Positions 1 to 51,302 of a stretch of DNA of 51,302 nt are shown one piece after another (position 1 is the first letter of the stretch; every line of letters begins with the position of its first letter). This DNA is from Lachnospiraceae bacterium A4 (lineage in GTDB: Bacteria > Bacillota > Clostridia > Lachnospirales > Lachnospiraceae), in the NCBI GenBank assembly GCA_000403215.2, contig KE159531.1:88005-139306 (forward strand). The letters run 5' to 3'. A model generated the notes under the pieces. The model searched no databases, was not told where the DNA came from, and saw nothing but the letters and a program-made list of their open reading frames with translations. Both the position numbers and the translations under genes were made by a program.

Positions 1-1
1 A

Positions 2-70
2 TACATAACACAGATAATTCATGAGCTACAGGAAGAGTCAGAAAAACACTGGGATTTTCTGGCTTCTTAG
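2..70 (+). CDS. C-terminal end of an unidentified gene (partial)
   Basis: An open frame runs in from the window edge and stops at TAG 68-70, giving about 22 residues rich in Glu, Gln and Lys and ending WDFLAS. It is too short to assign to a family. It is followed by about 220 bases without a gene before parA. Confidence 0.35.
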   Translation, partial: YITQIIHELQEESEKHWDFLAS

Positions 71-174
71 TGGTACAAACTTTTAACTCACAAGTTACCA
101 AAATGGGACAAATCCGTCTGTTATGGTAAGCTGCCTGTGGGAACACGGACAGGTGTGCGCAAAAGATAATAATG

Positions 175-195
175 TTTTTCCGCCGGGCGGAAAAA
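175..195. repeat. Palindrome upstream of parA
   Basis: A 21-base odd palindrome, TTTTTCCGCC-G-GGCGGAAAAA, lies in the parA leader just upstream of the promoter. The T-run precedes the stem and the A-run follows it, so it is not a normal terminator in the + direction. It could be an operator or a centromere-like ParB site. That role is inference. Confidence 0.4.
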
Positions 196-210
196 TAAAT
201 GCATAAAAAC

Positions 211-238
211 TTGATTAATAAAAATTTTTCTGTATAAT
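211..238 (+). promoter_or_regulatory. Predicted sigma-A promoter of parA-parB
   Basis: TTGATT at 211-216 and TATAAT at 233-238 are separated by 16 bases, about 55 bases before the parA start. Nothing else in bases 71-291 reads as a gene. Confidence 0.55.
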
Positions 239-291
239 AAAATTATGACTGATGAAAAAATGGGAATAAAGTATTTGAACTGGGAAGGAAA

Positions 292-1320
292 ATGTGTATG
301 CGAAAGAGTGACTGGAAGGACAGGATGAATGCACTTCTGAAGAAAAAGGGATGGGACATTAAGGACTGGCACAGGGCGACGGGATTGAACCAGTGGCAGC
401 TTGAAAGCCTGATGGAGATGGATCTTTCGGAGATGAATGAGGAAGATCTTGAAAGTATTTATGAGCAGGCAAAGAAGGCAAAGCTGGACAAAAACCTGAT
501 GCGGTTTGACTGTCCTGTTATGATTGCGGTGTGGGCGCATAAGGGCGGAATGGGAAAGTCAACGGTGGTGACGAATCTTTCCTATGAACTGGCGAAACGC
601 GGCTACAACGTGCTGGCAATCGATACGGACAGCCAGTCGGATATGACAAGCGTCCTGTTTCCCGATTATCTGGAGCAGCCTGATATCAGCTTCTATAATG
701 GTTTTCTCGGTCAGGAAGATTTCCGGGAAGAAGGTTATATTATGCATACGGAATATACCGGGATTGATGTCGTGGCCGGATCGGCGGAGAGCGAGGCACT
801 GGAGGGATCATTATGTACGATGACGGAAAAAATCCGCAATAAGATGTGGAAGAAGTGCTTAAGAAGCATCCGAGAGGAAAATTACTATGATTTTATCATT
901 GTGGACATGGATAAGACTGCGGGTAAAATGAACAAGACGATACTCGACGAGGCGGATTATGTGCTGGCGCCGATCGAGTCCAGTATGTTCGGAATCAAAG
1001 CGGTGCCGCCTACACTTGCACAGATAGAGGAAATGGCGGAAAGCAATCCGAAGCTGAAATTACTGGGGTTCCTGTTCAATAAAGTGGACCTGCGGAAAAA
1101 GACGGCGATGGCGGACAATACAAGTCTCGTGGAGCAGATTGCCCCGGAATACACATTTCAGACGTTTATCAAGAATGACGCAAACGTGGATAATTCGCAG
1201 AAAGAGCATATGCCGATAGGGTATTATAACAGCAGGAGCCCCGCGAGCAGGCAGATGGCAGAACTGGCAGACGAAGCGCTTGAAAGGATTCGGAAAGACC
1301 AGAAAGAGAGGAGAGGATAG
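292..1320 (+). CDS. parA: ParA-family partition ATPase
   Basis: This 342-aa protein is a ParA/Soj-type deviant-Walker ATPase of the kind that segregates plasmids or integrative elements with a ParB partner. The P-loop KGGMGKST is at residues 84-91 and the A' motif DTDSQSD near 110-116. The Walker B region IIVDMDKT carries Met-Asp-Lys-Thr where most relatives have Thr-Pro-Pro. The first 70 residues are a helical extension, possibly a DNA-binding HTH as in longer plasmid ParA proteins. GGAAGG lies directly before the ATG at 292. parB starts 4 bases after the stop, so the two form an operon. No replication initiator is nearby, which fits an integrated element. Confidence 0.9.
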   Translation: MCMRKSDWKDRMNALLKKKGWDIKDWHRATGLNQWQLESLMEMDLSEMNEEDLESIYEQAKKAKLDKNLMRFDCPVMIAVWAHKGGMGKSTVVTNLSYELAKRGYNVLAIDTDSQSDMTSVLFPDYLEQPDISFYNGFLGQEDFREEGYIMHTEYTGIDVVAGSAESEALEGSLCTMTEKIRNKMWKKCLRSIREENYYDFIIVDMDKTAGKMNKTILDEADYVLAPIESSMFGIKAVPPTLAQIEEMAESNPKLKLLGFLFNKVDLRKKTAMADNTSLVEQIAPEYTFQTFIKNDANVDNSQKEHMPIGYYNSRSPASRQMAELADEALERIRKDQKERRG

Positions 1321-1324
1321 GCTC

Positions 1325-2269
1325 ATGGCAGGAAAAAAAGGAACGGTAGGCAACATGGATTTTTTGAACCGGGTTACACAGAATTCCAAAGGCGCTGCAA
1401 AGAGCGTGTCGCAGACGCTTGACAAGGTAGGGATGAGCGCGCTGTGGGAGAATGATGGGAAGAAAAAGATAGAGTACATAGACATATCCAAGATGGAAGG
1501 GGCTCCGACAGAATGGAACCGGTATCCGCTTTTACGGGACAGCCAGCCGGACCGTTATCTTGAATTGAAGTTGTCCATTTATGAGAGGGGGGTTGAAGAT
1601 CCCCTTGTGCTGTGGCGGAGGCCGGGCGGAAGCTACATGGTTTTGGCAGGGCACAACCGGCGGGATGTCTGTGCGGAGATTATAAGGGAGTGTTGCGAAG
1701 AGAATGGTTTCGAGGAAGACAAATTCCGTTTTGTCCCCTGCATTGTGTATCAGGAGGATGAAATTGACGAGCGGAAGGCAAGGGAAATCATAGACGACAC
1801 CAACCTTTACAGGGATTTTTCAAAACTTCCGGAAATGGTAAAGCAGCAGATAGTGGTTGACAGACTGGAAACCTATAAGAAGCGCCGCTATACGAAGGGC
1901 GAGCGCATTGACCAGCTTATGAAGGACTTCGGACTGAAGAAGTCCGCGATATATGATGCCCTTGCGCTTAACGAAAATGTAATAGAACCCTTGCAGAAGC
2001 TGTTCTTTGACGGGGCAATAAAAAAGAAGACGGTCATGCGTTTTACTTTTTTCCCCAAGGATACCCAGCAGTGGATTTTTGACGAGTTCGGGGAACAGAT
2101 CAGCGACGTAAAAGTGAATGCATTGAAAAAGAACATGACGAGGGACGAGATTACGCAGGTATTCCAGATGGAGCGGGAAGGAACAAAGAGACTGACACTG
2201 GAGATACCGGCCGGGCGTGAAGAAGAGTTCAGGGAACTGTTTAAGAAATGGCTTGCGGGCGAGGCGTGA
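1325..2269 (+). CDS. parB: ParB/Spo0J-family partition protein
   Basis: This protein of about 314 aa is the DNA-binding partner of the upstream ParA. The ParB/Srx-like nuclease fold covers about residues 60-115 and contains the box GHNRR, the CTP-contact motif of ParB proteins. A KorB/ParB-type HTH follows near residues 185-215 (KDFGLKKSAIYDAL). I chose ATG 1325 because GAGAGGAGAGGATAG precedes it; an upstream in-frame start at 1280 would lie inside parA. A strong terminator follows. No parS site could be identified by eye. Confidence 0.88.
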   Translation: MAGKKGTVGNMDFLNRVTQNSKGAAKSVSQTLDKVGMSALWENDGKKKIEYIDISKMEGAPTEWNRYPLLRDSQPDRYLELKLSIYERGVEDPLVLWRRPGGSYMVLAGHNRRDVCAEIIRECCEENGFEEDKFRFVPCIVYQEDEIDERKAREIIDDTNLYRDFSKLPEMVKQQIVVDRLETYKKRRYTKGERIDQLMKDFGLKKSAIYDALALNENVIEPLQKLFFDGAIKKKTVMRFTFFPKDTQQWIFDEFGEQISDVKVNALKKNMTRDEITQVFQMEREGTKRLTLEIPAGREEEFRELFKKWLAGEA

Positions 2270-2306
2270 TGCGCGCGGCGTAAGCAGAAAAGGTATAGGA
2301 ATATGA

Positions 2307-2341
2307 AACAGCCTTTACACTTGCGTGTAAAGGCTGTTTTT
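2307..2341 (+). terminator. Rho-independent terminator after parB
   Basis: A perfect 14-bp stem, AACAGCCTTTACAC / GTGTAAAGGCTGTT, has a TTGC loop and is followed by T residues. It sits 38 bases after the parB stop and overlaps the 3' end of the opposing HTH pseudogene. Confidence 0.9.
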
Positions 2342-2646
2342 CACCATATTGTTTTTATGCCGTATGCAGGGATTTTGGAATCTTTGGTAACAATTGTAAG
2401 TCCTTCCATGGCGGCTTGCGAATTCTGTTCCTTCTTGCCTATAAGGCGCTTGCAAGACGGAGCTGGACAGTGCTATAACAAGCCGGGATTTTATGCTGTC
2501 CTCGGTATCCCTGTCGATATGCCGTTTTCAATAACAGCGATTCGGATTCGCTTGCCGTAATGCCGTAAAACCTCGTCCACGGCTTCCGGCTCTCCGCTGG
2601 TCGCCCGGACAATCGTTTCATAGGGCAAAAGGTTCGGATTCTCCAT
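2315..2646 (-). pseudogene. Tn916 Orf8-like HTH-domain gene, frameshifted
   Basis: The minus frame from ATG 2646 reads MENPNLLPYETIVRATSGEP and then a segment containing RHYGKRIRIAVIENG. This is typical of the small HTH proteins encoded beside the sigma factor of Tn916/Tn1549-type elements. At about 2521-2523 the frame breaks. One extra base (GG to GGG) would restore HIDRDTEDSIKSRLVIALS, the conserved continuation, and the frame would then run to TAA at 2315. As it stands, translation ends at 2491 after 51 residues. The gene overlaps the 3' end of the sigma gene by 29 bases, the usual coupling for this pair. Family identity is from recall. Confidence 0.7.
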
Positions 2647-3076
2647 GTGAAAGCACCTCCATTTCCTTGTGCAGAAGCTGTAAAGTCCTGCGGATTTGAT
2701 ACCCAGTGGTACTCCGGCAGTGTCTGTACATTTCCCCGATTTCCGGCTGTGTGTAATGCCTGAAAAAGTAAAGGAAGATGATTTCCCGGTTCTTCTCCGG
2801 CAAAGATAACAGGGCGGCGGCAAGCTCCCTATTGGTGAGGATAACTGTCTGACCGCATATCGTAACGGGGTATTCTTCATAGGGTGCTTCAAAATATTCG
2901 TCTGTTGTGCCTAAAGGGTAAAATTTTTCTTCTGTGAGATATTTAAGGGATATTTCTTTTTGTCGCCGTCTGCTCCTGTCACGCCATGCGTTGATAGCCG
3001 CAAAGCGTATGACGGTCTTGCAATAGCCATTGAAAGTATACATGATGTGTTCTCTGTATGCTTCTGTGCAAGGCAT
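2618..3076 (-). CDS. Sigma-70-like regulator of a Tn916/Tn1549-type element
   Basis: This protein of about 152 aa has a sigma region-4-like C-terminal half: ALLSLPEKNREIIFLYFF, then TQPEIGEMYRHCRSTTGYQI as the HTH, then a basic RRTLQLLHKEM tail. Such proteins are encoded beside the Orf8-like HTH gene in conjugative transposons and control element genes. ATG 3076 is preceded by AAAGGGG at good spacing. An in-frame upstream extension to 3169 would run into the hydrolase gene and has no ribosome site. With no relaxase or transfer genes in the window, this is probably a leftover from an element. Confidence 0.72.
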   Translation of the reverse strand: MPCTEAYREHIMYTFNGYCKTVIRFAAINAWRDRSRRRQKEISLKYLTEEKFYPLGTTDEYFEAPYEEYPVTICGQTVILTNRELAAALLSLPEKNREIIFLYFFRHYTQPEIGEMYRHCRSTTGYQIRRTLQLLHKEMEVLSHGESEPFAL

Positions 3077-3116
3077 AGATGATTTCCCCTTTCTCCCACA
3101 TGGGGTGTTGCATGGT

Positions 3117-3932
3117 TTATGGTTGCTTTTCACTGTCATTGATAGTTCTAATAAATTGTTGAATTTCAAAATTTACTTGTTCTGGATTATCCCCATTTGC
3201 GAAATGTTTAGCATTTTTAATAAAATGTAACGGATACCCTGTTTGTTTTGCCCATTCTTTGCAATATGCCTTTACTTTGCCTGTACTATCTCTATCCCCG
3301 ACAAGTATCAGCACAGGAAATTGGAACATAACACTTCTATTTTCATGCGTAAATTTTCCATATGCTATTCTCATTTGCTCAATAATTTCTGACTTTGAAA
3401 GCGGTTTTAGCATTGACATCATCTTTTGGTAAGAATAGTCTGTTTCAGAAATTGACTTTGCCATACTTTTTTGTAAAATAGTTGCCGGAAACCACTTTGC
3501 CATTGGTGCCACTTGTTTTAAGCACCATAAATCCGATTTTGAATAGTATTGCACTCCTAATGGAGTTGTATCTAACGCTACAAGTCCTTTTACCATGTCG
3601 GGGTATATGGCAGCAAAATGTTGACTTGGATAACCTCCCATAGACATTCCAACCAAAATAGCTCTATTTATATTTTCTTCTTGAAGAATAGAATGTAATA
3701 TTTCCGCCGTATCACGATAGGAAAATTTCTGATAGGGTCTTGATAATCCATGCATGGGCACGTCCCAAAGAACTATTGTATATTTATCAGAGAAAAACTC
3801 TATCTGTTTCTCAAACATTGTATGATCTGCCGTTACACCGTGAGTAAAAACAATACAATCAACACCATCATCTTTTTTGTCAATCCAATAATGGACATTT
3901 CCTCCCTGTGCTAAAATTTGCTTATGCTGCAT
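3117..3932 (-). CDS. Alpha/beta-fold hydrolase
   Basis: This 271-aa protein has the alpha/beta-hydrolase layout: the oxyanion region FTHGVTADHTMF near residues 29-40, nucleophile elbow GMSMGG with Ser97, acid region LVGDRDSTG near 210-217, and catalytic His in NAKHF near 242. The substrate is unknown; proteolipid esterases or aminoacrylate-type hydrolases look similar. The start overlaps the end of the upstream tetR gene by 22 bases, so the two form a two-gene operon under that repressor. The pair is clearly more AT-rich than its surroundings, suggesting separate acquisition. Confidence 0.82.
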   Translation of the reverse strand: MQHKQILAQGGNVHYWIDKKDDGVDCIVFTHGVTADHTMFEKQIEFFSDKYTIVLWDVPMHGLSRPYQKFSYRDTAEILHSILQEENINRAILVGMSMGGYPSQHFAAIYPDMVKGLVALDTTPLGVQYYSKSDLWCLKQVAPMAKWFPATILQKSMAKSISETDYSYQKMMSMLKPLSKSEIIEQMRIAYGKFTHENRSVMFQFPVLILVGDRDSTGKVKAYCKEWAKQTGYPLHFIKNAKHFANGDNPEQVNFEIQQFIRTINDSEKQP

Positions 3933-4549
3933 TCGTCAATCTCTCTTTCTGTATATATCTTTTTCCATAAATCAATAAGTTCCGCAATCTCGTTTTCAAT
4001 TTCAGCAGGAATAATTTGCCCGGAATGATATTTATTTAGCATATATCCATCAACTGCATAAAATATCTCTGAATACATAGATTTCAAATCTATATCTTTC
4101 CGAAAAATAGAGGTATTTATTTTTTCAAATACAATAGTTTCACTTGCATTACTTGTTTTAGAATAGCTCTTTTGAATAGCTTCCTCTATTTCCGGGTAGT
4201 TTTCATAATATGCTCTTAATGAGAACGCATATATGTGTGGGTATTTCCGCATAATAGAACATTTAGATAACAGACTCCTTTTTAACATTTCAAAAAAATC
4301 AGATGTTTCTAAAGTCTTGTATTCTATAGTTGCTTTTCTTGTCATTTCGATAGAATTTTCCCACAAATACATATACAGTTCTTTTTTGTTAATGAAATAG
4401 TGAAATAGCAATGCTTTTGAAACGCCTCCCTCATCTGCTATTTCAGACATAGGTGCTTTTTTATAGCTATTTTCTGAAAACACTTTATAAGCAGCATTGA
4501 CAATCCGCTGTTGTTTTTCTATTGATAAACCGAAAAATTTACTGTTCAT
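3911..4549 (-). CDS. TetR/AcrR-family repressor of the hydrolase operon
   Basis: This 212-aa protein has the TetR N-terminal domain: IVNAAYKVFSENSYKKAPMS, then the HTH IADEGGVSKALLFHYFINKK, roughly residues 16-56. The C-terminal ligand domain has no recognisable specificity. The likely operator is the 19-base palindrome 13 bases upstream of the start. Genes of this layout usually repress themselves and the next gene, here the hydrolase. The DNA is AT-rich. Confidence 0.88.
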   Translation of the reverse strand: MNSKFFGLSIEKQQRIVNAAYKVFSENSYKKAPMSEIADEGGVSKALLFHYFINKKELYMYLWENSIEMTRKATIEYKTLETSDFFEMLKRSLLSKCSIMRKYPHIYAFSLRAYYENYPEIEEAIQKSYSKTSNASETIVFEKINTSIFRKDIDLKSMYSEIFYAVDGYMLNKYHSGQIIPAEIENEIAELIDLWKKIYTEREIDECSISKF

Positions 4550-4561
4550 AATATCCTCCGT

Positions 4562-4580
4562 ATTAACCGTTTCGGTTAAT
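4562..4580. promoter_or_regulatory. TetR operator: ATTAACCG-TTT-CGGTTAAT
   Basis: A perfect 8-bp inverted repeat with a 3-base centre lies 13 bases upstream of the minus-strand tetR start at 4549. Size and position are typical of a TetR operator that autoregulates the tetR-hydrolase operon. From here to 4751 the DNA is AT-rich with no gene. Confidence 0.65.
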
Positions 4581-4751
4581 ATAAGCGCATTATAATCCCG
4601 TTGACCGTTTTTGAGAAGAGGGCTATATATAAAATATCAATAAAATGTATTACACATATAACTAACATTATATGATTACCCCTTTTGACGCTTTAATCAT
4701 TATATAAAAAATACTGATAAATAAAGGGTTTTTTAAAGTAATACGTTGTAA

Positions 4752-5590
4752 TGTAATACATTAAAATTTCCCTTTCGGATAGATCCGGAAACAGCCGAAA
4801 AGTTAAGGGCGCTGTCAAAGGATTTCTCCAATCAGGATTCTGTATTTAATGCGCTTATTGCGGCATATGAGCACGAGAACCTGATGATGGCGCAGCCTCA
4901 GTTCAGTGAGGATATCCGCCAGTTTGAGGAATACCAGAGATTTCTGGGTGCGAAATACACCGATATGCTCAACGCCCTTGCCACGGCAGACGAGAGGGCA
5001 AGGGTCGAGGTGCGGGAGCTTCTTGCGTCAAAGGACGCTACCATACAGGATCTGCAGTCCCAGCTCGAAAAGGCAAAGAGCAGCCGGGAGACATATGAAA
5101 AATTCTACCATGACAGTCAGACGGAATGCGATGCAGCAAAAAAAGAATTGGATAATGAGCGGCTGGTTTCTCAGGGACTGCGCTCTGAAATCAGGGAGAA
5201 GGAGGAGCGGAACCAATCCATTATTTCAGACAAGGACAGGCTGAATGATATTTTGAGCAAGGCGGTTGATGAAAAACGAGGGAACTGGAATAGCTGGCAG
5301 AGTATCCGCAGAAGCTGGAGGAAAAAGATGCGGAAATTGCTTCTTTAAAGGAGCAGATTGGCAGGCTGCAGGATCAGGCAAAAGAGGATGCTTACAGCCA
5401 TAAGATGGAGCTGTTGGAAAAGGAGCGTCAGACGGAGCAGACGCGGGCGGAGATAAGGCGCGAAATGGAGGCAGATGCCGCAAAGCAGCGTGAGAAGTAT
5501 GAGGCGGAGCTGGAAAGAATAAGGGAAAAATATGAGCAGGCACAAAGCAAGATACAGGAACTGATGGAAAAAGAAAATCGTGCGAAATAA
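4752..5590 (+). pseudogene. Decayed coiled-coil gene of mobile-element type
   Basis: The frame has no start codon: it opens at 4752 and becomes protein-like at RIDPETAEKLRALSKDF, which resembles the inside of a ribbon-helix-helix domain. It then runs through MMAQPQFSEDIRQFEEYQRF into a long Glu/Lys/Gln-rich coiled coil. Near 5275 one base appears to be missing; the correct continuation is in another frame (LAEYPQKLEEKDAEIASLKE), which also carries a TAG just before that segment, and it ends at 5590. The gene is thus 5'-truncated, frameshifted and has a nonsense codon. It may once have followed parA-parB before the 2.3-5 kb cassette arrived. That is inference. Confidence 0.65.
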
Positions 5591-5623
5591 GATTTAGGAA
5601 AAGCTATCATTTTTCAAAAAGGA

Positions 5624-5657
5624 AAACATTCCGTAAAGCGGGGTGTTTCTTTTTTTT
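5624..5657 (+). terminator. Terminator after the coiled-coil pseudogene
   Basis: The stem AAACATTCCG / CGGGGTGTTT has a TAAAG loop and two G-T pairs, and is followed by a run of ten T residues. Confidence 0.8.
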
Positions 5658-5685
5658 CGTTTACTATCTGTCAAAAAGAAATATC

Positions 5686-5747
5686 TTGACAGGAGTCATG
5701 CGGGGTGCTATATTGATAACTAGATTATCGGTAATTAAATTATCAAT
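5686..5747 (+). promoter_or_regulatory. tetR1 promoter and overlapping operator
   Basis: TTGACA at 5686-5691 and TATATT at 5709-5714 are exactly 17 bases apart. The inverted repeat ATTGATAA (5712-5719) / TTATCAAT (5740-5747) overlaps the -10 and the expected start of transcription, which suits autorepression by the TetR encoded just downstream. Confidence 0.7.
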
Positions 5748-5763
5748 ATGGGGGGTGAGAAGA

Positions 5764-6423
5764 ATGGCAAAGCCGGATCATTCGCTGGACTTTCCTATCT
5801 TAGAGAGCGCAAAGAAAGAATTTCTGGATAAGGGGTTTGAAAATGCATCTTTAAAAGAAATCTGCGACAATGCTCATGTGACGACAGGGGCGTTGTATAA
5901 GCGTTACAGCGGGAAAGAGGAGCTGTTTTCTGCGGTGGTGGCTGACACCGTGCGAGATCTGGAGGAAATCATTGAACAGAAATGCCTGACGGACAGGAAG
6001 GGGATTTCCGACGAGGCGCTGGTGAAAGCGTGGGAGATGGACAGTGGGTACATGATGTGGTGGTTCCGGTATCTTTTTGAGCGGTACGATGGTTTTGTGC
6101 TGCTTTTAAAATGCGCCGAGGGTACGCGGTATGCAAACTTCCAGCATGACTGGGTGGAGAGGATGACGAAATCGACTTATGCCTATTATGAGGAGGCGTG
6201 TCAAAGGGGGCTGTGCAGCGTCCGGATTTCGGAGGAGGAAATGCACGTTCTTCTGACGGCATTTTGGGCAACCATTTACGAGCCCTTTATCCACGGCTGG
6301 CAGATGGAACAGATCGAGGAGCACAGCAGGCTGGTCTGCGCGCTGTTTGACTGGCATCGGACAATCGGGTTTGAAGACGGCAAAATCAATGGAAATGAGA
6401 AAACAGAGAACATCGTAGAATAG
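5764..6423 (+). CDS. TetR-family regulator 1, upstream of ABC pair 1
   Basis: This protein of about 219 aa has the TetR HTH domain: ILESAKKEFLDKGFENASLK, then EICDNAHVTTGALYKRYSGK. I chose ATG 5764 because GGGGGTGAGAAG precedes it; the frame extends to 5686 but that stretch holds the promoter and operator. The C-terminal domain resembles those of TetR2 and TetR3 here, with the shared pattern YxxxxxxFxLLLxCAxGT. It probably represses itself and senses a ligand related to the ABC pair that begins about 110 bases downstream. Confidence 0.88.
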   Translation: MAKPDHSLDFPILESAKKEFLDKGFENASLKEICDNAHVTTGALYKRYSGKEELFSAVVADTVRDLEEIIEQKCLTDRKGISDEALVKAWEMDSGYMMWWFRYLFERYDGFVLLLKCAEGTRYANFQHDWVERMTKSTYAYYEEACQRGLCSVRISEEEMHVLLTAFWATIYEPFIHGWQMEQIEEHSRLVCALFDWHRTIGFEDGKINGNEKTENIVE

Positions 6424-6465
6424 GGAGCGATTGCCTTGGCATCAGCTCTTTTCTTCAGGATTTGA

Positions 6466-6481
6466 GTTAGAAAAAACTAAC
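6466..6481 (+). promoter_or_regulatory. GTTAG-N6-CTAAC box upstream of ABC pair 1
   Basis: GTTAG-AAAAAA-CTAAC, extending to AGTTAG/CTAACT, lies 50 bases before the start of the pair 1 operon. It is one of a set of identical-spacing palindromes in this window that I interpret as DtxR-type iron boxes. Confidence 0.7.
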
Positions 6482-6530
6482 TAATTATGTGTAAAACAGG
6501 TGGCATTTTCACCAGAAGGAGGGAAAGAAA

Positions 6531-8363
6531 TTGTTCAAAAAAGTATTGGAATATGCAGGGGAATACCGGAAGCTGACCTATGCATCCATTATCGTTGTGA
6601 TGCTTGGCGTGGCGGCGAGTGTTCTCCCCTTTCTGTTTGCATGGCAGATTATCACACCGCTTTTGGGCTACGGGGAGATGGACGTATCGTATGTCTGCCT
6701 GCGGATTCTGGCAATCGGCGTCTGTGGTATTCTGTATGCGCTATTGTATGTGAAGGGACTGCAGATGTCCCACAGGGCGGCTTACCATATACTGAAAAAT
6801 ATCAGGGCTTCTCTGCAGAAGAAGATGGAGAGTCAGCCCCTTGGGACGATACAGGAGAAGGGCGTGGGCGTGATCAAAAAAATGTTCGTTGATGATATCG
6901 AGTCCATCGAGCTTCTGCTCGCCCATGCGCTGCCGGAGGGTATCTCCAACGTGGCGGTTCCAGTGTTCGTATTTATCGCCATGTTTTTTGCGGACTGGAA
7001 GCTGGCGCTTTTAAGCCTGCTGTCCCTGCCGCTTGGCTTTGTGGCGATGGGGGTGATGTATAAACAGGGAACGGGAAAAGTGGGCGCGTATTATGGTGCA
7101 GCGCAGAAGATGAATGGAACCATTGTGGAGTATATCAACGGCATGGAGGTGGTCAAGGTCTTTAACCGGGACGGGGAATCTTACCGGCGCTTTGAAACGG
7201 ATGTAAAGAATTACCGGGATTTTACGCTGGACTGGTATAAGGTCTGTTGGCCGTGGATGGCGCTCTACAACAGCCTGATTCCCTGCATTGCGCTATTTAC
7301 GCTGCCGGTGGGGGCGTGGTTTGTATTAAAGGGGTGGTCTAATCTGGCGGATTTTGCGCTGGTGCTGTGCATGAGCTTTGGCATCGGCGCGCCGCTCCTG
7401 CGTTCTTTGAGCTTTCTGTCCACGATGCCGCAGGTAAATTATAAGATTGAGAGTCTGGAAGCGCTGATGAGCGCGCCGCCTCTCAAGCAGACCCCAAAAG
7501 TGTTTTCGGGGAAAAACCATGATATTTCCTTTGAAAATGTGCGGTTTGATTATCAGGAAGGCGCCGCGGAAGGCGGAAATGCTTCGGCAGCGGAAACATC
7601 AGGCAGGGAGAAAAAGAAGCAGGATACCGAAGTGCTTCACGGCATTTCTTTTACTGCAAAGGAAGACAGTCTGACGGCGCTGGTAGGGGAATCTGGGAGC
7701 GGCAAGTCCACGCTGGCAAAGCTGCTGGTGCATTTTTATGATGTGACGGGCGGCGCGGTAAAAATCGGCGGGCAGGATGTGCGGGATATGAGCATAGAGG
7801 CGTTAAACCGGGAAATATCCTATGTTTCACAGGAGCAGTTTCTGTTTAATATGAGCCTGTATGACAACATTCTTTTGGGAAAACCGGATGCCACAAGAGA
7901 GGAAGTGCTTGCGGCGGCAGAGAAGGCGCAGTGCATGGAATTTCTTGCCCGGCTGGAAAAAGGGATTGATACGATGGCAGGGGACGGCGGGAAGCAGCTT
8001 TCCGGCGGGGAGCGACAGCGGATTTCCCTTGCGAGGGCAATCTTAAAAGACGCGCCCATTGTGGTGCTGGACGAGGCGACGGCATTTATGGACCCGGAGA
8101 ATGAGGAGAAAATGAATGCGGCGATTGCAGAGGTGATTCAGGGGAAGACGGTCATCGTGATCGCGCACAGGCTGCATTCCATTGTGGCGGCGGACAAAAT
8201 TTGTGTACTGCAGAGCGGTCAGCTTGCTGGGGAGGGAACTCACGAAGAACTGTTAAAGGACTGCCCTGCTTATCAGAAGCTGTGGGCGGCGGCAGAGGGC
8301 AGCGCGCGCTGGAGCGTTTCCGCACAGGAAAAAGACTTTGCGATGGAAGGAGGATTTGCATGA
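6531..8363 (+). CDS. ABC transporter half, pair 1 subunit A
   Basis: This 610-aa exporter-fold half-transporter has a six-helix membrane domain (about residues 15-300) and a C-terminal ATPase. Walker A GESGSGKST is at about 386-394, signature LSGGE at about 490, Walker B VVLDEAT at about 511, and the switch His in IAHRL. The catalytic Glu is present. An insertion of about 25 residues rich in Gly, Ala, Glu and Lys follows the A-loop Tyr. The membrane part carries LAHALPE near 131, a motif shared by all four A subunits here. The start is TTG 6531 with AGGAGGG in front. It overlaps subunit B by 4 bases (ATGA), implying a heterodimer. YbtP/IrtA-like importers and drug exporters share this fold; the substrate is unknown. 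Confidence 0.9.
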   Translation: MFKKVLEYAGEYRKLTYASIIVVMLGVAASVLPFLFAWQIITPLLGYGEMDVSYVCLRILAIGVCGILYALLYVKGLQMSHRAAYHILKNIRASLQKKMESQPLGTIQEKGVGVIKKMFVDDIESIELLLAHALPEGISNVAVPVFVFIAMFFADWKLALLSLLSLPLGFVAMGVMYKQGTGKVGAYYGAAQKMNGTIVEYINGMEVVKVFNRDGESYRRFETDVKNYRDFTLDWYKVCWPWMALYNSLIPCIALFTLPVGAWFVLKGWSNLADFALVLCMSFGIGAPLLRSLSFLSTMPQVNYKIESLEALMSAPPLKQTPKVFSGKNHDISFENVRFDYQEGAAEGGNASAAETSGREKKKQDTEVLHGISFTAKEDSLTALVGESGSGKSTLAKLLVHFYDVTGGAVKIGGQDVRDMSIEALNREISYVSQEQFLFNMSLYDNILLGKPDATREEVLAAAEKAQCMEFLARLEKGIDTMAGDGGKQLSGGERQRISLARAILKDAPIVVLDEATAFMDPENEEKMNAAIAEVIQGKTVIVIAHRLHSIVAADKICVLQSGQLAGEGTHEELLKDCPAYQKLWAAAEGSARWSVSAQEKDFAMEGGFA

Positions 8364-10171
8364 TTGCTTTAATGAAACGGATTGTTGCGGTATCGGGGAA
8401 GTATCAGGGGAGGATTCGGCTGGCGTTTGTTTTCTCGTTTCTCAAATCCCTGTTGTCGAAGGCACCTGTCGGGTTGGCATTTTTTACCTTTGCCGCGTTT
8501 TTGGACGGACGTGTGGACGGTCGTTTCTGTCTGTGGATTGGTATAGGCATGGGCATTAGTCTGGTTTTACAGATTATCTGCCAGCACGCGGCGGACCGGC
8601 TGCAGTCGGCGGCGGGATTTATGGTGTTTGCCGAAAAGCGCATGGAGCTTGGCGCGCACCTGCGCAGGATGCCGATGGGGTATTTTACGGAGGGGAATAT
8701 CGGAAAGATCAGCTCCGTTCTGTCTACGGACATGGTCTTTATAGAGGAAAACTGCATGACAGCGCTTGCTGATATGATGAGTTATATTTTCGCGGAGGGG
8801 ATTATGCTGGTGTTTATGGCGGTATTGAATCCCTGGCTTGGACTCTTGGCAGCGGCATTGGTGGGCATCGTCCTGCTTCTGGCGAAAGGGATGCGGAAAG
8901 AGGCACTTGCGGATTCCACGGACAGGCAGGAGCAGAGCGAGAACCTGACGGAAGCGGTGTTGGATTTTACGGAAGGACTCGGCATTATCAAGACTTATAA
9001 CCTGTTGGGGGAAAAGTCAAGGGAGTTGACGGAAAATTTCCGTAAGAGCTGCGAGACGAATATCCATTTTGAAGAGAGCCATTCCCCGTGGCAGCGCAGG
9101 CTGAACCTTGTTTATGGGATAGGCGTGGCGCTAGTGGTGGCGCTTGCCATGTTCTTTTATGGGAAAGGAATGCTGGAGGTATCCATGTTAATCGGCGTTA
9201 TGCTGTTTGTATTTGACTTGTTCGGACCGTTAAAGGCGCTTTACGGGCAGAGTACCCGTCTGACGGTGATGAACAGCTGTATGGATCGCATAGAGGAAGT
9301 GTTTGCGGAGAGCGAGCTTCCCGATATGGGCAGCGAACATATCCCTGCGGCGGATAGGCTGCGGGAGGGCGTGCCGGAAGTGGAGTTCCGGGATGTGAGT
9401 TTTTCCTATGGAAAGGGCGGTATTGCTACAACAAAAGCCAGTTCTGAAAATGCCGGCATGGAAGCAAAAGAGGCGCTGCGCCATGTCTCATTTCAGATGA
9501 ACCGGAATGAGATGACAGCGCTGGTGGGACCTTCCGGTGGGGGAAAAACCACTATAGCCAGCCTGCTTGCACGGTTTTGGGATGTAAAGTCGGGAAAGAT
9601 TTTGATCCGCGGGACGGACATCCGCAAGGTGCCGCTTTCGGAGCTGATGGACAGCATCAGCATGGTATTTCAAAGAGTATATCTGTTCCAGGATACGATT
9701 TACAATAATATCATCATGGGACGACCTGATGCCACGAGGGAGGAAGTCATGGAGGCGGCAAAAAAGGCGCGGTGTTATGATTTCATCATGGCATTGCCCG
9801 ATGGGTTTGATACGATGGTGGGAGAAGGCGGGGAAAGCCTTTCCGGTGGGGAAAAGCAGCGCATTTCCATTGCCCGCTGTATTTTGAAGGACGCCCCCAT
9901 CGTTATTCTGGACGAGGCGACCGCCAGCGTGGACGCGGATAATGAAAGCTATATTCAGCAGGCAATCAGCGAGCTCTGCGTAGGAAAGACGCTTCTGGTG
10001 ATTGCGCACCGCCTGAATACCATACGCAGCGCGAATCAGATCCTTGTCATTGCGGATGGGGAAGTGGCACAGTCCGGGACGCACGGGGAACTGATGGAGG
10101 AAGGCGGCATTTACCGTGATTTTGTACAGGTGAGAGAAAACAGCGGTGGATGGAACCGGAGAGCCGGGTAA
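8360..10171 (+). CDS. ABC transporter half, pair 1 subunit B
   Basis: This 603-aa protein has the same membrane-ATPase layout. The coupling-helix region reads RRMPMGYFTEGNIGK, typical of the B subunits here. Walker A GPSGGGKTT is at about residue 390, signature LSGGE at about 493, and Walker B IVILDEATASVD is intact. About 15 extra residues (GGIATTKASSENAGMEA) follow the A-loop Tyr, matching in position the insertion in subunit A. Translation is coupled to subunit A through ATGA at 8360; upstream in-frame starts lie inside that gene. It is predicted to form the working pump with the preceding protein. Confidence 0.9.
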   Translation: MIALMKRIVAVSGKYQGRIRLAFVFSFLKSLLSKAPVGLAFFTFAAFLDGRVDGRFCLWIGIGMGISLVLQIICQHAADRLQSAAGFMVFAEKRMELGAHLRRMPMGYFTEGNIGKISSVLSTDMVFIEENCMTALADMMSYIFAEGIMLVFMAVLNPWLGLLAAALVGIVLLLAKGMRKEALADSTDRQEQSENLTEAVLDFTEGLGIIKTYNLLGEKSRELTENFRKSCETNIHFEESHSPWQRRLNLVYGIGVALVVALAMFFYGKGMLEVSMLIGVMLFVFDLFGPLKALYGQSTRLTVMNSCMDRIEEVFAESELPDMGSEHIPAADRLREGVPEVEFRDVSFSYGKGGIATTKASSENAGMEAKEALRHVSFQMNRNEMTALVGPSGGGKTTIASLLARFWDVKSGKILIRGTDIRKVPLSELMDSISMVFQRVYLFQDTIYNNIIMGRPDATREEVMEAAKKARCYDFIMALPDGFDTMVGEGGESLSGGEKQRISIARCILKDAPIVILDEATASVDADNESYIQQAISELCVGKTLLVIAHRLNTIRSANQILVIADGEVAQSGTHGELMEEGGIYRDFVQVRENSGGWNRRAG

Positions 10172-10189
10172 TAATAATAAATAAATTCA

Positions 10190-10241
10190 CAAAGGGTAGC
10201 GTCTTGTAGCGTTTTTTGGACGATACAGGAGCTGCCCTTTG
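10190..10241 (+). terminator. Inverted repeat after ABC pair 1
   Basis: CAAAGGGTAGC (10190-10200) pairs with GCTGCCCTTTG (10231-10241) with one G-T pair around a 30-base loop that contains a short T-run. It probably acts as a weak terminator or transcript stabiliser. There is no T-run after the stem. Confidence 0.45.
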
Positions 10242-10286
10242 CGGTATTTCATTGAAATTTCGCTGGAGCAGTGGTATACTACTGGG

Positions 10287-10302
10287 GTTAGTGTTGACAA
10301 AC
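10287..10302 (+). promoter_or_regulatory. Weak GTTAG-N6-CTAAC-like box before araC1
   Basis: GTTAG-TGTTGA-CAAAC differs from the box consensus at one position. It lies 35 bases before a small reading frame and about 190 bases before the AraC gene. It may place the AraC gene under the same regulator as the ABC pairs. Confidence 0.35.
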
Positions 10303-10321
10303 TGGAGGCTTAGGGGATTTA

Positions 10322-10465
10322 GTGACGGATAAATTGAAAATCACAGCGGTTGCGGTAGGTACAGGCATTGGTATGTGGGCGGAAGAAGCCACGGCTGTGA
10401 TACGAAAGGAAGACGGCATAAAGTCGGCGGCAGAGGCGATAGAGGAATACTGCAGGGGAACCTGA
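10322..10465 (+). CDS. Possible 47-aa peptide or gene remnant
   Basis: A GTG-initiated frame with GGGG seven bases upstream encodes 47 residues beginning VTDKLKITAVAVGTGIGMW and ending EEYCRGT. The start resembles the N-terminus of tetrapyrrole/corrin methylases (hydrophobic strand then a Gly-rich turn), but it is too short for a function, so it may be a leftover. It ends 29 bases before the AraC start. Confidence 0.3.
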   Translation: MTDKLKITAVAVGTGIGMWAEEATAVIRKEDGIKSAAEAIEEYCRGT

Positions 10466-10493
10466 TGTTGTGGCGGTGATGGGAGGAATGAAG

Positions 10494-11456
10494 ATGAGTC
10501 AGATCCCGGTTATGGGCGAAATAAGCGCTAATCCGACGGAATACGGTGGTGGCAGCGTATATCGGTTCCAAAACGAAACGGGCGAGGGAACCATCACCAT
10601 CTACGAGGTTTTTCCCGGCGTCGCGTTTTCTTATAACGATTTTCACATGCGGTATTATGACAGCAAATTTCAGCCAGACCGTGACCTTTTCTGCATCGAC
10701 CACTGCAGGGAGGGGCGGCTGGAATATCCGGCGGCTTGTGATGCCTATTCCTATGTGGAGGCGGGCGACCTGAAGCTGGACAGGCGGCTCACCCATACAG
10801 GGCATTTTGAGATGCCCCTGTCCCATTACCACGGCGCGATGGTGTCTTTTGATATGGAGACTGCCTGTCAATCCCTGCCGTTGGAGATGAAGGATTTTCC
10901 CGTGGATCTGCGGGCGCTGCAGAAAAAGTTCTGCGGCGGCATTTATCCGTATGTCGTGCCGGGAACGGCTTCCATCACACATATATTTGCGGAACTGTAC
11001 GCTGTGCCGGAAAAAATCAGACGTCCGTATTTGAAGGTTAAGATACTGGAACTGCTGTTGTTTCTGGACGCTTTGGAGCTGTCTGCAGGCGTGGACGGCA
11101 GGGGGAACGGGAAACCGTATTTTTATAAGGCGCAGGTGGAAAAGGTCAAGGCGGTCGGGCAGTTTATCACACAGAATATGGGGGAGAGCTTTACGCAGGA
11201 GGAATTGTCGGAGCGGTTCGACATCCCGCTGACAACGATGAAACAGTGCTTCAAGGCGGTGTTCGGCGCGCCAATCGGCAGTTATCTGACGCAGTACCGG
11301 ATGAACCGGGCGGCGGTCTTTTTAAGGACGAAACGGGAAATGAGCGTGGCGGAGATTGCAGGGCGCGTGGGGTATGACAGTCAGAGCAAGTTTGCGGCGG
11401 CGTTTCGCAGGCAGATGGGGATGACGCCGGGGGAGTACCGGCGACGTTTAGAATGA
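10494..11456 (+). CDS. AraC-family transcriptional regulator 1
   Basis: This protein of about 320 aa has a C-terminal double HTH: ESFTQEELSERFDIPLTTMK for the first helix pair, then a segment with MSVAEIAGRVGYDSQSKFAA, ending in the AraC signature MGMTPGEYRR. The long N-terminal effector domain is Tyr/Phe-rich and resembles PchR/YbtA-type regulators, which activate siderophore uptake with the siderophore as ligand; that link is family-level inference. ATG 10494 was chosen because GGGAGGAATG precedes it. It sits between ABC pairs 1 and 2, so it could activate either. Confidence 0.85.
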   Translation: MSQIPVMGEISANPTEYGGGSVYRFQNETGEGTITIYEVFPGVAFSYNDFHMRYYDSKFQPDRDLFCIDHCREGRLEYPAACDAYSYVEAGDLKLDRRLTHTGHFEMPLSHYHGAMVSFDMETACQSLPLEMKDFPVDLRALQKKFCGGIYPYVVPGTASITHIFAELYAVPEKIRRPYLKVKILELLLFLDALELSAGVDGRGNGKPYFYKAQVEKVKAVGQFITQNMGESFTQEELSERFDIPLTTMKQCFKAVFGAPIGSYLTQYRMNRAAVFLRTKREMSVAEIAGRVGYDSQSKFAAAFRRQMGMTPGEYRRRLE

Positions 11457-11464
11457 GATATATG

Positions 11465-11501
11465 AAAATGAATGCTATTGCTTGCTATATCATTCATTTT
11501 T
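11465..11501 (+). terminator. Terminator after araC1
   Basis: AAAATGAATG (11465-11474) pairs with CATTCATTTT (11491-11500), followed by T. It starts 9 bases after the araC1 stop codon. Confidence 0.75.
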
Positions 11502-11794
11502 GCGCATATTAATATTAAATATGGAGGCTTTTGCCAGATTGGAGGCGTCAGGGAAGGCGTTTGGACAGTCTTTGGATTACGATAAAGAGTGAGAGGAGGC
11601 AATGGGTGCAAAATACATTATGACGGCAATAAAAGATTATACAGTTCATATTGACGATAAGAAAAGAATAAGACCTTAACTAAATGATGCAGAAATGTCT
11701 ATTTTAAAGAGTTTGCCGACAAGATAAAAATTTGTCCAATCGGGACCAAACGGGCGGATTGGGGTAGAAATCAGGTCATGAAAGCGATAGAATA
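11502..11794 (+). other. Gene-poor stretch with decayed coding traces
   Basis: About 290 bases hold only short broken frames: MEAFARLEASGKAFGQSLDY from 11521, a 25-codon frame from 11602 (MGAKYIMTAIKDYTVHIDDK, then KRIRP and a stop) that continues in frame after the stop as LNDAEMSILKSLPTR, and a fragment ending ADWGRNQVMKAIE near 11794. Ribosome-like sites precede the first two. I read this as the remains of one or more small genes, possibly an antitoxin-like pair, now non-functional. Confidence 0.35.
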
Positions 11795-11828
11795 ATGGCG
11801 GTTAGCGAAAACTAATCACCATTATTTT
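11795..11828 (+). promoter_or_regulatory. GTTAG-N6-CTAAT box inside a terminator-like hairpin
   Basis: GTTAG-CGAAAA-CTAAT at 11801-11816 is embedded in a larger near-palindrome, AATGGCGGTTAG / CTAATCACCATT (two G-T pairs), followed by ATTTTTTT. The same bases could be a repressor operator in DNA and an intrinsic terminator or attenuator in RNA. It lies 20 bases before the pair 2 start codon. Confidence 0.6.
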
Positions 11829-11847
11829 TTTGTGGAGGAACTTGTAT

Positions 11848-13677
11848 ATGAAAGAAAAAAAGCAGAATTTTTTATCCTGTCTGCTGTCTTATGCCCGGGA
11901 AGGGAAACAGAAGCTGATCTTATCGGTGATTTTGTCCGTGGTCAGCATCACGGCGGGGCTTGTGCCCTACTATTGTTTTTACCGTGTACTCTGCCTGTTT
12001 TTAGTCGGGGCGGTTTCGGCGGCGGATATCTGGCAGTGGAGTTTTCTTGCGCTTGCCGCCTATGCGGGGAGGGTGCTTTGTTTCGGGCTGTCCACCTCGG
12101 CGAGCCATTACGCGGCATACCATATTTTGGAAGGACTGCGGAACCGCGTGGCGGAGCGCTTTCTGCACGCGCCTCTGGGGGAAGTGACGAAACACAGCAT
12201 CGGAGAAATCAAGGGAATTATGGTGGATAAAATCGAGGACATCGAGCCGCCCCTTGCTCATCTGGTGCCGGAGGGGAGCGGGCATATCGTACTGCCTCTT
12301 GTGAGTATGGCGGCGCTTGCGGCAATCGACTGGCGGCTGCTCTTGGCGTCCCTGATTACGTTCCCGCTTTCTTTTGTCTGTATGGGACTGACCTTTAAGA
12401 TCAGCGGGAAAAACTATGACACCTACAATGAATCCCTGTCACGGATGAACAGCAACATTGTGGAGTATGTGGAGGGCATCGAGGTCATCAAGGCATTCGG
12501 CAGGGCGGGGGAATCTTATGAGAAGTTTTCGTCCGCCATCCTGAATTACAGGACGTTTGTGGTCAGATGGCTTTCTTCCACATGGGTGACGATGAAGCTG
12601 GCTTTTGCCCTGTTTCCGTCCACGCTGTTAGGGGTTCTGCCGGCGGCGCTCCTGCTTGGGGCGGACGGTGTGATTACGGCGGCGCAGGCAGCGCTTGCGG
12701 TCATGCTTTCTATGTCTATGGTAGGCTCTCTTGCGAAGCTGGAGGTGTTTTCCAATGAAATCAAAAAAGTGCAGATGACGGTGGAGGAATTGCAGGAGTA
12801 TCTGGAAATGCCTGAACTGTCGGAAAAGGAGCAGGAGGTACAACTGAACAATTATGATGTGGAACTGCAGAATGTCTGTTTTTCCTATGATAAGGATGAG
12901 GTTCTGCACGGCGTTTCCTTAAAACTGCCGCAGGGCAGCTTTACCGCGCTGGTGGGACCGTCGGGCGGTGGAAAGTCCACGGTGGCAAGGCTGGTTTCCC
13001 GGTTTTATGATGTTTCTTCCGGCGGTATCTCCATTGGCGGCGTGGATATCCGGGAAATGCCTCTTTCACAGCTTTCCGGTATTGTCAGCTTTGTGGCGCA
13101 GGATAATTTCCTGTTCCGCTGTTCTGTCAAAGAAAATATCCGTATGGGAAACCCAAATGCGAGTGACGCACAGGTGATCGCGGCGGCAAGGGCGGCGCAG
13201 TGCGAGGAATTTATCAGAAAATTGCCAGACGGTTATGATACGCCTGCAGGCGAAGCAGGTAAACGGCTGTCGGGCGGCGAAAAGCAGCGTATCGCCATTG
13301 CCAGGATGATTTTGAAGGACGCGCCGGTGGTCATTTTGGACGAGGCGACTGCCTTTACTGACCCGGAGAATGAGGATAAGATTCAGAAAAGCATCCGGGA
13401 ACTGGCAAAGGGCAAGACGCTCCTTGTCATTGCCCACAGACTTTCCACGATCAAAAACGCGGACAATATCGTGGTGCTGGAGAATGGGAGCATTGCAGCA
13501 CAGGGGCGTCAGGAGGAGCTTCTCGAACAATGTCCGTTATACCGGAATATGTGGGAATCACATATCGGCGCAAAGAACTGGTCGGTTGGAAAACCGGGAG
13601 CTGAAAAAGAAACGGAAATCGGCGGAAACCGGGCAGATGTGTGGAACAGTGGAAAGGAGGCGGCAGCAAATGTTTAG
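11848..13677 (+). CDS. ABC transporter half, pair 2 subunit A
   Basis: This protein of about 609 aa has an exporter-type membrane domain and an ATPase domain. The A-subunit motif LAHLVPE follows IEDIEPP near residue 135. Walker A GPSGGGKST, signature LSGGE and Walker B VVILDEAT are all intact, and the D-loop reads AFTDPEN. ATG 11848 has GGAGGAA at the right distance. Its 3' end overlaps subunit B by 8 bases. The ATPase lacks the A-loop insertion found in pair 1. The substrate is unknown; the context suggests iron-related transport. Confidence 0.9.
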   Translation: MKEKKQNFLSCLLSYAREGKQKLILSVILSVVSITAGLVPYYCFYRVLCLFLVGAVSAADIWQWSFLALAAYAGRVLCFGLSTSASHYAAYHILEGLRNRVAERFLHAPLGEVTKHSIGEIKGIMVDKIEDIEPPLAHLVPEGSGHIVLPLVSMAALAAIDWRLLLASLITFPLSFVCMGLTFKISGKNYDTYNESLSRMNSNIVEYVEGIEVIKAFGRAGESYEKFSSAILNYRTFVVRWLSSTWVTMKLAFALFPSTLLGVLPAALLLGADGVITAAQAALAVMLSMSMVGSLAKLEVFSNEIKKVQMTVEELQEYLEMPELSEKEQEVQLNNYDVELQNVCFSYDKDEVLHGVSLKLPQGSFTALVGPSGGGKSTVARLVSRFYDVSSGGISIGGVDIREMPLSQLSGIVSFVAQDNFLFRCSVKENIRMGNPNASDAQVIAAARAAQCEEFIRKLPDGYDTPAGEAGKRLSGGEKQRIAIARMILKDAPVVILDEATAFTDPENEDKIQKSIRELAKGKTLLVIAHRLSTIKNADNIVVLENGSIAAQGRQEELLEQCPLYRNMWESHIGAKNWSVGKPGAEKETEIGGNRADVWNSGKEAAANV

Positions 13678-15493
13678 GACATTGAAACGGATCATAAACT
13701 GGTGCGGTGAGTTTAAGGGAAAGTTATATATCGGGTTTGTATTTTCCTTTTTCTCCCATCTGTTTGCCGCCATGCCGGTGATGGTGGCGGCATATACCGT
13801 GGGGCGTTTCCTTACAGCCTCGCAAAAAGGGCAGGTGTTTGATAAAAAATGGGCGGGAGCCAGTTTCGGGATCATCGCATTATTGGTCTTTCTGCGGTTT
13901 TTCTTTGACTACATGCGTTCCAGCTTTCAGGAAGCGATCAGCTATGAGCTTGTGGCGAAGGACCGGCTTGCCATCGGGGACGCGCTAAAGCGGGTATCCC
14001 TTGGGTATTTCCAGCAAAACAGTACGGGGGATATTTTAAATTCGATTACCACAGGCTTAAATACACTGGAAAACATGGGTATCCGCATGATCGACAACTT
14101 TGTGGGCGGCTATCTGAATTTTCTTGTGATATTCTTATGCCTGCTTGTGTTCTCACCGCTTACGGCGGTGACTGCGCTGACAGGGGCGGCGGTTTCGTTC
14201 CTGTTCCTTTTGCTGGTATCAAGACACAGTGTAAAGAATGCGCCGAGAGAGGCGGATGCGGGGAAAATGCTGTCCGGAGCAGTGTTAGAATATGCACGCG
14301 GACTTTCCACCGTGAAATCCTTCGGGCAGGGCGGTGCGGCACAACAGAGCATAAGAGAGGCAGTCAGGGAAAACCGCGATATGCGGCTGAAGATTGAATA
14401 TGGGTTTACCCCTGCAAACTGCGGACATCTGCTGGCGTTAAAAACCGCCTCCGTCTTTCTGGCGGCGTCTGCCTGTCTGCTTGCGCTTGCAGGGAATATG
14501 GAAATGCCGGTCATGCTGATGTTTGTATTCTTTTCCTTTGGCATTTTTGGTTCCCTGGAGCCTGTCAGCGACAGTGCCCATGTTTTAGGGATTATCAATA
14601 CGGCGATGGATCAGATTGACGCGCTGAAGGAGGGAAATTATATCGACCGGGACGGGAAAGAGATTAGGTTGGAAAATTTTGAGATAGAGTTTCAACATGT
14701 AGATTTTGGGTATGAGGAAATCGTTTCGTCTGCGATGAGCCATTGCAAAGTTGGTTCTGCCAAATGGGAGACGGGAATAGATCATCCTGCAGGGCGGATG
14801 GTATTAAAGGACGTCAGCTTTACCATTCCTGAAAGGATCTCCACCGCCATTGTGGGACCATCCGGCAGTGGGAAGACGACTATCTGTAATTTAATCGCGC
14901 GCTTTTATGATGTGGGTTCGGGCAGCATCCGTATAGGCGGACATGATGTGCGGGAGTTTACCTGTGACAGTCTGTTAAAAAATATGTCAATGGTGTTCCA
15001 GAATGTCTATCTGTTCCATGATACCATCCGCAGCAACATCCGTTTTGGCAGGCCGGATGCCGCGGAGGAGGAAATCATAGAGGCGGCGAAAGCGGCAAGG
15101 TGCCACGATTTTATCATGGCGCTGCCAAATGGGTATGACACCATAATCGGAGAGGGCGGCGGCACGCTTTCCGGCGGGGAAAAGCAGAGGATTTCCATTG
15201 CCCGTGCCATGCTGAAAGATGCGCCGATTGTGATTTTAGACGAGGCTACGGCGAGCGTGGACCCGGAGAACGAACATCTGATTCAGGAGGCAATATCGGA
15301 GCTGACGCAGGGGAAAACAATCATTACCATTGCGCACAGGCTGGCAACGATTGAAAACGCCAACCAGATCCTTGTGATTGATAATGGGACGGTGGCGCAG
15401 AGAGGGACTCATAAGGAGCTTCTGGAGCAGGAAGGAACTTACAGGGAGTTCGTGCGAATCAGGGAGCAGGCGGAAGGGTGGCAGATACAGTGA
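13670..15493 (+). CDS. ABC transporter half, pair 2 subunit B
   Basis: This protein of about 607 aa partners subunit A. The coupling-helix region is KRVSLGYFQQNSTGD. Walker A GPSGSGKTT, signature LSGGE and Walker B IVILDEATASVD are intact. After the A-loop Tyr (FGYEE) there is an insertion of about 25 residues including SSAMSHCKVGSAKWE, at the same place as in both pair 1 subunits. ATG 13670 follows AAAGGAGG; upstream in-frame codons lie inside subunit A. A terminator follows 16 bases after the stop. Confidence 0.9.
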   Translation: MFRTLKRIINWCGEFKGKLYIGFVFSFFSHLFAAMPVMVAAYTVGRFLTASQKGQVFDKKWAGASFGIIALLVFLRFFFDYMRSSFQEAISYELVAKDRLAIGDALKRVSLGYFQQNSTGDILNSITTGLNTLENMGIRMIDNFVGGYLNFLVIFLCLLVFSPLTAVTALTGAAVSFLFLLLVSRHSVKNAPREADAGKMLSGAVLEYARGLSTVKSFGQGGAAQQSIREAVRENRDMRLKIEYGFTPANCGHLLALKTASVFLAASACLLALAGNMEMPVMLMFVFFSFGIFGSLEPVSDSAHVLGIINTAMDQIDALKEGNYIDRDGKEIRLENFEIEFQHVDFGYEEIVSSAMSHCKVGSAKWETGIDHPAGRMVLKDVSFTIPERISTAIVGPSGSGKTTICNLIARFYDVGSGSIRIGGHDVREFTCDSLLKNMSMVFQNVYLFHDTIRSNIRFGRPDAAEEEIIEAAKAARCHDFIMALPNGYDTIIGEGGGTLSGGEKQRISIARAMLKDAPIVILDEATASVDPENEHLIQEAISELTQGKTIITIAHRLATIENANQILVIDNGTVAQRGTHKELLEQEGTYREFVRIREQAEGWQIQ

Positions 15494-15509
15494 GAAAATC
15501 GTCTGTTTC

Positions 15510-15537
15510 AAGGGCATTGTTTCGGCAATGCTCTTTT
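15510..15537 (+). terminator. Terminator after ABC pair 2
   Basis: AAGGGCATTG pairs with CAATGCTCTT (one G-T pair) around TTTCGG, followed by TTCTG. It separates pair 2 from the tetR2 promoter that begins four bases later. Confidence 0.65.
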
Positions 15538-15540
15538 CTG

Positions 15541-15601
15541 TTGACAAAAACGGAAAGGGATGTTATATTTAAAACAATGTTTTAAAAACATTGTTTTAAA
15601 T
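15541..15601 (+). promoter_or_regulatory. tetR2 promoter with perfect 35-base operator
   Basis: TTGACA at 15541-15546 and TATATT at 15564-15569 are 17 bases apart. A perfect inverted repeat, ATTTAAAACAATGTTT / AAACATTGTTTTAAAT with a TAA centre (15567-15601), covers the -10 and start region. This is a strong candidate operator for TetR2. Confidence 0.78.
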
Positions 15602-15623
15602 ATCTGAAAAGGAGGGGGATAAA

Positions 15624-16241
15624 TTGGCAAGCCGGGTGGAAGGGTTCGATGAAAAAATTCTTCTGTGTGCAAAGGAAGAATTTTTGGAAAAGGGATATGC
15701 GGACGCCTCGCTGCGGACAATTGCTCAAAACGCTGGTGTCAGTACCAGCACAATTTATACCCGCTATTCGGATAAAGAGGGTTTGTTCCTTTTTTTGGTG
15801 GAACCGGCGGCCGAAGGCTTAAAGGAACTGATCCGAAGTTCATTAACGGAATTTTCTTCTCTAACGGCACAGGAGCAAAAAGAGGCATACGGGGAATATT
15901 CGGATCAGGGTTTTCCGGGTGTGATTGAATACATTTACGAATATTTTGCAGAGTTTAAGCTGCTTATCACCGGTTCGCCGGGAACTGTCTGTCAGGATTT
16001 TCTGGAAAGCCTTGTGAAGCTGGATACGGAATGTATGAAAGCTTTTTTGAAAAGCGCGGGCAGCCGCGCATGGGCGGAGGGCAGGATTACGGAAGGATTC
16101 CTGCATGTGGTTTCGAGTGCGTTTTATTCCGGTATTTTCGAGGTGGTCATTCATGATATGACGATAGAGGATGCGGGAAAATATCTCAACGAACTGCGGA
16201 CTTTTTATGGAAACGGCTGGAAAGAGTATTTAAAAAATTAG
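15624..16241 (+). CDS. TetR-family regulator 2
   Basis: This 205-aa protein has the TetR domain at residues 8-55: ILLCAKEEFLEKGYADASLR, then TIAQNAGVSTSTIYTRYSDK. The start is TTG 15624 behind GGAGGGGG. The C-terminal domain aligns by eye with TetR3 (shared YIYEYxxxFKLLxxGxxGT, SSAFYSGIFEVVIHDM and the Trp-containing end), so the two are paralogs. It lies between pair 2 and the KTR/pair 3 block. Confidence 0.88.
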   Translation: MASRVEGFDEKILLCAKEEFLEKGYADASLRTIAQNAGVSTSTIYTRYSDKEGLFLFLVEPAAEGLKELIRSSLTEFSSLTAQEQKEAYGEYSDQGFPGVIEYIYEYFAEFKLLITGSPGTVCQDFLESLVKLDTECMKAFLKSAGSRAWAEGRITEGFLHVVSSAFYSGIFEVVIHDMTIEDAGKYLNELRTFYGNGWKEYLKN

Positions 16242-16260
16242 GAGGGAGAGGATATGAACC

Positions 16261-16473
16261 ATGCAGAAAGCCGAAGGATTTTGTGTGGATGAAAGCGGAT
16301 GGATACACTGCCCTTTTTGTAAATGCAGGACACGTACAAAGATTCGGGCAGATACCTCACTAAAAAACTTTCCGATCTTTTGTCCGAAATGCAAGCAGGA
16401 ATGTTTGATAGATGTTGACGAAATGAAAATACAATTATCAGTAGTGCCAGACGCTAAGACGCAGAGCCGATAA
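16261..16473 (+). CDS. Cysteine-rich KTR-type small protein
   Basis: This 70-aa protein has two Cys pairs, CPFC and CPKC, around the sequence RTRTKIRADT, the pattern of the cysteine-rich KTR domain family seen on Tn916-type and other mobile elements. It is a probable zinc-ribbon of unknown role. It starts 19 bases after tetR2 under the same ribosome-site region and is followed by a terminator whose stem overlaps its last codons. Its presence suggests that the next ABC pair arrived with a mobile element. Confidence 0.75.
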   Translation: MQKAEGFCVDESGWIHCPFCKCRTRTKIRADTSLKNFPIFCPKCKQECLIDVDEMKIQLSVVPDAKTQSR

Positions 16474-16513
16474 TTTGTTTGTGGATACCACATGACAGAT
16501 TATCGGCTTTTTT
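16465..16513 (+). terminator. Terminator after the KTR gene
   Basis: AGCCGATAAT (16465-16474) pairs with ATTATCGGCT (16499-16508), followed by TTTTT. The 5' arm includes the end of the KTR coding sequence. Confidence 0.8.
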
Positions 16514-16522
16514 ATACGCAGA

Positions 16523-16561
16523 CCCGTGCAGAGGATATATGCCGCTAAGGCGGCGCACGGG
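16523..16561 (+). other. GC-rich bulged hairpin in the pair 3 leader
   Basis: CCCGTGC (16523-16529) pairs with GCACGGG (16555-16561), stacked directly on GCCGC/GCGGC with a TAAG loop and an 11-base one-sided bulge AGAGGATATAT. It is far more GC-rich than its surroundings. It may be a leader RNA structure or an element end. The function is unknown. Confidence 0.45.
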
Positions 16562-16614
16562 CCGCGCGGCGAGTAGAAGAGAAGGTCATTTCCTTACTCG
16601 ATTTTTGAATATAG

Positions 16615-16630
16615 GTTAGAGATTTATAAC
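16615..16630 (+). promoter_or_regulatory. GTTAG-N6-CTAAC-like box upstream of ABC pair 3
   Basis: GTTAG-AGATTT-ATAAC matches the box with one mismatch and lies 23 bases before the pair 3 start codon, similar to the positions of boxes at the other pairs. Confidence 0.5.
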
Positions 16631-16652
16631 CAGAGATAGGAGGGATTTTACT

Positions 16653-18401
16653 ATGAATCAGTCACAAGGCGGTAATCCGTTTGGCAGGCTTATAGAATTT
16701 GCCAAACCGCATAAGACTGGCTATATCGTTTCCGTTGTCCTTGCCGTAATGGGCGTTGCTTTTGGTATCGTTCCATATTTTGCGACAGCGAGAATGACGA
16801 TTGCACTGCTCTCAGGGAATCGGGATTTATCATTTTATATGATGTGGTGTTTGATTTCCGGCGGCTGCTTTGTCTTAAAAGCAATATTGATGGGGATTTC
16901 CACAAGGACATCCCATGAGGCGACCTTCGAAGTGCTGTCGGAGGCAAGACGGAAAATTGCTTCAAAACTTACCAGAGTGCCTATGGGTTACATTCTTAAT
17001 ACTCCGTCGGGGCAGCTGAAAAACGGTATGGTGGAGCGCATTGAACAATTAGAGGTTCCCCTTGCCCATGTAATCCCGGAAATGACTTCTAATCTTCTTG
17101 TGCCGATTGCGATTATCGTTTATCTGTTCATTCTGGATTGGAGAATGGCTTTGGTATCGCTGGTCACAATCCCGGTTGGGATGATGTGCTATATGGGCAT
17201 GATGAAAGAATACCCAAAGAAGTATGGCGAGGTAGTAAAAGCCGGAAACCACATGAGCGCCACGACGGTGGAATACATTGGAGGTATTGAGGTCATAAAG
17301 GCGTTTAATCAGGCGGATAATTCCTACCGGAAATTTACGGATGCCGTCCATGCAAACGCAGACCTGATTTTAGACTGGATGAAAGATACGCAGAAATATT
17401 CAGCTATTATGATGAGCGTATGGCCTGCGGCATTGATCAGCGTACTTCCGGTCGGCTGTCTGTTTTACATGAACGGTTCCCTTTCAGCCGCAACCTTTAT
17501 TACGGTTACTGTTCTGTCATTGGGCATTGCAGGCCCGCTTGTGGCTGCTATGTTCTTCACCGATGATATTGCGAAAATAGGTACGGTTATGGGAGAAATT
17601 GACGGGATATTAAATCAGCCGGAACTTGTCCGCCCAAAGGGAAAAAGCGATTTCCCCAATCTCGATATTTCTCTGGAAAATGTGCATTTTGCATATGAGG
17701 AAAAAGAGGTTTTGAAGGGAGTTGACCTGTCAATCCCACAAGGGAAGATCACGGCTTTAGTCGGGCCGTCCGGCAGCGGAAAATCAACGATTGCGAAACT
17801 GATTGCGTCCTTTTGGGATGTGACAGGGGGATTGATTACGATTGGCGGCAAAAGTGTAAAGGAAATTTCCACCGACCAATTAAATGACCTGATCTCCTAT
17901 GTGTCGCAGGATAACTACCTGTTTAATGATACCGTCCGCAATAACATCCGTATGGGAAAGCCAGGGGCGAGCGATGGTGAGGTGGAACAGATTGCAAAGG
18001 ACTCCGGCTGCCATGAGTTCATTATGAATCTTGAACATGGATATGAAACTGTGGTCGGAGGAGCCGGAGGGCATTTGTCCGGCGGGGAACGCCAGAGGAT
18101 TGCGATTGCCAGAGCCATGCTGAAAAATGCGCCGATTGTGATTCTTGACGAAGCGACTTCTTATACTGACCCCGAAAATGAAGCCGTAGTGCAGGAAGCT
18201 ATCAGCCGACTGACAAAGGGAAAGACTTTGATTGTAATTGCCCACCGTCTGTCAACGATAACGGATTCTGACCAGATTGTTGTTGTAAAAGACGGTCAGA
18301 TTCAGGCAAAGGGAACACATGAAGAATTGCTAAAAGAATGTAACCTTTATCATACGATGTGGACGGCGCATATGGATGCGAAGGAGGTGAGAACGGCATG
18401 A
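16653..18401 (+). CDS. ABC transporter half, pair 3 subunit A
   Basis: This 582-aa exporter-fold half-transporter has the A-subunit motif LAHVIPE after IEQLEVP. Walker A GPSGSGKST, signature LSGGE, Walker B IVILDEAT and switch His IAHRL are intact; the D-loop reads SYTDPEN. The membrane-domain coupling motif is RVPMGYILNTPSGQL, shared with pair 4 A, so pairs 3 and 4 are closer to each other than to pairs 1 and 2. The ribosome site is AGGAGGG before ATG 16653. The DNA is less GC-rich than pairs 1, 2 and 4, suggesting a separate source. The last four bases overlap subunit B. Confidence 0.9.
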   Translation: MNQSQGGNPFGRLIEFAKPHKTGYIVSVVLAVMGVAFGIVPYFATARMTIALLSGNRDLSFYMMWCLISGGCFVLKAILMGISTRTSHEATFEVLSEARRKIASKLTRVPMGYILNTPSGQLKNGMVERIEQLEVPLAHVIPEMTSNLLVPIAIIVYLFILDWRMALVSLVTIPVGMMCYMGMMKEYPKKYGEVVKAGNHMSATTVEYIGGIEVIKAFNQADNSYRKFTDAVHANADLILDWMKDTQKYSAIMMSVWPAALISVLPVGCLFYMNGSLSAATFITVTVLSLGIAGPLVAAMFFTDDIAKIGTVMGEIDGILNQPELVRPKGKSDFPNLDISLENVHFAYEEKEVLKGVDLSIPQGKITALVGPSGSGKSTIAKLIASFWDVTGGLITIGGKSVKEISTDQLNDLISYVSQDNYLFNDTVRNNIRMGKPGASDGEVEQIAKDSGCHEFIMNLEHGYETVVGGAGGHLSGGERQRIAIARAMLKNAPIVILDEATSYTDPENEAVVQEAISRLTKGKTLIVIAHRLSTITDSDQIVVVKDGQIQAKGTHEELLKECNLYHTMWTAHMDAKEVRTA

Positions 18402-20146
18402 TACGTTCTTTTCGGAAATTTTTTGAATTTGCAGGCCGGCAAAGCAGGAATTGGTATCTGGGGCTTTTTTATGAAATCATACGATGCGTTTTAGAAGCCC
18501 TGCAATTTGCCGCCCTGCTGGTTGTACTGGATGGATTAGTCCATGAAAGCATTACTGCACAGACCGCACTTACCGCCTTTGGAATTATGCTGACCAGTGT
18601 GGTTGGAACCATTATTTTCTGGTATCTGGCGCATGGCAAGGAGGGCGAAGGAAGCTACCGGATGTGCGAGGATAAAAGGATTCAGATTGGAAACCGCATG
18701 AAATATATGCCGATGGGATATTTCAACAGCCACAGTCTGGGAAACCTTACGTCTGTTTCAACAGCGACTATGAGCGATCTGGAAAGTATGTCTTTCGCCG
18801 TTATTGTGCGGACATTGGTAGGCGTGATTCACGCTAGTATTTTTTCTGCTGCTATGTGCTATTTTAGTTGGAAGATTAGTTTGGTTTTTCTGCTCGGCGT
18901 GATTCTATTCATGATAATTAACACAATGCTTTTGCGCTGTTCCAGAAGATTGTCTCCAAAGCGGTTAGAGGCGCAAACAGAATTTATGGACGCTGTACTG
19001 GAATACATACAGGGAATGGGCGTTGTAAGGGCTTTTCACATGGCGGATCAGTCAAACACTGCAATGGAGAAAACGATTGAGGAAACACAGAGAAAAAATA
19101 TGCTTTTGGAAAGACGACGGATTCCCTATATAGCAGCGGAGCAGGCAATTCTCCGCATTGCCAGCGCAGCGGCGGCCTTCTGCTCTATTGCTCTTTTTAT
19201 AAATGGAACATTGGAGCTGACTTATTGCCTAATGATATTAGTATCCGCATTTATGGTTTATAGCCAGTTAGAGAGTGCGGGAGAAATGTTCTTTATGCTT
19301 TCGATGATCGACGCTTCTATTGATCGTGTAGAGGAAATCAACCAGAGTCCGCAGATTGACATTGACGGTAAAGAGCAGAATCCGGGCAGGCTGGATATCG
19401 AAATGCAGGACGTGAGTTTTTCCTATGGTGATAAGAAAGTCATTGACCATGTATCACTTTCAATACCACAGGGAACTACGACAGCTATTGTCGGCCCGTC
19501 CGGTTCCGGAAAAACAACGCTGGTAAATCTGATTGCACGTTTTTGGGATGTTGGCGGCGGCAGCGTCCGTATCGGCGGTATTGACGTCAGGGATTATAAA
19601 CTGGACAGCCTGATGAAGAACATCAGCATGGTATTTCAGAATGTGTATCTGTTCCCGGACACGATTGAGAACAACATCAAATTTGGATATCCCAATGTCA
19701 CGCACGAAGATGTGGTAAGGGCGGCAAAGGCGGCAAGGTGCCATGAATTTATCTTGGCTTTGCCGGAGGGGTATCAAACTGTAATCGGGGAAAGCGGAGC
19801 AACCATTTCCGGCGGTGAAAAGCAGAGGATTTCTATTGCAAGGGCGATTATGAAGGACGCCCCCATTATTATTCTGGATGAGGCTACCGCAAATGTCGAT
19901 CCCGAAAATGAAGCAGAGCTTCAGAAAGCAATCGAAGCGCTCACGCAAGGAAAGACGATTATCATGATTGCCCACCGGCTGAAAACGGTTAAAAACGCAG
20001 ACCAGATTATTGTTATTGACCAGGGAAAAATCTCTCAGCAGGGTACGCATGACGAGCTTATCAGTCAGCCCGGCATTTATGCAGACTTTGTAGGCATAAG
20101 AGAAAAAGCAATCGGTTGGAAAATCAAGGCAGACAGCCTTGCATAA
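18398..20146 (+). CDS. ABC transporter half, pair 3 subunit B
   Basis: This 582-aa partner of the preceding protein starts at ATG 18398 in an ATGA overlap with AAGGAGGTGAG in front. The B-type coupling motif is KYMPMGYFNSHSLGN. Walker A GPSGSGKTT, Walker B IIILDEATANVD and IAHRL are intact. The signature is ISGGE rather than LSGGE, a conservative change. A stub of an ECF S-component gene follows 17 bases downstream, showing that the ancestral operon was longer. Confidence 0.9.
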   Translation: MIRSFRKFFEFAGRQSRNWYLGLFYEIIRCVLEALQFAALLVVLDGLVHESITAQTALTAFGIMLTSVVGTIIFWYLAHGKEGEGSYRMCEDKRIQIGNRMKYMPMGYFNSHSLGNLTSVSTATMSDLESMSFAVIVRTLVGVIHASIFSAAMCYFSWKISLVFLLGVILFMIINTMLLRCSRRLSPKRLEAQTEFMDAVLEYIQGMGVVRAFHMADQSNTAMEKTIEETQRKNMLLERRRIPYIAAEQAILRIASAAAAFCSIALFINGTLELTYCLMILVSAFMVYSQLESAGEMFFMLSMIDASIDRVEEINQSPQIDIDGKEQNPGRLDIEMQDVSFSYGDKKVIDHVSLSIPQGTTTAIVGPSGSGKTTLVNLIARFWDVGGGSVRIGGIDVRDYKLDSLMKNISMVFQNVYLFPDTIENNIKFGYPNVTHEDVVRAAKAARCHEFILALPEGYQTVIGESGATISGGEKQRISIARAIMKDAPIIILDEATANVDPENEAELQKAIEALTQGKTIIMIAHRLKTVKNADQIIVIDQGKISQQGTHDELISQPGIYADFVGIREKAIGWKIKADSLA

Positions 20147-20163
20147 AAGAAGGAGTTCCTACA

Positions 20164-20226
20164 ATGGACAAGAAAAAATTAAACGCAAAAGATTTTATCA
20201 ACATCGGAAAGGTTCTTTGCTTTTGA
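20164..20226 (+). pseudogene. N-terminal stub of an MptD-family ECF S component
   Basis: ATG 20164, behind AAGGAG, opens a frame of 20 codons reading MDKKKLNAKDFINIGKVLCF and then TGA. The first 15 residues match, as I recall them, the N-terminus of MptD-type putative ECF transporter S components, which often follow TetR-ABC-ABC operons in Clostridia. The rest of the protein (normally about 190 aa) and its CbiQ/CbiO partners are missing, so a deletion joined this stub to the tetR3 leader. Confidence 0.5.
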
Positions 20227-20247
20227 GGGTGATTGAAAAATTTATAC

Positions 20248-20304
20248 TTGACAATGGAAATAAAATTTGTTAATATAACACTGTTATCAAAATAACGGTG
20301 TTAT
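20248..20304 (+). promoter_or_regulatory. tetR3 promoter and overlapping operator
   Basis: TTGACA at 20248-20253 and TAATAT at 20271-20276 are 17 bases apart. The inverted repeat ATAACACTGTTAT / ATAACGGTGTTAT (20275-20304, 13-bp arms with one mismatch, CAAA centre) overlaps the -10 and start. It is a probable TetR3 operator. Confidence 0.75.
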
Positions 20305-20335
20305 ATTTTTGTATATAAGCAGAAGGAGGGACTTA

Positions 20336-20965
20336 TTGAAACAGGAAGAACAAAGCACGCAGGATAAAATTTTATCTTCCGCAAAACAGGAGTTTCAGGA
20401 AAAGGGATTCCTAAATGCCTCCTTGCGGAATATTGTCAAGAATGCCGGTGTAACCACAGGGGCGTTTTACGGATATTATGACAGCAAGGAGGCGCTTTTT
20501 GCCGCGCTGGTGGAAGAGCATGCCGCCTATATCCTTGCCCTGTTTAACCGGACGATTGACGACTTTGAAAAACTGCCGGGAGAGGAACAGACGGAGCGCA
20601 TGGTGGACACGTCCGAGGATTGTCTTGCGAAGATGCTGGATTATATCTATGAGCATTACGATGCCTTTAAACTGCTTGTCGGGTGCGCGCAGGGGACGTC
20701 CTACGAGAATTTTCCGCACCAGCTTGCGGTCAGGGAGGAGGATTCCACCTATACCTACATAGAAACCCTTGCGGGCATGGGGCATCCGGTGGAAAAGATT
20801 CATAAGAACCTGATCCACATTATCTCCAGCAGTCTGTTTGCGGGGATTTTTGAGGTAGTGGTGCATGATATGCCAAAGGAAGAGGCGAAGGAGTATTTGG
20901 TGCAGTTCCATCGGTTCCATGCGGCGGGCTGGTCGGAGCTTATGGGAATCCGGTTCGGGGCGTAA
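20336..20965 (+). CDS. TetR-family regulator 3, upstream of ABC pair 4
   Basis: This protein of about 209 aa has the TetR HTH ILSSAKQEFQEKGFLNASLR, then NIVKNAGVTTGAFYGYYDSK. I favour TTG 20336 because AGAAGGAGGG precedes it; an upstream in-frame TTG at 20309 overlaps the operator region. The ligand domain resembles TetR1 and TetR2 (YIYEHYDAFKLLVGCAQGTS, ending with a conserved Trp). It probably represses itself through the palindrome at 20275-20304 and acts with the iron-type box on pair 4. Confidence 0.88.
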   Translation: MKQEEQSTQDKILSSAKQEFQEKGFLNASLRNIVKNAGVTTGAFYGYYDSKEALFAALVEEHAAYILALFNRTIDDFEKLPGEEQTERMVDTSEDCLAKMLDYIYEHYDAFKLLVGCAQGTSYENFPHQLAVREEDSTYTYIETLAGMGHPVEKIHKNLIHIISSSLFAGIFEVVVHDMPKEEAKEYLVQFHRFHAAGWSELMGIRFGA

Positions 20966-21013
20966 GACAGGTTGATTCCTGTGTCAGAAAGACTTGCGGC
21001 TGTAAGGCGTTCG

Positions 21014-21044
21014 TTTGAGAGAAATCCAATGGGTTTCTCTTAAA
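21014..21044 (+). terminator. Hairpin after tetR3
   Basis: AGAGAAATCC pairs with GGGTTTCTCT (one G-T pair) around AAT, flanked by TTT and AAA. There is no T-run, so termination would be weak. It lies 49 bases after tetR3 and just before the pair 4 box. Confidence 0.4.
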
Positions 21045-21055
21045 AATAGTCCGAG

Positions 21056-21073
21056 AGTTAGTTAAAACTAATT
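21056..21073 (+). promoter_or_regulatory. AGTTAG-N6-CTAATT box upstream of ABC pair 4
   Basis: AGTTAG-TTAAAA-CTAATT lies 28 bases before the preferred start of pair 4. Spacing and half-sites match the other boxes in the window. Confidence 0.65.
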
Positions 21074-21100
21074 AAAATGAGTAAGAAAGGAATGGTGACA

Positions 21101-22927
21101 ATGAAACAAAAACAAAGATCAGTGATAAGCTGGCTTGTCGAATTTGCGGGGACACACAAAAGGCTTTACACAGCCAGCGTGCTGCTTGCCGTATGCGGCG
21201 TTGCATGCAGCATCGCGCCCTATATTCTTATGGGCGATATCGTGACGGAGCTGGTGGGCGGTGTAAAACAGTGGGAGGGGTATCGAAACGCGTGTATTCT
21301 GATGGCGCTGTTTTGGGCACTGCGCGTGGTATTCCATGCATTGTCTACGACCTGTTCCCACAAGGCAACTTTTCATGTGCTTGGGAACATCCGCAAGAGC
21401 GTCTGCGGGAAACTGGCGCGGGTGGCGCTCGGACGGGTGCTGGAAACGCCGTCGGGCAGTCTGAAAAACATTATTGTGGAGCGGATTGACAGCATTGAGA
21501 CGACGCTTGCCCATGTGCTGCCGGAGTTTACGGCAAACCTCCTTGCGCCGCTTGCGATTTTTATCTATTTGTGCATAATCGACTGGCGCATGGCGCTGGC
21601 GTCCTTAATCAGCCTTTTTCTGGGGCTGTTTGCTTACATGGGCATGATGGTGGGATATGAGGAGAGCTTTAAAAATACGGTGAAAAAAACGAAAATCCTC
21701 AACGATACGGCGGTGGAGTATATCAACGGCATCGAGGTCATCAAAGCGTTTGGCAGGGCGCAGAATTCTTATGAGAAATTTAAGAAGGCGGCAAAGGAGG
21801 GCGCGGACTGCTATGTGGAGTGGATGCGCCGGTGCAACGTGTTTTTCAGTATCGCCATGGTGGTGTTTCCCTGTACGGCAATTTCTATTCTGCCTATCGG
21901 TGGATTGCTTGTGAAAAATGGGAGTCTGGCGGTCTCAGATTTTATCCTCTGCATCATTCTGTCGCTTGGACTGATCACGCCGCTGATTACGGTGATGTCC
22001 TACTCGGACGATATCGGCAAGCTGCGGACGATTTTGGGGGAAGTGACGGAAGTGCTCTGTTGGGAAGAATTAAAACGCCCGGAATGCGACAGGAAGAAGC
22101 CAGCGGATTATTCCATCAATTTGCATAACGTGACATTCGGCTATGAAGAAAAGGAAGTATTGCATGGGATCAACATGGACATCCGCGAAGGAACTGTAAA
22201 CGCGCTGGTGGGACCTTCCGGCAGCGGAAAGTCCACCATTGCCAAGCTGATTGCATCCCTGTGGGACGTGGACGGCGGCAGCATTCTAATCGGCGGCGTG
22301 GATATCCGGGAGCTGTCATTGGAGGAATACAACCGCAGGGTGGCTTATGTGTCACAGGACAATTATCTGTTTGACGACACCATCCGCGAAAATATCCGTA
22401 TGGGGCGCATGGACGCCACGGACGCGGAGGTGGAGGAAGTGGCAAAAAAGAGCGGATGCCACGAGTTTATCATGGGACTCGAAAAGGGATATGACACGGT
22501 GGCAGGCGGCGCGGGAGGGCATCTTTCCGGCGGGGAAAGACAGCGTATCGCCATTGCACGGGCGATGTTAAAGGATGCGCCGATTGTCATTTTAGACGAG
22601 GCGACCGCTTACACCGATCCGGAAAATGAAGCGGTGATTCAGGCGGGCGTGGCAAGGCTGGTGCAGGGAAAGACGCTGATCGTGATTGCCCACAGACTGT
22701 CCACCATTGCCGACGCGGATAAAATCTTTGTGGTGAACGGCGGCAGGATCGTGGAGGAGGGCACACACGGGGAGCTGCTGGCAAAAGGGAAACTGTATGC
22801 GAAGATGTGGGAATCGCACATCAGCGCGAGAAGTATTTCTAATGACGTTCCGCCGTTGGACGGAACGCCAAGAAGTACTATGTCTCGCGCGGGAGAATGC
22901 CCAAATACGGCATTCTCCGCATTATAG
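21101..22927 (+). CDS. ABC transporter half, pair 4 subunit A
   Basis: This protein of about 608 aa has the A-subunit motif LAHVLPE after IDSIETT and the coupling segment RVALGRVLETPSGSL. Walker A GPSGSGKST, signature LSGGE, Walker B IVILDEAT and IAHRL are intact; the D-loop is AYTDPEN. ATG 21101 follows AAAGGAATGG; an earlier in-frame ATG at 21077 has no ribosome site and touches the box. The C-terminus after SHISAR is an unusual tail of about 30 residues read through structured element A, which overlaps the gene's 3' end. Confidence 0.9.
   Translation: MKQKQRSVISWLVEFAGTHKRLYTASVLLAVCGVACSIAPYILMGDIVTELVGGVKQWEGYRNACILMALFWALRVVFHALSTTCSHKATFHVLGNIRKSVCGKLARVALGRVLETPSGSLKNIIVERIDSIETTLAHVLPEFTANLLAPLAIFIYLCIIDWRMALASLISLFLGLFAYMGMMVGYEESFKNTVKKTKILNDTAVEYINGIEVIKAFGRAQNSYEKFKKAAKEGADCYVEWMRRCNVFFSIAMVVFPCTAISILPIGGLLVKNGSLAVSDFILCIILSLGLITPLITVMSYSDDIGKLRTILGEVTEVLCWEELKRPECDRKKPADYSINLHNVTFGYEEKEVLHGINMDIREGTVNALVGPSGSGKSTIAKLIASLWDVDGGSILIGGVDIRELSLEEYNRRVAYVSQDNYLFDDTIRENIRMGRMDATDAEVEEVAKKSGCHEFIMGLEKGYDTVAGGAGGHLSGGERQRIAIARAMLKDAPIVILDEATAYTDPENEAVIQAGVARLVQGKTLIVIAHRLSTIADADKIFVVNGGRIVEEGTHGELLAKGKLYAKMWESHISARSISNDVPPLDGTPRSTMSRAGECPNTAFSAL
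22825..22918 (+). repeat. Structured intercistronic element A
   Basis: The outer stem CGCGAGA (22825-22831) / TCTCGCG (22883-22889) continues into AGTATTTCT / AGAAGTACT, with a 3-base ATG bulge on the 3' side. Inside is the hairpin CGTTCCG / CGGAACG. A second hairpin, GGAGAATGCC / GGCATTCTCC with a 7-base loop, follows and ends 26 bases before the subunit B start. The layout matches elements B (29247) and C (45969). Confidence 0.7.
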
Positions 22928-22944
22928 AAAGGAAGGTGCTGTCT

Positions 22945-24675
22945 ATGATTAAAATATACCGGAAATTTTTCTCCTTCTGTGGGGAGAACAGCAGGAAATT
23001 TTATATTTCGCTTGTGTATGGCGTGATCCTTGCCTTTATGGAAGCGATGAAGATACCGGCTGTTATGCTGATGCTGCAGGGAGCCATCAGCGGGAATATC
23101 ACGGGGGGACTGATTCTACAGTGCATGGGGATTCTGGTCGGCTCTCTGGCGGTGGGTTCTTTTGTCAAATACCGCGCCACAATCGTACAATGTGAGGCGG
23201 GCTATGGGACGGCGGCAAACAAACGGATTGAAATCGCGGAGCATCTACGATATCTCCCGATGGGATACTTCAACGAAAACAGTCTGGGGTATATCACTTC
23301 CGTAACGACAAACACGATGGAACATCTGGCGGATATAGCAACGCGGGTGGTCATGCTGACAACGCAGGGCGTGCTGACAACGGTTCTGATTGCCTTGATG
23401 TTGTTTCTCTATGACTGGCGGATTGGGCTGGTGCTGTGCGCTGGTATGGTATTGTTCTTTGCCGTAAACAGCCGGATGCAGCAGAAGGCAAAAGCGGTTG
23501 CCCATCGAAAGACGAAAAGTGATTCCGCCCTTGTGGAAAAGGTCATCGAGTATGTGCAGGGCATTGCGGAGGTAAAAGGCTGCAATCTGACAGGAAAGAC
23601 GGCGAAGAAGCTGGAGGAAGCCATAGATGACAATACAGATGTCAATATCGCGATGGAGTTGATTTTTGTGCCGTTTATGGCGTTGCAGAACGGTGTGATT
23701 AAGCTCACGGGCGTTGTGATGACGGCGCTTTCCATCTGGTTTTATTTACAGGGCAGCATGGCGCTTCTGACCTGTATCGGTATGACGATCTGTTCCTTTA
23801 TGGTCTTTGCCAGCTTGGAGCAGGCGGGGAATTATTCGACGCTGCTGCGCCAGATTGGACTGACGGTGGATAAGGCGCAGGATATTTTAAATATTCCAGC
23901 AATGGATATTGACGGCAAAGACATCGTGCCGGAGAATCATAATGTGGAGCTGGCGGATGTGGATTTCAGTTATGAGAAAAAGAAGATCATTGACAATGTT
24001 TCCCTGCGGATTCCCGAAAAGACCACCACGGCGATCGTGGGACCTTCCGGCGGGGGAAAGACGACGCTGTGCCACTTGATTGCGCGGTTCTGGGACGCGG
24101 ATAAAGGCAGTGTGCTGCTTGGCGGCAGGAATGTGAAGGAGTACAGCTACGACAGCCTGATGCGCAATTTCAGCTTTGTGTTTCAGAATGTCTATCTGTT
24201 TCAGGACACCATAGCCAACAATATTCGTTTCGGGCAGGAGGACGCGCCCATGGAACGGGTCGTGGAGGCGGCGAAAAAGGCGTGCTGCCACGATTTCATC
24301 ATGGCGCTGCCGGACGGGTATGACACGGTGATCGGCGAGGGCGGCGCAAGCCTTTCCGGCGGGGAGAAACAGCGCATCAGCATTGCCCGCGCTATTATGA
24401 AGGACGCGCCGGTCATTATTCTGGACGAGGCGACGGCAAACGTTGACCCGGAGAACGAGCAGGAGCTGATGGCTGCAATCGACGCCCTGACAAGGGAGAA
24501 GACGATCTTTATGATTGCCCACAGGTTAAAGACCGTGCGGAATGCGGACAGAATCCTTGTGGTGGACAGCGGGAGGATTGTCCAGCAGGGAAAGCATGAG
24601 GAGCTGATGCGGGAAGAAGGCATTTATAAGCGGTTCGTGCAGTCGAGGGAACTGGCTGCAGGGTGGAAGCTGTAG
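22945..24675 (+). CDS. ABC transporter half, pair 4 subunit B
   Basis: This protein of about 576 aa is the B-type partner of the preceding gene, with coupling motif RYLPMGYFNENSLGY. Walker A GPSGGGKTT, signature LSGGE, Walker B VIILDEATANVD and IAHRL are intact. ATG 22945 has GAAAGGAAGG in front; the frame extends further upstream only through element A. It is closest to pair 3 B (shared FQNVYLF, IKFG/IRFG, DSLMKN/DSLMRN). It is the last of the eight ABC halves. Confidence 0.9.
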   Translation: MIKIYRKFFSFCGENSRKFYISLVYGVILAFMEAMKIPAVMLMLQGAISGNITGGLILQCMGILVGSLAVGSFVKYRATIVQCEAGYGTAANKRIEIAEHLRYLPMGYFNENSLGYITSVTTNTMEHLADIATRVVMLTTQGVLTTVLIALMLFLYDWRIGLVLCAGMVLFFAVNSRMQQKAKAVAHRKTKSDSALVEKVIEYVQGIAEVKGCNLTGKTAKKLEEAIDDNTDVNIAMELIFVPFMALQNGVIKLTGVVMTALSIWFYLQGSMALLTCIGMTICSFMVFASLEQAGNYSTLLRQIGLTVDKAQDILNIPAMDIDGKDIVPENHNVELADVDFSYEKKKIIDNVSLRIPEKTTTAIVGPSGGGKTTLCHLIARFWDADKGSVLLGGRNVKEYSYDSLMRNFSFVFQNVYLFQDTIANNIRFGQEDAPMERVVEAAKKACCHDFIMALPDGYDTVIGEGGASLSGGEKQRISIARAIMKDAPVIILDEATANVDPENEQELMAAIDALTREKTIFMIAHRLKTVRNADRILVVDSGRIVQQGKHEELMREEGIYKRFVQSRELAAGWKL

Positions 24676-24682
24676 GAAGGCG

Positions 24683-24729
24683 GGCAGGAACGGTTTCATA
24701 GAACGGGATATTTTGGGGCTGTTTCTGCC
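24683..24729 (+). terminator. Inverted repeat after ABC pair 4
   Basis: GGCAGGAAC (24683-24691) pairs with GTTTCTGCC (24721-24729) with one G-T pair around a 29-base loop. It is probably a weak terminator, since only AAATGTTTTGG follows. Confidence 0.4.
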
Positions 24730-24783
24730 AAATGTTTTGGTTCATATATTTTTGTGACCGGTTTGACAGTTTTGAAAATGGTA

Positions 24784-24836
24784 TTGACAGGACATCCCTT
24801 ATCATGCTATTCTGTATAAGGTTAGATATAACTAAC
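24784..24836 (+). promoter_or_regulatory. Promoter and first box for the DUF3793 gene
   Basis: TTGACA at 24784-24789 is followed by TATTCT at 24808-24813 (18-base spacing). Immediately downstream lies the box GTTAG-ATATAA-CTAAC (24821-24836), placed to block initiation. Confidence 0.65.
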
Positions 24837-24853
24837 TAAAAAGGAAGATACAG

Positions 24854-24872
24854 AATGCCAAAGGGCATTTTT
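24854..24872 (+). terminator. Mini-hairpin between two boxes
   Basis: AATGCC-AAAG-GGCATT is followed by TTT. It is a small attenuator-like stem in the leader of the DUF3793 gene, flanked by the two GTTAG-N6-CTAAC boxes. Confidence 0.4.
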
Positions 24873-24885
24873 ATTTACCTCATAA

Positions 24886-24901
24886 GTTAGGAAAAACTAA
24901 C
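24886..24901 (+). promoter_or_regulatory. Second GTTAG-N6-CTAAC box for DUF3793
   Basis: GTTAG-GAAAAA-CTAAC ends 18 bases before the DUF3793 start, next to the ribosome site, and gives this gene two boxes 65 bases apart. Confidence 0.65.
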
Positions 24902-24919
24902 CAGAAAGGAAGAGGATAA

Positions 24920-25498
24920 ATGGAAGCTGTGGATACAGAAAATATATCGGAGGAGCTGGTGATATTCCACTGTTCGCCGACAATGGCAGGGCTGAAAACG
25001 GGCAGTCTGTTTAATTGTCCCGTTAAGAACAATAGGACATTCTTGGAAAATATCCGGGAGATGAACAGGCGTCTGCTTCCGCGGGGCGTGCGGATTGTCC
25101 CTCTGAAGAACATGGGGAAAAGCGTGCTGGTTTATATGTACCGCCCTGACAGGCTGCGGGAGGATCTGGGCGACAGCAGGGCACGGAAGATTCTGGAGGA
25201 GCGGGATTATCCCGTGGAGGAAACAGAGAAATGCATTGTGGAACTGGTGCGCCGCTTAGAGGACGGGGAAGCATTTCCGCATGAGATTGGGTTGTTCCTC
25301 GGCTATCCGCCGGAGGACGTGGACGGGTTTATCAGAAACGGCGCGGCGGGGGCAAAGTGTATCGGGACATGGAAGGTGTACGGAAACGTGGAAACCGCAC
25401 AGCGCAAGTTTGCGCAGTACAAAAAATGCACAAGGCTGTACTGGGAGGCATTCCAGAAACACCGTTCGTTTGACAGGCTTGTTGTGAGGTGTTCGTAA
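24920..25498 (+). CDS. DUF3793-family protein
   Basis: This 192-aa soluble protein matches, as I recall it, the DUF3793 family by its second-half motif HEIGLFLGYPPEDVDGF and the later CIGTWKVYG and YKKCTRLYW. The biochemical role is unknown, but members are often found beside feo genes and flavodoxins in Clostridia, consistent with an iron-linked function. ATG 24920 follows GAAAGGAAGAGG. Two boxes in the leader place it firmly in the putative iron regulon. Confidence 0.8.
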   Translation: MEAVDTENISEELVIFHCSPTMAGLKTGSLFNCPVKNNRTFLENIREMNRRLLPRGVRIVPLKNMGKSVLVYMYRPDRLREDLGDSRARKILEERDYPVEETEKCIVELVRRLEDGEAFPHEIGLFLGYPPEDVDGFIRNGAAGAKCIGTWKVYGNVETAQRKFAQYKKCTRLYWEAFQKHRSFDRLVVRCS

Positions 25499-25623
25499 AT
25501 GTTGTTTTTACGGGAAACAGTTTTATGATTGGTACAGAACAATATACAGACAAATACATAATGGAAAGGATGGTTCGCGTATCATTTGGGGAGAAAAGTT
25601 ATAAATTTTGCACAATACGATGG

Positions 25624-25639
25624 GTTAGCATTCCCTAAC
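25624..25639 (+). promoter_or_regulatory. Distal box upstream of feoA1
   Basis: GTTAG-CATTCC-CTAAC, about 100 bases upstream of the main feo operator. Further GGTTAG half-sites occur at 25645-25650 and 25665-25670. Confidence 0.55.
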
Positions 25640-25684
25640 GTATTGGTTAGTATGATGAAACTGAGGTTAGTGATAAAAATTGCG

Positions 25685-25738
25685 TTGACAAAGATCGTGT
25701 GCAGTCATATTATAATATATGGTTAGCGAGTGCTAACC
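25685..25738 (+). promoter_or_regulatory. feo promoter and core operator
   Basis: TTGACA at 25685-25690 is followed by TATTAT (17-base spacing) within a stretch that also contains TATAAT at 25711-25716. The palindrome GGTTAGC-GAGT-GCTAACC (25721-25738) sits at the expected start of transcription. This is the best-formed operator in the iron block. Confidence 0.78.
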
Positions 25739-25755
25739 TCTATTTAACACATAAA

Positions 25756-25771
25756 GTTAGTAAAAACTAAT
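25756..25771 (+). promoter_or_regulatory. Proximal box upstream of feoA1
   Basis: GTTAG-TAAAAA-CTAAT lies 24 bases before the feoA1 start, the third full box in this leader. Confidence 0.6.
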
Positions 25772-25795
25772 ACATATTCAAAAGAAGGTGAACAC

Positions 25796-26008
25796 ATGAT
25801 GCCGCTTACATTAGCAGAAGCAGGAGAGGAAAACATCATCAGGAAAATCGGAGGAAAGCAGGAAGTCAAGGCACATTTGGAGAACCTCGGATTTGTTGTG
25901 GGAGGGACGGTCACGGTGGTAAATGCCATCGGGGGCAATGTGATCGTGAATGTGAAGGACTCCCGTGTTGCGGTCAGCAAAGAAATGGCACAGAAGATTA
26001 TGGTCTGA
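25796..26008 (+). CDS. feoA: FeoA-type ferrous iron transport accessory protein 1
   Basis: This 70-aa SH3-like protein has the FeoA pattern: MMPLTLAEAGEENIIRKIGG, then HLENLGFVVGGTVTVV, a Gly-Gly-Asn turn, and VNVKDSRVAVSKEMAQKI. It is thought to support FeoB at the cytoplasmic face. GAAGGTGA precedes the ATG pair at 25796/25799. It is the first of two tandem feoA genes and has its own three-box promoter. Confidence 0.92.
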   Translation: MMPLTLAEAGEENIIRKIGGKQEVKAHLENLGFVVGGTVTVVNAIGGNVIVNVKDSRVAVSKEMAQKIMV

Positions 26009-26071
26009 GTAAAACATTAAGAAACTCTTCGGCAGTAAAGAACGCTGCAAAGGGTGATTAAATGTTTCAAT

Positions 26072-26101
26072 ATCATGGACTCTGGGAAAGGGTTCCATGA
26101 T
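26072..26101 (+). other. Hairpin between the two feoA genes
   Basis: ATCATGGA (26072-26079) pairs with TCCATGAT (26094-26101) around a purine-rich loop, with TAAAAATTT after it. It could attenuate or protect the transcript between feoA1 and feoA2. Confidence 0.45.
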
Positions 26102-26137
26102 TAAAAATTTATTATGAAATGAGGAGGAAAAACGGGA

Positions 26138-26365
26138 ATGAAGACACTGAAGGAATCAAAGGTCGGCGATACCGTCCGGGTGGTAAAGCTCCACGGGGAA
26201 GGCGCGGTCAAACGCCGTATCATGGACATGGGACTGACAAAGGGCGTGGATGTGCAGATCCGCAAGGTGGCACCTTTGGGCGATCCGATAGAGGTGACCG
26301 TCCGCGGTTATGAGCTTTCGATCCGGAAAGCGGACGCGGAAATGATTGAAGTCGAAAACGCATAA
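26138..26365 (+). CDS. feoA: FeoA-type protein 2
   Basis: This 75-aa FeoA domain protein has the core GEGAVKRRIMDMGLTKGVDV, then RKVAPLGDPIEVTVRGYELS and IRKADAEMIEV. It is closer to classic FeoA than the first copy, which lacks the RRIMDMGL segment. GAGGAGG lies upstream of ATG 26138. feoB follows 80 bases later with a box in between. Tandem FeoA proteins before FeoB are common in Clostridia. Confidence 0.92.
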   Translation: MKTLKESKVGDTVRVVKLHGEGAVKRRIMDMGLTKGVDVQIRKVAPLGDPIEVTVRGYELSIRKADAEMIEVENA

Positions 26366-26408
26366 AAAGCGTTTACAGGGGGTTATCCCCTTTATTTTCA
26401 GACAGATA

Positions 26409-26424
26409 GTTAGCGAAAACTAAT
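26409..26424 (+). promoter_or_regulatory. Box upstream of feoB
   Basis: GTTAG-CGAAAA-CTAAT lies 21 bases before the feoB start. The 16 bases match the pair 2 box exactly. Confidence 0.6.
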
Positions 26425-26445
26425 ATATAGAAGGAGAGGAAAACT

Positions 26446-28848
26446 ATGAGTATGCGAATTGCCCTTGCGGGCAACCCGAACTGCGGGAAAACGACATTAT
26501 TCAATGCCCTGACAGGCTCCAACCAGTTTGTCGGAAACTGGCCGGGCGTTACGGTGGAAAAGAAGGAAGGAAAGTTAAAGAGGCATGACGGCGTGACCAT
26601 CACCGACCTTCCCGGTATTTATTCCCTTTCACCCTATACACTGGAGGAAGTGGTGGCAAGAAATTATCTCATCAGTGAGCGCCCAGATGCGATTCTGAAT
26701 CTGGTTGACGGTACAAATTTGGAGAGAAACCTTTATCTGACGACACAGCTTACCGAGCTTGGCATCCCTGTGGTTGTAGCTGTCAACATGATGGATGTGG
26801 TGGAGAAAAACGGTGACAAAATTAATACCGGGGAATTATCGAGGGCGTTAGGGTGTAAGGTAGTCGAAATTTCCGCCTTGAAAGGAAACGGAATCATGGA
26901 AGCTGCAGAGGCCGCAATCAATGCGGCAAAGAACGGCAAGACTGTTCCGATGCATACTTTTGCAGGAACCGTAGAACATGCCCTTGCCCATATCGAGGAG
27001 GCGGCGGTACACGGACTGCCGGAGGAACAGCAGCGTTTTTATGCCATCAAGCTGTTTGAGCGGGATGATAAAGTTTTGGAGCAGCTGAACCTGAGTGAGT
27101 CTGTCCTTTCCCATATTGAAACGGATATTAAGGCTGCCGAGGAGGAGATGGATGACGACGCGGAATCCATTATCACCAACGAGCGGTATATTTATATCGG
27201 AAGCATTATCAAGGGATGTCTGAAAAAGAAGTCGGCGGGAAAGATGACAAATTCGGACAAAATTGACAGGATTGTGACAAACCGTTTTCTTGGGCTTCCG
27301 ATTTTTGCGGCGATCATGTTTCTTGTGTATTATATTTCCATGGTGACGGTGGGGGCCTCCGCCACAGATTGGGCAAATGACGGACTGTTCGGCGACGGTT
27401 GGCATCTGCTTGGCATCGGATCTTCCGCTTATGAAGATGCGGCGGGAGAATATGGCGACGCAGCGCTGATCGTGGATGGCTATGATGCTTATGTGGAAGA
27501 AAACGGCACCGCGCCCACGGGCGATTTCCCTTATGAGGTGGCGGATGATGAAACGCTGGAAGTGACGGTGGAGACGGCTTCCCTTGCGGATTACGAGGCT
27601 GCGCTTGCAGTGATGGAGCAGTATGGTGACGAGCCTGATCCGGCGGCTTACGGCGTATGGGTTCCGGGCATTCCGGTTCTTGTAGGAAATGCGTTGGAAG
27701 CGGCAGGTGCGGCAGACTGGCTTGCAGGGTTGATCAATGACGGTATTGTAGCCGGTGTGGGCGCGGTGCTTGGCTTTGTGCCGCAGATGCTTGTTCTGTT
27801 CCTGCTTCTTGCCTTTTTGGAGGCGTGCGGCTATATGGCGCGTATCGCATTTGTACTGGATCGGATCTTCCGCAAGTTCGGATTGTCCGGCAAGTCCTTT
27901 ATTCCGATGCTCATCGGTACCGGCTGCGGCATTCCGGGTATCATGGCGTCGAGGACGATTGAGAACGAGCGCGACCGCAGGATGACGATTATGACGACGA
28001 CCTTTATCCCCTGCGGCGCGAAGGTGCCGTTCATTGCCATGGTGGCGGGCGCGATCTTCGGCGGCTCTGCATGGGTGGCAACGAGCGCGTACTTTGTAGG
28101 CATGGCGGCAATCATTATTTCCGGTATCATGTTAAAGAAAACGAAAATGTTTTCCGGCGACCCGGCTCCTTTCGTGATGGAGCTTCCGGCTTACCATATG
28201 CCCACGGTGGGCAATGTGCTGCGCTCCATGTGGGAACGCGGGTGGTCCTTCATCAAGAAGGCGGGCACGATTATTCTGCTTTCCACTATCGTTATTTGGT
28301 TTACGACATACTTTGGATTTACTGCGGAAGGCTTCCGTATGCTTGGCGAGGAGGAAATGGATCAGTCACTTCTTGCGGCGGTCGGCAGTGCGATTGCATG
28401 GATTTTCATACCGCTTGGATGGGGCAACTGGCAGGCGGCAGTGGCGTCCATCACGGGTCTTGTGGCGAAGGAAAATATCGTTGGTACAATGGGTATCCTT
28501 TATCCCGGCGGATGGTCTGAGATTGGCGCAAACTTCAGTCAGCTTGCGGGATACTCATTCCTGGTGTTCAACCTTCTGTGTGCGCCCTGCTTTGCGGCGA
28601 TTGGCGCCATCAAGCGGGAGATGAACAATGCGAAATGGACGTGGTTTGCGATTCTGTACCAGTGCGGATTGGCTTACGCGGTGGCGTTGATGGTTTACCA
28701 GATTGGTTCTGCATTTACAGGAAACTTGAATATCATTGGTCTGCTTGCAGCTATCGTAATCCTCGGAGGTATGATCTACATGCTGTTTAGGCCGTACAAA
28801 GAGGCGACGAAGCTGACCACAAATATGAAACTGAAAATGGCGAAGTAA
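26446..28848 (+). CDS. feoB: FeoB ferrous iron transporter
   Basis: This 800-aa membrane transporter couples a GTPase-like domain to Fe2+ uptake. G-domain motifs are GNPNCGKT (residues 9-16), DLPG (54-57), NMMD (114-117) and SALKG near 143. The membrane core carries GTGCGIPGIMASRTIENER and IPCGAKVPF, with GLVAKENIVGTMG near the C-terminus. Between the first and second membrane helices (about residues 308-410) is an acidic insert of about 100 residues rich in Asp, Glu, Ala and Tyr that most FeoB proteins lack. The ribosome site is AAGGAGAGG before ATG 26446. It is expressed with feoA2 and/or its own box. Confidence 0.95.
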   Translation: MSMRIALAGNPNCGKTTLFNALTGSNQFVGNWPGVTVEKKEGKLKRHDGVTITDLPGIYSLSPYTLEEVVARNYLISERPDAILNLVDGTNLERNLYLTTQLTELGIPVVVAVNMMDVVEKNGDKINTGELSRALGCKVVEISALKGNGIMEAAEAAINAAKNGKTVPMHTFAGTVEHALAHIEEAAVHGLPEEQQRFYAIKLFERDDKVLEQLNLSESVLSHIETDIKAAEEEMDDDAESIITNERYIYIGSIIKGCLKKKSAGKMTNSDKIDRIVTNRFLGLPIFAAIMFLVYYISMVTVGASATDWANDGLFGDGWHLLGIGSSAYEDAAGEYGDAALIVDGYDAYVEENGTAPTGDFPYEVADDETLEVTVETASLADYEAALAVMEQYGDEPDPAAYGVWVPGIPVLVGNALEAAGAADWLAGLINDGIVAGVGAVLGFVPQMLVLFLLLAFLEACGYMARIAFVLDRIFRKFGLSGKSFIPMLIGTGCGIPGIMASRTIENERDRRMTIMTTTFIPCGAKVPFIAMVAGAIFGGSAWVATSAYFVGMAAIIISGIMLKKTKMFSGDPAPFVMELPAYHMPTVGNVLRSMWERGWSFIKKAGTIILLSTIVIWFTTYFGFTAEGFRMLGEEEMDQSLLAAVGSAIAWIFIPLGWGNWQAAVASITGLVAKENIVGTMGILYPGGWSEIGANFSQLAGYSFLVFNLLCAPCFAAIGAIKREMNNAKWTWFAILYQCGLAYAVALMVYQIGSAFTGNLNIIGLLAAIVILGGMIYMLFRPYKEATKLTTNMKLKMAK

Positions 28849-28870
28849 CGGTGCAAAAAGCGTTTCTAAA

Positions 28871-28896
28871 GGCGTCCCGCCATCATACGGGACGCC
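28871..28896 (+). terminator. Hairpin after feoB
   Basis: A perfect 9-bp stem GGCGTCCCG / CGGGACGCC with an 8-base loop starts 22 bases after the feoB stop. No T-run follows, so it may stabilise or partly terminate the feoB message before the small Cys-rich gene. Confidence 0.5.
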
Positions 28897-28941
28897 GGGC
28901 TTCGCCTTTGGATTTGTAACAGGGAAACAGGAGGGATTTCA

Positions 28942-29133
28942 ATGCTGACATGGCTTATGGAAAATATGGCGACAATCATCATCAGCGCGGTTTTGGTTCT
29001 TTTTGTGGCGGCGATTCTTGTCAGTATGGTACGCGGTAAGAGAAAAGGAAAATCATCCTGCGGCTGCGGATGCGCAGGCTGCGCCATGAATGGCGCCTGC
29101 CATCCGGCAAAGCCGGGAACTATGGGGAAATAA
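28942..29133 (+). CDS. FeoB-associated Cys-rich membrane protein
   Basis: This 63-aa protein has one N-terminal membrane helix (about residues 8-30), a basic stretch RGKRKGK, then the Cys cluster CGCGCAGCAMNGAC and a Pro/Gly tail. This is the layout of the FeoB-associated Cys-rich family, thought to bind or hand over iron near FeoB. ACAGGAGGG precedes ATG 28942. It lies 93 bases after feoB. Confidence 0.88.
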   Translation: MLTWLMENMATIIISAVLVLFVAAILVSMVRGKRKGKSSCGCGCAGCAMNGACHPAKPGTMGK

Positions 29134-29163
29134 GAACTGAAAGATAGAGGAAGGTTATAAATT

Positions 29164-29244
29164 ATGAAGAGACACCGATTCTGGGCATGGGCGATGATCG
29201 CCTGCCTTTTTATGACGTTATATACCGGTTACAAACATCAATAA
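29164..29244 (+). CDS. 26-aa single-span membrane peptide
   Basis: ATG 29164, with GAGGAAGG about 12 bases upstream, encodes 26 residues: MKRHRFWAWAMIACLFMTLY then TGYKHQ. It has a basic start, one hydrophobic span and a basic end. Very similar small peptides occur next to feo or metal genes in gut Clostridia, from memory; the function is unknown. It sits 30 bases after the Cys-rich gene and 2 bases before structured element B. Confidence 0.55.
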   Translation: MKRHRFWAWAMIACLFMTLYTGYKHQ

Positions 29245-29246
29245 CA

Positions 29247-29374
29247 GTGTGAGAAGAACTTCTGGCTGCCTTCGGCAGTTTTCGCTCGCAGCAAAGGCTG
29301 TATCGCAAAGTCAGCACAGCTGACTTGGGAGTTCTATATCTTACGCCGGAGAATGCCTAAAAGCGGCACTCTCC
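29247..29374 (+). repeat. Structured intercistronic element B
   Basis: The outer stem GTGTGAGA (29247-29254) / TCTTACGC (29339-29346, two G-T pairs) continues into AGAACT / AGTTCT with a 3-base ATA bulge on the 3' side. Inside are the hairpins CTGCC-TTC-GGCAG and GTCAGC-ACA-GCTGAC. The 3' hairpin GGAGAATGCC / GGCACTCTCC (one mismatch, 7-base loop) ends 23 bases before the DUF6110 start. It has the same design as elements A and C. Confidence 0.7.
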
Positions 29375-29397
29375 GTAATAGAGTGGAGGAAACGAAT

Positions 29398-29730
29398 ATG
29401 TTTGGATTTTTGGATAAAATAGACAGGAAACACATGGGCATTTTTGCGGCGGGCGTTCTGTTCGGCACGGCGGGGATTAAAATCCTTTCCGGCAGGGATG
29501 CCAAAAAAGTATATACACACGGCACGGCTGCCGCGCTCCGGGCAAAGGATTTCTGCATGAAGACGGCGGCTGCGGTGCAGGAAAATGCGGAGGATATCTA
29601 TGCGGAAGCTGTCCAGATCAACGAGGAAAGGGTAAGGCAGGAGGCAGAGCAGGTGATTTCCGACGAGGAGGATTGGGAAGAAGAAACAGTTTCTGAGAGA
29701 AAGGACATTTCCGGGGAAGACAGCATATGA
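29398..29730 (+). CDS. DUF6110-family small membrane-associated protein
   Basis: This 110-aa protein begins MFGFLDKIDRKHMGIFAAGV with a hydrophobic span (about residues 13-28), then SGRDAKKVYTHGTAAALRAK and a long acidic helix with a Glu-rich end. This layout matches DUF6110 proteins encoded just before heavy-metal P-type ATPases. The last four bases overlap the ATPase start (ATGA), so translation is coupled. GTGGAGG precedes ATG 29398. It is probably an accessory subunit of the ATPase; direct evidence is lacking. Confidence 0.75.
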   Translation: MFGFLDKIDRKHMGIFAAGVLFGTAGIKILSGRDAKKVYTHGTAAALRAKDFCMKTAAAVQENAEDIYAEAVQINEERVRQEAEQVISDEEDWEEETVSERKDISGEDSI

Positions 29731-31898
29731 AGTTCGTGATCTGCCATGACATTCCGGGACGTCTGCGGATACGGGTATTGCAGTCCCATGAAATGACATG
29801 CGGCGAAGCGGATACATTGGAGTACGCCCTGTCCGCGCTGTCTGGCGTGACAAAAGTGTCCGTACAGAGGCGGACTGCGGGTGTGACGGTATGTTATGGC
29901 GGAGGCAGGGCGGAGCTGATACAAAACCTGCGGGCATTTTCCTATGGAAACGTGACGGTTCCGGAAAATGTTCTGCAGCATTCCGGCAGGGAGCTGAATG
30001 AAGCGTATAAAGAAAAGCTGATCGGCAAAGTCATCCTCAGATATGGCAGCATGGCAGTTATCCCCTATCCTGTCAGGGCGGGGATTGCTGCAGTCAGATC
30101 ACTGCGCTATATCGGGCTTGGGTTCAAAACGCTCTGCCGCGGGAAACTGGAGGTGCCGGTCCTGGACGCAACCGCAATCGGCGTTTCGGTGCTGCGCGGC
30201 GATATGAAAACGGCGGGCTCCATCATGTTCCTGCTTGGGATTGGCGAGCTTCTGGAAGAATGGACGCATAAAAAATCGGTAGGCGATCTGGCAAGGAGCA
30301 TGTCCCTCAATATCAGCAAGGTATGGCTGCGCAGGGACGGGCAGGAGATACTGGCGCCGGTGTCCGATATCGCAGTCGGTGATGAAATCGTGGTGCGCAT
30401 GGGCAATGTCATTCCTTTTGACGGCGTGGTGCTTTCGGGAGAAGGGATGGTCAATCAGGCGTCCCTGACGGGGGAATCTGCGGCGGTCTTTAAGCAGGCG
30501 CATGGATATGTGTATGCGGGAACCGTGCTGGAGGAAGGCGAACTGGACGTTCGCGTGGAAACCGTAGGCGGGGCGAGCCGTTTCGAGCGGATCGTCACGA
30601 TGATTGAGGAGTCGGAGAAGTTAAAATCTTCTTTGGAAGGGAAGGCGGCACATCTGGCGGACCGACTGGTGCCCTATATGCTGCTTGGAACCGGCGGCGT
30701 CTACGCTCTTACCCGGAATGTCACAAGGGCATTATCGGTTCTGATGGTGGATTTTTCCTGTGCGTTAAAGCTGGCGATGCCGATCTCCGTGCTTTCGGCG
30801 ATACGGGAGGCAAACGAACACTGCATTACGGTCAAGGGCGGAAAATTTTTAGAGGCGCTTGCCGAGGCGGATACGATTGTTTTTGACAAGACGGGTACGC
30901 TTACGGAGGCAAAGCCGGTAGTGGCGGATGTGGTGCCTTTTCTGGGGGACGAACCGGATGAGCTGTTAAGGACTGCCGCCTGTCTGGAGGAGCATTTTCC
31001 TCATTCGATGGCGAGAGCCGTGGTGGAGGCGGCAGGGCAGAAAGGGCTGGAACACAGCGAGATGCATTCCAGGGTCGAGTATATTGTAGCGCACGGGATT
31101 TCTTCCCGCATCGGTGAAAAGAAGGTTATCATAGGAAGTTATCATTTTGTCTTTCAGGATGAACAGTGTACGATACCAGAGGGGATGCAGGAGCGGTTTG
31201 ATGCCCTTCCTGCGGAATATTCCCACCTGTATATGGCAGTCGATTCCGTACTTGCGGCGGTGATCTGTATTGAAGATCCCCTGCGGGAAGAAGCGGCGGA
31301 TGCGGTCAGCGCACTGCGGGCGTGTGGAATTGGCAAGATTGTGATGATGACGGGCGACAGCGAGCGGACAGCCCGCGCCATTGCAGAAAAAGTCGGCGTT
31401 GACGAGTATTATTCGGAAGTGTTGCCGGAGGACAAGGCGCGTTTTGTAGAGTCGGAAAAAAGAGCCGGAAGAAAGGTTGTCATGGTCGGGGACGGCATCA
31501 ACGATTCCCCGGCGTTGTCGGCGGCGGATGTGGGCATTGCGGTCAGCGACGGGGCGGAAATTGCAAGGGAGATTGCGGACATTATGATCGGTTCGGACGA
31601 CCTGTATGGGCTTGTAACGCTGAAAAGACTGAGCAATGCGCTGGTCGGACGAATCCATGGGAATTACAGGGTAATTGTAGGTTTCAATACGGCGCTGATC
31701 CTGCTTGGCGTCGGTGGTTTTTTTGCAGCCCGCATCTTCGGCGCTTTTGCACAACACTTCGACGCTGGCAATCAGCCTGAAAAGTATGCAGGACCTATTG
31801 TAACAGGTGCGGTTTTGCGAATGGCGCGGCTGGACAGACAGGATATATTTCAGTCACGCCCTAAAATGGACAGGATGCATTTTTTCATTGCCTCATAG
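29727..31898 (+). CDS. Heavy-metal P1B-type ATPase, C-terminus frameshifted
   Basis: The continuous frame is 723 aa. An N-terminal HMA-like domain has HDIPGRLRIRV but no CxxC. Then come TGES near residue 250, the phosphorylation site DKTGT (Asp387), HS in the nucleotide domain, and GDGIND at about 588-593. The intramembrane motif is SCALKLA near 345, lacking the Pro of CPx ATPases. After LLGVGGFF, at the T-run 31718-31724, the conserved end is in another frame: QPASSALLHNTSTLAISLKS, stopping at 31803. The present frame instead runs 95 bases further and overlaps the opposing dtxR gene. One extra base explains this; sequencing error or real mutation cannot be separated here. The metal is unknown. 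Confidence 0.85.
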   Translation: MKFVICHDIPGRLRIRVLQSHEMTCGEADTLEYALSALSGVTKVSVQRRTAGVTVCYGGGRAELIQNLRAFSYGNVTVPENVLQHSGRELNEAYKEKLIGKVILRYGSMAVIPYPVRAGIAAVRSLRYIGLGFKTLCRGKLEVPVLDATAIGVSVLRGDMKTAGSIMFLLGIGELLEEWTHKKSVGDLARSMSLNISKVWLRRDGQEILAPVSDIAVGDEIVVRMGNVIPFDGVVLSGEGMVNQASLTGESAAVFKQAHGYVYAGTVLEEGELDVRVETVGGASRFERIVTMIEESEKLKSSLEGKAAHLADRLVPYMLLGTGGVYALTRNVTRALSVLMVDFSCALKLAMPISVLSAIREANEHCITVKGGKFLEALAEADTIVFDKTGTLTEAKPVVADVVPFLGDEPDELLRTAACLEEHFPHSMARAVVEAAGQKGLEHSEMHSRVEYIVAHGISSRIGEKKVIIGSYHFVFQDEQCTIPEGMQERFDALPAEYSHLYMAVDSVLAAVICIEDPLREEAADAVSALRACGIGKIVMMTGDSERTARAIAEKVGVDEYYSEVLPEDKARFVESEKRAGRKVVMVGDGINDSPALSAADVGIAVSDGAEIAREIADIMIGSDDLYGLVTLKRLSNALVGRIHGNYRVIVGFNTALILLGVGGFFAARIFGAFAQHFDAGNQPEKYAGPIVTGAVLRMARLDRQDIFQSRPKMDRMHFFIAS

Positions 31899-32242
31899 CT
31901 TTCCGGAGTGATGTCATGCTCCATTTTACAGGCATCGCCTGCCGCAATTACGGGGTCAACGCCAAGATGAACCAGCCAGTCTGTCAGCAGGGTGTGGCGT
32001 TCGTAAACGCTTTCCGCGATTTTTCGCCCCTCGTCCGTCAGATGGAGAAAACCTTCTTCCGAGACGGTGATGTATCCGCGGTTTTTCAGGTTTTTTACGG
32101 CGACGCTCACACTCGGCTTTGAAAAATTCAGCTCGGTTGCCACGTCGATGGAGCGCACCACAGAGAGGCGGCTGCTCAAAATCAGTATTGTTTCGAGGTA
32201 ATCCTCAAGGGATTCCTCGGCTTTGTGCCGGATATAACTCAT
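31850..32242 (-). CDS. DtxR/MntR-family metal-dependent repressor 1
   Basis: This 130-aa two-domain regulator has a winged HTH at about residues 28-58 (SIDVATELNFSKPSVSVAVK) and a dimerisation/metal domain. Candidate ligands are Asp14, Glu17, Glu81, His83, Cys105, Glu108 and His109 in DACKMEHD. The Cys at the DtxR-Cys102 position points to iron rather than manganese. It lacks the SH3 domain of classic DtxR. A box lies 38 bases upstream of its start, suggesting autoregulation. It is the prime candidate for the regulator that reads the GTTAG-N6-CTAAC sites. Confidence 0.88.
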   Translation of the reverse strand: MSYIRHKAEESLEDYLETILILSSRLSVVRSIDVATELNFSKPSVSVAVKNLKNRGYITVSEEGFLHLTDEGRKIAESVYERHTLLTDWLVHLGVDPVIAAGDACKMEHDITPESYEAMKKCILSILGRD

Positions 32243-32280
32243 GGTATCACTGTACTCCTTTCCGGGACGGAATCCCGCCC

Positions 32281-32296
32281 GTAAGTTAATCCTAAC
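32281..32296 (-). promoter_or_regulatory. Box upstream of dtxR1
   Basis: On the minus strand it reads GTTAG-GATTAA-CTTAC, one mismatch from the consensus, 38 bases upstream of the dtxR1 start. It probably mediates autoregulation. Confidence 0.5.
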
Positions 32297-32402
32297 ACTT
32301 TAGGGAGGGAGGCGCAAGGTCTGACGGCAAAAAGGAAGTTATCAAATTCTATTAAATTTTATCAGCGGCCACTGACGGGTGTGCCGCATTTTTGAAAAGC
32401 AG

Positions 32403-32422
32403 GGGTTAGATTATGCTAACCC
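32403..32422 (+). promoter_or_regulatory. GGGTTAG-N6-CTAACCC box upstream of the HMA gene
   Basis: A perfect palindrome with 7-bp arms, GGGTTAG-ATTATG-CTAACCC, lies 23 bases before the HMA start. It is the longest perfect box of the set. Confidence 0.7.
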
Positions 32423-32445
32423 AAAAGGAAAGAGAGGGATTGTTT

Positions 32446-32712
32446 ATGGTTAAGATAACAGTAGGTATTGACGGTATGGCGTGCGGTATGTGCGAGGCGC
32501 ATATCAATGAGGCGGTGCGGAATGCTTTTCCGGTAAAAAAAGTGACCAGCTCGCACACGAAAAAAGAAACCGTCATTCTGGCAGATCGGGAGATACCAGA
32601 ACCGGAGCTTCGGAAGGTCATAGCGGATGTGGGATATGACGTAATGAGCGTGAACTGGGCGCCGTATGAGAAAAAGGGGCTGTTTGCAAGACGGGAGAAA
32701 ATTGAAAATTAA
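32446..32712 (+). CDS. HMA-domain metal-binding protein
   Basis: This 88-aa protein has a heavy-metal-associated fold with metal site MACGMC (Cys13 and Cys16) near the N-terminus, followed by the usual second helix and strand. ATG 32446 follows AAAGAGAGGG; an in-frame ATG at 32413 lies inside the operator. The P-type ATPase upstream has no CxxC in its own HMA-like domain, so this protein could be its separate metal donor. That is inference. Expression is likely controlled by the perfect box immediately upstream. Confidence 0.82.
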   Translation: MVKITVGIDGMACGMCEAHINEAVRNAFPVKKVTSSHTKKETVILADREIPEPELRKVIADVGYDVMSVNWAPYEKKGLFARREKIEN

Positions 32713-32961
32713 AATTTGAGATGCGCAAAAAGCCGCGCAGAAATGGGGAAAATTATGAAAAATAATAAAGGATTCCGGGACAGGTGGGCGAAGCGGTAAG
32801 GGGACAGGGATGAAAAGCTGCAGCGAAATACATTGTGGAAAATAACGGGTTCTGAATGGATGATAACGTTACAGTCCGGCAAGGCTGAACTGCAACATAA
32901 TAACATGGGAGAAAGAAAATAATTTTGACATAGAGAAAACAGGACAGAAGGAGGTGCAGGC
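32713..32961 (+). other. Intergenic stretch without a convincing gene
   Basis: The stretch contains only a 14-codon frame (MKNNKGFRDRWAKR from 32755) and no clear hairpin terminator or GTTAG box. TTGACA at 32925-32930 may belong to a promoter for dtxR2. Confidence 0.4.
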
Positions 32962-33336
32962 TTGAAACAGAAAAAATCGGTGGAGGATTATCTGAAAACA
33001 ATCTATATCCTTTCCAAAAATAAGGACGTGCATGGGGCGGATATTGCAAGGGCGATCGGCGTTTCGCGGCCGACTGTCTGTGTGTCCTTAAAGGCGTTGG
33101 AGGAGGAAGGGTATATTCTCATGGATGATGCGCGTGAAGTCCATCTGACGGAAAAAGGCATGCGGATTGCGGAAGAAACCTATGAACGGCACAATACGCT
33201 CTGCCAGCTTTTGACGGAACTTGGCGTGGACGAAAAAACGGCGTCGTCAGATGCCTGTGAGATGGAGCATGCGGTCAGCAATGAAAGCTATCAGGCGCTG
33301 AAGGCTCTTGTGGCGGAAGGAAGCGGAGGAACATAA
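32962..33336 (+). CDS. DtxR/MntR-family regulator 2
   Basis: This 124-aa regulator starts at TTG 32962 behind GAAGGAGGTG. The winged HTH is IARAIGVSRPTVCVSLKALE (about residues 28-47) and the metal domain ends in DACEMEHAVS with Cys99, Glu102 and His103; Glu75 and His77 lie in ETYERHNTL. The position matching Glu17 of regulator 1 is Lys12 (DYLKT), so one metal site may differ. It is a paralog of the gene at 31850 and of the truncated copy at 33965. No box was seen in its leader. Confidence 0.86.
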   Translation: MKQKKSVEDYLKTIYILSKNKDVHGADIARAIGVSRPTVCVSLKALEEEGYILMDDAREVHLTEKGMRIAEETYERHNTLCQLLTELGVDEKTASSDACEMEHAVSNESYQALKALVAEGSGGT

Positions 33337-33338
33337 GA

Positions 33339-33566
33339 ATGAATACGTTACAGAGTGCGGCTGTTGCAGCTGCAACGGCTTTTCTTGTACTGGCTTTCTG
33401 CACTGGAATAAAGGCAGCCTGCCGTAAAAAGCGAGACAGGACAAAAACGATAAGGCAATACATGACGGATATATGGGGCAAAAATGAAGATCTATACATT
33501 TGGAAAAAAGGAAAATCCGGCGGTCATGCTATTGCCGGGAACCTGCTGTCACTGGAAAAGCTTTGA
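33339..33566 (+). CDS. Small membrane protein, 3' end doubtful
   Basis: ATG 33339, with GGAAGCGGAGGAAC upstream and two bases after dtxR2, encodes one N-terminal membrane span (AAVAAATAFLVLAFCTGI) and a basic segment. The final 27 residues overlap the hydrolase remnant in another frame and look random, so the original gene probably ended or was broken near 33480. The function is unknown. Confidence 0.45.
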   Translation: MNTLQSAAVAAATAFLVLAFCTGIKAACRKKRDRTKTIRQYMTDIWGKNEDLYIWKKGKSGGHAIAGNLLSLEKL

Positions 33567-33941
33567 AGGAGTTATCCCAAAGCTGTCGGAAAACTTTTAC
33601 GTTTTATGCGTATCCTATGACGGTTTTGACGAAACAGAGCATGCGGTGGTGATTTCCAATGCGCTGCATATCATGCCGGAGCCGGAAAAGCCCTGGCGGA
33701 GATCAGGCGGGTGTTAAAACCGGGCGGTATCCTGATAGCACCGACGTTCACGGCGGCTGGCAGCCTGTCCGGAAGGATGAGAATACGGTTCATGGAGCTT
33801 TCCGGGTTTAAGGTATTCTACAAATGGACGCCGCAGGGATATCTGGATTTTTTAGAGGAAAACGGATTTGAAATAGTCCGCAGGAAAACATTTGACGGCG
33901 GTCTGAAACTGACCTATGCCGAGGCAAGGGTAAAGCCGTGA
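33484..33941 (+). pseudogene. Chimeric remnant: hydrolase N-terminus joined to methyltransferase C-terminus
   Basis: The frame from ATG 33484 reads MKIYTFGKKENPAVMLLPGT, then CCHWKSFEGVIPKL, a typical alpha/beta-hydrolase start, for about 52 residues. At about 33640 it turns into VVISNALHIMPEPEK, the motif IV/V region of a class I methyltransferase. Near 33690 one base is missing; in the other frame the methyltransferase continues as LAEIRRVLKPGGILIAPTF and runs to TGA 33941. The remnant is therefore a deletion fusion of two genes followed by a frameshift. As read it ends at 33717. Confidence 0.7.
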
Positions 33942-33964
33942 CAGAGGCAGGAGGGAGTGCGGAT

Positions 33965-34129
33965 TTGAAGCAGAGAAAATCGGTAGAGGATTACCTTAAA
34001 ATAATTTATACGATTTCCAAACGAAAAGCCGTGCATGGCTCGGATATTGCGGGGGAGCTTGGCGTATCCCGCCCCACGGTTTCCGTGGCTTTAAAGTCGC
34101 TGACAATGGAGACGATGCGTGAAGAATGA
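33965..34129 (+). pseudogene. Truncated DtxR-family gene (HTH only)
   Basis: TTG 33965 behind GGCAGGAGGG opens a frame whose first 44 codons closely match regulator 2 (KQRKSVEDYLKIIYTISKRK, then the HTH IAGELGVSRPTVSVALKSL). It then ends with TMETMREE and a stop. The whole metal and dimerisation domain is missing. It may be dead, or could encode a short DNA-binding peptide of about 54 aa. It overlaps the possible upstream ATG (34126) of the next gene. Confidence 0.7.
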
Positions 34130-34146
34130 AACGGAAGGGAAATGTG

Positions 34147-34644
34147 ATGTTGGTTTTTATCATTCAGATTATGATTTTTCTGTTGGCCTTTATTGGGATT
34201 GTTAAGCTCTCGGCTCTGAGAAGCCCGGTAGACGGAATATTTTATTACCCGAAACCTGTGCAGGAAAGAGCGGTTCAATTAAGCCTGACAGACAAAAAGA
34301 CGATCAGGATACGGGCCATAGTTTTTATGTCCCTTTTCGCACTGGCACTGCTCATACTGCCGCTGGTCTTTACGGGTGTATGGAGCAGGATTACGGATTT
34401 TAAGACAGCGTATGCCCGCATCCTGACGCTGCTTACGGCTTCTTCTTGGTTTGATACCATCGTGATAGACTATCTTTGGGTGGGAAAATCCGGATTTTGG
34501 AAAATCCGTGGGGCTGAAGACCTGCCTTACAGAAAAACCGGGAGACGGCTGATCGGGAAGTTTATCCGTCAGCCGGTGGTGTATGCGCTGCTTTCAATCC
34601 CCATGGCATATGCGGCGGTCCATATTGCCAGGGGCTTAGGATAA
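34147..34644 (+). CDS. Conserved membrane protein of unknown function
   Basis: This protein of about 165 aa has four predicted membrane spans: the N-terminus (VFIIQIMIFLLAFIGIVKL), IVFMSLFALALLILPLVF, a weak third span (YARILTLLTASSWFDTIVID), and the C-terminal LLSIPMAYAAVHIA. A conserved-looking loop reads FYYPKPVQERAV. I chose ATG 34147 for the GGAAGGGA in front; ATG 34126 overlaps the dtxR remnant. No family is recognised. It is followed by two methyltransferases on the same strand. Confidence 0.6.
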   Translation: MLVFIIQIMIFLLAFIGIVKLSALRSPVDGIFYYPKPVQERAVQLSLTDKKTIRIRAIVFMSLFALALLILPLVFTGVWSRITDFKTAYARILTLLTASSWFDTIVIDYLWVGKSGFWKIRGAEDLPYRKTGRRLIGKFIRQPVVYALLSIPMAYAAVHIARGLG

Positions 34645-34716
34645 AACAGGCTGGAACTGGTATGGGACGGAGAAATGGAGTGTCAAAAAAGTGGAAAAAC
34701 AATGGGAAGGAAATAA

Positions 34717-35517
34717 ATGATGGGAAAGATACAGATACATGGCGTGCCGGAAACCATGCTTCAGACGTTATATGCCCGCGCCGCCTATTCACAGAAGAAA
34801 AATGCAAAATTTCACGACGACAGGGCGGTGGAGATCGTGTCCCGCATGGATTATGATTTTTCCCTGGCAGGAAAAGATGCTATGATGTCAAAGGGCGTGA
34901 TAGCAAGGACGCTTCTTCTTGACCGTATGGCGGGGGATTTTATCAGGAAAAATCCGAAAAGCACGGTGGTCAACATTGCCTGCGGGCTGGACACAAGGGT
35001 GTACCGCCTGAATACGCCGCCTTCTGTCCGCTGGTATAATCTTGACCTTCCGGAAACGATAGAGGTGCGCCGTCGCTTTCTTCCTGAAAACGGGAATATT
35101 ACCATGATTGCAAAGTCGGCGATGGATGAAAGCTGGGCAGATGAAATAGAAGAACCGGAAGGCAGGGTGCTGGTTATCATTGAGGGGCTGTCCATGTATC
35201 TGTCGGAACAGGATGTGAGGCAGATGCTCTCCATTATCAGCAGGCGGTTTGAAAGGGCGGAAGTCATTATGGAGGTTATGAATCCGTGGGTGGTGAAAAA
35301 TGTAAAAGAAAAGTCCATTGAGAAAACCAGGGCAAAGTTCACATGGGGCATCAAGTCCGGGAAGGAACTGCAGCATATTTTGCCGGAGTATACCTGGGTG
35401 CGGGATGTGAGTCTGGCGGAGGGAATGAAAACCATTATGCCCGTTTATTATCTGTTTGGATGGATACCGGCGGTAAAAAATATTTCAAATAAGCTGGTTG
35501 TGCTGAGAAAAGAATGA
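34717..35517 (+). CDS. SAM-dependent O-methyltransferase, LCM type
   Basis: This protein of about 266 aa belongs to the leucine-carboxyl-methyltransferase-like family (PpmA/TcmP group). The SAM motif is VVNIACGLDTRVYRL near residue 87, followed by NLDLPETIEVRRRF and VLVIIEGLSMYLSEQDV, all typical. These enzymes methylate small carboxylates or polyketide-like substrates; the substrate here is unknown. GGGAAGG precedes ATG 34717. It forms an operon with the class I methyltransferase 22 bases downstream. Confidence 0.8.
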   Translation: MMGKIQIHGVPETMLQTLYARAAYSQKKNAKFHDDRAVEIVSRMDYDFSLAGKDAMMSKGVIARTLLLDRMAGDFIRKNPKSTVVNIACGLDTRVYRLNTPPSVRWYNLDLPETIEVRRRFLPENGNITMIAKSAMDESWADEIEEPEGRVLVIIEGLSMYLSEQDVRQMLSIISRRFERAEVIMEVMNPWVVKNVKEKSIEKTRAKFTWGIKSGKELQHILPEYTWVRDVSLAEGMKTIMPVYYLFGWIPAVKNISNKLVVLRKE

Positions 35518-35539
35518 AAGGTAAGGTGGATGGTTCACA

Positions 35540-36187
35540 ATGACGGGTGAGGAATATAAAAAACTGTCGCTGAAAGAATTCGACCGGGCGGCGGAAAAAT
35601 TTGATGATGACGATCCAAGCGTTTACAATATGTGCCGCAGGGATTATCCCGATGTATTGGCGGAGGCGGTCATGGAGCCTTTTTCCGATCTGCTTGATGC
35701 CGGCTGCGGAACGGGGGCAATGCTCGGTATGTTTAGGAAAGATTATCCGGACAGGAATTATACCGGGGTAGATTTGTCGGAGAAAATGATAGAAACTGCA
35801 ACAAAAAAACACATAAACGGAATACGTTTTGTTGCGGGCGACTGTGAAAACCTTCCGTTCGCGGCGGGCAGCTTTGATGTGGTTACCTGTTCCATGAGCT
35901 TTCACCATTACCCGAATCCCGAAAAGTTTTTTATGAGCCTGCACCGGGTCCTGCGTCCGGGCGGCAGGTTTATTTTGAGGGATATGGCGTCAAACAGCCG
36001 TGTCATGATGTGGCTTATAAATCATATTGAGGTACCGATAGCAAACAAGGTCATGCACAAAGGGGACGTCCATGTATATTCAAGGGCTGATATGCAGCGG
36101 CTTTGTGACGCAAGCGGAATGCAACTGGAGCTGTATGAGGTCAGAAAAGGGTTCCGGCTGCATTGCGTGGTCAGGAAACCGGTCTGA
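35540..36187 (+). CDS. Class I SAM-dependent methyltransferase
   Basis: This 215-aa protein is of the UbiE/Methyltransf_11 type: motif I LLDAGCGTGAMLGMF (about residues 51-65), acidic residue in GVDLSEKMI, motif IV FDVVTCSMSFHHYPNPEKF, and motif V VLRPGGRFILRDMA. The substrate is unknown. Together with the preceding LCM-type enzyme and the methyltransferase remnant at 33640, this makes three methyltransferase genes in 2.5 kb. The ribosome site is weak (GGTAAGGTGG). Confidence 0.85.
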   Translation: MTGEEYKKLSLKEFDRAAEKFDDDDPSVYNMCRRDYPDVLAEAVMEPFSDLLDAGCGTGAMLGMFRKDYPDRNYTGVDLSEKMIETATKKHINGIRFVAGDCENLPFAAGSFDVVTCSMSFHHYPNPEKFFMSLHRVLRPGGRFILRDMASNSRVMMWLINHIEVPIANKVMHKGDVHVYSRADMQRLCDASGMQLELYEVRKGFRLHCVVRKPV

Positions 36188-36273
36188 AATACAGGCAGTG
36201 AAAATGATTTATGCAGTACAGCTTTTTCTGTGCTGCGGGCTTTTCACGGCCTTAAGCAATTGGAGGTGCGGAA

Positions 36274-37014
36274 GTGACGGAGATTTATCTGGCAGAGGAT
36301 CATCTGTTATTGGAAACGGGATACCATGACCCGCAGATGCACAGCCATTCGGCCGCCCATGTGCTGGTTGGGCTTCATGGGGATATGCGTGTGATTACGG
36401 AGAATGAAACCATACTGTGCCGCGGGGCGCTCCTGCCATCCGGGACAGCCCATACGGTGGACAGCTTTGGAAATCCGCTTCTGGTGTTCCTGTTTGATGT
36501 CACATCAACGGTGTCAGAGCAGATACAGCGTATGGCGGCATTGGAAAGAGGGACAGCAGAGCGCATCGCCCTGTCTTACCGGACGCTTGCGGCCGAAAAT
36601 CCGGCAGACGGGTATGAAACGTTTTTTATGGAGGTAATGGCTCTGCTTAAGATGAAAGGTTACGGAAGCAGGATTACAGATGAAAGGATTATCCATGCCA
36701 TGCGCTTCGCAAAGGAGCATCTGCAGGATGAGGTGACAGCGGGGGAGGCAGCAGAGGCCGCCTGCCTGTCGGAAAGCCGTTTCTCCCATCTGTTCCGGGA
36801 GCAGGCGGGGATTGCTTTTTCAAGCTGGCTGGTATACCGGAAACTGTTTGATACCTATATAAAAATAGCGGAGGGCGCATCGATCACGGACGCCTCCCTT
36901 GCCGTGGGGTTTTCCACCCCGTCGCATTTTGCCACGACCAATAAAAGGATGTTTGGCATTACCGCAAGCGACCTGACTGGCGGATACCGCCTGCACAGAA
37001 TAGCAGATATTTAG
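36274..37014 (+). CDS. AraC-family regulator 2 with N-terminal cupin
   Basis: This 246-aa protein starts at GTG 36274 behind GGAGG. Residues about 15-85 form an AraC-type cupin (HSHSAAHVLVGLHGDMRV, then PSGTAHTVDSFGNPLL). The C-terminal double HTH has AGEAAEAACLSESRFSHLF and ITDASLAVGFSTPSHFATTN, ending MFGITASDL. The effector is unknown. It may control the methyltransferases upstream or itself. About 90 bases between it and the methyltransferase hold a short frame beginning MIYAVQLFLCCGLFTAL, a possible membrane-protein remnant. Confidence 0.84.
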   Translation: MTEIYLAEDHLLLETGYHDPQMHSHSAAHVLVGLHGDMRVITENETILCRGALLPSGTAHTVDSFGNPLLVFLFDVTSTVSEQIQRMAALERGTAERIALSYRTLAAENPADGYETFFMEVMALLKMKGYGSRITDERIIHAMRFAKEHLQDEVTAGEAAEAACLSESRFSHLFREQAGIAFSSWLVYRKLFDTYIKIAEGASITDASLAVGFSTPSHFATTNKRMFGITASDLTGGYRLHRIADI

Positions 37015-37279
37015 AAGCGGACAAAAAGAGCCTTCTGTATAATTGTAATATAGGTTGTCAGGATTGGGAAACCGAGAACATTAAGCGAAGCTCAGCTTAG
37101 ACATTTACGGGAGTTGCAGAACAGGGGATAAGAATTTCGGATTGAGTGAAATGGGTAAAGTCAATAAAAGCAGTCACGTAACAGAAATCCATAAAATTCC
37201 GGAGTGTGGCGGATATTTAATGTATATATTGGTGCTTGTATACACAAATCTTGACGAAAACCTGCTCCCTGTATATAAT
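37015..37279 (+). promoter_or_regulatory. Intergenic region and promoter of the pyridoxal kinase operon
   Basis: No gene is visible from 37015 to 37250. A good promoter follows: TTGACG at 37251-37256 and TATAAT at 37274-37279 with 17-base spacing, 37 bases before the kinase start. No GTTAG box is present. Confidence 0.65.
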
Positions 37280-37315
37280 TATTTCATTATAGATGAATTG
37301 AATTAACTGAAAGGC

Positions 37316-38143
37316 ATGATGAAAATGGGCAAGCAAGTATTGTTGATAAATGATCTGGCAGGATATGGAAAGGTGGCATTATCGGTCATGCTTCCATTGA
37401 TGTCATATATGGGGTACCAAATATATAATCTTCCCACTGCGTTAGTATCAAATACGTTGGATTATGGCAAATTCGATATTCTTGAAACAACAGATTATAT
37501 GAAGAACACTATTAAAGTATGGGAGGAATTGGGATTCTGCTTTGATGTGATAGCGACAGGCTTTATTGTTTCAGAGGAGCAGGTAAAAATCATAGAAGAA
37601 TTTTGTCGAAAGGAAAGCATGAAAGGAACCCTGATATTTGTTGATCCAATTATGGGAGATGAAGGAACCCTGTACAATGGAGTTACAGAGCAAACGGTTG
37701 CACATATGAAGAAACTGGTAGGAGTAGCCGATTATATTGTACCAAATTATACTGAAGCGGCCAGACTTACAGGAGTGGAGTACCATGAATCTGCAACAAT
37801 CTCGGAGGTAGATGAAATGATTCAAAGGCTTGGTAATATGGGCGCAAAATCGGTAATCATCACAAGCATTCAGCAGGATGGCAAAGATGTGGTTGCAGGC
37901 TTCGATCATAAAACGAAACAAAGATTTACAATTCCTTTTTATAACATTCCGGTCAGGTTTCCGGGTACGGGTGATATTTTTTCTTCCGTTTTATTGGGAA
38001 AACTGATGGAGGGAAACAGCCTGTATGACAGTACAAAAAAAGCCATGGACACTGTGAGCAGCCTGATTGAAAACAATAGAAACAATACAGATATATATAA
38101 GGGAATACCGATTGAGAAGGAGTTGGAGGTGCTTAAAATATGA
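37316..38143 (+). CDS. Pyridoxal/pyridoxamine kinase (PfkB superfamily)
   Basis: This 275-aa enzyme of the PdxY/PdxK-like family phosphorylates the 5'-hydroxyl of B6 vitamers in salvage of pyridoxal phosphate. Evidence: the N-terminal VLLINDLAGYGKVALSVMLP, VDPIMGDEGTLYNG in the middle, VPNYTEAARLTG, and the C-terminal anion-hole motif FPGTGDIFSSVL with catalytic Asp. The ATG at 37316 has alternatives at 37319 and 37325. The gene overlaps the next by 4 bases. Confidence 0.88.
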   Translation: MMKMGKQVLLINDLAGYGKVALSVMLPLMSYMGYQIYNLPTALVSNTLDYGKFDILETTDYMKNTIKVWEELGFCFDVIATGFIVSEEQVKIIEEFCRKESMKGTLIFVDPIMGDEGTLYNGVTEQTVAHMKKLVGVADYIVPNYTEAARLTGVEYHESATISEVDEMIQRLGNMGAKSVIITSIQQDGKDVVAGFDHKTKQRFTIPFYNIPVRFPGTGDIFSSVLLGKLMEGNSLYDSTKKAMDTVSSLIENNRNNTDIYKGIPIEKELEVLKI

Positions 38144-38421
38144 AAAAACCTGGAATCCAGATCACATTGATTGATCAAAAAGGCACGAAAGGATGTCATA
38201 GGGGTCACAAAATAGGTGATAGTTTTGATTTTGATACAGAGCGTGGAAAACTCTGTCCTATGGCTATGCATGTTGCATTTCCATATATTGATATTTTAAG
38301 ATACGGCGGCGAAATACCCGGACAGGAGAAGGGGACAGCGGTTTTTGCCTGCCCTGATGTGGACACATTAAATGTCTTTAAAATAGAACGGATTGATGTT
38401 TTGGATGACGATTCGCCATAA
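38140..38421 (+). CDS. TIGR04076-family small protein
   Basis: This 93-aa protein contains KGCHRGHKIGDSFDF, CPMAMHVAFPYI and FACPDVDTLNVFKIERI, the pattern I recall for TIGR04076 proteins, with conserved Cys and His that could bind metal. The function is unknown. It starts in an ATGA overlap with the kinase gene, so it is co-translated with it. Confidence 0.75.
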   Translation: MKKPGIQITLIDQKGTKGCHRGHKIGDSFDFDTERGKLCPMAMHVAFPYIDILRYGGEIPGQEKGTAVFACPDVDTLNVFKIERIDVLDDDSP

Positions 38422-38505
38422 GGTTGGCTTTTAATTGTACGATGTGACTGGTAAGTTTGTGGACTATTGGTTATAGACGATGTATAGATAACAGGAGGAA
38501 ATGAT

Positions 38506-39009
38506 ATGACTGTTTCAGAAATCATGGTTAAAATGGTAAAGTATTCAAAAGGAAATCTTCATGATATCAATCATTTTATGAAAGTGTATGCCTATGCAAA
38601 AACGATTGCAGAGTGTGAGAAAGTAGCGGATGATGAACAGAGAATAATAGAAATTGCGGCTATTATACATGATATTGCGTGTCCTTTGTGCCGGGAAAAA
38701 TACGGAAATACAAATGGAAAACTTCAGGAAAAAGAAGGCGCTGTATTAGCTGAAGAATTCCTGAAGGGTACAGGGCTGTCGAACGAGATGGTGAACCGTA
38801 TCATCTTTTTGGTCGCACATCATCATACTTTTCAGGAGGTTGACGGGATTGATTACCAGATTTTGCTGGAAGCTGATTATTTGGTTAATGCTGACGAATC
38901 CGGATATCAGGAAGCCAATATCAGAAATGTTATAGATTGTGTTTTTAAGACATCATCAGGAAAAATGCTTCTGCAATCCGTTTATGGGATTGCAGAAGGC
39001 AACCGCTGA
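38506..39009 (+). CDS. HD-domain phosphohydrolase
   Basis: This 167-aa protein has the HD pattern: HDINHFMKVYAYAK, AAIIHDIACP (the HD dyad), HHHTFQEVDGIDYQ, and the distal Asp in LEADYLVNADE. It is a predicted metal-dependent phosphohydrolase of unknown substrate, similar in size to stand-alone HD proteins. ACAGGAGG precedes ATG 38506. It is the third gene of the pyridoxal kinase cluster, before a bidirectional terminator. Confidence 0.82.
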   Translation: MTVSEIMVKMVKYSKGNLHDINHFMKVYAYAKTIAECEKVADDEQRIIEIAAIIHDIACPLCREKYGNTNGKLQEKEGAVLAEEFLKGTGLSNEMVNRIIFLVAHHHTFQEVDGIDYQILLEADYLVNADESGYQEANIRNVIDCVFKTSSGKMLLQSVYGIAEGNR

Positions 39010-39033
39010 TTTGATAACAAATATGTATTTTGT

Positions 39034-39071
39034 AAACAGGTCAATCTGCTATGTATAGATTGACCTGTTTT
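39034..39071. terminator. Bidirectional terminator between HD and crp/fnr genes
   Basis: A perfect 14-bp stem AAACAGGTCAATCT / AGATTGACCTGTTT has a 9-base loop, T after it and A before it, so it can serve both converging transcripts. It overlaps the last base of the minus-strand regulator gene. Confidence 0.85.
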
Positions 39072-39744
39072 AATTTGTGGCATTTGGACTTAATTCAAAA
39101 TGAGAATGAAAGGTTTTCAGAAGCCCTTCTTTTTGCAGCTTTGATAATTCTACAGACATTGCTGCACGTTCTACACAGAGGAAGTCGGCAAGCTGCTGGC
39201 GGTCAAAGGGAATGTCAAAAGAAAGTGATCCTTGTCTGGCTGCTTCAGCAGATAAATAGGAAAGCAGCTTATCACGTGTTTTTCGCTTGCTCATGTGCGT
39301 TATCTTCTCGTTAAACAACAGTGTCTTTTGGGCAAAAGCTGTAATCAGGTTTTTAATCAGGCGGTTATGATGGCTGCAGGCAGCGGAACACATGGTAATC
39401 AGGCGGTTCATATTTATTTCCACAATTTCACAATTTTCTGTCGCAACAACACTGACGCTGAGAACTGCATCAGGAATGGCGGCAAAGGGTTCGGCAAAGT
39501 AGTCGCCCGGCATAAGATTTGTCATAACGTTCCGGTTTCCCCATAAATCTTCCTGAATGACTAAAGCAGTCCCAGACGCAAGCAGGCTGATACAGTCCGT
39601 ACAATCTCCTGCCTGAAGGATGTATTGATTTTTGGCGTTTTTTCTGACTTTTGCTCCGATACACTTTAGCGAGGTTAAAATCTCGTCATCGGATAATCCT
39701 GCAAACAGCGGGCATTTTTTTAATACGTTTAAAAATTTTTCCAA
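39070..39744 (-). CDS. Crp/Fnr-family transcriptional regulator
   Basis: This protein of about 224 aa has a cyclic-nucleotide-binding-like domain (residues about 10-125; CPLFAGLSDDEILTSL, LMPGDYFAE) and a Crp-type HTH (FDRQQLADFLCVERAAMSVE, then LSKLQKEGLL). It is Cys-rich, including CTDC near residue 43, so a redox or Fe-S sensor role is possible. I prefer TTG 39744 with GAGGTGAGAT upstream; an ATG at 39774 lies beyond the palindrome. It is divergent from the DUF2249-hemerythrin operon and is probably its activator. Confidence 0.82.
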   Translation of the reverse strand: MEKFLNVLKKCPLFAGLSDDEILTSLKCIGAKVRKNAKNQYILQAGDCTDCISLLASGTALVIQEDLWGNRNVMTNLMPGDYFAEPFAAIPDAVLSVSVVATENCEIVEINMNRLITMCSAACSHHNRLIKNLITAFAQKTLLFNEKITHMSKRKTRDKLLSYLSAEAARQGSLSFDIPFDRQQLADFLCVERAAMSVELSKLQKEGLLKTFHSHFELSPNATN

Positions 39745-39757
39745 AATCTCACCTCTT

Positions 39758-39800
39758 TGTTTGAATTCAAACATACTTGCTCTGCTTATTTTACTATAAT
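39758..39800 (+). promoter_or_regulatory. Crp/Fnr-type operator and promoter of the redox cluster
   Basis: A perfect 16-base palindrome TGTTTGAATTCAAACA (39758-39773) lies upstream of TATAAT (39795-39800). There is no good -35 hexamer. With a start about 7 bases after the -10, the palindrome is centred at about -41.5, the class II activator position. It also sits in the leader of the divergent regulator, allowing feedback. Confidence 0.65.
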
Positions 39801-39839
39801 GTAATCACCAAAGCAAGAAAATAAATAAAGGAGGATATC

Positions 39840-40529
39840 ATGATAAAGTACGAGGAATGGAAGGATAAAAAGAAAGACTTCTTCAAAGTGGATGTACGCC
39901 ATGTGCAGGGAAATTTCTTTCCCGGCTTACAAAGACGTGCCATGACGCTAAAAGCCGGGGAGGGAATTGAGGTCATACAGACTTTTGAACCTTACCCGCT
40001 ATATAAGGAGATGGATATGCTGGGGTATATACATCATACAGAGAAGCTGGCAGAAAATGAGTTTCATGTCTGGTTTTACCGGACAGAGGAAAAAGAGCCG
40101 GAAGGCTCTGCACCATACCGTCCGCTTGCATTGCTGAATTATCCTATGATTGATGAGGACTTAGGGCGTATCGCGGCGGATTTTTGGCAGGCAACATGGC
40201 AGAGTGAGAAGCGCACTCTCCCCTATGAAATGCGTCTGCTCCTTTCCCTGACAAATGCAGTTGGCGCAGGAAGAATGAGGCAGGCTGTGCGGGAACTGGT
40301 AAAGGCATATATCTATGGTCTTGAATCCGCAGCGCTGGATGATGTGTTTGAACTTTTGGCATGGAATCAGGGGATCGGATTTTTCAGCTCGGAAATTGGA
40401 CCTTCACCGCTTTTTCAAGCGTATAAGATGATTAAGACGCAGGAACAAAGAGGCATAAGCAGGGAAGAAATCTGCACCGAGATAAAAGAAAAGTTTGGCG
40501 AAAAAAATCAGGAAGTGCAAGTGTTGTAA
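39840..40529 (+). CDS. DUF2249-type protein with C-terminal helical domain
   Basis: This 229-aa protein has an N-terminal DUF2249/TusA-like segment (residues about 15-78; DVRHVQGNFFPGLQRRAMTL, then VIQTFEPYPLY and EFHVWFYR). The C-terminal half is all-helical (LLSLTNAVGAGRMRQAVREL, then AWNQGIGFFSSEIGPSPLF). DUF2249 proteins accompany hemerythrins and nitric-oxide response genes in many anaerobes. AAGGAGG precedes ATG 39840. It is the first gene of the operon driven by the Crp/Fnr-type promoter. Confidence 0.72.
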   Translation: MIKYEEWKDKKKDFFKVDVRHVQGNFFPGLQRRAMTLKAGEGIEVIQTFEPYPLYKEMDMLGYIHHTEKLAENEFHVWFYRTEEKEPEGSAPYRPLALLNYPMIDEDLGRIAADFWQATWQSEKRTLPYEMRLLLSLTNAVGAGRMRQAVRELVKAYIYGLESAALDDVFELLAWNQGIGFFSSEIGPSPLFQAYKMIKTQEQRGISREEICTEIKEKFGEKNQEVQVL

Positions 40530-40558
40530 CAGGAAAGAAAGATAGGGAGGAAAATAAT

Positions 40559-40744
40559 ATGGCAATCACAAAGGAAATGTTACTTGGAGAAATTTTAAGA
40601 ACCAAACCGGAGGCGGCAGAGGTGTTGATGCAGATGGGGATGCACTGTTTAGGGTGCCCGTCCTCACAGATGGAGAGCCTTGCGGATGCCTGCATGGTGC
40701 ATGGGCTGGATGCCGATGAACTCTTGAAAAAGCTGAATTCATAG
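40559..40744 (+). CDS. DUF1858 / ScdA-N-like redox protein 1
   Basis: This 61-aa protein has GEILRTKPEAAEVLMQMGMH then CLGCPSSQMESLADACMVHG. The CLGC pair near residue 30 and the 60-residue length match the hybrid-cluster-protein-associated DUF1858 domain, also found as the N-terminal domain of iron-sulfur repair proteins (RIC/ScdA). GGGAGG lies upstream. The hemerythrin that RIC proteins carry in the same chain is encoded separately two genes downstream. Confidence 0.82.
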   Translation: MAITKEMLLGEILRTKPEAAEVLMQMGMHCLGCPSSQMESLADACMVHGLDADELLKKLNS

Positions 40745-40754
40745 GAGGAGTGCA

Positions 40755-41366
40755 ATGAGCGCATTTTTAGGTTCGATTCATCACTGGCTATACGGAAAAA
40801 TAGAGTTCCAAAACGGGCTAGTTGAAAGATTATCAGATATGATAAGCAAAAACGGGTATGATGATGGCATTCTTTCCGAAATGGAACAAAAGTATGGGGC
40901 GGTGGAGAAAGGCAGTCTTGAAAATATGATTGATAACAGTAATATACATGGCTGGTTACAGGATAAAATCGCTGCCGCTGAAAACCGCCTTGCTTTTCTG
41001 GTCATCTCAACGATGGATGCCCATTCTGAATGTATGCCGGATATTGCGAATGCTGCATATGAGTATGGACGGAGCAGGAAACTGTCGGGGAAAACAAGCG
41101 CAGAAGAAGTTTATAGGCATTTGGATAATCTGCTATTGAACGGAATGCCTTGTGACAGGGTTAATACTGTGGTTTCCATAAGTCAGGAGGCAGTAGTATG
41201 GAAACAGACTGTGGATATACATTTGCCATATTGGGAAGCATTACAAGGAGATGTCAGTCATTATTATGACCTGAAGGAGAGGCTGATCGCAGGTATTTTG
41301 GAGGGCAGCGGTTTTTCCTACAAATATTTAGGAAATCAGACATTCACATTGATTAAGGAGGGATAA
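40755..41366 (+). CDS. Conserved protein of unknown function in the hemerythrin operon
   Basis: This 203-aa protein is soluble and mostly helical in character, with no motif I recognise. Notable segments are RLAFLVISTMDAHSECMPDI, NGMPCDRVNTVVSIS and a Trp/His-rich part near residue 155. It starts 10 bases after the DUF1858 gene behind AGGAGGAGTG and ends 3 bases before the hemerythrin gene, so it is certainly co-expressed with them and probably belongs to the same stress response. Confidence 0.65.
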   Translation: MSAFLGSIHHWLYGKIEFQNGLVERLSDMISKNGYDDGILSEMEQKYGAVEKGSLENMIDNSNIHGWLQDKIAAAENRLAFLVISTMDAHSECMPDIANAAYEYGRSRKLSGKTSAEEVYRHLDNLLLNGMPCDRVNTVVSISQEAVVWKQTVDIHLPYWEALQGDVSHYYDLKERLIAGILEGSGFSYKYLGNQTFTLIKEG

Positions 41367-41369
41367 ATA

Positions 41370-41915
41370 ATGTATGGAATTGATTTACTGATGAAAGAAC
41401 ATGAGAATATCGTAGCACTGACTAAGCATTTAAGGAGAACCTGCTGTGCTGTGATTGAGGGGGCAGACATTGATGTTCAGGAGTTTCTGGAGTGTATTGA
41501 TTTTGCAAGAACTTATGCAGACAAGCATCATCATGGAAAGGAAGAACAGATATTGTTTCGGTTTATGCTTAATAATTCCGATCCTGTTGCAGAAAAACTG
41601 GTGCGCAATGGAATGCTGGTGGAACATGACTTCGGAAGATTCCATATCGGGGAATTGGAGAACGCAGTTAAGCAGTATGCCAGTGTTCCGACTACAGAAG
41701 GAAAGCTGGATATCGTCACCCATGCATCGGGTTATGTGGATTTATTGCAGCGTCACATTGAGAAAGAAGATACCGTCTGCTACACTTATGCATTACGAAC
41801 ACTGTCAGAGGAATGCAAAGCGCAGATTGATGAACAGACAAGAGCGTTTGAGAAAAAAGCGGAACAGGACGGCATACAGGAGAAATATATTACATGGTTA
41901 GAAAAAAGAAGATAG
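41370..41915 (+). CDS. Hemerythrin-domain protein
   Basis: This 181-aa four-helix protein has hemerythrin-like iron ligands: His in LLMKEHENI (about residue 11), HHHGKEEQILF (about 52-62), EHDFGRFHIGE (about 90), and RHIEKEDTVCY near 130. The pattern fits the di-iron cation-binding hemerythrin family involved in iron-sulfur repair or in O2/NO sensing. It starts 3 bases after the preceding gene. Together with the DUF1858 proteins it could make a split RIC-like system. Confidence 0.88.
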   Translation: MYGIDLLMKEHENIVALTKHLRRTCCAVIEGADIDVQEFLECIDFARTYADKHHHGKEEQILFRFMLNNSDPVAEKLVRNGMLVEHDFGRFHIGELENAVKQYASVPTTEGKLDIVTHASGYVDLLQRHIEKEDTVCYTYALRTLSEECKAQIDEQTRAFEKKAEQDGIQEKYITWLEKRR

Positions 41916-41919
41916 GCGA

Positions 41920-42156
41920 ATGGGTAAAGTTGTTGATTTCACAAAAACAGTTTCAGAGCTGGTAAGTGAAAATCCTGAAATAAAAGAGGTATTGGCAGAA
42001 GCAGGGTTTAAGGAAATTATAAAGCCTATGTCTTTAGCTGTAATGGGTAAGGTAATGACGATACCAAATGGAGCTGCCATAAAAAATATTCCTATGGACA
42101 AAGTTTTTGAAACTTTTGAGAAACATGGGTTTGAGGTGAAAACAGAAACATCTTGA
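41920..42156 (+). CDS. DUF1858-like protein 2
   Basis: This 78-aa protein reads MGKVVDFTKTVSELVSENPE then IKEVLAEAGFKEIIKPM. It resembles DUF1858 in the helix pattern (EL, NPEIKEVLAEAGF) but lacks the CxxC of the first copy, so it cannot use that disulfide. It starts 4 bases after the hemerythrin stop with no strong ribosome site, suggesting translational coupling. Confidence 0.65.
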   Translation: MGKVVDFTKTVSELVSENPEIKEVLAEAGFKEIIKPMSLAVMGKVMTIPNGAAIKNIPMDKVFETFEKHGFEVKTETS

Positions 42157-42201
42157 ACGGGTGGTTAAAAATCAGGCTGAGGGAAGGAGCAAACGAACAG
42201 T

Positions 42202-42531
42202 ATGGAAAAAATAAAAAATATAGACAAGGCAGAAATTTTAGTTTTAAAAGAACAGGTTGCTTACTAAAGCAATCAGGTTGTAAGCAGGACTTTAGCACAA
42301 AATAATGCGCTGAGTGTCACATTGTTTTCTTTTGACAAGGGAGAAGAAATCAGCAGCCATGAGTCCAGTGGTGATGCCTTTGTGATTTGTTTGGATGGCG
42401 TTGGCGAGATTACGATTGATGACAAAAAGTATGAACTGCATGAGGGAGAATCTATCGTAATGCCCGCAAAACACCCTCATGCGGTCTTGGGTAAAGAGCA
42501 GTTTAAAATGTTGCTGGTTGTTGTATTTTAG
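42202..42531 (+). pseudogene. Cupin gene with an in-frame stop
   Basis: From ATG 42202 the frame reads 21 codons (MEKIKNIDKAEILVLKEQVA then Y), meets TAA at 42265-42267, and continues in the same frame without other defects as SNQVVSRTLAQNNALSVTLF and a complete small cupin (SSHESSGDAFVICLDG, HEGESIVMPAKHPHAVLG) to 42531. Relatives have Gln at the stop, as I recall, so a single CAA-to-TAA change explains it. AAGGAGC precedes the ATG. It could be a dead gene, or translation might restart downstream. Confidence 0.7.
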
Positions 42532-42548
42532 CGAAAGGGGGATGCGGC

Positions 42549-42737
42549 ATGAGGGTGAATGTAGATCAGAATGCTTGTATTGGATGCGGGCTGTGTGTTG
42601 GGATGGCACCTGATGTATTCCGTATGAATGACGATGATAAGGCGGAGGGGTATCAGGACTCTGCACCGGAAAACGAAAGCATGGTACAGGATGCCGTTCG
42701 TTCCTGTCCTGTTTCCGCTATTGAATGGGAGGAATAG
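42549..42737 (+). CDS. Ferredoxin ([4Fe-4S] type)
   Basis: This 62-aa protein has the cluster motif CIGCGLC at residues 10-16 and a fourth Cys in SCPVSAIEW near the C-terminus, with an acidic middle. That is the pattern of single [4Fe-4S] ferredoxins, which pass electrons to redox enzymes. GGGGG precedes ATG 42549. It lies between the broken cupin and the truncated lactate dehydrogenase. Confidence 0.85.
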   Translation: MRVNVDQNACIGCGLCVGMAPDVFRMNDDDKAEGYQDSAPENESMVQDAVRSCPVSAIEWEE

Positions 42738-42739
42738 AG

Positions 42740-43240
42740 ATGATAAAAACAATTAACCCAAGAAAAGCAGCAGTCATCGGCTGTGGATTTGTAGGCGCTG
42801 CAACAGCATTTACACTGATGCAGAGCAGGCTGTTCACTGAAATGGTGCTTCTTGATGCAAATTATGATAAAGCAGACGGAGAAGCAAAGGACATTTCGCA
42901 TGGCGTTCCGTTTGCCGGACAGATGAAGATTTATGCAGGAGGCTATGATGACCTGATGGATGCTTCTATTGTCATTGTGACTGCCGGGGCAAACCAGAAG
43001 CCGAATGAAACAAGGCTCGATTTAGTACATAAAAATGTTGCTATCTACAAAAGCATCATTCCTGAAATTGCAAAGCGCAATTTTAAAGGAATATTGCTGA
43101 TTGTATCAAATCCGGTTGATATTCTTACTTATGCTGCTGTAAAGCTGAGCGGGTTTCCTGAAAAAAGAGTAATTGGTTCCGGAACGGTTCTTGATACCGC
43201 AAGGCTAAAATATGCGCTTAGTAAACATTTAGGCACTTAA
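42740..43240 (+). pseudogene. L-lactate dehydrogenase, 3' half missing
   Basis: ATG 42740 behind GGGAGGAAT encodes 166 aa of a normal LDH of about 315 aa: Rossmann motif GCGFVGAA (about residues 14-21), VTAGANQKPNETRLDL, SNPVDILTYAAVKLSG and VIGSGTVLDTARLKYALSKH. The sequence is lost after LG; the catalytic His and substrate region are absent. The break lies next to the 500-aa probable mobile-element gene on the opposite strand, and the rest of LDH is not found on its other side, so insertion came with deletion. Confidence 0.85.
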
Positions 43241-43249
43241 CAATGAAAT

Positions 43250-43281
43250 CTTGCGCAAAATGGCAAAATTTTTTGCGTAAG
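43250..43281. repeat. Hairpin at the left edge of the probable mobile element
   Basis: CTTGCGCAAAA (43250-43260) pairs with TTTTGCGTAAG (43271-43281) with one G-T pair. It lies between the LDH break and the stop of the minus-strand gene and could be that gene's terminator or an element end. No matching terminal repeat was found near 44810-44870. Confidence 0.5.
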
Positions 43282-43289
43282 AAAAATAC

Positions 43290-44792
43290 CTATGCCAATT
43301 CTGGTATAAGCACAAGGTTTTTGACGGTAAGTCCTGCGGCAATGATTTCTTTGCCATAGGCTGTGGCGAAATATTTGTAAGAGCCCTGCACCCTTTCAAT
43401 GATCCCATGGAGACGGAGACGTTTAAATATCCTGGACATGGCTGACGGACTGATATTTTCAAAATGCTGGCGGATATCCTTTCCCTGCATCCCGAAAGTC
43501 ATGTACTCGCCCCGGCTGATCACTTCCAGCACATGCAGGTCACGCTCCGCAAAGAAATTCAGTCCGCGGTAAGAGCGCCCCTTGTCCACAACGGAATCGG
43601 TAACCTTTGTAAGGTTTTCCTTCCCGCCGCTGTGGTCATCGAAAGATGAGATGAATTCCAGGTACCGGTAGTTTGCAGCTTTCATAATCGTGAACAGCTG
43701 GTAAAGGCTGTAAATGCTTTTTTTCAATGGAGCCTTTTGTTCCGATGAACTGCCGTCCCTATGTTCCACTTTCCGTTTTACCCTGAAAGTGCTGATATCG
43801 TTGCTGGTGCTTTCTATCCGTAAGACGCAGCCAAACTTATCATACATTTTGATTGATACATCACCCATATGGTGTTTGATCCTCGTTCCGAGAATACGCA
43901 CGTTATAGTTGGTGCCGACTTCCTTCTTACAGTTATAGGTAATACGCTGTCCCAGGAAGGTGGCGGTGTTGTCCGGCTTTACCGTAAAGACTGCGGTCCG
44001 GATGATCTCGTCATAAAGGGGGCCGAGGTCGCCCGGCTGTTTGAACATGACGTCTGTTGCACACTCAATCTGCTGGATCGTCCATGTGTAGCTCAGGCCG
44101 AGTGTTTCAGGAACCGGACAATAGCGTTTTGCAAAAGCATCCAGAACCTTATGGAGGTATTCTGGATTGATCCTGTCTGAGAGTTTCTGGGCGGCTTCCA
44201 CATCCGAGATTTCCAGGAAAGCATTATCATGCATGCGGTAAGTAATGCCCTTCTTCTGCAGTTTATGGGCGAGCAGGTTATGGCCGTTCATATAGAACTG
44301 CAGGCGGAAAGGCGCCCATGTAGGGACACGAAGGTAACAGAGCCCCAGTTCTTTGTCAATGAAATAGAAATAATAGTGGAGACATTTGCTCTGGTCAGAC
44401 TTAAGAAATGTCTTTCCCGTGGTCTTGTCATGCCAGGGTTTATAAGTATTGCACTGTTCCATGGCGGAAAAGATGTGGATCAGCCCCTCGGTCTTTCCGG
44501 TTTCCTGAATGATTTGCTGAATCCGGTCATCCTTGCGGAAAGCCCGAAGCTTACGAATGAATTCGATTTCAATGCCGTTTTCATCTGCGATGCGCTGGGC
44601 GTTTGCGCGGATTTGTTCCGTAAGAGGCTGGGAGAAATTTGAAAAATCAAAAATACGGATGTTGTTGGCATTCAGATAGCCTGTCATGCCTTCGGCATGG
44701 CTCCATCCAGGGATATACCCTTGGATGATCATGCGGTCATAACAGGTGATCGTACCATAAATTTTGTCAGCGTATTTATCTGTAAGTAACAT
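43290..44792 (-). CDS. Probable mobile-element protein with C-terminal winged helix
   Basis: This 500-aa protein begins MLLTDKYADKIYGTITCYDR. I recall near-identical proteins scattered in many bacterial genomes, often in several copies, which suggests a transposase-like or element-carried protein, though no DDE motif could be assigned by eye. The C-terminal 70 residues (SPSAMSRIFKRLRLHGIIER) look like a winged-helix domain, so databases sometimes label it MarR-like. ATG 44792 follows GGAGGATG; an upstream TTG at 44807 is less likely. It interrupts the ldh region on the opposite strand. Confidence 0.6.
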   Translation of the reverse strand: MLLTDKYADKIYGTITCYDRMIIQGYIPGWSHAEGMTGYLNANNIRIFDFSNFSQPLTEQIRANAQRIADENGIEIEFIRKLRAFRKDDRIQQIIQETGKTEGLIHIFSAMEQCNTYKPWHDKTTGKTFLKSDQSKCLHYYFYFIDKELGLCYLRVPTWAPFRLQFYMNGHNLLAHKLQKKGITYRMHDNAFLEISDVEAAQKLSDRINPEYLHKVLDAFAKRYCPVPETLGLSYTWTIQQIECATDVMFKQPGDLGPLYDEIIRTAVFTVKPDNTATFLGQRITYNCKKEVGTNYNVRILGTRIKHHMGDVSIKMYDKFGCVLRIESTSNDISTFRVKRKVEHRDGSSSEQKAPLKKSIYSLYQLFTIMKAANYRYLEFISSFDDHSGGKENLTKVTDSVVDKGRSYRGLNFFAERDLHVLEVISRGEYMTFGMQGKDIRQHFENISPSAMSRIFKRLRLHGIIERVQGSYKYFATAYGKEIIAAGLTVKNLVLIPELA

Positions 44793-44983
44793 GAACACAT
44801 CCTCCAACGTTTTTCTTTATTGTACTTGAAATGTGGAGGAATTGCAAAATCTTTTCCGGTTTATCCGGGTTAGGTAATAACTTAGAAACCATTCGGAACT
44901 TCTGTAAAAGGTGTGGATTGATTAAAATAAAATCATCAAGGCAAAAGCAAAAACACGGTTGCAGAAAATCATGGAGGTTGGCT

Positions 44984-46009
44984 ATGGAATATAGGACACT
45001 GGGAAAAGATCTGACAGTATCCGCGGTGGGGCTTGGCTGTATGGGAATGAGCCACGCTTACGGGGCACCGGCAGATAAAAATGAGATGAAAGAACTGATT
45101 GCGGAGGCTGTAGATATCGGATATACATTTTTTGATACGGCGGAAGTTTATGGTACGCCGGAAAATCCCCATCACAATGAAGAACTGGTAGGGGAAGCAT
45201 TGCGGCCGTATCGAAATAAAGTTGTGATAGCGACAAAGTTTGGAATCTATTTTGACATGGAAAGCAAACAGGTAAATAAACCGCTTCTGCCGGATTCCAG
45301 ACCGGAGGTTATCCGTGTCTCAGTAGAAAATTCCCTAAAGCGGCTGGGAACTGACCATATTGACCTGTACTATCAGCACCGCATTGACCCGTTTGTACCG
45401 GTTGAGGAGGTGGCGGGCGTCATGCAGGAGCTGATGCAGGAGGGAAAAATTACGCACTGGGGACTATCGGAAGCTGACGAGGAAACGATACGCCGCGCCC
45501 ATGCGGTCTGCCCGGTAACGGCGATCCAGAACCGCTATTCCATGATGGCGCGCTGGCATGAAGCGTTATTCCCCGTACTGGAGGAATTAAACATCGGTTA
45601 TGTGGCATTTTCGCCTTTAGCAAATGGATTTTTGTCCGCAAGGTATGGGAAAGAGACTAAGTTTGACGCGGGTACGGATTACCGGAGCGTGATGCCGCAG
45701 TTTACGCCGGGAGCTGTGGAACAGAATCAGAAACTGCTGGAGCTGGTCAGAACGGTTGCGGAAGGAAAGCACGCCACGCCCGGTCAGATTGCCCTTGCGT
45801 GGATGCTTGGGAAAAAACCATATCTGGTGCCAATCCCCGGAACGAGAAAGTCAGACCGCCTGAAAGAAAATGCGGGGGCATCGGATATTAAGCTGACGGA
45901 AAAAGAGATTGCGGTTTTGGATAAACAGCTCGATGCGATGGAAATGTCAGAGGTATTCGGCGGCACCAATGTGAGAAGAATTTCTAAGCGGTCTAAAAAC
46001 ACCCGCTAA
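44984..46009 (+). CDS. Aldo/keto reductase 1
   Basis: This 341-aa NADPH-dependent (beta/alpha)8 oxidoreductase of the YhdN/AKR13-like group begins MEYRTLGKDLTVSAVGLGCM. The catalytic set is visible: Asp and Tyr in FFDTAEVYG, Lys in IATKFG, His in DLYYQHRID. IPGTRKSDRLKEN near the C-terminus is the cofactor-binding loop. ATG 44984 follows ATGGAGG; codons further upstream are not protein-like. The final residues (RRISKRSKNTR) are read through structured element C. Confidence 0.9.
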   Translation: MEYRTLGKDLTVSAVGLGCMGMSHAYGAPADKNEMKELIAEAVDIGYTFFDTAEVYGTPENPHHNEELVGEALRPYRNKVVIATKFGIYFDMESKQVNKPLLPDSRPEVIRVSVENSLKRLGTDHIDLYYQHRIDPFVPVEEVAGVMQELMQEGKITHWGLSEADEETIRRAHAVCPVTAIQNRYSMMARWHEALFPVLEELNIGYVAFSPLANGFLSARYGKETKFDAGTDYRSVMPQFTPGAVEQNQKLLELVRTVAEGKHATPGQIALAWMLGKKPYLVPIPGTRKSDRLKENAGASDIKLTEKEIAVLDKQLDAMEMSEVFGGTNVRRISKRSKNTR

Positions 46010-46074
46010 GAAATTCTACGGTTCCAAAGGGCGGAACCTACTCACATGGAAGAACGCAAAAACAGCGTTCTTCC
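45969..46074 (+). repeat. Structured intercistronic element C
   Basis: The outer stem ATGTGAG (45969-45975) / CTCACAT (46041-46047) encloses a 15-bp hairpin AGAATTTCTAAGCGG / CCGCTAAGAAATTCT (one mismatch) and GGTTCC / GGAACC. It is followed at once by GGAAGAACGC / GCGTTCTTCC with a 7-base loop. The gene downstream starts 46 bases later. The 5' sequence TGTGAGAAGAATTTCT is nearly the same as in element B. Confidence 0.7.
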
Positions 46075-46120
46075 CGTATATTGTTATGCTGCTGATGAAT
46101 ATAAAAAGGAGGACGTTGTA

Positions 46121-47266
46121 ATGAACGAATTTGTTTTCACTTATCCCACAAAAGTATACTTTGGACAGAACTCTTTGGAAAAGGCGCTTCAGGCGGAGTT
46201 AAACGGACATGGAAGGACAGTGATGCTCGCTTATGGCGGCGCTTCCCTGAAGAAGAACGGCATCTATGACAGGGTAAAGGAGCTGCTTGCAAAGGAAGGA
46301 AAGGAAGTTGTAGATTTTCCGGGCATTATGCCCAACCCTACCTACGCTAAGGTGCAGGAAGGCGCGGCGTTAGCGAAAGAAAAGGGCGTGGATTTTATCC
46401 TCGCGGTAGGCGGAGGCTCCGTTATTGACTGCTGTAAGATCATAGCGGCGCAGGCAAAAACAGACAAGGACATCTGGGAAATGGAGTTTTCGGAGGGTAA
46501 ATTTCCGGCGGAGTATCTGCCGATGGGGGCGGTGGTTACCGCTTCCGGCACAGGAGCCGAACAGAACTGCGGCGCAGTTATTACCAATGAGGAGAAAGGG
46601 AGCAAAACCGGTGTGTTCGGCGCATATGCTTCTTTTGCGGTTCTTAATCCCGAACTGACAGCTTCTGTTCTAGCGATACAGGTGATCTCCGGCGCTTTCG
46701 ATACGTTGAGCCATGCGATGGAAACGTATCTTGGCAATTCCGATCAGGACAATGTTTCTGATGACCTGGCGCTGGCGGTCATGCGCAATACTGTGGTCAA
46801 TATGCGCCGTCTGCTTGCGGATGTAAATGATATGCAGGCGAGAAGCAATCTGATGTGGGACTCGGCTATGGCGGAGAACGGGATTCTGAAAGTCGGCAGG
46901 GTTACGGACTTTCAGGCGCATCAGATCGAGCACCAGCTTGGAGCGTTTACGGACTGTAACCACGGGCAGGGGCTTGCGGTGATCCATCCCGCTTATTACA
47001 GGCATATTCTGAAGGATGCGGAAGAAAAATTTGAACGGTTTGCAAAAGCCGTATTTGGAAAAGATACAGCAGAGGAGGGAATACAGGCGCTCAGCGATTT
47101 CATAAAAGAGTGCGGACTTCCGACCAAAATGGGCGAACTGAGGTCAAAGGTGGAGATCACGCCGGAAGTGCTGCGCAAGGTGGCTGATACCTGCAACATT
47201 ATCAAATGCAATCCCCGTGAGCTTGGCAGGGATGAGGTGTATGAGATTTTGATGGAGTGTATGTAA
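46121..47266 (+). CDS. Iron-containing alcohol dehydrogenase (butanol dehydrogenase type)
   Basis: This protein of about 381 aa belongs to the group III Fe-ADH family, close to BdhA/YqhD, and reduces aldehydes with NAD(P)H. It begins MNEFVFTYPTKVYFGQNSLE. Motifs: GGGSVIDCCK for the nucleotide, ASGTGAEQNCGAVI, metal ligands in AFDTLSHAMETY and HQIEHQLGAFTDCNHGQGLA. ATG 46121 follows AAAAGGAGG; the frame upstream runs through element C. It forms a reductase operon with the aldo/keto reductases on both sides. Confidence 0.92.
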   Translation: MNEFVFTYPTKVYFGQNSLEKALQAELNGHGRTVMLAYGGASLKKNGIYDRVKELLAKEGKEVVDFPGIMPNPTYAKVQEGAALAKEKGVDFILAVGGGSVIDCCKIIAAQAKTDKDIWEMEFSEGKFPAEYLPMGAVVTASGTGAEQNCGAVITNEEKGSKTGVFGAYASFAVLNPELTASVLAIQVISGAFDTLSHAMETYLGNSDQDNVSDDLALAVMRNTVVNMRRLLADVNDMQARSNLMWDSAMAENGILKVGRVTDFQAHQIEHQLGAFTDCNHGQGLAVIHPAYYRHILKDAEEKFERFAKAVFGKDTAEEGIQALSDFIKECGLPTKMGELRSKVEITPEVLRKVADTCNIIKCNPRELGRDEVYEILMECM

Positions 47267-47341
47267 CAAAATTGAACAAGTTCGATTGTGAGATTTGCTA
47301 TGTAATCTCGGTTAAAAAGTATAAAAAAGGAGAAGTCGATA

Positions 47342-48196
47342 ATGAGTGAACAGAAATATGTGAAACTAAATAACGGTGTGGAAATGCCCGTAGCAGGCAT
47401 CGGAACTTTCCTGTTAAGCCCGGATGAAGCGGAGGCTTCCGTATTAAGCGCGTTGCAGGGCGGTTATCGTTTGATTGACACGGCAAATGCCTATGTGAAT
47501 GAGAAGGCTGTGGGCAGGGCTATGAAAAAGTCCGGCGTACCCAGAGAGGAAACTTTTCTGGAAACTAAGATTTGGCCGGCGTTCTATGAGCAGGAGGACG
47601 CAGTGGAAAAAATGCTTCAAAGGATGGATACCAATTACATTGACCTGCTTTTGATTCACCAGCCTGCGGGCAATTATCTGGCGGGCTACCGGCTGATGGA
47701 GAAGGCTTATAAGGAGGGAAAGGTAAAAGCAATCGGGCTTTCCAATTTCAACAAAGAGCAGATTCAGGAAATCCTGGATACCTGTGAAGTAAAGCCTGCC
47801 ATCCTGCAGACGGAAGTGCATCCTTATTTTCAGGAAAAGGAACTGAAAGCCTTTCTTAATAAAGAGAGCATGGTAATTCAGGCGTGGTATCCGCTCGGAC
47901 ATGGCGATAAGGCATTGACCAGCGAGCCGGTATTCACAAAACTGGCTGAAAAATATGGAAAGAGTAATGCGCAGATTATCCTGCGCTGGCATATTCAGGC
48001 GGGCAATATTGTGATTCCCGGTTCCAAGAACCCGGATCATATCCGCGATAATTTTGACCTGTTTGATTTTGCACTGACGGACGAGGAGATGGCGCAGGTG
48101 GCGGCTGTTGATAAGAATAAGAGATATTATACGAGTACGCCCCAGATGCTTGAAGGGTATGTGAAGATGGTACCGGATGTAGACGGGCAGAAATAA
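47342..48196 (+). CDS. Aldo/keto reductase 2 (AKR5-like)
   Basis: This 284-aa enzyme is of the 2,5-diketogluconate reductase-like group. Catalytic residues: Asp and Tyr in YRLIDTANAYVNEKAVG, Lys in ETKIWP, His in DLLLIHQP. The cofactor region IPGSKNPDHIRDN lies near residue 222. AAAGGAG precedes ATG 47342. It follows the Fe-ADH by 75 bases. A remnant of a related reductase lies at 50172. Confidence 0.9.
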   Translation: MSEQKYVKLNNGVEMPVAGIGTFLLSPDEAEASVLSALQGGYRLIDTANAYVNEKAVGRAMKKSGVPREETFLETKIWPAFYEQEDAVEKMLQRMDTNYIDLLLIHQPAGNYLAGYRLMEKAYKEGKVKAIGLSNFNKEQIQEILDTCEVKPAILQTEVHPYFQEKELKAFLNKESMVIQAWYPLGHGDKALTSEPVFTKLAEKYGKSNAQIILRWHIQAGNIVIPGSKNPDHIRDNFDLFDFALTDEEMAQVAAVDKNKRYYTSTPQMLEGYVKMVPDVDGQK

Positions 48197-48230
48197 GTAT
48201 TTGTACCGTAAGTTGTAACAGGGAGAGGCT

Positions 48231-49688
48231 ATGGTAAAAAGGATTTTGATATTTCTTTCGATGGGATTATTCGCACTTGGCATGGCAGGATGTTCTTCAT
48301 CCAGTCATGCCGGTTCAGTTTCCGTGCAGACGGGACCGGCGGAGGAACTGCCGGAGCAGGAGGTCATGTGCGCCATCCGCATAAGGTTGGGAGATACGGT
48401 TTTAGACGGCGTATTATATGATAATTCGACAGCACAGGGATTTGCCGAAATGCTCCCAATCACAACAGAAACATGGCATGCCGCGCCGGGGTTTGCAAGA
48501 GCCTTTGACTTGACGGAACAGATTGAACAGAAAGGTACGCCGGGATACGGATATGAACCGGGTTCGCTGGCCTATTGGGATGAAGGACCGTCCATTGCGA
48601 TGATTTACGAGGCAAGCCGCAGGGAAACGGTGGTGCCTGTTGTACCAATCGGGAAGATGACATCAGATGCTTCCATGCTTGAGGAATATGAAGATATCAT
48701 TACCATTGAGCTTGTGGAAGATGAGGAGTCGCTGTCCGGGACTGGCGGTACGTTGACGGAAAACAGTGGTGAAGTGATAGAGAACGAGGGTGTGGCAGGA
48801 GGAAATGAGACTGTGTTTACGGCGGATACAAAGGTGTGGGATGTGATCCATGATCCGGTGTTTGGGGATTATGGACGACTAATCTTTCCGGCAGACAGAT
48901 CGATCAGTGACAGCCTGACCTTGGGGGATGTGGGAAATATCCTCACATGGTATTCCTATGTCAGTCCCGACAGGACGGTTGAGATAGCAAATTATCTGAG
49001 AGAACAGGCGGCATCGGGAGAACAGATTTTTTATGACATTTACACGGAGGAGGAAAAGGCAGCGGACCCGGCGAAAGAGGATACCGGACTGTTCTTTTTC
49101 CGTGGAACGCCCGGTGAAAAATTTGCCGTTACCAATGCGGGCGGCGGATTTGTTTATGTGGCTGCCATGCACGACAGCTTTCCCCATGCACTGGAGTTGT
49201 CGAAAAAGGGCTATAATGCCTTTGCGCTCATCTATCGCCCAGGCGCGCAGACGGCCTGCGAGGATCTGGCGAGGGCAATCGCTTTTATCCATGAAAATGC
49301 GGAAGAATTGGGAGTGGACGTGTCCGATTATTCCCTTTGGGGCGGCTCTGCGGGCGCGCGCATGGCGGCATGGATTGGAAGCTATGGAACGGCTGCATTT
49401 GGCGAGGTGGATTATCCGAAACCGGGCGCCGTTATCATGCAGTATACGGGGTTGTCAGAGGTGACAGGAGCGGAACCGCCTACTTATGCGTGTGTCGGTA
49501 CGAGTGACGGGATTGCTTACTACGGGATTATGGAAGAGCGGATCAGTCGGATACAGGCGCAGGGAACGAATGCTGAGATAGAGGTTTTTGAGGGATTACC
49601 GCATGGATTCGGACTGGGAGAGGGAACTGTGGCGGAAGGCTGGTTTGACAATGCGGTGCAGTTTTGGGAAGACAATATGGAGAAATAA
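48231..49688 (+). CDS. Lipoprotein: cyclophilin-like domain fused to alpha/beta hydrolase
   Basis: This 485-aa exported lipoprotein has a signal peptide with lipobox LGMAGC (Cys21). Residues about 46-150 match the bacterial cyclophilin-like fold (IRLGDTVLDGVLYDNSTAQG, then YEPGSLAYWDEGPSIAMIYE). An acidic linker follows, and residues about 275-485 form an alpha/beta hydrolase of acetyl-esterase/lipase type with GGSAG (Ser373), Asp426 in GTSDG and His458 in LPHGFG. The domains often occur separately; the fusion would act at the outer membrane face. The substrate is unknown. Confidence 0.85.
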   Translation: MVKRILIFLSMGLFALGMAGCSSSSHAGSVSVQTGPAEELPEQEVMCAIRIRLGDTVLDGVLYDNSTAQGFAEMLPITTETWHAAPGFARAFDLTEQIEQKGTPGYGYEPGSLAYWDEGPSIAMIYEASRRETVVPVVPIGKMTSDASMLEEYEDIITIELVEDEESLSGTGGTLTENSGEVIENEGVAGGNETVFTADTKVWDVIHDPVFGDYGRLIFPADRSISDSLTLGDVGNILTWYSYVSPDRTVEIANYLREQAASGEQIFYDIYTEEEKAADPAKEDTGLFFFRGTPGEKFAVTNAGGGFVYVAAMHDSFPHALELSKKGYNAFALIYRPGAQTACEDLARAIAFIHENAEELGVDVSDYSLWGGSAGARMAAWIGSYGTAAFGEVDYPKPGAVIMQYTGLSEVTGAEPPTYACVGTSDGIAYYGIMEERISRIQAQGTNAEIEVFEGLPHGFGLGEGTVAEGWFDNAVQFWEDNMEK

Positions 49689-49738
49689 CGAGGAAAATAT
49701 CCGTTGTAGCATTACGGCATTTTTGCAGGAGGAGAAGC

Positions 49739-50101
49739 ATGAAAGACAAAGTTATCGAACAGTCACAAAAATTTTGGCAGTCATTAGAGAAGGTGGATTC
49801 CAAAGGAATGCGCGAAGCCTGTGATCCGGACTGCTGGTTTGTCCACATCGGCATGAGCTGCGGTTTGGATGAAGAAATGGAGGCTTTTGATAAAAAGATT
49901 TTCCAGCCTACCCAAATTGATATTCACGGGCAGGAAGTCAGAGAATGGGGCGATACCTCTGTCTGCATGACAGATGTGGATTACAGTCTGCTTTTGGGCG
50001 GTAAAGAGACTACCCACCATTTTATGACCACGGAGGTTTACCAAAACCGGAACGGGGAATGGAAACTGATCCAGTTTACCTTTACCGCACTGGTAAACTG
50101 A
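49739..50101 (+). CDS. NTF2/SnoaL-like protein
   Basis: This protein of about 120 aa has the cone-shaped NTF2-like pattern: a helical start (VIEQSQKFWQSLEKVDSKGM, then REACDPDCWFVHIGM) and strands ending FMTTEVYQNRNGEWKLIQFT. Such proteins are small-molecule binding domains or enzymes of many kinds; the role here is unknown. ATG 49739 follows CAGGAGGAG. It comes 50 bases after the lipoprotein gene on the same strand. Confidence 0.78.
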   Translation: MKDKVIEQSQKFWQSLEKVDSKGMREACDPDCWFVHIGMSCGLDEEMEAFDKKIFQPTQIDIHGQEVREWGDTSVCMTDVDYSLLLGGKETTHHFMTTEVYQNRNGEWKLIQFTFTALVN

Positions 50102-50156
50102 TTCTGTATTTTCCGCATGCAGAACATAAGGGACTCTCTAAACAAGAATCATATGA

Positions 50157-50492
<336 letters not shown>

Positions 50493-50608
50493 GCGGCTGG
50501 CTCATTTGTGGTGAATGGAAACTTGCAGATGTTGTGGTAAAGGGAGAAGGTGATAAATTCTTTTATTCGTATCTGTAAACAGTTTAGCACAAAGGAAGGC
50601 GGTTGTAT

Positions 50609-50962
50609 ATGGAAATTACTTATCATTGGGAAGGTGACTATCTGATTCCAGACCTCAAACTTTCGGATACAACGGAATATCAGATCGGGAAGTATGGACG
50701 GATGAGGAAGCGCTTTTTAGAGGAAAACCACAGGGGCATTTATTCGTATATGATTTTGTCAGAAACCTTATGGAAGCATCTTGTGGAAATTGATGAAGAA
50801 TGTAATGAGATGATGGACCAGCTTGTAAGGCAGATGGCAAAGAAAGAGGGAGTGAGGGAGCAGCTTAAATCCGATGACTGGCTATGTTGGCTCCAAAAAA
50901 TGAACAGCATCAGGAGCAGGGCGGAGGAAGTAGTGCTGCATGATCTGATATATTCCCTTTAA
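50609..50962 (+). CDS. TnpV-type transposon-encoded protein
   Basis: This protein of about 117 aa contains YHWEGDYLIPDLKLSD, IGKYGRMRKRFLEE, LWKHLVEIDEECNEMMDQLV and MNSIRSRAEEVVLHDLIYSL, the hallmarks of the TnpV family encoded on Tn4451/Tn1549-like elements in Clostridia. The function is unknown. The start is ATG 50609 or TTG 50603, both within reach of AAAGGAAGG. No recombinase is present nearby, so it is an element leftover. Confidence 0.82.
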   Translation: MEITYHWEGDYLIPDLKLSDTTEYQIGKYGRMRKRFLEENHRGIYSYMILSETLWKHLVEIDEECNEMMDQLVRQMAKKEGVREQLKSDDWLCWLQKMNSIRSRAEEVVLHDLIYSL

Positions 50963-51146
50963 TGCTAAATCACCGAAAATCGTACAGGCTGTCATTTTGA
51001 TACGGCAGTCTGTATTTCTGCTAAAATATTTCAACACAATTCCGGTTTTGTAGCAGAATACGCAGATAATGTCAAGACACCAGCTCCGCCTCGCCTCAGG
51101 GTTGTTTCACGAAGAATAATTGAAACTAATAGACACGGCATTTTTA

Positions 51147-51193
51147 CGAGGGATATGGAAGCTATACATATTTTCCATATCCCTCGACTTTTT
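51147..51193 (+). terminator. Strong terminator
   Basis: A perfect 14-bp stem CGAGGGATATGGAA / TTCCATATCCCTCG has a 12-base loop and is followed by ACTTTTT. Between TnpV (50962) and this stem no gene is seen; a weaker repeat, ACAGGCTG / CAGTCTGT, lies at about 50981-51013. Confidence 0.85.
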
Positions 51194-51221
51194 CGCCCTG
51201 TAGAGGTATAATATTTATATA

Positions 51222-51244
51222 ATATAGGTATATGCTACCTATAT
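51222..51244. promoter_or_regulatory. Palindrome upstream of the last gene
   Basis: ATATAGGTA-TATGC-TACCTATAT is a perfect 9-bp inverted repeat in an AT-rich promoter region containing TATAAT at 51207-51212 and 51218-51223. It could be an operator or part of an insertion-sequence end. Confidence 0.45.
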
Positions 51245-51259
51245 AGAAAGGAGGATATT

Positions 51260-51302
51260 ATGACAGCAGCAGAAAAAAGATACCCGGATTGGGTGCAGGA
51301 GC
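51260..51302 (+). CDS. Start of a gene cut by the window end
   Basis: ATG 51260 behind AAAGGAGG gives 14 residues, MTAAEKRYPDWVQE, before the window ends. The start resembles that of some insertion-sequence transposases from memory, but 14 residues cannot establish this. Confidence 0.5.
   Translation, partial: MTAAEKRYPDWVQE

Follow-up and report, generated by a model that had tools for sequence, protein, structure and literature searches.

Three structured elements between co-directional genes

The DNA analysed here (hereafter the window), a whole stretch of 51,302 nucleotides from contig KE159531.1 of Lachnospiraceae bacterium A4, contains three structured elements, A, B and C, each located between two genes of the same strand. 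Element A is entirely spanned by an ABC transporter ORF (21077..22927, forward strand; PF00005/PF00664) that ends in a TAG at 22925, and is followed by a second ABC transporter ORF (22945..24675, forward strand). Element B starts 2 nt past a TAA and precedes an ORF encoding a DUF6110 protein (29398..29730, forward strand; PF19605). The apical part of element C harbours the stop codon of an aldo/keto reductase ORF (44831..46009, forward strand; PF00248), and an ORF for an iron-containing alcohol dehydrogenase (46121..47266, forward strand; PF00465) lies downstream. The start codons of the three downstream ORFs were picked by eye. A first-pass annotation of the same DNA had likewise placed the elements between co-directional genes and had two of them overlapping the upstream 3' end; read more exactly, A is wholly inside an ORF, C holds the upstream stop and B lies past the TAA. 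No tRNA or tmRNA was found within the window.

All three elements were present where that annotation had put them, except that A begins at 22824 and not at 22825, and they fold far beyond expectation. Folding energies were -55.3 (A), -61.2 (B) and -49.4 kcal/mol (C), with z values of -8.9, -5.4 and -9.1 relative to dinucleotide shuffles, and 0 of 200 shuffles equalled each fold. Element A consists of a first hairpin (22824..22890, forward strand) with an 8-bp outer stem, GCGCGAGA/TCTCGCGC, in place of the CGCGAGA/TCTCGCG proposed before, a mid stem, AGTATTTCT/AGAAGTACT, containing one G-U pair, a bulge (ATG) and an apical hairpin; the second hairpin (22892..22918, forward strand) is formed by GGAGAATGCC, a 7-nt loop and GGCATTCTCC. 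Hairpin 1 of element B (29247..29346, forward strand) has an outer stem, GTGTGAGA/TCTTACGC, with two G-U wobbles, an ATA bulge and an enlarged apical part with extra hairpins, and is followed by hairpin 2 (29348..29374, forward strand). In element C, hairpin 1 (45969..46047, forward strand) combines the outer stem ATGTGAG/CTCACAT with the mid stem AGAATTTCT/AGAAATTCT, and hairpin 2 (46048..46074, forward strand) is made of GGAAGAACGC, a 7-nt loop and GCGTTCTTCC. The 3-base 3' bulge previously noted in A and B was thus read as ATG and ATA, respectively; element C lacks a plain 3-nt bulge, and a nested hairpin, GGTTCC/GGAACC (46020-46038), takes its position. The final 10-bp hairpin described earlier exists in A and C, whereas in B an A-C mismatch leaves 9 of 10 positions paired. 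Its distance from the next start codon was 26 nt (A), 23 nt (B) and 46 nt (C), in line with the 23-46 bases reported. A MAFFT alignment restricted to the three copies was poor except in the 5' arm, and relatives were therefore needed.

A dispersed repeat family of gut Lachnospiraceae

Six occurrences of the elements' 5' motif were counted in the genome from which the window comes, compared with 0 for a reversed-pattern control. Allowing up to one mismatch, it was found in 22 of 40 related genomes; the control gave one or two matches in 8 of the 40, so that single matches at this threshold mean little. A covariance model (R1) was then built from an alignment (A2) of 22 of the 31 copies collected plus element C from the window, with the structure taken from one copy. 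R1 scored A at 94.8 bits, C at 48.6 and B at 47.5; the matches to A and C are built in, as both had been used to train the model, while B was outside the training set. The next match in the window was the reverse strand of A (24.6 bits). Thirteen matches with E up to 0.1 were obtained in the own genome, of which some proved partial or doubtful on reading. Across the genus, 34 of 38 genomes carried matches at E up to 1e-6, from at least 1 to at least 52 each, these per-genome counts being lower bounds because only the best candidates were scored. Across the order, matches at E up to 1e-5 were restricted to 4 of 146 genomes, all of one family: the own genome and three others, two of them weak. 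A pattern scan of named genomes recovered at least 119 stretches with the motif and, among the matches listed, the carriers were Lachnospiraceae, nearby-placed members (Roseburia, Blautia, Lachnoclostridium and similar) or unplaced bacteria.

These results indicated that the three elements belong to a modular repeat family whose copies are dispersed through the genomes of many gut Lachnospiraceae. The covariance-model search advised by the first-pass annotation thus yielded further copies; A, B and C represent a dispersed, tandem-duplicating repeat family and not three instances of one regulatory RNA. That it had recognised no named RNA in the fold was in keeping with a comparison with Rfam 15, which gave no match over the window, and a permissive search of 7 relatives returned a single weak match, under its cut-off. 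Membership of any Rfam 15 family was rejected, as the gathering cut-off was not reached. No account of the family was found in the open-licence papers searched, PMC12306157, PMC12320835, PMC3049150 and PMC8040213 among them; the last, which presents 3,161 candidate RNAs from human microbiomes, could nevertheless list it in its tables.

Anatomy and covariation

The core of the repeat comprises an outer stem of about 8 bp, a 9-bp mid stem, a variable apical hairpin and, directly 3' of hairpin 1, a 10-bp second hairpin. The consensus of hairpin 1 reads RTGTGARA AGWAYTTCT AA, apical hairpin, AGAARTWCT, bulge, TYTCACAY. The bulge is usually of 3 nt, of AAG/AAA type, on the 3' side of hairpin 1; among 101 rows it was AAG in 45, AAA in 26, ATG in 11 and ATA in 7. 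A GATTTG- or TTTGTG-like linker follows within 60 nt in 31 of 79 copies and, by eye, often precedes a third hairpin and a GGAGG-like stretch. The 5' flanks are variable, with TTA, ATA or CTA common before the G (by eye). Tandem arrays with periods of 111, 124 and 136 bp were found in three genomes, all tandem copies observed being direct repeats, and hairpin 1 may be arrayed alone (four units in G020 vs one in G017). RTGTGA can possibly be read as a start-stop, and the 3' end of the unit may hold a Shine-Dalgarno sequence.

Pairing was evaluated in a sample (A3) of 102 matches, from 80 of the at least 119 named stretches, that gave 101 distinct rows. In this alignment, which was fitted to the structure and is therefore biased toward pairing, 96.5% of the cells were paired and 31 of the 36 pairs showed two-sided changes, a number as high as that being reached in 0 of 500 shuffles. 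The two-sided changes amounted to 470 cells, compared with 123 in shuffles and at most 62 in slid-partner controls. The covariation claimed from the three copies in the window is strong across the family, and it was also seen at the orthologous aspS-gatC site (11 of 17 pairs, see below). The case carries a warning, since covariation among copies in one genome can stem from a repeat family.

A structure-only scan, making no use of R1, looked for stems of at least 8 and at least 6 Watson-Crick pairs separated by a 3-nt 3' bulge. In the 119 pattern-selected loci it produced 139 matches, 127 of them with an AAG or AAA bulge, compared with 8, 1 and 3 matches when the bulge was set to 1, 2 and 4 nt. 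Of the 139, 24 had no consensus 5' motif, some being tandem cross-pairs or chance. In 90 other loci (322,525 bp, both strands) there were 12 matches. Sixty of these loci, chosen for Y1 transposases and RecN, contributed 3, none AAR-bulged; the other 30 were chosen for AspS, whose gene is followed by a copy in the window's own genome, and contributed 9, every one behind aspS and with an AAG bulge. Bulges of 1, 2, 4 and 5 nt gave 4, 4, 1 and 1 matches in the 90 loci, the 4-nt match being an aspS-gatC copy.

Placement at stop codons

To the 102 rows of A3 those of alignment A4 were added, and the 208 rows were reduced to 197 distinct ones and then to 171 analysable copies, once tandem followers had been excluded, together with copies whose 5' flank was shorter than 630 nt. 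A same-strand ORF of at least 100 codons ended within 150 nt in 152 of the 171 copies, vs 82 of 170 in a mirror test on the other strand. The difference became sharper near the element: 117/171 vs 24/170 between positions -4 and +60, and, when only ORFs of at least 200 codons were considered, 108 vs 6. In 112 of the 171 copies the ORF end lay between -4 and +20. An orientation control confined to that interval gave 112/172 vs 5/167, but it was asymmetrical: seen from the 3' side, the stops that the element itself carries are located farther in. The commonest stop positions were +1 (TA|G; 48 copies), +6 (the TGA of RTGTGA; 17), -1 (13) and -2 (12), followed by 0 and +19 with 7 each.

The gene's own stop immediately preceded the element (-4 to 0) in 36 copies, vs 2 in the mirror test, and in 76 of the 112 copies the stop was partly or wholly supplied by the element (+1 to +19), so part of the placement signal could come from copies that cut genes short. 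Some upstream genes may indeed have been shortened by the element; completeness of the gene was checked at aspS and argR. The upstream gene was on the opposite strand in 13 of 78 first copies, and the downstream gene was on the same strand in 56 of 65, the control giving about 0.78. The family is bound to the stop of the preceding gene, whichever gene this may be, and reads in the direction of that gene.

Orthologous sites and turnover

Gene order at aspS-gatC was kept in 26 of 29 loci, and hairpin 1 lay directly after the aspS stop in 11 of these 26 (both by eye). The outer arms at this site were GTGTGAAA/TTTCACAC, AGGCGAAA/TTTCGCCT, AAACGAAA/TTTCGTTT and GCACGAAA/TTTCGTGC. Two-sided changes affected 11 of 17 pairs, although several of the 11 copies are near-identical and the independent events are therefore fewer. 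Watson-Crick pairs occupied 184 of 187 cells, a value reached by 0 of 2000 shuffles, and the bulge was AAG in 9 copies, AGG in 1 and AAAG in 1.

A second site lies between two genes which, from their protein ends, we take to be thl and crt. By eye, 14 of 30 such loci showed hairpin 1 or a derivative of it, 2 had a different palindrome, 1 had just hairpin 2, and in 13 the spacer contained no hairpin of this kind. None of the 30 loci was picked up by the strict scan for bulged hairpins, so the strict form either was lost from the thl-crt derivatives or never existed in them. Among three genomes with 97-98% identical gene ends (G020, G051 and G017), the differences at this site consist of duplication and of hairpin 1 being lost, and G041 and G002 have a hairpin with a shortened stretch between the arms (by eye). 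At argR-recN no AAR-bulged hairpin was found in 30 loci; a copy was present in locus L152, vs an element-free spacer in L151. In other pairs of loci, the changes were compensatory (L159/L075), a different apical hairpin stood at an orthologous site (L106/L202) or hairpin 2 was absent (L128/L213). Most aspS-gatC and thl-crt loci keep their gene order. Copies at a given site are gained, lost, duplicated and shortened from one species to another.

Proposed role and alternative explanations

The first-pass annotation had suggested a selected RNA fold. The orientation and the placement at stops point to the transcript and favour that part of the proposal, although G-U pairs were not clearly commoner than A-C mismatches. 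In the outer, mid and second-hairpin stems the G-U to A-C ratio was 57:20 in A4 and 30:31 in A3, and at aspS-gatC it was 0:1. In the apical part, A-C exceeded G-U (34:8 in A3, 36:14 in A4). When the closing pairs were dropped from the comparison, a post hoc choice, it favoured G-U over A-C by 25:11 (A3) and 48:17 (A4). Wobbles were rare overall in the stems, and an RNA helix is expected to contain more of them than were counted here. These mixed counts do not separate RNA from DNA, and the matching of the arms may have a DNA-level cause.

The most likely role, judging from the orientation, the placement and the precedent of E. coli REPs, is one exerted in mRNA, like that of REPs near stop codons. 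In E. coli, translation is reported to fall when a REP is located fewer than 16 nt away from a stop codon, and a distance of at most 15 nt applies to 446 of the 4,072 REPs (PMC12306157). We give slightly better than even chances to a dispersed modular repeat behind stops that acts post-transcriptionally as a bulged mRNA hairpin near the stop codon. The repeat would act after transcription, when a ribosome terminating at the adjoining stop would have to open the hairpin, which would refold once the ribosome departs. The refolded hairpin would then protect the message upstream of it against 3'-to-5' decay, or be a site of cleavage, and either outcome would set the relative output of the neighbouring cistrons. 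Element A, entirely within an ORF, speaks against such a role, as do the scarce wobbles, the opposite-strand upstream genes of 13 of 78 first copies, the stops supplied by the element itself, the thl-crt derivatives without the strict bulge and the loss of the hairpin in close species.

An unlikely alternative is that the hairpin is mobile at the DNA level, the folded single strand, bulge included, being recognised by a recombinase or transposase and inserted in one direction beside stops, in the manner of IS200/605, REP or attC elements, or as a MITE with the arms of hairpin 1 as 17-bp inverted repeats. Copies are dispersed and alike within genomes: in A3, similarity averaged 0.665 within genomes (183 pairs) vs 0.602 between genomes (4,943 pairs), above the maximum of 1000 label permutations. 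The element-free argR-recN spacer, the tandem arrays and the near-perfect arms with few wobbles also fit such mobility. The search for a mobiliser points the other way. Y1 transposases (PF01797) were found in 20 of 38 genomes without tracking copy number, and were not found in the copy-rich G013 (at least 37 copies), G009 (at least 20) and G046 (at least 12); none of 30 Y1 loci contained a copy (E up to 0.01). A REP/RAYT link was discarded, since Y1 neither tracks copy number nor adjoins copies. Integron integrases scoring over the TIGR02249 cut-off were found in none of the 38 genomes (weaker matches under the cut-off occurred in 37), and an integron/attC origin was rejected on this basis. 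Only one pair of arms 160-3500 bp apart was present in the examined loci (L198), enclosing a DUF975 ORF and not a transposase, and the idea of a longer element sharing these ends and encoding a transposase was set aside for these loci. The arms of hairpin 1 could act as the inverted repeats of a MITE; inspection of the flanks by eye revealed no consistent target duplication.

Equally improbable, in our estimation, are decaying non-functional repeats, kept beside stops as the least harmful place and with arms matched by quasi-palindrome correction at replication. The gain, loss and stepwise shortening seen by eye at thl-crt, the patchy presence at aspS-gatC, the swap of apical hairpins between L106 and L202, the scarcity of G-U pairs and the derivatives without the strict bulge are all consistent with decay. 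Arm correction, however, should erase the 3-nt bulge, yet AAG, AAA, ATG or ATA was retained in 89 of 101 rows found with the model, and harm avoidance alone leaves the sense orientation (117/171 vs 24/170) unexplained. Somewhat more doubtful still is a mobile or duplicating element inherited as a shape, namely a translation-termination-coupled RNA switch opened and closed by the terminating ribosome; on this reading both arms are rewritten jointly at one site from species to species, the fold, the abutting stop and, mostly, the bulge being kept, and such a switch would have spread as a repeat. Transcription terminators or attenuators between cistrons, to which strong hairpins between genes might be attributed, are very improbable, since T5 occurred within 12 nt after hairpin 2 in just 1 of 101 (A3) and 1 of 106 (A4) rows and runs of same-strand genes showed no excess of copies at their ends, a same-strand gene coming next in 56 of 65; intrinsic terminators were rejected on both sequence (T run) and placement.

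The one-orientation tie to the stops of unrelated genes, together with freely covarying arms, constitutes a natural experiment. Since species of one genus differ in having or lacking the element at orthologous sites (aspS-gatC and thl-crt), its effect on operon expression and ribosome release is directly measurable in gut Lachnospiraceae.

Comparison with known repeats

Integron attC sites are hairpins located behind stop codons, conserved in structure but variable in sequence. The present family departs from them in that gene order at aspS-gatC and thl-crt is mostly kept, vs a cassette array, and in the lack of an integrase over the cut-off in the 38 genomes. Pneumococcal BOX and RUP and enterobacterial RU, set beside the family here by description only, are likewise small structured intergenic repeats, BOX being modular and transcribed (PMC3049150, PMC2759123), and shielding from 3' exonucleases has been proposed for the pneumococcal ones (PMC3049150). 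The stop-codon lock and the conservation of structure over sequence were measured here for the present family only, for which neither a target duplication nor a partner transposase was found.

The REP and BIME sequences of E. coli are also dispersed palindromes between genes, some REPs lying near stop codons. The unit described here is longer, two-hairpin and usually bulged, and has no link to a Y1 transposase. The GTAG or CGTC tag of REPs (PMC3733652) was not seen at the foot of the hairpin, where the 5' flanks vary (by eye). Placement looks tighter in this family (112/171, -4 to +20) than the 446 of 4,072 given for REPs, the two measures being different. Finally, BIMEs alternate (PMC2817692), whereas the tandem copies of this family are direct repeats.

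Variant units of the repeat and other hairpins at the same sites

Copy A of the repeat (22824-22918 in the window) lies within the ABC-transporter ORF (21077-22927), which reads through to a TAG at 22925. The stop codons usual for the family are absent from this copy, and the ORF is therefore extended over 22824-22927 by about 34 codons encoded by the hairpins. The arms of this copy are altered, yet they still pair.

The number and length of the units also varied among loci. Four units of hairpin 1, the long and usually bulged hairpin, were found in tandem at L331 (genome G020), whereas L343 of its close relative G017 carried just one, and the outer arms differed on both sides (GCGCGAAA/TTTCGCGC in L331 versus GCACGAAA/TTTCGTGC in L343). 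Short forms were present in the own genome at L062 (C10) and L064 (C23), consisting of the outer stem only with a 9-nt loop, followed by hairpin 2, the second hairpin of the family's core. Some units (L133, L116, L115 and others) were closed by a third hairpin and ATGGAGGTTA, directly 5' of the apparent start codon of the following gene, an arrangement in which the repeat would seem to supply a putative ribosome-binding site as well.

In the argR-recN spacer, hairpins of the AAATTTGTG type, which constitute hairpin 2 in some family copies, were found without hairpin 1 at L250, L252 and L255. Different palindromes lacking a bulge were observed behind the same stop codons in the thl-crt spacer (L376 of G040 and L392 of G048) and behind the same stop codon in the argR-recN spacer (L254 of G014), suggesting that this place is used by other hairpins too.
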